Assembly: GCA_017462755.1 (NCBI GenBank)
Contig: JAFTQM010000020.1
Span: 1 to 32,698 of the forward strand
Source of the DNA: Lachnospiraceae bacterium
GTDB lineage: Bacteria > Bacillota > Clostridia > Lachnospirales > Lachnospiraceae
Direction: 5' to 3'
DNA: 32,698 nucleotides
Shown: positions 1-32,698 of the stretch, one piece after another
Numbering within the stretch: position 1 is the first letter of the stretch
Layout: every line of letters starts with the position of its first letter
Position numbers and translations under genes: made by a program
Notes under the pieces: generated by a model
Database searches by the model: none
Seen by the model: only the letters and a program-made list of their open reading frames with translations
What the model was told of the DNA's origin: nothing

Positions 1-562
1 CACGAACATAGAAAATGTCGTTCGAATCGGTCTCATACTCTAACCATGCACCACGATTTGGAATTACGGTACTGGAATACAGAGTCTTACCAATCTTATC
101 GTGACCAATCGCATAATATATACCAGGGGAACGTACTAACTGGCTAACAATGACACGTTCAGCACCGTTGATGACAAACGTACCTGTCTCCGTCATTAAT
201 GGCAGATCACCCATGAAAATATCATGTTCATTGATTTCGTCATTTTCTCTATTGTGAAGACGCACTCTTACCTTCAACGGAGCTGCATAAGTAGCATCTC
301 TTTCCTTACACTGCTCGATGGTATACTTTGCATCCTCTTCACAAAGCTGGAAACCTGTGAATTCAAGACTCAGCTTGCCGCTATAATCGGTAATTGGGGA
401 GATATCCTCAAAAACCTCGTTCAGACCTTCATCCAGAAACCACTGATAGGAATCCTTCTGAACTTCAATGAGATTAGGCATATCTAAGACTTCCTTCTGC
501 TTTGAGTAACTCATTCTCAAGCCTTTGCCAGCTTTGACTGGACGTATCCTGTTTTTATCCAT
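1..562 (-). CDS. rpoB: DNA-directed RNA polymerase subunit beta, N-terminal 187 residues (partial, runs off left edge)
   Basis: This is the beta subunit of RNA polymerase, which forms much of the catalytic cleft and the rifampicin pocket. The translated start [20 protein letters not shown] is followed by [17 protein letters not shown], then a segment with [32 protein letters not shown] and [13 protein letters not shown], all hallmark blocks of the bacterial beta protrusion/lobe region. The start codon is the ATG at 562..560, preceded by an AAGGGGTG ribosome binding site. The gene is intact as far as it is visible and continues beyond base 1. It has its own promoter and a leader of about 200 nt. 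Unusually, the gene upstream is an ABC exporter rather than rplL. Identification is firm. Confidence 0.97.
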
Positions 563-591
563 TGACGTTTCACCCCTTGAAATTTTTTAGG

Positions 592-632
592 TTTATTTTG
601 AACTGCTCACGCAGAAACGACCACAAAATAAA
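592..632 (-). promoter_or_regulatory. Structured element in the rpoB leader
   Basis: A 9-bp perfect outer stem (592-600 pairing with 624-632) encloses an inner CTGC/GCAG hairpin with a GTGA loop (603-614). It lies about 15-20 nt upstream of the rpoB ribosome binding site in the transcript. No U-tract follows on the minus strand, so it is not an intrinsic terminator. It overlaps the possible 12-codon leader frame. A role in translation or mRNA stability is inference. Confidence 0.45.
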
Positions 633-645
633 GTAGCCGCAACAT
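607..645 (-). CDS. Possible 12-residue leader peptide upstream of rpoB
   Basis: An ATG at 645..643 sits 5 nt after a GGGAG ribosome binding site and opens a 12-codon frame, MLRLLYFVVVSA, ending in TGA at 609..607. It lies in the rpoB leader and its stop codon falls in the GTGA loop of a hairpin, so translation would disturb that structure. The frame is too short for compositional proof. The ribosome binding site and position are the only support, and the frame may be fortuitous. Confidence 0.3.
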   Translation of the reverse strand: MLRLLYFVVVSA

Positions 646-705
646 CTTTTCTCCCAATATCTTGTAGAAAAACAAATTTTTTTGAAGATATTTTTCAAAA
701 AGACT

Positions 706-733
706 TTGCATTTTCAGCATTCTGTGGTATAAT
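706..733 (+). promoter_or_regulatory. Plus-strand promoter facing the rpoB promoter
   Basis: A -35 TTGCAT (706-711), a 16-nt spacer and a perfect -10 TATAAT (728-733) with the extended TGG lead-in point right. The predicted start is near 740, about 30 bp from the predicted rpoB start and opposite in direction. No protein-coding frame follows. Confidence 0.6.
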
Positions 734-776
734 ATTTGTATGTGAGCACATAAAACACCACAATGGTGCATCTTTC

Positions 777-805
777 ATATTAGCATAGCGTTGTCAATCT
801 GTCAA
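777..805 (-). promoter_or_regulatory. Sigma-A-type promoter for rpoB
   Basis: On the minus strand a consensus -35 TTGACA (805..800) is separated by exactly 17 nt from a -10 TAATAT (782..777). The predicted start is near 770 and gives an rpoB leader of about 208 nt. This is among the strongest promoters in the window. Its -35 lies inside the stem of a plus-strand terminator. Confidence 0.8.
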
Positions 806-828
806 GAAGAATTTGGCAGATTTTTTTT
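796..828 (+). terminator. Intrinsic terminator on the plus strand, overlapping the rpoB -35
   Basis: A 10-bp stem (796-805 with 813-822, one G-T wobble), a 7-nt loop and a run of eight T ending at 828 form a good plus-strand terminator. On the minus strand the hairpin is preceded by A and is not followed by T, so it cannot terminate the ABC transporter message. Confidence 0.65.
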
Positions 829-841
829 ATCTTATATTTTG

Positions 842-2524
842 TCACTTCAGTTCCTTCAATTCCCGATTCTGAATCTGAATTTCCCTGTCACAATACTGCA
901 ATACGGACCGACGATGGGTAATCAAAAGACAGGTCGGTGCCGGTGTCCAGTTACGGATGCCCTCCAAAACACGCAGCTCCGTTTCTTCATCCAGCGAAGA
1001 GGTCGCCTCATCAAGAATCAAAAACGGTGCCTTACGCACCAACGCTCTGGCAATCGCAATCCGCTGTGCCTGTCCCTCGGACAAACCATGTCCCTTTTCA
1101 CCGATGACGGTATCGAGACCCTTCGGCAGACTCATCACAAAATTATATGCGGCAGCGCCCCGCAGCGCTTCATACATCTCCTCTTCCGTCGCATCCAGCT
1201 TGCCCATGCGGATATTTTCCCGAATGCTGCCGCTAAAGAGCGTATTTCCCTGCGGCACATATGCAATAAACTCGCGCGCCTTCGCATTCGCCGGCTCGCA
1301 TTCTCCAAGGCTGTTATAAAATTGAATGCTTCCCATCGCGGTGTTCGTAAATGCCATAATCAACCGAATCAATGTGGTTTTTCCGACACCGGATTCTCCC
1401 ACAATGGCAGTAAACTCTCCCGGACGAAATTCAATATTCGCATCCTTTAATACCAGTTCCTCCGTATAACCGAAGGAAAGCTGCTCGACCTTCACGCCTA
1501 TGCCCTCCGGACGAATATTTTCTGTCTGCTTCTCCTCTTCCGGAAGCTTCTGCAAATCAATGATACGACCGGAGGAGGCTAAGACCGCCACAATCTTTGG
1601 TATGTATTCTGCCAGTGCAATAATCGGACCCTGCACGCGGTTTACTAACGTCAAAAACACCGACATCGTACCAAAGGTAATCTCACCGCGGGAAATACAT
1701 ATGGAACCCCATGCAAATGCCGCGATATACCCGAACTGAAAGGTCAGTCCCATGACCGTCGATGCCACCAGTCCCATTCTGCTCTTTTTTAACATCCAGT
1801 GCAACCGCTCATCTCTTAACGCTGTCAGACGATTTTCCGAATACTCCTCCGCGCAAAAGGATTTTACAATCAAGATATTTGCCAGACTTTCCTGTACAAA
1901 CGAGCGATACTTTGACTCCGATTCCTGCACCTTGATTTGAAGCAGCTTCAACCGCTTTCCCAGCCAAAGACTGCTTATCGCCGCAATCGGTGCAATCACC
2001 AGTGACGCACACGCCAAACGCCAGTCAAAATACGCCAGTGTACAAAAGGTCGCCACCAGCTCAATGCTCAACCGGATGATTGCAGGTATTGTCGATGAAA
2101 TTCCTTCCGCTACAATTCCCACGTCAGAAGTAAGACGCGTCATCAAATCACCGGTATGATACTTCATAATCTCCAGCCAGTTGGTATCCAGCACCTTGGT
2201 ATAAACCTGCTTTCGAATACCAAATGCGAATTTTTCATTTACAATAACAACCACCAGCGTGGATATTACGGAAAACACCTGACTAATCAGCACCACCAGC
2301 ACATACAGCAGTACCGTATTCATTACTTCGCCGCCGCCGCTCGCCTTATCAATCATTTCCTTTCCGATTAACGATAAGCCGATGGACGCAAACGTCGTCG
2401 CAATTCCCAACAGCATAATCAGAATCAGCTGCGGAATATATGGCTTCGAATATCGAATCAACCATTTCATATAACGGGATTGATTTTCCCAATCACCAAA
2501 GAACCGTTTTATCTTATCCAGCAT
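842..2524 (-). CDS. ABC exporter, fused membrane and ATPase domains (560 aa)
   Basis: A half-transporter that would work as a dimer in the cytoplasmic membrane to export a substrate with ATP hydrolysis. Residues about 30-320 form the six-helix exporter domain. The ATPase follows: Walker A GESGVGKT (376-383), Q-loop Gln425, signature LSEGQ (481-485, in place of the usual LSGGQ), Walker B LILDE (502-506) and H-loop His537. There is no N-terminal C39 peptidase domain, so it does not process a leader itself. An ATG preceded by GAGG sets the start. It is the last gene of the polysaccharide operon, 32 nt after the B2-like gene, a pairing typical of lasso and related peptide clusters. A lipid-linked glycan is an alternative substrate. 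No terminator follows it. Confidence 0.85.
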   Translation of the reverse strand: MLDKIKRFFGDWENQSRYMKWLIRYSKPYIPQLILIMLLGIATTFASIGLSLIGKEMIDKASGGGEVMNTVLLYVLVVLISQVFSVISTLVVVIVNEKFAFGIRKQVYTKVLDTNWLEIMKYHTGDLMTRLTSDVGIVAEGISSTIPAIIRLSIELVATFCTLAYFDWRLACASLVIAPIAAISSLWLGKRLKLLQIKVQESESKYRSFVQESLANILIVKSFCAEEYSENRLTALRDERLHWMLKKSRMGLVASTVMGLTFQFGYIAAFAWGSICISRGEITFGTMSVFLTLVNRVQGPIIALAEYIPKIVAVLASSGRIIDLQKLPEEEKQTENIRPEGIGVKVEQLSFGYTEELVLKDANIEFRPGEFTAIVGESGVGKTTLIRLIMAFTNTAMGSIQFYNSLGECEPANAKAREFIAYVPQGNTLFSGSIRENIRMGKLDATEEEMYEALRGAAAYNFVMSLPKGLDTVIGEKGHGLSEGQAQRIAIARALVRKAPFLILDEATSSLDEETELRVLEGIRNWTPAPTCLLITHRRSVLQYCDREIQIQNRELKELK

Positions 2525-2556
2525 TTGCTACCTCATTTCTGCGTTGTCTTTTCGCA

Positions 2557-2991
2557 TTACGCCCTGAATTTATCTACCACTGCATAGCCCTGTCCGTCTC
2601 CGCCGGTTACAAAAAGCCTGCCGCAGCGCAGCCATGCATGTGCAATCATCGTTCCGTCTTTCTCTAAGCCACAGCCCAGATACAACGTCGTCTCTATCTT
2701 CTTTTTCCGCAGCAGCCGCTGTGCCGTCAAGGCACGCACCAGACATTTGCTTTCCCAGCGTGTCTTATTGCACACCTGATTCACTGCATAGGCTACCTTT
2801 TTTGCATAGCGGTACTCCTGCAACGTCGCTTCCTCCGGTGATTCCTCGCCTTCTGCGCCCCACTTGGCATTCAGCTTCTTGCTCTTTTTGTGCAGTATCT
2901 GAAACCGATATATCGCCGAATACATCCACGCCTTCAGCGTCAGGGTTTTATGTTCATTATAGCGGATAAACCGATATATTCTGCCAAACAT
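2557..2991 (-). CDS. Lasso-peptide B2-like transglutaminase-fold protein (144 aa)
   Basis: It resembles the B2 family (Transglut_core3), the cysteine proteases that remove leader peptides from lasso precursors. The probable catalytic residues are Cys83 in SKCLVRAL and His118 in AHAWLR; Asp132 in GGDGQGY is a candidate third member. The length is usual for a B2 protein. The gene starts exactly where the VanZ-like gene stops (TAG directly followed by ATG), implying coupled translation, and an ABC exporter follows. The usual partner B1 (PqqD/RRE) is encoded about 19 kb away on the other strand, and no lasso cyclase is present. Family assignment is good. The substrate is unknown, and it could act on a peptide or have been recruited for polysaccharide-linked chemistry. 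Confidence 0.8.
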   Translation of the reverse strand: MFGRIYRFIRYNEHKTLTLKAWMYSAIYRFQILHKKSKKLNAKWGAEGEESPEEATLQEYRYAKKVAYAVNQVCNKTRWESKCLVRALTAQRLLRKKKIETTLYLGCGLEKDGTMIAHAWLRCGRLFVTGGDGQGYAVVDKFRA

Positions 2992-3579
2992 CTATTCCTC
3001 TGCCTCCCGTTTCTTCCTTTGCTCTGCCAGCCGTTTCTGAACCGCAATCATACACAAGGCACCCAACACACCGCCTACCGTATTGGTTTCCAAATCCACC
3101 AGCTCCACATAGCCGCACTGCAGCATATACTGCTGCAGCTCAATGCTAAAGCTCATCAAAAAGCTGTAGCATGCTGTCATCAGAATCCTTCGCCAGCCCT
3201 TTTCCCTGTCCTGCAGCAGCAGAATCATCGCACCAAAGGGCAGAAAAAAGACCACATTCAGCAGATTTGCCGTATTGTCATCCATATTGCTTCCAAACCA
3301 CAAAAGATTGGTCCGCACAATACGTTCCGGCATTCGGATACGTCCCTGCACCGCAAGCACCCACATAAAAATAGCGTACATACCGAGCAGAATCACCAGA
3401 AGTTCTTTGCGAAGATTGCGCTTTTCTCTGCACAGCCTTGCTTTTATTAACGCCACCAGCTGTACTACAATAATCAGCATTACCCAAAGCTCGACCAGCC
3501 CCATGAACTCGATGTGTCCCATCTCTTTCTCACTCATTTTTATCAGGCTCGCCCAGAACTTGTTCCAAAATTCACTCAT
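2992..3579 (-). CDS. VanZ-like membrane protein (195 aa)
   Basis: A small membrane protein with hydrophobic segments near residues 27-45, 60-80, 107-123 and 165-180. The central block NLLNVVFFLPFGAM, then SIELQQYMLQCGYVELVDLETN and GGVLG, matches the VanZ-like signature (conserved Glu, Gln, Asp, Asn and Gly). VanZ proteins are associated with teicoplanin resistance and are common in Firmicute envelope loci; their biochemical activity is not settled. The protein ends in a charged tail. It abuts the B2-like gene with no spacer and follows the GT2/pyruvyltransferase gene by 26 nt, so it belongs to the same operon. Confidence 0.8.
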   Translation of the reverse strand: MSEFWNKFWASLIKMSEKEMGHIEFMGLVELWVMLIIVVQLVALIKARLCREKRNLRKELLVILLGMYAIFMWVLAVQGRIRMPERIVRTNLLWFGSNMDDNTANLLNVVFFLPFGAMILLLQDREKGWRRILMTACYSFLMSFSIELQQYMLQCGYVELVDLETNTVGGVLGALCMIAVQKRLAEQRKKREAEE

Positions 3580-3605
3580 TCCCTTGGTCCCTCTATCTCT
3601 TTCAA

Positions 3606-5639
3606 CTACAATATTTGTTCATCAATCTTTTTGAACTCATCACTAAAATCCGTTTTACAAACAGGCTCCGGGATGTTATCCATACCGTTCAAAAACTGCT
3701 CCACTGCTTCTATGTTCTCGCAATAATACAAATAATCGCACTTTGCCAGTGTACGATACGTCTCATATACTTTATGATGATTATTTCCAAGTACAATGCA
3801 TGGTGTTTTGGTAATCAAACTAAAAATCATTCCATGGAGGCGGTCCGTAATTACAAGACGAGCTTTTGCAAAAGTAGCCCATTTTTCTAATAATACCGAC
3901 TCCCGCTCTTCCATTTGCAGTTCCTTGGCTGCTATGGTATCCGTTACTCTTACCTGCTTCGCATTCTTCTTCGCAATTTCATACAGCTGCTGCTTCTGCT
4001 TACTGTTTAACGCACTTTCTTTATCCGAACGCAAACAAAGTAAAATATCCTTTCTTGCTTCCGTATTCAGATTTCCTTTATCTAACGATACAACAATATC
4101 TACCATCTCTACTACCGGATTTGAAAACATCGCTTTCATAATCTCGGCCGAACGATGGTCTCTTGCAAAAATCGTCAAATCTTTGCACGCAGAATAAACC
4201 TTTTTCATTTCCTCCGCTGTTTTTCTGCCTTGCTCATCCTCCGACAAATAGATGGTTTGCGGAAAAACGATGATTTTATTTTTGCCAAAAGCACGCAATA
4301 CTTTATTTCGGAATTCTTCCGCAAACGGATAAAGACTTCCCATATTTCCGCCGCCCTGACAAAAAATCACATCCTCTGCAGAAATCTGCTTTTTCAATGA
4401 CGGAATCACTTCCGGTGTTTTCCAGCCGTCAATCACAAATAACTGATATTCCGGATGCCGCTGTACAAATGCCTCCAGATACGCCTGTATTGCATACGCA
4501 ATTGCATGATCACCTAAGTTATCAAAGCACGGCAGCTCAAAAGCCACCAGTCTTTTTGTTTTGCCTGCAGACAAAGAAAAATCATACGGCGTTGTAAACC
4601 GGGCCTTCACTTTCTTCACTGCCTTCTTCGCCAGCCGTATTCCCTTTGCCATTTTCCTTCCGTATTTGTTATACGCTAAATATTTTTTGTAGACCTTCGG
4701 TGAGCCTGCATAAACGCGAAGCAGCTTTTTATCTTTCTCTGCAATAAGCGGATTTTGCAAAATCTCCGGTTCATAGTTCAGTAACAGCTCCCGCAAATAA
4801 CCGCTTTCTTCTTCCTTGCCTACTTTATGCGCAAACCGAATACAGGTATAAATATACGGCAGCATCCCCGCAACTGCCCATTCCTTTAACCTCTGATTGC
4901 GCTTTTTTTCATAAAACTCACAGCGCTCCTGATGCGCCTGCACAATATCTTTACAATTCCGATACCACTTTTCATCCGAGCTATTCCGAAACGAAATACT
5001 GTCTTCTCTTATCTGATAAAAATACAGATAGTCCGGAATCCAACAAATCGTTTTCGCCTTATCAAACAGAAGATAGGTTGTAGCTATATCCTCAAAATTT
5101 CTGCGATACGGATATCGAATTCCTTCGAACACTTCTCTGGTATACAGCTTGTTCCAGGCATAATTTTTCATATCCTTATCCTGCAGCAGCAACAGCTGTG
5201 CCTCTTCTCCGGAAAGAATTTTCATCTCATCCCGCGGTGCTTCTTCCATCACCAGCTTCTCGCCCTGCTCCGTATAAAGTCCGCATACCACAATATCGGC
5301 CCGGCACTTTACTGCTGCCCGGTACAATTTTTCGTACATATCGTCCTGTACATAATCGTCACTATCCACAAAACCTATATATTTGCCTTTTGCAACCTCT
5401 AGCCCTGCATTTCTTGCATCGGACAAACCACCATTTTCTTTATGAATTACCAGGATTCTATCATCTTTTGCCGCATACTCATCACATATCACAGGACAGT
5501 TATCCGGAGAACCGTCATCCACTAGAATAATTTCCAAATTCGGATATGTCTGGCGCAGCAGTGAATCGACGCATCTATGAATATATTCTTCCACCTTATA
5601 CACCGGGACAATAATTGTAATCAAATCCTGTTGATTCAT
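3606..5639 (-). CDS. Bifunctional GT2 glycosyltransferase / polysaccharide pyruvyltransferase (677 aa)
   Basis: Two enzymes in one chain. Residues 1 to about 230 form a GT-A family 2 transferase, with VPVYKVEEYI, nucleotide-binding DDGS (41-44), GLSDARNAG (71-79) and the metal-binding DSDD (92-95). A basic linker rich in Lys and Arg (about 320-348) leads to a polysaccharide pyruvyltransferase domain (about 360-650) with NLGDHAI (374-380), GGGNMG (429-434) and TDRLHGM (598-604). The first domain would add a sugar and the second would place a pyruvate ketal on a sugar, giving the polymer negative charge. It lies between wzx and the VanZ-like gene. The fusion is continuous with no stop between domains. 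Sugar specificity cannot be read from sequence. Confidence 0.88.
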   Translation of the reverse strand: MNQQDLITIIVPVYKVEEYIHRCVDSLLRQTYPNLEIILVDDGSPDNCPVICDEYAAKDDRILVIHKENGGLSDARNAGLEVAKGKYIGFVDSDDYVQDDMYEKLYRAAVKCRADIVVCGLYTEQGEKLVMEEAPRDEMKILSGEEAQLLLLQDKDMKNYAWNKLYTREVFEGIRYPYRRNFEDIATTYLLFDKAKTICWIPDYLYFYQIREDSISFRNSSDEKWYRNCKDIVQAHQERCEFYEKKRNQRLKEWAVAGMLPYIYTCIRFAHKVGKEEESGYLRELLLNYEPEILQNPLIAEKDKKLLRVYAGSPKVYKKYLAYNKYGRKMAKGIRLAKKAVKKVKARFTTPYDFSLSAGKTKRLVAFELPCFDNLGDHAIAYAIQAYLEAFVQRHPEYQLFVIDGWKTPEVIPSLKKQISAEDVIFCQGGGNMGSLYPFAEEFRNKVLRAFGKNKIIVFPQTIYLSEDEQGRKTAEEMKKVYSACKDLTIFARDHRSAEIMKAMFSNPVVEMVDIVVSLDKGNLNTEARKDILLCLRSDKESALNSKQKQQLYEIAKKNAKQVRVTDTIAAKELQMEERESVLLEKWATFAKARLVITDRLHGMIFSLITKTPCIVLGNNHHKVYETYRTLAKCDYLYYCENIEAVEQFLNGMDNIPEPVCKTDFSDEFKKIDEQIL

Positions 5640-5696
5640 TCTATACTTCCTCTCTTCCGCTCTTTTCTTTTACAGAATAGAAACAGCATTTACCTA

Positions 5697-7226
5697 TCAG
5701 CCTTTTCTCAATAAAACAGCCTTTGCTTTTCTCCAGATTATCCGGAAGCCTTCTGTTCTGCAATATGCAAGCATGAAAATCACACCACAAATTCCGCCAA
5801 TGATAACTCCCTTGATAATCAATGTTCCCCAATTCGTTGCTACAAACTCTTTGCTTACAAAAGATAATCCATAAACGGATAAAGCTACCAAGCACAGATT
5901 CTTTATTAAAGAACCATAATACCCCGATACCTTGCTTCCCAAATATTCTTTGAACAGAAGCTTAGGCTCGTACCAAAAATAAGTAGACAATCTGGCAACC
6001 GCAGATGCAAAAATAATTCCTGTAATTCCCCACAAATGTCCGAAAATAATCGACAAAACAATGTTCAATACAGCTCCCGTCAACATAATATATTTAGTTT
6101 TTATGTATAAGCCCGCTGCATCACGGAATGTCCATAATGGTTGCAAAACACAAGCCAGATAGGTGTTTAGGGTAATTGCCAGTACCGTAACCGTAGAAAG
6201 CGCAAAGCTCTCGCCCAACCATACCTTCACAAAATCATTTGCCATCAAACAAAACACACTGCTGATGACACCGCAGAAAATAAAGCTTGCAGATTGCATT
6301 GCATTAAATATTTCCAATCGCTTTGCCTGCGTTTCTTTTACAATCAAATTTCCGATGCTTGCCGTAAGCGCCGAAAAAACAATCTGCTCTAATAAAAGCA
6401 GCTTACTGCTGACCATCAGATAATTGGAATACACACCAACCATCGCGGTGCCTACAATAACAGAAATCAATATATTATCCGTTGCAGTAAATAAAGTTGT
6501 GCTCATCTTGTAAATGAACACCGATTTCATGTTAGCTATAATACCGTTTGTTACTTCTTTGTTTACCTTCTGTATCAGCTCTTTTTTGCGCAAAAACGGA
6601 AACTCTTTTTCCGTCCTTTGAGATGCTATAAAATTAATTATAAACTGCGCAATCACACCTATTGCCAGATACAACACGTAGTTTTTGGTAATCCAAAGCA
6701 AGACCATTTGCAAGACCACTTTTAATACAGAAAACAGCATTCGGATTTTCACAATCATATAATCCTTTTGGTCTGCAGTCAGTATGGTCGTTTTATAAAC
6801 GAAAAGATAAGATATTACCACATTCGCAAGCGCAAACAGATAATATACTTCCAAAAGCGGAATGTCCTGTTCCGTATTTACCAGATAATCCAAAAACGGA
6901 ATGCAGGCAAGTCCCAATATCAATACCACTAACGCGATTACATTGTAAATCTTTTTATAAAAATCTACCAAGGAAATCAGCTGTCGTTCATCCCGCTCTG
7001 CCAAGGGCTTATAAAAGCTGTAAGCCATCGCAGTGTTAAAGCCTAAATCCGCCATAGACAGCAATGTCAGTACATCCGAAAAAATACCGTTCAAACCCAA
7101 ATATTCTCTTCCCAATACCTGAATAAAAACCGTACGCGATACAAAGCTCAAAATCAGCGTAACTGCCTGATATATAAAGCCCATAACCATATTCTGCGCC
7201 GATTTCTTCACTCGTCCGTCCTTCAT
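5697..7226 (-). CDS. Wzx-type polysaccharide flippase (509 aa)
   Basis: A multi-pass membrane protein of the polysaccharide transporter (PST/MATE-like) family, expected to flip undecaprenyl-linked repeat units across the cytoplasmic membrane. The N-terminus carries the typical pattern FVSRTVFIQVLGREYLGLNG, followed by about 12-14 hydrophobic segments and charged loops such as the YKPLAERDERQ region. Length is normal. The start ATG follows AAGGG at 8 nt. It lies between the NTP_transf_5 gene and the GT2/pyruvyltransferase gene in the operon, which also has a Wzy-like polymerase and a Wzz/kinase, so the locus has the three core parts of a Wzx/Wzy pathway. Confidence 0.9.
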   Translation of the reverse strand: MKDGRVKKSAQNMVMGFIYQAVTLILSFVSRTVFIQVLGREYLGLNGIFSDVLTLLSMADLGFNTAMAYSFYKPLAERDERQLISLVDFYKKIYNVIALVVLILGLACIPFLDYLVNTEQDIPLLEVYYLFALANVVISYLFVYKTTILTADQKDYMIVKIRMLFSVLKVVLQMVLLWITKNYVLYLAIGVIAQFIINFIASQRTEKEFPFLRKKELIQKVNKEVTNGIIANMKSVFIYKMSTTLFTATDNILISVIVGTAMVGVYSNYLMVSSKLLLLEQIVFSALTASIGNLIVKETQAKRLEIFNAMQSASFIFCGVISSVFCLMANDFVKVWLGESFALSTVTVLAITLNTYLACVLQPLWTFRDAAGLYIKTKYIMLTGAVLNIVLSIIFGHLWGITGIIFASAVARLSTYFWYEPKLLFKEYLGSKVSGYYGSLIKNLCLVALSVYGLSFVSKEFVATNWGTLIIKGVIIGGICGVIFMLAYCRTEGFRIIWRKAKAVLLRKG

Positions 7227-7248
7227 CTGTACTGCCCTTCCTTGCTAC

Positions 7249-8421
7249 CTATTTTCTAAAATTCAATTGCAGGGAACGATATATGTTCTGCAGCGTCTCT
7301 ACCTTTTCCTGCTCCATGGAAAAGACCTGCTGCTTTTTTTCTCGTTTTCCCTTGTTCATTATTCCGTTGATTCCGCGCATTACCCATGCAACCGGCAACA
7401 GCCAGGTATGCTTTTCCAACCAAGGATAATGCTCTTTCATATACTCTATTCCCGGAAAATAGTACCACGTTTTCAATGAGCCCCCACGCTCTGCCTGGTC
7501 CTTGACAAATTGTCCCCAAACACCGTTTTCACCCTTGCCGTAAATTCCGCAATCCACCATATAATCAAATAACTGATTGTAAAATTCCGTAGCTTCCTTT
7601 TTTCCAAGCAATATCTCTGCCAGCATCCTCATATGCTCTTCAAATTTCGTCAGCCCTAGCTTCTGTAATTCCGTATTCAAATACTTCTTATCCAGTACGG
7701 AATCGTATTCTTTTAAATATATATATATATCTGCCACATTGCGGATTCCGCATCCGTTTTCATAAAAATGCTTCGCCATATGCGCAATCATATATATATA
7801 AAAATCTTCTTTTGAAAATTCATAAGTATACTGCGTTCCCGGTGTCTGTACTACCCTGAAATTGTCTTTGTAATACTGATATTGCCCCTTATCTACATTT
7901 TTGTCATAAAGCGCCCAGTGTGCTTCCAAAATAAGATTCGGCTGCTTCAAAAAGACTGCATGATGCTTTACCTCTTGAAGTTTACCATAGCCTGCTTTTG
8001 CAAGAATTTCTTCTGCTTTTTCAAAAGACTCTTCATAAAGCATAAAATCAATATCACTCATTTCCCGCATTTCCGGTGTAGGATACAATTGTTTTAATAT
8101 CACACCCTTTAATACCTGATTGCGAATTCCTGCCTGCTCGAACTTTTGTTGCAGCGACCTTGCTTCAACCACCTGCATCAAGGTTTGCAAAATACTATTC
8201 TTTACCTGACCGCGGAATCGATTTGCATACTCCTCCGGGAGCTCCAATTTCAATAAAGCTCCCAGAATCAAATACACCATATGTCCACGCTTTGCAATAT
8301 CTTCCAACATCTCCAACGTAATACCTTCCGGTACCGGTGCCGGAGTTCTTTTCTCAAATTGGGAAAGAACTAATTCACCCAGATACTCCATTATCTGCGT
8401 TTTTTTCACCTGCTTTTGCAT
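7249..8421 (-). CDS. NTP_transf_5-like nucleotidyltransferase family protein (390 aa)
   Basis: The middle part has the nucleotidyltransferase-fold pattern of this family (PF14907-like): VLKGVILKQLYPTPEMREMS then DIDFMLYEESFEKAEEILAKAGY, where the Asp-x-Asp is the likely metal site, followed by LEAHWALY. Such proteins recur in polysaccharide loci and in some Firmicute lasso clusters (for example paeninodin type), where they modify the product or a phosphorylated intermediate. I place the start at the ATG 8421..8419, which has AAGGAGG close upstream. Starting 24 nt earlier would translate that ribosome binding site as MGKGEGGR. Short AT-dinucleotide runs near 7717-7730 and 7789-7800 encode alternating Tyr and Ile. 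The reaction is unknown. Confidence 0.72.
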   Translation of the reverse strand: MQKQVKKTQIMEYLGELVLSQFEKRTPAPVPEGITLEMLEDIAKRGHMVYLILGALLKLELPEEYANRFRGQVKNSILQTLMQVVEARSLQQKFEQAGIRNQVLKGVILKQLYPTPEMREMSDIDFMLYEESFEKAEEILAKAGYGKLQEVKHHAVFLKQPNLILEAHWALYDKNVDKGQYQYYKDNFRVVQTPGTQYTYEFSKEDFYIYMIAHMAKHFYENGCGIRNVADIYIYLKEYDSVLDKKYLNTELQKLGLTKFEEHMRMLAEILLGKKEATEFYNQLFDYMVDCGIYGKGENGVWGQFVKDQAERGGSLKTWYYFPGIEYMKEHYPWLEKHTWLLPVAWVMRGINGIMNKGKREKKQQVFSMEQEKVETLQNIYRSLQLNFRK

Positions 8422-8454
8422 TCTTCCTCCTTCTCCTTTCCCCATAACAAACCT

Positions 8455-10638
8455 CTATTCTGCTAACGCTTCGGACTCTGCCAATTCTTCTTTCTCCGCC
8501 TCTGACAAAATATCCGCACGTCCTGCCTCAATCACTTCTCTGTTACCGCCCTTCTCTACAAGCTCTTCTGTATAATACAAAATATACTCTTTTCGCAATG
8601 CAAAGAAACTACGGATTTTTTCCAGCTCCGCCTTATAGTAATCCGATGTAGTATTTCCGTTAAAGCGCTTGTAGCTGCTCAGACTTGCTTTTTCCATGCT
8701 GCTTCCAATCTGAGCCAATGCTTCCTCAACCTTTTCCATGGTAAACACTTCCTCTGCCAGTGTTTTCATCGTTGCATCCAGCTGTTCCCTGAACTCTCGA
8801 TTCATTAACAACGATTGAAAAAAGGCATCCTGTGTTACCGACGGCATCAAAAAGCTATCAATACTGTATGTCGTTTTCATGCCCAGATATCCATTGTGCA
8901 TCGAATTATCAAATTGAGGTAAAACAAGTCTCCAAAGTCCGTCACCGTATTCGGAATCCTCGGTCGTTTTCCAGCTTCTCCACCATTTGTTGGTGTTTCC
9001 GTAATCCGCATTCGCCAAGTACATATTGATACATATGTTGTCAATATAGCTTTGGATATCCAACTGATTTTTTACTGCTTCGTAATTTGCTTTTATACTC
9101 AAATCATTCAAAATCACATTGTTCTTAAGTTCGATATAGCTGGCCTTTTCCTCCGGCTCCTGAAGAATTCCGTTGCGTCGGAACATAAGCCGCGTATCAC
9201 CGGTATCATAAGAGGTCTGCAAATACCCGGTATCAAAATTTTCTCGAAGCATGTACAATCCCCAATACTCACCATCTACAAAAACAATGCATGGTTCCGT
9301 ATCCAGTGCTGCATCCGTATATTCGTCCAACAGAACCTGTACCAGCTGCTCACGAATTTTGTATCCGTTATCCGAATGATAGGTCGTTACCTGCAACAGA
9401 TTGCTTGCCGAGTTGAAGTATTTTGTTAACGTAGAACCCTGTTCTGGAAGCGCACCCTTGGATTTTATCGTAAAGCTCTTTTGGCTGCTTGCAATGCTCA
9501 TATCCCACGCAATCCCAAGCTGTACTTCGCCTTCATAGCTCTTATCCTTATTCGCCTCGAAATACTCAATATATGCCGGCTTTGTCCAACCATTAAAATA
9601 GTTTGCCGCCTGCTCTATGCTTCCGGACGCAACCGCATCCTCATAGGAGCGTCCCTTTACATAAATACCGCTGAAATAGTCAAACAAATTCTCCGGATTG
9701 GTTGTAATCGAAAGCACCGGCAGATTCACATAATCCGTATCATACATAAATCCGACAAAATACGATGCTGTCTTTTCCTCTAACTGCTTGCCCGCAGCAT
9801 CTACGAGAATCGCCCGCACAATAGTCCCCATATCAATACTGTTCGGTGTAAAAAAATTCTCCTGCATTCCGGTAGCATAGACATAATTTCCGCCACTGCG
9901 GTTTGTAATCGTAAGCGGCTCCGAATAAAGCGCAGACTCTGTGGTCGGCTGGGTGCCGTCGGTCGTATAGTATACCTTACAGTCCTTCGGCGCTGATATC
10001 TCCAACGAAAATGCCGACTCATAGAAGCCACCCGGCACCGAAAAGCTTAGCTGTTCCTGCGCCTGCACGGTTGCCTGCCCATTGTCAGCCCCCTTCGTCG
10101 CTGTCAAAAATGCCTTCTCAATTCCTCCGTCCGTTACCGCACCAAAGCTTTCGTTCGCCTGCAACGCAGGAATTATCATATATTCCAGACTTTCACCGTC
10201 CGCCTTGCGCAGCTCTAACACCTTGTCACAGTAAGCATCCAGCGTACTTCCAAGCTCCAACACCGCATGCTCCCCTGCCGCAAGCGTCCAATCTGCCGCT
10301 GCCTCATAAAGCAGGTCTCCGCCAACATACACCTTAAGACCGCCCAGCGCACAATTGGTCTTGCCGGTATGATACAGCTCCAGCCAGCCTGCCTGATTCA
10401 GCTCATTTATCATAACACCGGTCGTCAGACCGCTGCCCTGTCCCGTCATCTCGCCTATAGTTCCGCCGCCCTGTAACTCGCCGCTGATGTTGCCCAGAGT
10501 TTCTTCCTTCTGTTTTTCTTCTGCCTTTGCCGTTTTCATAATATAAATCAAGCCTGCCAGCGCGACCAGGCTCAGCACGATGACAAGAATATCCTTTACG
10601 GAAAACTTCTTTCCTACCGGTTTTTCTGCCTTACTCAT
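8455..10638 (-). CDS. CotH-kinase-like membrane protein with lamin-tail-like and chitobiase-C-like domains (727 aa)
   Basis: A single membrane anchor (about residues 16-34) puts the rest outside the cell. A lamin-tail-like beta domain follows (about 75-175, INELNQAGWLELYHTG). Then comes a CHB_HEX_C-like domain (about 198-295, with VYYTTDGTQPT) and a CotH-kinase-like core (about 303-650) with DGEYWGLYMLRENFD (455-469), NADYGNTNKWWRSWK (542-556) and WRLVLPQFDNS (569-579). CotH family members are atypical secreted protein kinases of spore coats, and related proteins occur on clostridial cell surfaces. The C-terminus is acidic. The gene lies between a GT32-like transferase and the NTP_transf_5 gene. 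I infer a surface protein linked to the polymer; kinase activity is untested. Confidence 0.8.
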   Translation of the reverse strand: MSKAEKPVGKKFSVKDILVIVLSLVALAGLIYIMKTAKAEEKQKEETLGNISGELQGGGTIGEMTGQGSGLTTGVMINELNQAGWLELYHTGKTNCALGGLKVYVGGDLLYEAAADWTLAAGEHAVLELGSTLDAYCDKVLELRKADGESLEYMIIPALQANESFGAVTDGGIEKAFLTATKGADNGQATVQAQEQLSFSVPGGFYESAFSLEISAPKDCKVYYTTDGTQPTTESALYSEPLTITNRSGGNYVYATGMQENFFTPNSIDMGTIVRAILVDAAGKQLEEKTASYFVGFMYDTDYVNLPVLSITTNPENLFDYFSGIYVKGRSYEDAVASGSIEQAANYFNGWTKPAYIEYFEANKDKSYEGEVQLGIAWDMSIASSQKSFTIKSKGALPEQGSTLTKYFNSASNLLQVTTYHSDNGYKIREQLVQVLLDEYTDAALDTEPCIVFVDGEYWGLYMLRENFDTGYLQTSYDTGDTRLMFRRNGILQEPEEKASYIELKNNVILNDLSIKANYEAVKNQLDIQSYIDNICINMYLANADYGNTNKWWRSWKTTEDSEYGDGLWRLVLPQFDNSMHNGYLGMKTTYSIDSFLMPSVTQDAFFQSLLMNREFREQLDATMKTLAEEVFTMEKVEEALAQIGSSMEKASLSSYKRFNGNTTSDYYKAELEKIRSFFALRKEYILYYTEELVEKGGNREVIEAGRADILSEAEKEELAESEALAE

Positions 10639-10662
10639 TTCCTGCCTCTTTTCTCGTCCCTT

Positions 10663-11490
10663 TTACAATTCCGGCAACGTTGTCTGATTCTTCTGTGCCA
10701 GATAATATGGGTAAAAAGGAATCTCTTTCTTTAAATGTTTATACCGACGCTTCCGCACCACAATCTGCACCTTGTCGTACAGCTTCGGATGCTTCTGAAT
10801 CGCCTTCTTAATCCGGTTCTTTAAGGATTTGGAATCATCCGCCTTGATGCGCCATTCTCCTGCACAGAGATGAATCGCATAATGCTTACCGGTCAGCGTA
10901 CCGATTTCAAAATACTCCTTCGGGAAAATCACAAAATCCTTCATATCCTGAAATTTATTGTTCAGACGAAACTCCGGATAACTTTTAAGAATATAGTAGG
11001 TGTAATAATAATTACTGGTCGCATAGCCATCCACTACCAGCTTACCATCCCTTCGGTTAAACACCTTACCATCCGGATTCTTTCCGAATACCGTATCGTC
11101 ATACATATCAAGCAATGCCTTAATCAGCGGATTTCCCTTCTCTGCACCAATGATTGCCGAGCCCACCGAGCAATCAAAGATGAAATTCAAAAACGCCGGA
11201 TACTCTAACAACGCATCAAAGGATTTGTACACCTTCACATCCGTATCCATATAAATGCCGCCGTATTCATAGACTGCCTTTAAACGATAATAATCCCCGA
11301 TAAAGCCTAACTGCTTTTCTGCATAGGTCCTTCGCACAAAATCATTCTCATCAAAGCTGCAATTCGACTCGTCCCAGCGAATTACCTGATACCCCTCTAA
11401 CTTGCTCCAAGAGTCTACACATGCCTGCAAATCCGGCGGAAGCGGCTTGCCTCCGAACCAGCAATAATGAATAATCTTTGGAATACTCAT
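10663..11490 (-). CDS. Glycosyltransferase with DXD sugar-binding motif (GT32-like, 275 aa)
   Basis: The start IPKIIHYCWFGGKPLP and the block GDYYRLKAVYEYGGIYMDTD (66-84) are the signature of DXD-containing capsule or OCH1-like transferases (Gly_transf_sug). Asp82 and Asp84 of the DTD should bind the metal-nucleotide sugar. No signal peptide or membrane span is seen, so it should act at the inner face of the membrane. The C-terminus is basic (KKAIQKHPKLYDKVQIVVRK). It follows a Caps_synth-type gene by 15 nt, and the two are distant relatives side by side. Donor and linkage cannot be told. Confidence 0.87.
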   Translation of the reverse strand: MSIPKIIHYCWFGGKPLPPDLQACVDSWSKLEGYQVIRWDESNCSFDENDFVRRTYAEKQLGFIGDYYRLKAVYEYGGIYMDTDVKVYKSFDALLEYPAFLNFIFDCSVGSAIIGAEKGNPLIKALLDMYDDTVFGKNPDGKVFNRRDGKLVVDGYATSNYYYTYYILKSYPEFRLNNKFQDMKDFVIFPKEYFEIGTLTGKHYAIHLCAGEWRIKADDSKSLKNRIKKAIQKHPKLYDKVQIVVRKRRYKHLKKEIPFYPYYLAQKNQTTLPEL

Positions 11491-11505
11491 ACAAACTCCT
11501 CCTTT

Positions 11506-12456
11506 TTAAAACTCTCCCCGGCGTATTACCACATCGTAGAAGGTTCCTTGCTTTTTCATACCCTCGGCATCGAAACGGGTACTCAGCTTATGAATTCCCG
11601 TCTGCCGACACAGGATATCGTATTTCTTTTGATCAAATTCATCGAATATGTAGGTTGCCAGAATATGCGCATCTGCCTGACTGACAATCGGCATGTTCTT
11701 ATAGTCCTCCTCGTAATACTCCAACGCCATCGTCAGAAAGAGATGGAAAATAAAATAATGCACCGCCCGGTTATGCTCGCGCCAGTAAGTATACAACAGC
11801 TCTCTGACCAAATACAATACATTGTTGTCCGTACTGCTGTAAATCAGCCAATTGTTCAGTTCCATAATCTCCGGATTAAACCCAAAGTAATAAAAGCTGT
11901 ACATAAACAGCGGCTCCTGCTCAACCTGCCGCAGCAATGTCGCGTCCGTACAAAGCACCGTGGCATCAATCCAGTAGCCACCGTATTTTAACAATAGCTC
12001 TATCCGCACCAAATCCGTAAAATGAGCCGCACCAATGATACCATCCTGCCACTTCCTTACGATATCCTCCGGCATCGTAATATACTCGAAGATATTGTTT
12101 TGATCCAACAATACAATGGTCTTGTCCGGCAGCTGCTTCTGTAACGATTCGTAACAGCGTTTTACTAACTCCGGTGCCGCATCCATGCCCTGCAGCCAAC
12201 AGACCCATACCGTATTCGTATTGACCTGCTTGTTCGTAGCTTCCCATTCTCTTTTTGCGGTACAACGCGCAACGTATTTTTTCTTCAGACGTTTATAATA
12301 AAGCATCCGATGCTTTTGTGCCACCATGACATTGTACAAAAAGGACAGCTTTTCGCCACGGTATTTGGTTTTTAGCATAATATTGTCATAGATGGAACCC
12401 AAAAGCATATGGTCCTGTATTTTGTGCTTTAATTTTGTTAAACCTACCTTACTCAT
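11506..12456 (-). CDS. Capsular polysaccharide synthesis protein, Caps_synth-type glycosyltransferase (316 aa)
   Basis: The family signature is present: VWVCWLQGMDAAPELVKRCY (83-102), then HFTDLVRIELLLKYGGYWID (145-164) and ATVLCTD (165-171). This is the capsule-synthesis branch of GT32-like enzymes, in which the usual DXD is replaced by an Asp-Ala-Thr context. The first 75 residues are basic and probably contact membrane or lipid-linked acceptor. It sits between a GT2 gene and the DXD transferase in the same operon and should add one sugar of the repeat unit. The sugar is unknown. Confidence 0.85.
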   Translation of the reverse strand: MSKVGLTKLKHKIQDHMLLGSIYDNIMLKTKYRGEKLSFLYNVMVAQKHRMLYYKRLKKKYVARCTAKREWEATNKQVNTNTVWVCWLQGMDAAPELVKRCYESLQKQLPDKTIVLLDQNNIFEYITMPEDIVRKWQDGIIGAAHFTDLVRIELLLKYGGYWIDATVLCTDATLLRQVEQEPLFMYSFYYFGFNPEIMELNNWLIYSSTDNNVLYLVRELLYTYWREHNRAVHYFIFHLFLTMALEYYEEDYKNMPIVSQADAHILATYIFDEFDQKKYDILCRQTGIHKLSTRFDAEGMKKQGTFYDVVIRRGEF

Positions 12457-12493
12457 TCCAATCCTTTCTGTATCAAATGTATTTCTTCGTACC

Positions 12494-13504
12494 CTATCTT
12501 TTCAGCTTTCCAAGAATCCGATAGGACACACTTATTGTCCTGCACATCTTCGCCTGAATCATTTTTTTCATCAGACGCTTTCTGAACTGCTCGAAGTTTA
12601 CACCGTCTAACGCTTCAATAAACAGCGAATCCTCACAGATTCTTTTTATTAACTGCTGCTTTCTCTTTGCCGTTAAATCCTTTTGACAGCTGATTTGCTT
12701 TAAATGCATAATAACCAATGTCACATAAAGCTTTGCAAAACGTTTTTTCTGCTTTTCGTTGTCATGATAGCGTTCACAGTATCTCATTGCATTTTTATAA
12801 TACTGTGTTACCGAATCAAAAAACGTTTCATAAAACCGAGTAATCAAACTGCCGGAAGAGCGTACAAAATACTTATAATACATTTGGTTATTTACTACCA
12901 GCTTCTCCGCAACATTCAATAAGTTCGATGCAAAAATAATATCCTCATAAATCGGATAACGTGTATCAAAATACAGCTTATTTTTATCCAATAGCTCTTT
13001 GCGAAGCATCTTATTCCATGGGGCGTTAAATACCTCCGTATCCATCGTCGGAATCAGATACTCCCTAAAATACTCTTCTGCATTTCCTACAAACAAACGC
13101 TCCATCGCGTTCGGCTTTAGCTGTCCCGTATCTACGTTGTAATACCAGAAGCAAAACATAACCACATCTGCCTGATGTTCTTCTGCCAGCCTCACATTAT
13201 CTTCAATCACTGTTTTTTCAAAGGTATCATCTACATCAAAGAAAATCACATATTTGCCGGAGGCAGCCTGAATTCCCGCATTTCTTGCACCGCTTAGCCC
13301 TTTATTCTCCTGATGAATTACCCGGATTCTGTCGTCTTTTTCTGCATAGCTGTCGCAAAGACTTCCGCTATTATCACGACTTCCGTCATTTACGACAATA
13401 ACTTCGATCTCTTTGTATGTCTGAGCCAGTACACATTCCATGCATGCATCAATATATTTTTCCCCGTTATATACCGGAACAATAATACTTACAATCGGTT
13501 TCAC
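12494..13504 (-). CDS. Family 2 glycosyltransferase (336 aa, GTG start)
   Basis: A GT-A fold transferase: SIIVPVYNGEKYIDACMECV at the N-terminus, NDGS (39-42), GLSGARNAG (69-77) and DVDD (90-93) for nucleotide and metal binding. The C-terminal third is Lys/Arg-rich without clear membrane spans. The start is a GTG (13504..13502) sharing bases with the TGA stop of the polymerase gene (GTGA overlap), with AGGAG 7 nt upstream, so translation is coupled. It should add one sugar in the repeat unit. Confidence 0.9.
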   Translation of the reverse strand: MKPIVSIIVPVYNGEKYIDACMECVLAQTYKEIEVIVVNDGSRDNSGSLCDSYAEKDDRIRVIHQENKGLSGARNAGIQAASGKYVIFFDVDDTFEKTVIEDNVRLAEEHQADVVMFCFWYYNVDTGQLKPNAMERLFVGNAEEYFREYLIPTMDTEVFNAPWNKMLRKELLDKNKLYFDTRYPIYEDIIFASNLLNVAEKLVVNNQMYYKYFVRSSGSLITRFYETFFDSVTQYYKNAMRYCERYHDNEKQKKRFAKLYVTLVIMHLKQISCQKDLTAKRKQQLIKRICEDSLFIEALDGVNFEQFRKRLMKKMIQAKMCRTISVSYRILGKLKR

Positions 13505-14874
13505 CTGCCCACTCCTCTCTTTTTGATGTATTTTGATTCAAACACCGTTATCTGCTTTGCACTATTGCCTTCTTCCTCTGCCAAAGCTGCATAAATCGCA
13601 AAAGCAACATACAAATACTTCAAGGTCTGCAACGAATCTACCCATTTCAAGTTAATCAAATAACATATGATTCCCATCAGAATGACCTTGATTAATGCCG
13701 ATTGCCCCTTTCGTATCTTTTTTATCATCTCTATTACAAAATAGCCTACAAAAATAATATAGCTAATCAGACCCGGATAAGCATATCGGATATATTCTGC
13801 AATATAAAAGTTATCCACCGAACGTACAAAGGAACCATTGATTTCTGCCGCAAAGGTTCGCTTACGCCCGATTCCCAGCAAAGGATTCAGCCAATCCACC
13901 TGAAATATATATTTCAGCTGCGCACGATAATTGGAGCTACTGCTCAGCGCACTCGGGTTCGCACCGTACTTCACTGACATCTCTGTACCCAAAATCTCAT
14001 CCAATATGGTTGTAATCTGAAGCATCATATAGCTTCCCAATGCCGTATTTTGAAAAACCACCAAAAAAACAGCCAATGCCGCAATTAACAAAACACATAT
14101 CATTAAAAATTTCTTTTGATTTTTCCGGCTTGATACAAAAAACATCAAAATAATTTCAATCACAAATACACCCAACGTCGAGCGTGAGCCGGTCAGAAAT
14201 ACATTCAGTGCCAGCATAAGCAGCAGCGGAAAATGTGCAAACACATTGACCTCTTTCAATTTTTGATCATAACACGCAAAGGGTGTCATAAGAATAAGCA
14301 TCAGACCATAGCCCAGCGAGTGATTGGCAGAGCTCATAATCCGATAATGTCCGGAACGTATAAAACGTCCGGTATAGATTCCTTTGACCGTTTCCAAATA
14401 CGAAAACGGCGATACTCCAAGGACAAATTCCACAAGTCCGAGGAATGCTAAGATATAACAAAAGATCCGCAAATACTTGACCGTCGCCTCTACGCCTAAC
14501 ACATCCCGTACCAGATATACCAGCAGATAAAGAGAATACAGCTCAATAAAGGGATTTAGGAATGCATTGATATCCACGCGCAGCACCATCGTATATCCGA
14601 TAACGATAAGATACGGTATCAGTGCCTTCGTAAAGCCTGAATTCAAAATCATTCCCACAAAGCTCTTTTTTCGCTCCGTATCTGCAATGATAAACAATGT
14701 TACCAGCACAATCATAATACGAAGTAATGTAAAATCAAACACCGGAAGCGGCAGACCAAAATATTGAGGCATCACAAAGAGAGAGAACAAAAACGCAATC
14801 GCAACCCAGCGAAATACTTTTTTCTCTCTCGACGGCTTAATATATTTACTGATTACCATATTGCCTTCTGCCAT
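13501..14874 (-). CDS. Wzy-like O-antigen/exopolysaccharide polymerase (457 aa)
   Basis: A membrane protein with about 11-12 hydrophobic segments and one large loop (about residues 285-360). The loop holds LNPLLGIGRKRTFA and NGSFVRSVDNFYIAEYIRYA, the pattern found in the O-antigen ligase/polymerase (Wzy_C) family. Wzy joins flipped repeat units on the outer face of the membrane. Sequence conservation in this family is low, so the call rests on topology, that loop and the position among glycosyltransferases with Wzx and Wzz. The ATG at 14874 has GAGG at 7 nt; a second ATG at 14859 is possible. The stop overlaps the next gene's GTG. Confidence 0.82.
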   Translation of the reverse strand: MAEGNMVISKYIKPSREKKVFRWVAIAFLFSLFVMPQYFGLPLPVFDFTLLRIMIVLVTLFIIADTERKKSFVGMILNSGFTKALIPYLIVIGYTMVLRVDINAFLNPFIELYSLYLLVYLVRDVLGVEATVKYLRIFCYILAFLGLVEFVLGVSPFSYLETVKGIYTGRFIRSGHYRIMSSANHSLGYGLMLILMTPFACYDQKLKEVNVFAHFPLLLMLALNVFLTGSRSTLGVFVIEIILMFFVSSRKNQKKFLMICVLLIAALAVFLVVFQNTALGSYMMLQITTILDEILGTEMSVKYGANPSALSSSSNYRAQLKYIFQVDWLNPLLGIGRKRTFAAEINGSFVRSVDNFYIAEYIRYAYPGLISYIIFVGYFVIEMIKKIRKGQSALIKVILMGIICYLINLKWVDSLQTLKYLYVAFAIYAALAEEEGNSAKQITVFESKYIKKRGVGR

Positions 14875-14929
14875 CCTGCTTCCTCACCTTGCTCCGGTTG
14901 TTCTTCTGTCAAATTCTTTTACCGAATGC

Positions 14930-15859
14930 CTATCCCTTGATTGCCATGTACAGCTCCACCGGAATCGACCGCCTCTTATGATAACAATCTGCATATGCAA
15001 ACATCAGCTTAAAGGTATTCCAATATTTTTTCTGCTCCAGCAATTCGATGCGCAGCTCGGTTGCCCGAATGTTTCGCTCCAAAAGCTTCTGCTTCTTCGC
15101 CGAAAGTCCCAGTGCCTTTGCAAACCGCAGGGTTGCCCTGTGACTGTCCGACAGCTGCTTTAAAAATCGAATCCGCTTTTCCATATTGCGCATCTTCTGC
15201 AATGATACATTCGACGAATGAAGGCGTCTGCGCAGCGTATAGGCATGGTACATATACAGACCATCCATGCACAGTGCCAACTTCCACACATACTCATCAT
15301 GCGCCCAGCCCTCGTACCAGTACTCTTTTGTTTTCTCGAAAAAGCTGCGGCGGATGCACATCGTACAGCCCTGACAGCCGATGAAAATATTCTTCGCCCG
15401 ATACTCAAGCTTCTCCAAGGATTTATCGTTTTTGAACTGCTTTAATTCCCATTCCGGCACGCTCATCGCATCCTCCGAGCTGACAAATGGTTCAAACTCC
15501 GAACCCAGTAACTGAATTTCCGGATGGTCTGTCATCAGCTGCTCCATTTCACGCACTCGGTTCGGCAGCCAGATGTCATCCTGGTCACAGAAAAAAATCA
15601 AATTCCCCGTGGTCTTTTTCACTGCGCCGATAAAATTAGAAGCATAGCCTAGATTCTTCGGATTGACTTCAATTCTCCAGTCCGGTGCAAGCTGATGCTT
15701 TTCAATATATTCCCGTACCACCTCTACCGTTGCATCCGAGGACTGGTCATCACAGATGATTACCTCATCCACCGGTCTGGTCTGGGTACGAATAGATTCC
15801 AGCTGCTCGATTATGTATTCTGCGCCATTGTAGGCCGCCATTGCTACTGATAGTTTCAT
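14930..15859 (-). CDS. Family 2 glycosyltransferase, rhamnosyltransferase-like (309 aa)
   Basis: The N-terminus MKLSVAMAAYNGAEYIIEQL, then CDDQSSD (36-42), PKNLGYASNFIGA (67-79) and CDQDDIWLPNRV (91-102), match the GT2 subgroup that includes many rhamnosyltransferases. The DQDDIW form of the metal motif is typical of that subgroup. The C-terminal part (about 220-309) is basic and helical. It is a member of the polysaccharide operon, between another GT2 and the polymerase. Rhamnose as donor is only a family-level hint, and no dTDP-rhamnose genes occur in the window. Confidence 0.88.
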   Translation of the reverse strand: MKLSVAMAAYNGAEYIIEQLESIRTQTRPVDEVIICDDQSSDATVEVVREYIEKHQLAPDWRIEVNPKNLGYASNFIGAVKKTTGNLIFFCDQDDIWLPNRVREMEQLMTDHPEIQLLGSEFEPFVSSEDAMSVPEWELKQFKNDKSLEKLEYRAKNIFIGCQGCTMCIRRSFFEKTKEYWYEGWAHDEYVWKLALCMDGLYMYHAYTLRRRLHSSNVSLQKMRNMEKRIRFLKQLSDSHRATLRFAKALGLSAKKQKLLERNIRATELRIELLEQKKYWNTFKLMFAYADCYHKRRSIPVELYMAIKG

Positions 15860-15892
15860 GCTCTTCCTCGTTTCTGCATTTCTGCCATGTCC

Positions 15893-16870
15893 TTAGCCCT
15901 TCATCAGCTTTCCTAACACGATGGCAAGCAAGCGGCTGTTCCAGCGCTTTACCAGTCGGATATAGCAGCCGATTTTTCCGGTAAAATACTCATTGCTCCG
16001 ATACTTCGGAAAATGCTCCTTAATAAACGCAAAGGTAGTATCCAAAAGCTCCGTCTGCAATGCTCTTTCCTGTACTCTGCCAATGCGGCTTAACGAGCTG
16101 CAAAGCAATATCTTTACGCAGAAATACTCCAGCTCCTTTTGATACTCCTCATAAAAGCCCTGCTTTTTATAAAAATCCAAGATATCCTGCAATACTTTAA
16201 AAATATCTGCTACCCGGCGACTCTTGTTCGCATTCATCGTCGAGTTGCCGCGCAGAAAATAGTACACCGGATGCTCCGGCAAATACTCTGCTTTCCTCAC
16301 ATACGGTATCGTCTTGATGTAAAAGGCGGTGTCCTCGTAAATCAATCCTTCCGGAAACACAATCGCATTTTCCAGCAGTACCTCTCTGCGATACAGCTTA
16401 TTCCACGGCGAAACCTGCGGGTCAATAAACATATCCTTCTGATTCTTGTACGCACGAATATTGCCTCTGGTTTTTAGCTCCTGCATTCCCTGCTCGGTTT
16501 CCTGAATGTAATGATAATGGCATTCGACCAAATCACAGTCCTTTTCCTTTGCCAGCCGGTACATTCTTTCATACATGGTACGGTCCACATAGTCATCCGA
16601 ATCCGCAAAGCCGATGTACTCCCCGGTACATTCGCGGATGCCAAGATTCCGCGCCGTCGCCTGACCGCCGTTTTCCTTGTGCAATACCCGCACCTTATCC
16701 GGATATTTCTTGGCATACTCCTCCAAAATCTGCGGCGAATCGTCCGTTGAGCCGTCATTTACGATTACAATCTCAATCTCCTCCAGTGTCTGTCCCACCA
16801 GCGCATCCAGACATCGCACCAGATACTGCTTTGTATTATATACCGGTACAATCACACTTACCTTCTTCAT
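15893..16870 (-). CDS. Family 2 glycosyltransferase (325 aa)
   Basis: A GT2 enzyme with VSVIVPVYNTKQYLVRCLDA, NDGST (38-42), ENGGQATARNLG (66-77) and ADSDD (89-93). The start ATG has GGAGG 5 nt upstream, inside the preceding phosphatase gene, and the two genes overlap by 35 nt. It is the first transferase after the Wzz/kinase-phosphatase pair, so it may act early in repeat-unit assembly. That is inference from gene order only. Confidence 0.9.
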   Translation of the reverse strand: MKKVSVIVPVYNTKQYLVRCLDALVGQTLEEIEIVIVNDGSTDDSPQILEEYAKKYPDKVRVLHKENGGQATARNLGIRECTGEYIGFADSDDYVDRTMYERMYRLAKEKDCDLVECHYHYIQETEQGMQELKTRGNIRAYKNQKDMFIDPQVSPWNKLYRREVLLENAIVFPEGLIYEDTAFYIKTIPYVRKAEYLPEHPVYYFLRGNSTMNANKSRRVADIFKVLQDILDFYKKQGFYEEYQKELEYFCVKILLCSSLSRIGRVQERALQTELLDTTFAFIKEHFPKYRSNEYFTGKIGCYIRLVKRWNSRLLAIVLGKLMKG

Positions 16871-17609
16871 CCCTGCCTCCGTTCTGCAGCAGAAGCTGCT
16901 CTGTCCGCTTCATAATCTCCTCTGCTGCACCGCCAAGCCGCTTTAGCGCCTTGGCAAAGCTCCGATATTTTTTGTCAATTCCATGAATGTCACTGCCCAA
17001 TGCTGCGACACAGCCGGCTTTCCGATACTGTCTGCAAAGTCTGTTCTTGCGCAGACTGCAGATGGAGGCTGTATTTAACTGCACCAGTATGCCTGCTTCT
17101 ACCAGCTCCATAACTGTCCGGTACGAATAACGCTCCGCGTGCGCCAGCACCACCTGTATCCCGCATTCCTGCTGTATCCGGCAGACCGATGCGATTAAGG
17201 CTGCTTCTTGCTGCTTCGCAAACGGCAGTTCGAGCAGTAACACCCTCGTTCCTTCAATACAAAGCCTCTGTAATCCTTCCATTCGCTCGATTCCGGCACA
17301 GGCAAGCACCTCCGCACCCGCTAACACCTTGGGCGCACTCTGCCGCTCTGCTTTTGAGGACGGCACCATGCTCTGATATACCTTCCACTGCATCTTAAGT
17401 GCCTGCATTGCCTCTGTCCTCTTTCGCAAATAAGACTCTACGGTATGCAGATGCGGGTAAAAATGTGAGGTTGCAACCACTACGTCTATCTTTTGCTGCG
17501 CGGCAAGCTCTAATTGCCTGCAGGCAACCCCGACATCCTCACAGCCATGGTCCAGTCCCGGCAAAATATGCGCATGAAAATCAATTCTTATACTTCGTTT
17601 CATATCCAT
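16836..17609 (-). CDS. CpsB/CapC-type PHP-domain tyrosine phosphatase (257 aa)
   Basis: A metal-dependent protein-tyrosine phosphatase of the PHP fold that would dephosphorylate the adjacent BY-kinase. Visible motifs: IDFHAHILPGLDHG (9-22, metal ligands His12 and His14), VVATSHFYPHLH (44-55), GAEVLACAGI, VLAHAERYSY and ALGSDIHG. In most relatives the first motif ends in Asp-Asp-Gly; here it is Asp-His-Gly, a change at a likely metal-site position. The start (ATG 17609, or the second ATG at 17603) lies inside the end of the kinase gene with a 29-nt overlap and no strong ribosome binding site, so translation is probably coupled. Confidence 0.88.
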   Translation of the reverse strand: MDMKRSIRIDFHAHILPGLDHGCEDVGVACRQLELAAQQKIDVVVATSHFYPHLHTVESYLRKRTEAMQALKMQWKVYQSMVPSSKAERQSAPKVLAGAEVLACAGIERMEGLQRLCIEGTRVLLLELPFAKQQEAALIASVCRIQQECGIQVVLAHAERYSYRTVMELVEAGILVQLNTASICSLRKNRLCRQYRKAGCVAALGSDIHGIDKKYRSFAKALKRLGGAAEEIMKRTEQLLLQNGGRDEEGKCDCTGI

Positions 17610-18978
17610 ACTGCTTATAATTATAATCCGGCGATTTCATCGAAATCCCGTTATAGATAAAACCACAAATATTTGCACCCAAAGCCTCCAGCTTTCGTAC
17701 AATCATCTCTTCCCGGTCAAACTTTGTTATCTGCTCACATACCACCAAAATATACGCGGTAATCTGCGTTCCCACTGCCAGCGCATCCGACACAATACCA
17801 ACCGGCGGCAAATCCATCAAAATAACGTCATAAACCTTTCTGCATGCCTCTAACAACGCAGCAAAATGGTCACTCATCAGCAGCTCCGTCGGATTTGGTG
17901 GAAACATACCGGAGAAAATAACATCCAGATTTTCATCCACGTTCGCTATTTCCGGCTGCTCAGTCATCCCCGCCAGATATTCACTCAAGCCGGTTTGGGT
18001 CTTCTCCATACGCAGCAGCTTATGTAATTCACTCTTGCGCATATCCGCATCGACAATCAGCACACGCTTGCCTGCCTGCGCAAAGGAACGCGCAATATTA
18101 ATACTGTTTAACGACTTTCCTTCGTTCGGGTCTGCACTGGTCAGCGCATATACTGGGCATTTTTCGCCCTTTGCCGTAAACAAAAGATTGGTACGCAGAT
18201 CACTGTATGCTTCCTTCATCACAAACGGACTGTCCTGCTGCAACAGCAAATCAATCGTTTCTTTTTTCTTTTGCGGCACCATACGCGGTATCGTACCAAG
18301 AATCGGTATCGTAAAGATATCCTCAATCTCGTACTTCCGGCGCACCGTAGTATCCAAAAGTCCCTTAATCAACGCAATACCTGCTACCAGCACAAAGCCC
18401 AGAATCGCACCAAGCAATGCATACTTGATAATACTGGTCGACGCATATGGCTGCGTCGGCAGCTCTGCCGAATCCAATACCTCAATACCACCCGATTTTA
18501 CAATTCGGATAATCTCTGCCGGTGCCAGCTCTCCGATAGCATTGGCTACCATCATCGCAAACATCGGGTCTTCGTCGTACACACTTACGATAAATACCGT
18601 CGTATTCGAAACCGAGGTGGCTCCGATACGATTTTTCAAATAATTCGTGGTATAACCGTAATCATCCAAATTCAGACTCTCTAACACCATCGTCAAAAAG
18701 CGGTTGCTCCTCAATATCTGCATATAGCTGTCCAGCAGCGAACGCGCCTGTGTTACCTCAGAGGTACTCAGATTCACGCCGGTATCGGTAATATAATCCG
18801 GATTGCTGTAGGCATAGAAGGAAATCCTCGCCACATAGGTGGACGACTGCGTCCGATAGGCGAAAAAGCCTGCTCCCAGTGCCAGAAGCATCGCCGCCAG
18901 TATCATATACTTCAGCTTTGATTTTATAATCCAAAATATTTTTTCCAAATGAAAATTAGATAGTATTGTCTGAAACAT
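17581..18978 (-). CDS. Fused Wzz chain-length determinant / BY-family tyrosine kinase (465 aa)
   Basis: This protein couples polymer length control to tyrosine phosphorylation in the cytoplasmic membrane. Membrane spans at about 24-41 and 185-206 flank the external Wzz domain, with the Pro-rich PTQP before the second span. The kinase follows: EAYSDLRTNL (256-265), Walker A SADPNEGKS (281-289), Walker A' VDADM (309-313), Walker B VILMDLPP (385-392) and a C-terminal Tyr cluster (452, 454, 457, 459, 463). In many Firmicutes these parts are separate proteins. I chose the ATG at 18978, with GGAGG at 5 nt; the ATG at 19041 lies upstream of the predicted transcription start. It heads the polysaccharide operon. 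Confidence 0.9.
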   Translation of the reverse strand: MFQTILSNFHLEKIFWIIKSKLKYMILAAMLLALGAGFFAYRTQSSTYVARISFYAYSNPDYITDTGVNLSTSEVTQARSLLDSYMQILRSNRFLTMVLESLNLDDYGYTTNYLKNRIGATSVSNTTVFIVSVYDEDPMFAMMVANAIGELAPAEIIRIVKSGGIEVLDSAELPTQPYASTSIIKYALLGAILGFVLVAGIALIKGLLDTTVRRKYEIEDIFTIPILGTIPRMVPQKKKETIDLLLQQDSPFVMKEAYSDLRTNLLFTAKGEKCPVYALTSADPNEGKSLNSINIARSFAQAGKRVLIVDADMRKSELHKLLRMEKTQTGLSEYLAGMTEQPEIANVDENLDVIFSGMFPPNPTELLMSDHFAALLEACRKVYDVILMDLPPVGIVSDALAVGTQITAYILVVCEQITKFDREEMIVRKLEALGANICGFIYNGISMKSPDYNYKQYGYETKYKN

Positions 18979-18983
18979 CTTTT

Positions 18984-18988
18984 CCTCC
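18984..18988 (-). promoter_or_regulatory. Ribosome binding site that sets the Wzz/kinase start
   Basis: GGAGG on the minus strand, 5 nt before the ATG at 18978. It decides the start against the in-frame ATG at 19041, which has no such site and precedes the predicted transcription start. Confidence 0.8.
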
Positions 18989-18991
18989 AAT

Positions 18992-19006
18992 CCATAGCGT
19001 CTATGG
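18992..19006 (-). repeat. Inverted repeat in the leader of the polysaccharide operon
   Basis: A 6-bp perfect inverted repeat CCATAG / CTATGG with a 3-nt spacer lies between the predicted transcription start (about 19023) and the ribosome binding site. It could be a small operator or an mRNA hairpin. Function is not shown. Confidence 0.4.
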
Positions 19007-19029
19007 CATTTTAGTATATAACTAACTTC

Positions 19030-19058
19030 ATTATACTGCATTTTCTATTTGCATACAA
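19030..19058 (-). promoter_or_regulatory. Promoter of the polysaccharide operon
   Basis: On the minus strand, -35 TTGTAT (19058..19053), a 17-nt spacer and a perfect -10 TATAAT (19035..19030). The predicted start near 19023 gives a leader of about 45 nt to the Wzz/kinase gene. No terminator is seen between this and the GH5 gene upstream, so read-through from that gene is also possible. Confidence 0.75.
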
Positions 19059-19098
19059 GATTTTTCTAACCACTTATTTCCTCTGCATTTTACATCAA

Positions 19099-21648
19099 TT
19101 ATTGCAGTTTTATATCTTGCATGTCAAAGAATGTGATGCCAAGTTCTAATACTTCATTCTTTAAATAGTCATCAAAATTTTTTCTCGGAATATTCGTATA
19201 CGGACTATTCATAGAAATCCGAACCGTCTTAGCACCTTCCGGCACCGCACATACATAATAGAGTGTTTGCAGTTCGAGTACACGATAGATTTTACCATTC
19301 TTAACCGTAAGCGGAAGTACCTGACCGTTTTTGTCATAAAAGGCAATGCGCTGCAGCCAAATATCCGTAGCTTCTTCCGTCGCCACCAGATTTACCATGC
19401 AATGGCTTCCCTCCGTCACCGGAATCTCTTCTGTCGCAATCGTTCCCCAATAGCTGAACACAACTTCGCCTGTCTTGGTATCTAACATACCATCCTCGTA
19501 CTGTTCCGGCTGATTGATATATATTCCATTCTCTATAGTACACATTTTCCCTTCTGCGCCATCTAATAATGCCTGTATCATCCCTTTGTCCGAGTTCGCA
19601 TAATGATTTCGATCAATGATGGCATAATTCGAACCATTATCCCACCAAATACATTTCATTCCATGCGCTGCAGCTCTTGCCACATAATTCGCCGCCTGAA
19701 TTTCTCTTAAGTCAGGGAACTCATAAGAATTCGATGTACCGAATTCACCGATAATAATCGGCACTCCGAGCTTGTTTGAAAAGGCTTCCAGCTCACTCAG
19801 CTCAGGTTCCAGCACCTGACTAAACTTCTTGGTATAAGTATGTACCTCGATTACAAGCCGGTCCTCTACCACATCTTTAGGCAAGACAAACGCATTTCTT
19901 ATCTTTGCACCAATGCCATCCAAAAGTGTCGGTACAATCAAAATTCGCATCGAATTATTGCCGCCGGTAGCGCGTACCGCATCCACAAAAATTTGATTCA
20001 AACAATTCATCTGCGCCGCAGCAGTCGCTCCATAGCTCCAGCTCTGTTCCAAATTGTCTATCTCATTGTACGCTTCAAAAATCAAATGCTCATCGTAGGT
20101 TTTAAAATGCTCCGCAATCTGCGTCCACAGCTCCTCCGCGTATTTATACACCTTCTGTATTTCCGCATCACTTACCCCGGCATAAAAAATCGGTTGCTCA
20201 TGATGTGCATTCAGAATAACATATAAATCATTTGCGATGGCATAATCCACAACATCCTGTACACGTTGCAGATATTGCTCTCCTATTACCAATTCCCCTG
20301 CTTCATTTATCTCCGTGTTATAATACCAGGTAACAGGAATTCGGATGGTATTGAAACCACATTCTGCCACATAGTCAATCAGCTCCTTGCACACATAAGG
20401 ATTGCCCCAGTTCAGCTCCTGCTTCAGATTAGCGTCCAAACCGCGATTCACGGATTTGGAATCCAAAGAATTTCCCAGATTCCAGCCTACATTGATAGCA
20501 TCGACAAACTCCTGCGCGGATAAGCTGCTCATTACTGTGTTATGCGGGTATTTCACATACTTCTCTATGAGCACCTTACCCTGCTCTGTCGCCATAAAAC
20601 CACCCAAATCAAAGGCTTCCTGAGATGTATGGGAAAGGGATATTGCTATGTATTTTGTTTCCTCCTGCTTCTTCCATTTGTATCCGTTCGCAAGTGTTGT
20701 TGTTCGAACCACTTCCCCTTTTTCTGAGATTTCCGTGATTTTTAACCGGTATTTCCCCTCCGGAAGTCGAATCCAATAGTAATCGTCCTTAACGATACAA
20801 CCTTCCGTATAAGCAAAATTACCTGTCGTTAACGCATACTTTCCCGTTGTTCTGGAATAATCTCCGTTATACCACTTCGTAACATCTGCAAAATCCACTT
20901 GCTCTAAAGCTACCACTTTATATTCTTGCTGTGGCACTTCTTTGGAAAGCTTTAATTCAAAGCCAAGTTCAAACAATCCTCTTAAATTAACGCCCCACTC
21001 CTTCGAACGCATGGTAACGGTAATATACTCTGTATTTTCTTGTTTTTCGAATTTACTTCCATCGGACAAATTATCCGTATACTTAAGCCACGACTTATCT
21101 GCATTATATTCATGAATGTCTACAACAATTCTGGAATCATTTATCGAAAGATAGTATACATCTTCTTCCGCTATCTTTAGATATTCTTTGGTGCATATAC
21201 TGCCATTCCCCTCTTCATATCCGCCTCCCCAGCTTTTATACCAACCATTCTTATAACTCTCCGGATTCGACAATGTCTCTCCCATTTTTTCAATCTGCGG
21301 TACCGGTGTCGGCGTTGGTGTTACTGTCGGTGTTGGTGTCAAGGTTGGCGTCGGCGTTACTGTCGGTGTCGGTGTTAACGTCGGTGTCGGCGTTACTGTT
21401 GGTGTCGGTGTTACTGTTGGCGCCTGCGTTGCTGTTGGTGCCTGCGTTAACGTTGGTATCGGCGTTGCTGTTGGTGTCGGCGTCAATGTCGGTGCCTGCG
21501 TTACTGTTGGCTCCGATAACCGGGTCGGTTCAATCGTCACACTCGGTTCCGGTGTTGGTGGCATCTCCGACTCTACCTTCTGTTGGCCGCAGCCTCCAAG
21601 CAATAATCCTAAAATGAAACATCCTGCTAATTTTCTTTTATATCGCAT
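19099..21648 (-). CDS. GH5 cellulase-like lipoprotein with Pro/Thr linker and accessory modules (849 aa)
   Basis: A predicted surface glycoside hydrolase. The signal peptide ends in a lipobox (LLGGC, Cys20), so it should be lipid-anchored. Residues 31-117 are a Thr-Pro repeat linker. Two similar beta-rich modules follow (about 121-235 and 243-365), each ending in a pattern like TEYITVTM or TKYIAISL. The GH5 domain (about 372-705) shows INVGWNLGNSLD, NTIRIPVTW, the acid/base in EAYNEID (Glu529), EVHTYT and the nucleophile in IIIGEFGTS (Glu635), with WWDNGSNY near the end. The C-terminal 140 residues form another beta-rich region. Substrate may be a beta-glucan or the locus's own polymer. It has its own promoter, divergent from pqqD. 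Confidence 0.9.
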   Translation of the reverse strand: MRYKRKLAGCFILGLLLGGCGQQKVESEMPPTPEPSVTIEPTRLSEPTVTQAPTLTPTPTATPIPTLTQAPTATQAPTVTPTPTVTPTPTLTPTPTVTPTPTLTPTPTVTPTPTPVPQIEKMGETLSNPESYKNGWYKSWGGGYEEGNGSICTKEYLKIAEEDVYYLSINDSRIVVDIHEYNADKSWLKYTDNLSDGSKFEKQENTEYITVTMRSKEWGVNLRGLFELGFELKLSKEVPQQEYKVVALEQVDFADVTKWYNGDYSRTTGKYALTTGNFAYTEGCIVKDDYYWIRLPEGKYRLKITEISEKGEVVRTTTLANGYKWKKQEETKYIAISLSHTSQEAFDLGGFMATEQGKVLIEKYVKYPHNTVMSSLSAQEFVDAINVGWNLGNSLDSKSVNRGLDANLKQELNWGNPYVCKELIDYVAECGFNTIRIPVTWYYNTEINEAGELVIGEQYLQRVQDVVDYAIANDLYVILNAHHEQPIFYAGVSDAEIQKVYKYAEELWTQIAEHFKTYDEHLIFEAYNEIDNLEQSWSYGATAAAQMNCLNQIFVDAVRATGGNNSMRILIVPTLLDGIGAKIRNAFVLPKDVVEDRLVIEVHTYTKKFSQVLEPELSELEAFSNKLGVPIIIGEFGTSNSYEFPDLREIQAANYVARAAAHGMKCIWWDNGSNYAIIDRNHYANSDKGMIQALLDGAEGKMCTIENGIYINQPEQYEDGMLDTKTGEVVFSYWGTIATEEIPVTEGSHCMVNLVATEEATDIWLQRIAFYDKNGQVLPLTVKNGKIYRVLELQTLYYVCAVPEGAKTVRISMNSPYTNIPRKNFDDYLKNEVLELGITFFDMQDIKLQ
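21298..21480 (-). repeat. Degenerate tandem repeat encoding a Thr-Pro linker
   Basis: Repeats of about 18 or 36 bp, differing mainly in third-codon positions, encode alternating TPTPTV and TPTPTL units in the GH5 lipoprotein. The linker probably holds the catalytic part away from the membrane. Such tracts can change length by slippage. Confidence 0.8.
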
Positions 21649-21682
21649 ACCCTTTACCTCAAACTTCTTTTACTTTTCTTTT

Positions 21683-21711
21683 ATTCTACACTATTTCACA
21701 TAGCCAAACAA
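21683..21711 (-). promoter_or_regulatory. Promoter of the GH5 lipoprotein gene
   Basis: On the minus strand, -35 TTGTTT (21711..21706), 17 nt, and -10 TAGAAT (21688..21683). The -35 is formed by the left arm of the 24-bp palindrome. GAGGTAAAGGG precedes the ATG at 21648. Confidence 0.6.
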
Positions 21712-21729
21712 GGAATATATTCCTTGTTT
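21706..21729. promoter_or_regulatory. Perfect 24-bp palindrome between two divergent promoters
   Basis: Two 12-nt arms (AAACAAGGAATA and its exact complement) meet without a spacer. Each outer end supplies the TTGTTT -35 of one divergent promoter. This is the geometry of an operator for a dimeric regulator. As plus-strand RNA it would also form a 10-bp hairpin with a TATA loop followed by seven T (21727-21733), but no plus-strand gene lies upstream to terminate. Confidence 0.65.
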
Positions 21730-21752
21730 TTTTCTCTTCTTTGCAGTATAAT
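21724..21752 (+). promoter_or_regulatory. Promoter of the pqqD-like gene
   Basis: -35 TTGTTT (21724-21729), a 17-nt spacer and a perfect -10 TATAAT (21747-21752) give a start near 21759 and a leader of about 54 nt. The -35 is the right arm of the palindrome. Confidence 0.65.
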
Positions 21753-21812
21753 AATAGTATATTTTTATACATTAAAAATATGGGGTTTATAGCTGACAGG
21801 AGGACGATACAT

Positions 21813-22079
21813 ATGGACAGAACCACAACCATTCGCATGAAAAAAAAGCTGAATGTTACGGATCTTGCAGGCGAGAAGGTTATGATTGATTTTGAATCCG
21901 GCAAATACTTTATGATCAAAGGCTCCGGAAACGATATCTGGGATTTGATTCAAAATGAGATTACCGTAGGTGAGATTATCACACACCTGCTTTCGGAATA
22001 TGAGGTTTCCGAGGAAGAGTGCGAAGCTTCCGTACTCGCATTCTTACAGCGCATGAAGGATTTGGATTTTATTTTCTAG
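21813..22079 (+). CDS. PqqD-like / RiPP recognition element protein (lasso B1-like, 88 aa)
   Basis: A small stand-alone PqqD-family protein. These proteins bind the leader of a ribosomal peptide and present it to modifying enzymes. Matching blocks: GEKVMIDFESGKYFMIKGSG (20-39), NDIWDLIQNEITVGEIITHL (40-59), then SEYEVSEEECEASVLAFLQR (61-80). The start ATG at 21813 follows AGGAGG at 9 nt; an in-frame upstream start at 21741 would precede the predicted transcription start and is rejected. This is the only clear plus-strand gene. It is divergent from the GH5 gene and convergent with the pssE-like gene. A B2-like protein, its usual partner, is encoded about 19 kb away. The peptide it binds is not visible. 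Confidence 0.82.
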   Translation: MDRTTTIRMKKKLNVTDLAGEKVMIDFESGKYFMIKGSGNDIWDLIQNEITVGEIITHLLSEYEVSEEECEASVLAFLQRMKDLDFIF

Positions 22080-22101
22080 CAAAATCCATCCCTTACCTTT
22101 C

Positions 22102-22157
22102 AAAAAACCATCTGTAGTCTTGTGCTCACGCACAGTTACAGATGGTTCTTGTTTTTT
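22102..22157. terminator. Bidirectional intrinsic terminator between pqqD-like and pssE-like genes
   Basis: A 10-bp perfect stem (22107-22116 with 22137-22146) contains an inner TGTGC/GCACA hairpin. A run of six T at 22152-22157 serves the plus strand, and six A at 22102-22107 give a U-tract on the minus strand, so both convergent messages can end here. Confidence 0.85.
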
Positions 22158-22209
22158 ATTCTTCAAGTGCCTTTTTTAGCAAATCACGTTTCGTCAAAAC
22201 GGCATTCAA

Positions 22210-22683
22210 TCAATTTTTCTCAATGAAATCCAAAATCAAATTCTCCACCTTGCTCTCCGGTGCCGTATATGGCTGAAACGCAAAGCTTTTTGCCTTTTCG
22301 ATGTACTGCTTTAACTCCGCTACCTCTCTGCAACAAAGCACACAACCCTGTTCCTCAAAGGCTTCCGCAATCTGCAGCTGATGGTCATCTACATGCTCAT
22401 TGTATTTTTTCAAACGCGGGACCACTACAATCGGCCGCTTCGCCTGAATTCCGGTCATAATCGTGCCGACCCCGGAGTGCGTAATCAGCACACTACATTC
22501 CTGTATCATCTTCGCAAATTGTGTGGTGTCAACAAAAGCACTGTATTTGCAATGCTTCGGTTGGTAGCTCGAGTTGCCGCACTGTACAAATATCTCCTCC
22601 GATACTGTCTGTGCCAGCTCATCTGCCGCCTGAATCAATCGGTTCATTTCAAATTTTTGTGTTCCCAATGTTACCAGAATCAA
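22210..22683 (-). CDS. PssE/EpsF-like glycosyltransferase catalytic subunit (Alg13-like, 157 aa, TTG start)
   Basis: The donor-binding half of a two-part GT-B enzyme: ILVTLGTQKFEMNRLI at the N-terminus, ITHSGVGTIMTGIQAKRPIVVVPRL in the middle and NEHVDDHQLQIAEAF, as in Alg13 and PssE. The natural start is the TTG at 22683..22681. It shares bases with the TGA stop of the pssD-like gene and has GGGAGG 9 nt upstream; starting there removes 18 unrelated residues. The pair should add the second sugar to a lipid-linked primer on the cytoplasmic face. It ends toward a shared bidirectional terminator. Confidence 0.87.
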   Translation of the reverse strand: MILVTLGTQKFEMNRLIQAADELAQTVSEEIFVQCGNSSYQPKHCKYSAFVDTTQFAKMIQECSVLITHSGVGTIMTGIQAKRPIVVVPRLKKYNEHVDDHQLQIAEAFEEQGCVLCCREVAELKQYIEKAKSFAFQPYTAPESKVENLILDFIEKN

Positions 22684-23138
22684 AAAATACCACCTCCCAG
22701 AACCGACTTCGGATATCTCTTTTGAATATCCTCCCACTGTACAATAAACAAATCCGCCAGTCGGTACACCAGCTTACCGGTCAGTGAAGGCTCATGCACT
22801 CTGGCAAAGGATTCGATATAGATAACCTTTTTACGCTTCAGCTTTGCAACCACACAAAACGGGTACGCGACCAATGCTCCGGTTGTCACCACAAAATCCG
22901 GATTTTCCTTCTTCAAAAGCCTCCATGCCCGAAAAAACAACGCTACAAACTTGAACGGAAATCTCCACTCACGCCGATTTATCTGCGGTACAAAGTACTG
23001 CTGCCTGCAAAAATTCTTTACCTCAAACTCACTTTTTTCTGTTACCAAAAAGCAATCATACTGCTGTTCCAGTTTCTTTAATCTCGAAATCTCCTCCAAA
23101 TGTCCTCCGGAAGATGCTACCATACATATTTTTTTCAT
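22680..23138 (-). CDS. PssD-like glycosyltransferase membrane subunit (Alg14-like, 152 aa)
   Basis: The acceptor/membrane half of the two-part enzyme: KKICMVASSGGHLEEISRL at the start, FVVTTGALVAYPFCVVAKL (GxxVxxP-like block) and IESFARVHEPSLTGKLVYRL, all characteristic of Alg14/PssD. A hydrophobic segment recruits the soluble PssE half to the membrane. I prefer the ATG at 23138; a GTG at 23144 is also possible, and neither has a strong ribosome binding site. A weak extended -10 (TGC TAACAT) lies about 55 nt upstream, after the purD terminator. It overlaps the next gene by 4 nt. Confidence 0.87.
   Translation of the reverse strand: MKKICMVASSGGHLEEISRLKKLEQQYDCFLVTEKSEFEVKNFCRQQYFVPQINRREWRFPFKFVALFFRAWRLLKKENPDFVVTTGALVAYPFCVVAKLKRKKVIYIESFARVHEPSLTGKLVYRLADLFIVQWEDIQKRYPKSVLGGGIF
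22693..22698 (-). promoter_or_regulatory. Ribosome binding site that sets the TTG start of the pssE-like gene
   Basis: GGGAGG on the minus strand, inside the 3' end of the pssD-like gene and 9 nt before the TTG at 22683. No ATG is available in the right place. Confidence 0.75.
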
Positions 23139-23221
23139 TCCCACAACGCCCCCAATTTCATCTGAAAATGATTCTTACCTTCTCTTCTATGTTAGCACAC
23201 ACTTTTACAAATGAAAAGAAA

Positions 23222-23255
23222 AATCTGGCGGTCAAACCAATTTGTCCGCCAGATT
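23222..23255 (-). terminator. Intrinsic terminator after purD
   Basis: Stem ATCTGGCGG/CCGCCAGAT (extended by A-T pairs; 23222-23231 with 23246-23255) followed on the minus strand by five T. A shorter T run exists on the other side. It ends the purine operon before the pssD-like gene. Confidence 0.85.
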
Positions 23256-23267
23256 TTATTTCATCTT

Positions 23268-24539
23268 TTATACTTCATCAATTGCCTTACCAATATCATG
23301 ACGCATATACTTATTCTCAAAGGAAACCCATTCGGTTGCCGCATATGCCTTAGCACGCGCATCCTTCAAATCCTTGCCGAGTGCAGTGATACCAAGGACA
23401 CGTCCGCCGTTGGTTACAATCTTGCCATCCGCAAGCTTCGAGCCGGCATGGAATACAAAGGAATCCTCCTTGCCTGCAAATGCGTCCAGACCTTCAATAG
23501 CAAAGCCCTTCTCATAATGCTCCGGATAGCCATCCGATGCCAGAATAACACATACTGCCGCATTGTCCTCAAACTGCAAATCAATTGTCTCCAGCTTGCC
23601 GTCAATACATGCTTCAAATACATCTACGATATCGTTCTTCATACGAGGCAGTACTACCTGTGTCTCCGGGTCACCAAAGCGAGCATTGTACTCCAACACA
23701 CGCGGTCCCTTCGGAGTCAGAATCAGACCTACAAACAGAATACCGGTAAAATCTCTGCCCTCTGCCTTCATCGCATCCATCGTCGGCTGGTACACATACT
23801 GCTTGCAGAATGCATCCACTTCCTCCGTATAGAACGGACTCGGAGAGAATGTACCCATACCACCGGTATTTAAGCCCTGATCTCCGTCCTTTGCACGCTT
23901 GTGATCCTGTGCACTGGTCATCGTCTGAATCTTTGTACCGTCACAGAAGCAAAGCACCGATACCTCACGTCCGGTTAAGAACTCCTCAATAACGATGCGG
24001 TCGCCTGCGGAACCAAACTGCTTGTCCAACATCAGGGTCTTTACACCCTCTTTTGCTTCCTCAAAGCTGTTGCAGATTAATACACCCTTGCCGAGCGCCA
24101 AACCATCTGCCTTCAACACAATCGGATACTCCGAGGTCTCAAGATACTTCTCTGCCTCTGCCGGATCAGAAAAGGTCTCATAAGCTGCCGTCGGAATATT
24201 GTACTTTTTCATCAGATCCTTCGAAAATGCCTTGGAACCCTCAATGATAGCCGCATTCTTTCTCGGTCCGAATACTCTCAAGCCTCTCGCCTCGAATACA
24301 TCGACAATCCCACCCACCAGCGGGTCGTCCATACCAATAATCGTCAGGTCAATCTTGTTTTCCTCTGCAAAATCTGCCAGCTTATCAAATTCCATCGCTC
24401 CGATGGACGGACACTCTGCCACCTCTGCAATACCTGCATTTCCCGGAGCACAATAAATCTTATCTACCTTTGGGCTTTGGGAAACCTTCCAAGCAATTGC
24501 GTGCTCTCTTCCGCCGCCGCCTACAATAAGTACTTTCAT
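23268..24539 (-). CDS. purD: Phosphoribosylamine-glycine ligase (423 aa)
   Basis: It catalyses ATP-dependent joining of glycine to phosphoribosylamine, step 2 of purine synthesis. The sequence starts MKVLIVGGGGREHAIAWKV, has the ATP-grasp blocks VLKADGLALGKGVLIC and VIEEFLTGREVSVLCFCDG, then GLNTGGMGTFSPSPF, and the metal-binding region YNARFGDPETQVVLPRM. Length is standard. Start ATG with AAGGG at 9 nt, 28 nt after purN. It is the last gene of a purM-purN-purD operon that lacks the purH often found between purN and purD. Confidence 0.96.
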   Translation of the reverse strand: MKVLIVGGGGREHAIAWKVSQSPKVDKIYCAPGNAGIAEVAECPSIGAMEFDKLADFAEENKIDLTIIGMDDPLVGGIVDVFEARGLRVFGPRKNAAIIEGSKAFSKDLMKKYNIPTAAYETFSDPAEAEKYLETSEYPIVLKADGLALGKGVLICNSFEEAKEGVKTLMLDKQFGSAGDRIVIEEFLTGREVSVLCFCDGTKIQTMTSAQDHKRAKDGDQGLNTGGMGTFSPSPFYTEEVDAFCKQYVYQPTMDAMKAEGRDFTGILFVGLILTPKGPRVLEYNARFGDPETQVVLPRMKNDIVDVFEACIDGKLETIDLQFEDNAAVCVILASDGYPEHYEKGFAIEGLDAFAGKEDSFVFHAGSKLADGKIVTNGGRVLGITALGKDLKDARAKAYAATEWVSFENKYMRHDIGKAIDEV

Positions 24540-24567
24540 ATGACTTATCCCTTTCTACTGTCATTGA

Positions 24568-25194
24568 TCATTCTTTTACCCATGCATGTCCGTCTTCGAA
24601 CATTACCTTGCCATTTGCAATCAAATCGATTGCCTGCGGCAAAATGTTCCATTCGGCTTCCTCCATGACACGACGCTGTAATACCTCCGGTGTGTCACCA
24701 TACTTGACCTCTACTGCCTTCTGCAACAGAATCGGACCGGAATCACAGCCCTCGTCTACAAAATGCACCGTGGCACCCGTTACCTTATTGCCTCTTGCCA
24801 GTACCTCCTCATGGACACGCAGACCATAAAAGCCCGCTCCGCAGAAGGAAGGAATCAGCGACGGATGAATGTTAATCATGCGATTCTTATAATTCTTGAC
24901 CAGCATTTCCGGTAAAATTACCAAAAAGCCTGCCAGCACCACCAAATCCGGCTGATATGAGTCAACCGCTGCCAGAAGAGCCTCGTTGAACTCATCTCTG
25001 GTCGCAAAATCCTTTACCGATACACATTGCGCCGGAATACCTGCTTTCGCCGCACGCTCCAACGCAAAGGCATCCTTTTTGTTGCTGATGACACCTGCAA
25101 TTTCGGTATTGGTAATCTTACCTGCTGCTATCGCATCCATAATTGCCTGCAGATTGGTTCCGCCACCGGAAACCATTACTACAATCTTTAGCAT
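24568..25194 (-). CDS. purN: Phosphoribosylglycinamide formyltransferase (208 aa)
   Basis: It transfers a formyl group from 10-formyltetrahydrofolate to GAR, step 3 of purine synthesis. Visible features: [13 protein letters not shown] (7-19), [11 protein letters not shown], and the catalytic set Asn108, His110 ([10 protein letters not shown]) and Asp147 (DEGCDSGPI), spaced as in the E. coli enzyme. The ATG at 25194 lies inside the end of purM (7-nt overlap), with AAAGGA upstream. Confidence 0.95.
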
Positions 25195-26213
25195 AAGCGA
25201 ATTCCTTTCTCGCCGTTCTCGATTTCACCAATGATGTATGCCTTTTCACCGGCTGCCTCAATCAGACGAACTGCTTCATCTGCCTTAGCAGAATCCACGC
25301 ATACCATCATACCGATACCCATGTTGTATGTATTGTACATCATCTGCTCCTCAATGTTACCATCTACGGAAAGCATCTTGAAAATCGGAGGAATCGGGTA
25401 GCTGTCCTTGCGAACTACTGCCTTTACACCGTCACGAAGCATTCTCGGAATATTCTCATAGAAACCGCCACCGGTAATATGGCTGCATGCCTTTACCTCT
25501 ACGCCGGCATCCTTTAAGGACTTCAATGCCTTTACATAAATCTTGGTAGGAGTCAGTAAGGTCTCACCAAGTGTTGCACCCAGAGACTCAAAATAGCAGT
25601 CTAACTTCTCGCGGGTCATGTTAAATACCTTACGCACCAGCGAATAACCGTTGCTGTGGATACCAGAGGAAGCAATACCGATAATGGTATCTCCTGCCTG
25701 CAAGCTCTCACCGGTAATCAGCTTCTTCTTATCTACGATACCTACTGCAAAGCCTGCCAAATCGTATTCGTCAATCGGATAGAAGCCCGGCATCTCTGCG
25801 GTCTCGCCGCCAATCAGTGCGGCACCGGACTGCTTACAGCCCTCTGCTACACCGCTTACGATGGTCGCAATCTTCTCCGGCTCATTCTTACCGCATGCAA
25901 TATAATCAAGGAAGAATAATGGCTCACCACCTGCACATGCAATATCGTTTACACACATTGCCACACAGTCAATACCGATGGTATCGTGCTTATCCAAAAG
26001 GAATGCAAGCTTCAGCTTTGTACCTACACCATCCGTTCCGGATACCAGCGTCGGCTCTTCCATATTCATGAAATTCTTCAGGGAGAAGGCACCGGAAAAT
26101 CCACCGATTCCGCCCAATACCTCACTTCTCATCGTACCCTGAATATGCTTCTTCATCAGCTCCACTGCCTTGTAACCTGCTTCAATATCCACTCCAGCTT
26201 TCTTGTAATCCAT
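25188..26213 (-). CDS. purM: Phosphoribosylformylglycinamidine cyclo-ligase (341 aa)
   Basis: AIR synthetase, step 5 of purine synthesis. The protein begins [20 protein letters not shown] and contains [52 protein letters not shown], the [14 protein letters not shown] block and [15 protein letters not shown], all diagnostic. The ATG at 26213 has GGAGG 5 nt upstream. An in-frame ATG 42 nt earlier has no comparable site and adds residues not typical of the family. It is first in the purMND operon and has its own promoter. Confidence 0.96.
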
Positions 26214-26270
26214 AGTTTCCTCCATTTCTGTGTTAGCTCCACATACTTTTCTCATTTTGTTTATGGTGCT

Positions 26271-26299
26271 ATTTTATCACATCTTCTTCTATTTGTCCT
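26271..26299 (-). promoter_or_regulatory. Probable promoter of the purMND operon
   Basis: On the minus strand, AGGACA (26299..26294), 17 nt, TAAAAT (26276..26271), start near 26263. The rest of the 26256-26360 gap is AT-rich. I see no purine riboswitch or clear PurR box there. Confidence 0.5.
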
Positions 26300-26360
26300 A
26301 CTTTTTTTCATTCCAAATTCTTATTTTATTTATAAAAGCCACTAATAGCCCTTTTGCGTT

Positions 26361-27731
26361 TTAGCGAATTTCCTCCAAAAGCAGCTCCACAGCCTTTTTT
26401 AACTGGGTATCCTTCTCCCGCTCAACACTGGACGCGCTCTCGCCTGCCGGCAGCTCCACTACTACATCCGGTGTAATACCGACACCGTGGATATTTCTGC
26501 CCAGCGGAGTATAGTAATCCGCAATCGTCATTTTTACCGCCGAACCATCCGTAAGCGGAATCACCGACTGTACGATACCTTTACCAAAGCTCTGCGTACC
26601 GACAATGGTTGCCTTCTCATAGTCCTGCATTGCTCCGGCAAAAATCTCCGATGCACTGGCACTATTTCCGTTAATCAGAATTACCATCGGAAGCTCATAA
26701 CACTTTGAATCCGATTTGTACTCGTCCCGGTTGCCGTATTTATCCTGCATATATACACTCAGTCCCTTCGGCAACAGCGGGTCTAACATCTCCGTTACCG
26801 TATCCAGCAGACCGCCCGGATTGTCACGCAGGTCAATGACCAGACCTTCCATGCCCCAATCCTTCAAATCCTCCAGTGCCTCTTCAAACTGTTTTAACGT
26901 CAGCTCTTCAAACTCGCTTACAGTAATCAGACCCAGCTTATGACTGCCTTCCCGCATTTTTTCATAAGTAACGGTTTCCACCTCAATATAAGCGCGCTTC
27001 ATCGTAAAGTCAAGGTATTCACCCACGCTTTCCCGGTATACGGTAATCGTTACCTCGGTATCCTCCAAGCCCTTCATCTTGGATACCACAAGGTTGATGT
27101 CCTGACCGCTAATGTCCTCACCGTCCACGCCGGTTACGATATCTCCCGCCTTCACTCCTGCCTTTGCTGCCGGAGAACCCGCAAACGGCTTTACAATCGT
27201 AATCAGCATCGTATTTACATTCTGACTTACCAGACAGCCGATACCGCAATAGATACCACTGGAGCTTTCCTCCAGCTCCGCATACTCCTCCGGCGTATAA
27301 TAACAGGTATACGGGTCGTTGCAGGCATCCAACAGGGCGCGGTAAAGTGCGACCTCATAATCCTCCTCCGATACCTCATACAGATAATAGTTATCAATCA
27401 GCTTCTTGATATAATCTGCCTTTTTGTCCATCATCTCAAGATCCGTGATGGAACCGGAGCTCGTCGTCTGATTCAAAAGCCCGCCGGCCTCAGTATCCTC
27501 CTTGTCGTCCTTCTTATCATCGTCTTTGTCATCCCTGTCGTCGTCTTTGTCATCATCCTTGTCATCGTCCTCCGGTTCCGGTGTCAGTGTCGCCTCTGCC
27601 CCCGGCTCCTTGCCTTCTTGCGAATCCTTGGTAAAGGCACGCACACCGCCAATCACCAATATGACACACAAAATTCCAACCAATAACTCCGGTATCAATC
27701 CTTTTTTCACTTTTCCCTCTTTTCCGCGCAT
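26361..27731 (-). CDS. S41-family C-terminal processing protease with PDZ domain (456 aa)
   Basis: A membrane-anchored protease of the CtpA/CtpB type. A membrane span (about 12-31) puts the rest outside. A striking Asp/Lys-rich linker follows (about 55-80), then an N-terminal helical region, a PDZ domain (about 165-235, with GSPAAKAGVKAGDIVTGVDG) and the S41 core. The catalytic set is Ser359 (NGNSASASEI), Lys384 (SFGKG) and Gln388, with the Ser-Lys-Gln spacing of B. subtilis CtpB. The ATG at 27731 lacks a good ribosome binding site; a GTG at 27710 with GAGGG upstream may be the true start. It is the last gene of the ftsEX/M23 operon and may process its neighbours, which is inference. Confidence 0.9.
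   Translation of the reverse strand: MRGKEGKVKKGLIPELLVGILCVILVIGGVRAFTKDSQEGKEPGAEATLTPEPEDDDKDDDKDDDRDDKDDDKKDDKEDTEAGGLLNQTTSSGSITDLEMMDKKADYIKKLIDNYYLYEVSEEDYEVALYRALLDACNDPYTCYYTPEEYAELEESSSGIYCGIGCLVSQNVNTMLITIVKPFAGSPAAKAGVKAGDIVTGVDGEDISGQDINLVVSKMKGLEDTEVTITVYRESVGEYLDFTMKRAYIEVETVTYEKMREGSHKLGLITVSEFEELTLKQFEEALEDLKDWGMEGLVIDLRDNPGGLLDTVTEMLDPLLPKGLSVYMQDKYGNRDEYKSDSKCYELPMVILINGNSASASEIFAGAMQDYEKATIVGTQSFGKGIVQSVIPLTDGSAVKMTIADYYTPLGRNIHGVGITPDVVVELPAGESASSVEREKDTQLKKAVELLLEEIR
27498..27569 (-). repeat. Low-complexity tract encoding an Asp/Lys linker in the S41 protease
   Basis: Imperfect GAC/GAT and AAG codon repeats encode DDDK, DDDR and DDK units. The strongly acidic linker lies just outside the membrane. 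Confidence 0.75.
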
Positions 27732-27775
27732 GACTGCGCTGTTTCAATTTCTTTTTCCGGCCTCTGCCGAATCCC

Positions 27776-29203
27776 TTATTTATTATAAGATATATATTTT
27801 AACGGGTCTACATAAGTACCGTTTACCGTTACCGAAAAATGCAGGTGCGGTCCGGTCGAGATGCCGGTCGAGCCTACCAGGCCGACCACCTCACCCTGCA
27901 GCACCTTATCGCCTGCCGATACCAGCAGCTTGGAGCAATGCAGGTAAAAGGTACAGTACCCGTTTCCGTGGTCTACCTTTACATATCTTCCGCGACTCGC
28001 ATTGTATCCTGCCTCCGTCACCGTACCGGATAACACCGATACAATCGAAGCTCCGGTTACACCACCAATGTCAAGTCCTCTATGATAGGTACTGGCCCCC
28101 TTCGTCGGTGCTTTTCGCGGACCGAAATAGGAATAAATTCTTCCATCTCCCGGCAGCGGCCATATCATCTTATCCGGATTCGATTCATCCTTTACTACCA
28201 CATCCTTGATGGCTTCAAGTCGCTTGGCATCACTCTGTGCTGCCGCTTTCTTGGCCGCCTCCTCGGCTGCCTTCTTGGCTTCCTCTGCTTTGCGCTTCCG
28301 CTCTGCTTCTTCCGCTGCCTTTCTTGCCTCTTCTTCCTTGCGCTTTCGCTCCTCCTCTTCGATTCGCTTCCGCTCTTCCTCGATAATCTGGTCGATGTTC
28401 GCTTCTTCTAAGACAATCTGCTCCGCATAATCCGAAAACAAATCCTCATCCATCTGAATCAGCTCCAGATATTCCGTAAGCTCCGCGCTCTTATCTGCCG
28501 AAAGTGTCTCCAGCGTCTCCTGATTGAACTCTGCGGTCTCTTTCAACACCTCAAGCTCTGCAAGCTCCGCTTCCAGCATTTTTTTCTGCTGCTCTACCAA
28601 AAGCTTCGCCGCAGTATAATCCTCCAACAGCTGCTCGTCATACTCCGTAATCTTCTTTTGGTACTCCACACGATTCAGCAAATCCGACAAACTACTGGCT
28701 CCGACAAACAGCTCCAGCACATTCGCCTCGCCATTCTCATACATATACTGAATCCGACGCTTCATCGCCTCATACTGAGCCTCTTCCTGCTCCTTGGCTG
28801 CCACCAGCTCTGCCTGTGTCTCTGACAGCTCGGTTTCCGCCTCAGCAATCTCCGTGTTCAGCTCCTCGATTTCCTCGTCCAGCTCCCACATCTGCATATC
28901 CAGTTCTTCAATATATGCCAGAATATTGTCCTTGATTTTCTCATTTTCCTCGATGCGGTTCTGCGTTTCCTCTTTCTTCTGCTCCAACGCTTCCTTGCGG
29001 TCCTCCGCTTCCTGAAGCTTCTCCTCGTAGGTCTTTGCAAATGCAATCAATTGACCCACGGTACTGCCGGAGAGCAAACTCTCCGAGATTACCGTTGCTC
29101 CCGTGGATACCGTTCCCGACAATGTTACTTTCCCCATCAAGTCGGAGCCTATCAGCACTACGGTCAAAAAAGCAGTCAGTATCGTAACTTTTCTACGCTT
29201 CAT
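27776..29203 (-). CDS. Coiled-coil murein hydrolase with M23 (LytM) domain, FtsEX-associated (475 aa)
   Basis: A secreted peptidoglycan endopeptidase. A signal peptide or N-terminal anchor (1-30) precedes a long coiled coil (about 55-275) and a Glu/Lys/Ala-rich tract (about 275-325). The M23 domain (about 345-470) has YHRGLDIGG (metal ligands His374 and Asp378), the catalytic YLHCS (His422) and GPHLHF (His453, metal ligand His455), so it looks active. Coiled coil plus hydrolase directly downstream of ftsX is the EnvC/PcsB arrangement, where FtsEX controls the hydrolase during division. AAGGAAG precedes the ATG, 18 nt after ftsX. The coiled-coil match to FtsX is inferred, not shown. Confidence 0.9.
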   Translation of the reverse strand: MKRRKVTILTAFLTVVLIGSDLMGKVTLSGTVSTGATVISESLLSGSTVGQLIAFAKTYEEKLQEAEDRKEALEQKKEETQNRIEENEKIKDNILAYIEELDMQMWELDEEIEELNTEIAEAETELSETQAELVAAKEQEEAQYEAMKRRIQYMYENGEANVLELFVGASSLSDLLNRVEYQKKITEYDEQLLEDYTAAKLLVEQQKKMLEAELAELEVLKETAEFNQETLETLSADKSAELTEYLELIQMDEDLFSDYAEQIVLEEANIDQIIEEERKRIEEEERKRKEEEARKAAEEAERKRKAEEAKKAAEEAAKKAAAQSDAKRLEAIKDVVVKDESNPDKMIWPLPGDGRIYSYFGPRKAPTKGASTYHRGLDIGGVTGASIVSVLSGTVTEAGYNASRGRYVKVDHGNGYCTFYLHCSKLLVSAGDKVLQGEVVGLVGSTGISTGPHLHFSVTVNGTYVDPLKYISYNK

Positions 29204-29221
29204 CCTTCACTTCCTTTTTCT

Positions 29222-30142
29222 CTAGTTCAGCTTTTTCAGCTGACGGTTCAGCGTCAGCCAGGTTCCAAGCACACCAATTCCGATACCTATCGCAAAGCAT
29301 ATCGGAATCAGCCTTGCAAAAACATGCGCACTCCCAAGCAACGACATGCCTGTGCCAAAGACACTCGCATATTTTTCCGAAACAAAGTCCGCGATTTTAT
29401 GGTAAATCCCATACAATCCGAGCAACGGAAGTATCGCTCCGAACATACCAAGAAGCAAGCCCTCCACAAAAAACGGTGCCTTGATAAAAAAGTCCGTCGC
29501 ACCAATCAGCTTCATGATAGAAAGCTCCTGCTTACGAGTGGAAACACCGGTTGAAATCGTTGTACTAATCAAAAATACTGCAACCGCTATCAAAATTCCG
29601 GTAATGATGGTCGTCATAATGCTCACAATGCGATTTACCATATTCAGCGCATTCGCCACCTCCTGTGAATCATTGACCTGACGCACACCCTCCAACGAGG
29701 TAATATACCGCACCAGCACCTCCTGCATGGATACATCACTCAGATATACCTCGTAGGATGCCGAGTTTTCCAGCGGATTATCTTCTCCAAAGCTTGCAAT
29801 CTGTTCCGGATTTAAGCTGGTCTCCTTATAACGCTCCCATGCTTCCTCCGCAGACACAAAGGTAATGTAAGCCACCTCCGCCCGTAGCGTAATCTCTTCA
29901 CCGATTGCAATGATTTGCGCATCCGAAATCCCTTCTTCAAAGAATACCGTAACACCCACATTGGTTTCTGCATTCTTGATGGCATGAGACAGATTGCTCA
30001 GCAAAAAGTAGAAGATTCCAAACAAAAACAAGCACGCGGTCATGGTCGCAATCGACGCAACCGAAAACATCCGGTTACGCTTTAAGCTCTTAATGCCCTG
30101 CTTTATACTATATATTACTGTACTGATTCTTGGCATATGCAT
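29222..30142 (-). CDS. ftsX: Cell-division protein FtsX (306 aa)
   Basis: The membrane half of the FtsEX ABC complex, which signals to cell-wall hydrolases instead of transporting a solute. A cytoplasmic N-terminus (IKQGIKSLKRNRMFSVASI) leads to a first span (about 27-48), an external domain (VTVFFEEGISDAQI onward) and three more spans in the C-terminal half (RKQELSIMKLIGATDFFIK, then PFFVEGLLLGMFGA). I chose the ATG at 30142 with AAAGG at 6 nt; an upstream in-frame ATG at 30166 lies deeper in ftsE. The overlap with ftsE is 35 nt. Confidence 0.93.
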   Translation of the reverse strand: MHMPRISTVIYSIKQGIKSLKRNRMFSVASIATMTACLFLFGIFYFLLSNLSHAIKNAETNVGVTVFFEEGISDAQIIAIGEEITLRAEVAYITFVSAEEAWERYKETSLNPEQIASFGEDNPLENSASYEVYLSDVSMQEVLVRYITSLEGVRQVNDSQEVANALNMVNRIVSIMTTIITGILIAVAVFLISTTISTGVSTRKQELSIMKLIGATDFFIKAPFFVEGLLLGMFGAILPLLGLYGIYHKIADFVSEKYASVFGTGMSLLGSAHVFARLIPICFAIGIGIGVLGTWLTLNRQLKKLN

Positions 30143-30875
30143 ATCCACCCTTTTGATCACTGACAATGATACCGTTGCGCACGGTAATCACTCTTTTCTG
30201 CATCTCATCTACAATTTCCCGATTATGCGTTACGACAACCACCGTCGTACCACGTCGGTTGATTTCCTCAAGCAGACGCATAATCTCCCACGAATTCTTT
30301 GGGTCCAGATTTCCTGTCGGCTCATCCGCAAGCAGAATGACCGGATTGTTAACCAACGCTCTGGCAAGCGCCACTCGCTGCTGCTCTCCACCGGACAACT
30401 CCTTCGGATAAGACTTCATCTTTTCTGACAAACCGACCAGCGCCAACATACGCGGCGTGTCCTTCTGAATCTTGCGGGTCGGTGTCTCAATCACCCGCTG
30501 TGCAAACGCAACATTTTCAAATACCGTCCGATCCGGCAACAACCGGAAATCCTGAAATACTACACCGAGCTTTCTGCGGTATTTGCTTACATTCCAACGC
30601 TTCAACCGCGACAGCTGCTTGCCTGCCACATAGATTTTCCCGGATGTCGGCTTTACCTCCTTAAGCATCAGCTTAATCAGCGTCGATTTGCCGGAGCCGC
30701 TGCTTCCCACGATAAATACAAATTCGCCCTTGCGTATCTCTATATTAATATTTTTCAGTGCCGGTGTTCCCTGTTGATATTCCTTTGAAACATTTTCGAA
30801 CAAAATAACCGGCGCATCAATGTCTTTTTTTAATTGTCCTTCCAAGTCGTATCTTGCTGCCAAGCTATCCCTCAT
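30108..30875 (-). CDS. ftsE: Cell-division ATP-binding protein FtsE (255 aa, start uncertain)
   Basis: The ATPase of FtsEX. Motifs: FENVSKEYQQGTPALKNINI, Walker A GSSGSGKS (57-64), Q-loop FQDFRLLPDRTVFENVAF, signature LSGGEQQ (160-166), Walker B LLADEP (181-186) and H-loop His217, all typical. The reading frame stays open to an ATG at 30974, but that codon sits in the loop of a terminator hairpin, so a start there is unlikely. Choices are the ATG at 30875 (ribosome binding site too close) or a TTG at 30863 with GAGGG at 5 nt. Either leaves about 20 extra residues before the usual family start. I could not identify its promoter. Confidence 0.92.
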   Translation of the reverse strand: MRDSLAARYDLEGQLKKDIDAPVILFENVSKEYQQGTPALKNINIEIRKGEFVFIVGSSGSGKSTLIKLMLKEVKPTSGKIYVAGKQLSRLKRWNVSKYRRKLGVVFQDFRLLPDRTVFENVAFAQRVIETPTRKIQKDTPRMLALVGLSEKMKSYPKELSGGEQQRVALARALVNNPVILLADEPTGNLDPKNSWEIMRLLEEINRRGTTVVVVTHNREIVDEMQKRVITVRNGIIVSDQKGGYAYAKNQYSNI

Positions 30876-30941
30876 CCTTTCTGCATCATAAAGCTTGCTT
30901 TGCAAACTCCTTCGCCACCGAAGCGTAGCATTTGCGACATC

Positions 30942-30994
30942 AAAAAAGCGCTGACGTCGCAGGAGCACGCACATCCATCCCCCGCAACGCCAGC
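30942..30994 (-). terminator. Intrinsic terminator after the CdaR-like regulator
   Basis: An 11-bp stem (30984-30994 with 30950-30960, two wobble pairs) with a 23-nt loop is followed on the minus strand by six T (30947-30942). It lies 7 nt after the regulator's stop and separates it from ftsE. Confidence 0.75.
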
Positions 30995-31001
30995 TTATGA
31001 A

Positions 31002-32090
31002 TTAATATTCCTGACTTTCCATATACTTCATGTATTTTACTACCATTAATGCAATTTTAAACGTGATCGCATCATCGAATACGCGAAGATCGAGGTTCGT
31101 GCTCTTCTGCAGCTTATCCAGACGATAAACCAGAGTATTCCGGTGAATATATAACTGACGGGAGGTCTCCGAAACATTCAGACTGTTCTCGAAGAATTTG
31201 TTAATCGTCGTCAACGTTTCCTCATCAAAATCATCCGGAGATTTTCCGTCAAAAATCTCACGGATAAACATCTTACACAACGGTATCGGTAACTGATAAA
31301 TCAGTCGTCCGATGCCAAGATTGCTGTACGCCACTACATTGCGTCCGCTATAGAAAATCTTGCCGACATCCAGCGCCATCTTCGCTTCCTTATAGGAACG
31401 GGACACATCCTTAATTTCATTGACAATCGTACCAAACGCCACATGTGCCTTGGTCATAGCTTCGGTATTCAGCATGTCCAAAATTACCTTCGCCGTTTTG
31501 TTCATATCCTCATAGGTCTCATTCGGCTTCAATTCCTTCACGAGAATGATATTCTTCTCATCCACTGCCGTAATGAAATCCTTCGTCTTACCGGCAAACA
31601 GACCACGCACCGTCTCCAGTGCATTGGTATCCTTTTCATTTTTGGTTTCGATAATAAATACCACACGTCTGACATCGGTCTCAATGTGCAGCTTCTTCGC
31701 ACGGTTATAAATATCTACCAAAAGCAGGTTGTCGAGCAAAAGATTCTTGATAAAGTTATCCTTATCGTAACGCTCTTTATATGCAACCAACAGATTCTGA
31801 ATCTGGAACGCCGCCAGCTTTCCGATCATATACACATCGTCACTGTCTCCCTTTACCAGAATTACATATTCTAACTGATGCTCATCAAACACCTTAAAAA
31901 ACTGATATCCCTGAAGCACCTGACTATCTGCCGGAGAATCCACAAAGGCCAATACTGCATTTTCGTACTCCTCCGCATTGCTCATCGTCGTAGCCAATGC
32001 CTTACCCTCGGTATCCATCACACAAATATCCACTCTGGTAATCGTCTTTAAGCCGTCAATCGTGTTCTGGAGAATCTGATTGGAAATCAT
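31002..32090 (-). CDS. CdaR/PucR-family transcriptional regulator (362 aa)
   Basis: The C-terminal helix-turn-helix (about 300-355; NVSETSRQLYIHRNTLVYRLDKLQ, then DAITFKIAL) is the PucR/CdaR type. The N-terminal part (VDICVMDTEGKALATT and KVFDEHQLEYVILVKGDSDD) resembles the sugar-diacid or ligand-sensing region of CdaR. The middle segment (IYNRAKKLHIETDVRRVVFII, then VAFGTIVNEIKDVSRSYKEAKMAL) is the GGDEF-like middle domain of such regulators. I place the start at the ATG 32090: the ATG at 32141 is only about 6 nt from the predicted transcription start. It has its own promoter and terminator. Its ligand and targets are unknown. Confidence 0.85.
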   Translation of the reverse strand: MISNQILQNTIDGLKTITRVDICVMDTEGKALATTMSNAEEYENAVLAFVDSPADSQVLQGYQFFKVFDEHQLEYVILVKGDSDDVYMIGKLAAFQIQNLLVAYKERYDKDNFIKNLLLDNLLLVDIYNRAKKLHIETDVRRVVFIIETKNEKDTNALETVRGLFAGKTKDFITAVDEKNIILVKELKPNETYEDMNKTAKVILDMLNTEAMTKAHVAFGTIVNEIKDVSRSYKEAKMALDVGKIFYSGRNVVAYSNLGIGRLIYQLPIPLCKMFIREIFDGKSPDDFDEETLTTINKFFENSLNVSETSRQLYIHRNTLVYRLDKLQKSTNLDLRVFDDAITFKIALMVVKYMKYMESQEY

Positions 32091-32153
32091 ATCTTGCACA
32101 CACCTTTCATAAAAATCGCAAAACAGCCTATTACAAGCCATTTTACTTTCTTT

Positions 32154-32182
32154 ATTTTAACATTGACGCTTCAAAAAGTAAA
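32154..32182 (-). promoter_or_regulatory. Promoter of the CdaR-like regulator
   Basis: On the minus strand, TTTACT (32182..32177), 17 nt, and an extended -10 TGT-TAAAAT (core 32159..32154). Start near 32147, leader about 57 nt. Confidence 0.55.
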
Positions 32183-32224
32183 CAGATTTCATCAAAATTT
32201 CATCGTTTTTTCAGCAAAGAAAAA

Positions 32225-32248
32225 GAGGGACTCTTACGAATCCCTCTG
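32225..32248 (-). terminator. Intrinsic terminator after rplL
   Basis: A 10-bp stem AGAGGGATTC / GAGTCCCTCT (one wobble pair) capped by a GTAA tetraloop is followed on the minus strand by TTTTCTTT. It ends the ribosomal protein message 26 nt after the rplL stop. Confidence 0.88.
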
Positions 32249-32274
32249 TCACAAAGCTTATTTGAACGTTTAAA

Positions 32275-32646
32275 TTACTTAAGAGTAACCTTTGCGCCAA
32301 CTTCCTCAAGCTTCTTCTTGATCTCCTCAGCCTCTTCCTTAGAAGCGCCTTCCTTAAGAACCTTAGGAGCGCCATCAACAGCGTCCTTAGCTTCCTTTAA
32401 GCCTAAACCGGTGATCTCACGAACAACCTTGATAACCTTAACCTTCTCTGCACCAGCCTCAGTCAACTCTACGTTGAACTCAGTCTTCTCTTCCTCAGTT
32501 GCTGCTGCAGGACCAGCTGCTACAACAACACCAGCTGCTGCGCTAACGCCGAACTCTTCCTCACAAGCCTTTACCAGATCGTTCAACTCTAATACGCTCA
32601 TCTCTTTGATAGCATCAATCAATTCCTGTGCTGTTAACTTAGCCAT
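32275..32646 (-). CDS. rplL: Ribosomal protein L7/L12 (123 aa)
   Basis: The ribosomal stalk protein that recruits translation GTPases. It begins [20 protein letters not shown], has an Ala/Gly-rich hinge ([15 protein letters not shown]) and the conserved C-terminal domain [34 protein letters not shown] and [15 protein letters not shown] use the ATG at 32646, 9 nt after GGAGG; another ATG two codons upstream is only 3 nt from it. rplJ is expected to the right, outside the window. The gene normally downstream, rpoB, is about 31.7 kb away. Confidence 0.96.
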
Positions 32647-32698
32647 TTTCATTTTCCTCCATTTAAATTTAATTTACTTTTCGATTTGTTAGTTACTC

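Follow-up and report, generated by a model that had tools for sequence, protein, structure and literature searches.

The window analysed here, a 32,698-nucleotide stretch of a Lachnospiraceae genome, very probably carries, judging from sequence, a module for maturing, tailoring and exporting a paeninodin-type lasso peptide; this module is built into a capsule locus, and the peptide itself would be encoded elsewhere. The cyclase and the precursor are likely to exist in the organism and to be missing from its 2.73-Mb assembly (G000), which is 81.7% complete. The parts belong to a known pathway type, as in many related gut bacteria, and are mostly ordinary. An earlier note on this DNA had proposed an undescribed system; since paeninodin-type lasso clusters with the same genes in capsule loci of Bacilli, and lasso clusters of rumen Lachnospiraceae, are already described by Popov et al. 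2026 (PMC13381572) and Sabino et al. 2020 (PMC7533575), respectively, that designation does not hold.

All four lasso-family parts that the earlier note had recognized are present as intact open reading frames with Pfam or NF family matches. An MsbA-like ABC exporter of the lasso 'D' type (842–2524, minus strand; PF00664 and PF00005), 56–59% identical to the exporters at lasso loci L024, L027 and L031, lies beside the lasso B2 leader peptidase (2557–2991, minus strand), a 144-residue protein that matches PF13471 (E = 5.4e-20 in a Pfam scan of the window proteins) and NF033537 (lasso_biosyn_B2), where it scores 72.4 bits and the cut-off is 33. Its catalytic Cys83 and His118 are intact and are kept in 10 of 10 family homologues; loss of these residues in relatives was not borne out in a wider set either, where Cys83 persists in 81 of 82 sequences (the exception is a gap in a truncated ORF) and His118 in all 82. 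In a tree, the window B2 falls within a clade of B2s from capsule loci, and a PDB search with the B2 profile returned a single weak match (E = 1.8e-4). A VanZ-like membrane protein (2992–3579, minus strand; PF04892) forms part of the gene run of B2. The NTP_transf_5 nucleotidyltransferase (7249–8445, minus strand; PF14907, E = 2.6e-50), a probable peptide-tailoring enzyme, is 45–48% identical to the B2-proximal copies at L026, L027 and L028.

The leader-binding PqqD/RRE protein B1 (21813–22079, plus strand; 88 residues) matches PF05402 (E = 5.7e-19 in the same scan) and NF033536 (lasso_PqqD_Bac), the latter at 79.9 bits, 0.1 below the cut-off of 80. It is closest to the paeninodin (W) type: its best PDB match is 9x90, PbaB1 of a paeninodin-type system (E = 1.9e-15), whereas the LPP-type entry 9x8z matches only at E = 0.022. 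When the contact residues listed for PbaB1 in section 8 of PMC13381572 are mapped through the B1–PbaB1 alignment, 7 of the 13 alignable contacts appear identical (I42, L59, Y63, E64, V65, E69 and F77), with apparently conservative positions at F33, I35, E62 and M81 and differences at S38 and S73. B1 is without both polar contacts of LppB, as N33 aligns with K36 and D70 with S73.

As had been noted before, exporter and PqqD stand at opposite ends of the arrangement and on opposite strands. About 19 kb separate PqqD from B2, and the lasso-family parts are enclosed in a Wzy-type capsule locus. Its minus-strand genes comprise a GT2–pyruvyltransferase fusion and a Wzx-like flippase (3606–7226; PF00535 and PF04230), the latter with no Pfam match and a weak match to NF041503 (24.7 bits against a cut-off of 300), followed by a CotH kinase-like protein, two GT32/Caps_synth proteins, three GT2 proteins, Wzy, CpsB and Wzc (8455–19041). 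Wzc/tyrosine kinase, CpsB, Wzy and several of the glycosyltransferases score above their cut-offs. Beyond them lie a GH5 protein (19099–21648, minus strand; PF00150) and, past PqqD, a GT28C/Alg14-like two-part glycosyltransferase (22210–23144, minus strand; PF04101 and PF08660). The loci on contigs C83 and C54 sit amid housekeeping genes (rpoB; purD to rplL, the C54 flanks having been identified by eye); rpoB is absent from the fetched loci.

A second lasso-type locus of the same genome lies outside the window, on contig C54. It encodes a lasso-type HprK-like kinase (19581–20483) that scores 331 bits with a lasso-kinase profile and 32.4 bits with PF07475, just below the cut-off of 33.3, and beside it a two-component pair of response regulator and histidine kinase; all three are intact ORFs. 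In the kinase tree, support values aside, the C54 kinase is sister to that of L045, where NTP_transf_5, B2, a sugar transferase, the kinase and a histidine kinase form one contiguous block; the sugar transferases of the two loci are 69% identical and the histidine kinases 72%. The kinases do not divide neatly into one clade next to cyclases and another next to exporters; the tree (again leaving support values aside) gives a tendency with exceptions, and we therefore limit our claim to the placement of the C54 kinase.

The absence of a cyclase and a precursor from the window was confirmed. Searches with tblastn using the proteins of relatives detected no cyclase, kinase, precursor or clear remnant of these, and so no clear degenerate kinase–precursor–cyclase cassette; what matched were short P-loop stretches of ftsE, at E = 0.001 or weaker, 30 residues within PqqD that align with a precursor (E = 0.003), and others at chance level. 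Among ORFs of 20–129 codons, the sole leader-motif match in the window is antisense to purD and was rejected as a hidden precursor. The genome-wide search that the earlier note had called for found neither gene in the 81.7%-complete assembly. With PF00733, which matches five of five lasso-type C proteins at E ≤ 1.3e-18, all three candidates in G000 were scored, and E ≤ 1 yielded two AsnB pieces only. The match on C79 begins MCSIAG, a start that contains the Cys nucleophile of AsnB, and the match on C93 reaches 151–215 bits with three AsnB proteins and no more than 15 with lasso cyclases. In G000, nothing was retrieved at E ≤ 10 with the precursor profiles A5 and A7; a WxxP-leader precursor was found neither in the window nor in the assembly, and a congener has one. 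No kinase–precursor–cyclase cassette occurs at the C83 or C54 locus in the sequence examined. Of the nine family genomes sampled in which B2 is strong, G000 alone is missing the cyclase; the family-wide search behind this comparison scored at most four candidates per genome (four of six in G000), with a first profile (A2) that responds poorly to a second type of cyclase. Re-checking with L027 and L107 queries moved L062, L107, G304 and G312 from lacking a cyclase to having one. These absences, the housekeeping surroundings of both loci and the isolated position of G000 in the sample speak against the preferred reading, as do the relatives, named below, in which B1 or the B1/B2 pair occurs without the other parts.

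Relatives show how such a pathway can be distributed. The cyclase lies within the fetched stretch at 52 of 79 B2 loci; for the remaining 27 it was found elsewhere in the genome in 19 cases (G115, G304 and G312 among them) and not found in 7, L114 being outside the genome search. At all six same-synteny loci that have no cyclase within 10 kb of B2 (L044, L046, L047, L048, L055 and L061), it is 10–20 kb away on the same contig. Every one of the 15 other loci in the window's B2 clade has a cyclase in its stretch or genome, and one of them is split. In the congener G299, small contigs carry kinase with cyclase, and exporter with histidine kinase, response regulator and precursor. B1 is distant from B2 or on the opposite strand at 30 of the 57 loci whose stretch includes B1 (opposite at 12), and a strong B1 accompanies a strong B2 in 9 of 9 sampled family genomes; G026 has B1 and no B2, and in Romboutsia L110 B1 and B2 stand alone within 20 kb, with no cyclase found. 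Co-occurrence with polysaccharide genes, another of the checks proposed earlier, was observed: at least two glycan genes are present at 36 of the 79 loci, 23 of these 36 with a cyclase in the stretch. A close arrangement is that of Blautia parvula NBRC 113351 (L046, L137–L139), which shares ABC, B2, NTP5, CotH, VanZ, GT32, GT32, Wzy, GT2, GT2 and Wzc, then an opposite-strand PqqD, although the order deviates in places from the window (for example VanZ and NTP5). It carries kinase, precursor and cyclase between Wzc and PqqD, at the place that GH5 occupies in the window.

The Bacilli paeninodin clusters of PMC13381572 share with this genome B1/RRE, B2, HprK-like kinase, NTP transferase, MsbA-like exporter and capsule genes; unlike them, it has no cyclase or precursor that we could find, its parts are on two contigs, and its host is a Lachnospiraceae member rather than Bacillus. 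The lasso clusters of rumen Butyrivibrio and Lachnospira come from related hosts and likewise have PqqD, HPr kinase, nucleotidyltransferase and glycosyltransferases; in the abstract of PMC7533575, 23 clusters are given as incomplete and 11 as complete, and those termed complete contain the cyclase LasC, unlike the window genome as assembled. The linear polyphosphorylated peptides (LPPs) of PMC13381572 share the RRE, HprK-like kinase, NTP transferase, MsbA-like exporter and, for the window genome as assembled, the absence of a cyclase, but are described with a YxxP leader and an archaeal-type, signal-peptidase-like enzyme in place of the B2 that the window has. A Pfam scan of the 27 window proteins found no SpI-like signal peptidase.

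In the pathway that we propose, a precursor made elsewhere would be bound by B1 at its WxxP leader, B2 would remove this leader with the aid of the Cys/His centre, and the Asn-synthetase-like cyclase would close the ring. The HprK-like kinase of C54 may then phosphorylate the C terminus, often a Ser, after which the NTP_transf_5 protein could add to this end and the MsbA-like ABC protein export the product; the two-component pair next to the kinase probably controls the pathway. We infer the order of reactions and the substrate, building on parts and on an arrangement in relatives that can be read directly from the genes.

The earlier note had offered two readings. Maturation and export of a peptide encoded elsewhere is the best supported, as in relatives the four parts accompany cyclase, kinase and precursor, and a lasso-type kinase is on C54. 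That B1/B2 now serve a function linked to glycans, for instance capsule protein processing or peptide–glycan joining, we consider very improbable: nothing beyond the neighbourhood supports it, capsule genes being often nearby, whereas cyclase-bearing lasso clusters occupy the same type of locus, B1 resembles a leader-binding RRE and no sequence feature indicates a glycan substrate. That unrelated PqqD, transglutaminase-like and ABC genes are neighbours by chance is scarcely credible; the distance and strand of PqqD would suit it, but such placement of B1 is common in relatives, and strong B1 and strong B2 go together in the sampled family genomes.

We regard as unlikely a relic of recent loss, in which kinase, precursor and cyclase were deleted or replaced by GH5 and the rest has not yet decayed. 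The GH5 position matches that of the Blautia parvula cassette, neither locus of this genome has a cassette, and paeninodin gain and loss is reported to be patchy in Bacilli (PMC13381572); yet B1, B2, NTP_transf_5, exporter, kinase, response regulator and histidine kinase are all intact across two loci, and the assembly is incomplete. A cyclase-free offshoot, with B1/B2, kinase and NTP_transf_5 giving an exported linear phosphopeptide tied to the capsule, parallel to LPPs, seems quite improbable. The LPPs demonstrate that there are linear relatives (PMC13381572), and at the Clostridium loci L113, L114, L116 and L118 WxxP precursors occur together with kinases, B1, B2 and NTP_transf_5 but with no cyclase in 20 kb (genome searches, covering three of the four and not L114, gave AsnB-type matches only), but this genome yielded no precursor, B1 is nearest to the lasso type and cyclases are general in the B2 clade. 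Were it true, B2 would not be a lasso enzyme but a peptidase for WxxP leaders in general.

The preferred reading of a split lasso pathway means that in Lachnospiraceae B1/B2, NTP_transf_5 and exporter can reside in a capsule locus while kinase–precursor–cyclase cassettes lie 10–20 kb off or on other contigs. Loci of this kind could be overlooked or misinterpreted by rule-based cluster finders whose rules demand a peptidase along with a cyclase, and the role of paeninodins at capsule loci becomes open to testing in relatives that are in culture, Blautia parvula and Butyrivibrio among them.

A complete lasso cluster elsewhere with its own B1/B2, a possibility raised earlier, was not seen, as the assembly holds no second lasso-type B1 or B2. 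Its other PF13471 matches score 20.4 and 14.1 bits, below the cut-off of 26; among them the C44 transglutaminase match (20 bits) was dismissed as a second B2. Matches to PF13471 in six more family genomes (E = 3e-7 to 9e-6, ORFs of 280–364 residues) were set aside as presumably general transglutaminase-like proteins. A second PqqD domain, on C89 (24.0 bits against a cut-off of 23.4), belongs to a radical-SAM/SPASM protein, presumably of the SCIFF-maturase type, and was rejected as a lasso partner.

The RiPP-type parts that the earlier note had named are present as intact genes. The window is one entire contig (C83, 32,698 bases) of an assembly (G000) of 2.73 Mb in 99 contigs that is 81.7% complete, and all of its genes, from rplL at one contig end (32275–32652) to the 5' part of rpoB at the other (2–562), lie on the minus strand, with the single exception of PqqD (B1, 21813–22079, plus strand). 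From the rplL side, a PucR-like regulator, ftsE, ftsX, two genes that we take to encode M23 and S41 peptidases, purM, purN and purD are followed by an Alg14/GT28C pair, PqqD, a GH5 protein, Wzc, CpsB, two GT2 proteins, Wzy and another GT2, and then by two GT32/Caps_synth proteins, CotH, the nucleotidyltransferase NTP_transf_5 (7249–8445), a Wzx-like protein, a GT2-pyruvyltransferase fusion, a VanZ-like protein, the leader peptidase B2 (2557–2991) and the ABC exporter (842–2524). rpoB and rplL are usually neighbours; here about 31 kb of capsule, pur and ftsEX genes separate them. Three Butyrivibrio lasso loci (L068, L071, L082) follow rplL directly, and their B2s belong to another clade. The GT2 glycosyltransferase and polysaccharide pyruvyltransferase are fused in a single 677-residue protein (3606–5639). 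Long Thr/Pro repeat linkers occur in two proteins that look lipoprotein-like by eye (19099–21648 in the window and 7100–9349 in locus L135), and one of the linkers precedes a GH5 domain.

Judged by sequence, B1, B2 and their companions are lasso parts. B2 scores above the NCBIfam lasso B2 cut-off, and B1 falls 0.1 bit short of the lasso-PqqD cut-off. Cys83 and His118 of B2, presumably the catalytic residues, are kept in 81 of 82 sequences (the exception being a gap in a truncated ORF) and in all 82, respectively. The position after the second Gly (D132 in the window) is variable (N 33, D 23, T 8, others), and we therefore claim no third catalytic residue. The closest solved structure for B1 is that of PbaB1, a paeninodin-type RRE (9x90, E 1.9e-15); the match to 9x8z, the RRE of a cyclase-free linear polyphosphorylated peptide (LPP) system, is much weaker (E 0.022). 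When the PbaB1 contacts (PMC13381572) are placed on the structure-match alignment, 7 of the 13 alignable positions are identical in B1 (I42, L59, Y63, E64, V65, E69 and F77), whereas the polar contacts N33 and D70 of LppB are replaced by K36 and S73. Given the PbaB1 match and this contact mapping, B1 is predicted to favour WxxP leaders.

A B2-profile scan of named genomes gave 79 loci, drawn from the best 80 of 119 matches, for which stretches of up to 10 kb per side, some shortened by contig ends, were fetched. These contain a cyclase in 52 cases, a precursor in 50, a kinase in 58, NTP_transf_5 in 54, an exporter in 57 and B1 in 57, and at least 36 of the 79 hold two or more genes resembling the window's glycan genes. 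B1 lies within 1 kb of B2 on the same strand in 27 of the 57 B1-bearing loci and is otherwise placed in 30 (12 on the opposite strand), so the layout that the earlier note had called scattered is common.

The cyclase is absent from 27 stretches, 26 of them in searched genomes (L114 lies outside). For sixteen of these 26 loci the genome encodes a cyclase of at least 150 bits elsewhere; G115 (locus L067) has one too, and in G304 and G312 a second-type cyclase adjoins a WxxP precursor. Six loci (L044, L046, L047, L048, L055 and L061) share the window's synteny but lack a cyclase in the fetched stretch, and every one of them has it on the same contig, 10–20 kb from B2. For L068, L084, L110, L113, L116, L118 and L119, the only matches, of which 13 were inspected, all resemble AsnB more closely by score than they do the first or the second type of cyclase. 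In the B2 tree, the window's protein falls inside a clade from such capsule loci. A cyclase was found for each of the 15 other loci of this clade, either in the stretch or in the genome; that of L056 is split and that of L121 partial. The L056 cyclase appears as two adjacent matches (G310:C3:88574–90361), possibly a broken gene.

Within a family sample of 299 genomes, nine carry a strong B2 (E≤4.2e-17); six others with weak matches were set aside. All nine have a strong B1, which a tenth genome (G026) carries without B2. A lasso cyclase above 400 bits is found in seven; the eighth, G045, has a second-type cyclase fragment adjoining B2 at a contig edge, leaving the window's genome the only one of the nine without a cyclase. 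In Acetitomaculum ruminis (L097), the roughly 10 kb around B1 (G203:C27:109207–109473, L131) hold no further lasso gene, B2 and a cyclase lie on another contig (G203:C14, L029) and a second kinase-cyclase-precursor-exporter set on a third (G203:C25, L133); B1 apparently works on unlinked partners in this species.

A lasso-kinase profile search of G000 found an HprK-like kinase on a second contig (C54:19581–20483, 331 bits), 54% identical to the L028 kinase, which adjoins B1 and an exporter. A response regulator and a histidine kinase adjoin it at one end, and an initiating sugar transferase of the Bac_transf family at the opposite end (block at 14013–17960 of L155, the stretch fetched from C54). 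L045, with a B2 72% identical to the window's, has one contiguous run of genes for NTP_transf_5, B2, Bac_transf, the lasso kinase and a histidine kinase; its Bac_transf protein is 69% and its histidine kinase 72% identical to the C54 counterpart, and in a tree of 90 kinases the lasso kinases of L045 and C54 come out as sisters. Similar regulator pairs adjoin the exporter in L047 (by position), L061 and L129. This contiguity, the sister kinases and the regulators beside exporters place the C54 block, on comparative grounds, with the window's genes. C54 carries the Bac_transf protein, and the scan of the window's proteins gave no Bac_transf match; the capsule pathway may therefore likewise be divided between the two loci.

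Neither the window nor the C54 block shows a cyclase or precursor. The Pfam Asn-synthase model detects all five lasso-type cyclases tested (E≤1.3e-18) and, at E≤1, finds only two AsnB pieces and no lasso cyclase in G000; what has been assembled is therefore unlikely to contain an intact cyclase. A larger precursor profile built on 60 sequences retrieved precursors in G299, G115, G304 and G312, matched G315 weakly (E 0.021) and found none in G045 or G000. The simplest explanation is an unassembled kinase-precursor-cyclase cassette, because 18% of the genome is missing and congener cassettes sit on small contigs. The congener G299 (67% complete), in which no B2 was found, has kinase and cyclase on one small contig and an exporter, histidine kinase (59%), response regulator (66%) and WxxP precursor on another, the precursor matching the paeninodin family under cut-off. 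In four other congeners no lasso-type kinase was found, the only match being of 37 bits.

Loss of the cassette from the G000 lineage is less likely. The complete genome of Blautia parvula has the order ABC-B2-NTP5-CotH-VanZ-GT32-GT32-Wzy-GT2-GT2-Wzc-kinase-precursor-cyclase-PqqD (opposite strand), with a weak precursor match (15 bits), then three more genes, one a sugar transferase, and GT28C-Alg14. The window reads ABC-B2-VanZ-...-NTP5-CotH-GT32-GT32-GT2-Wzy-GT2-GT2-CpsB-Wzc-GH5-PqqD (opposite strand)-GT28C-Alg14, so that GH5 occupies the cassette's position; no clear cassette remnant was found in the window. The cassette's place varies among other relatives, and the Blautia match is therefore a single comparison and not a rule. 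A cyclase-free pathway in G000 is possible but unlikely.

This kind of system is already known; the new details are this member and its split state. PMC13381572 places paeninodin-type lasso clusters within capsular polysaccharide loci of Bacilli, describes a signal-peptidase-like enzyme for the cyclase-free LPPs and states that the biological roles of both are not known. PMC7533575 describes lasso clusters of Butyrivibrio and Lachnospira that include genes for PqqD, an HPr kinase, a nucleotidyltransferase and glycosyltransferases, and counts 11 complete and 23 incomplete clusters; PMC13289728 lists clusters of this kind for the Hungate1000 collection. A limited search of the open-access literature found no report of B1/B2 serving unlinked cassettes.

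In Romboutsia lituseburensis, B1 sits beside B2 (L110, 9691–10396); nothing in the 20-kb stretch matched a cyclase, a kinase, a precursor, NTP_transf_5 or an exporter, and the genome gave AsnB-type matches only, with no lasso cyclase. Four Clostridium loci (L113, L114, L116 and L118) combine WxxP-leader precursors, up to seven kinases, B1, B2 and NTP_transf_5 without a cyclase, and are candidates for a B2 pathway that dispenses with it. By a rough pattern, a plausible ring acceptor occurs in 2 of their 14 scored precursors and in 59 of 93 parsed precursors (of 95) elsewhere. Several of the Clostridium core peptides are rich in Cys and His.
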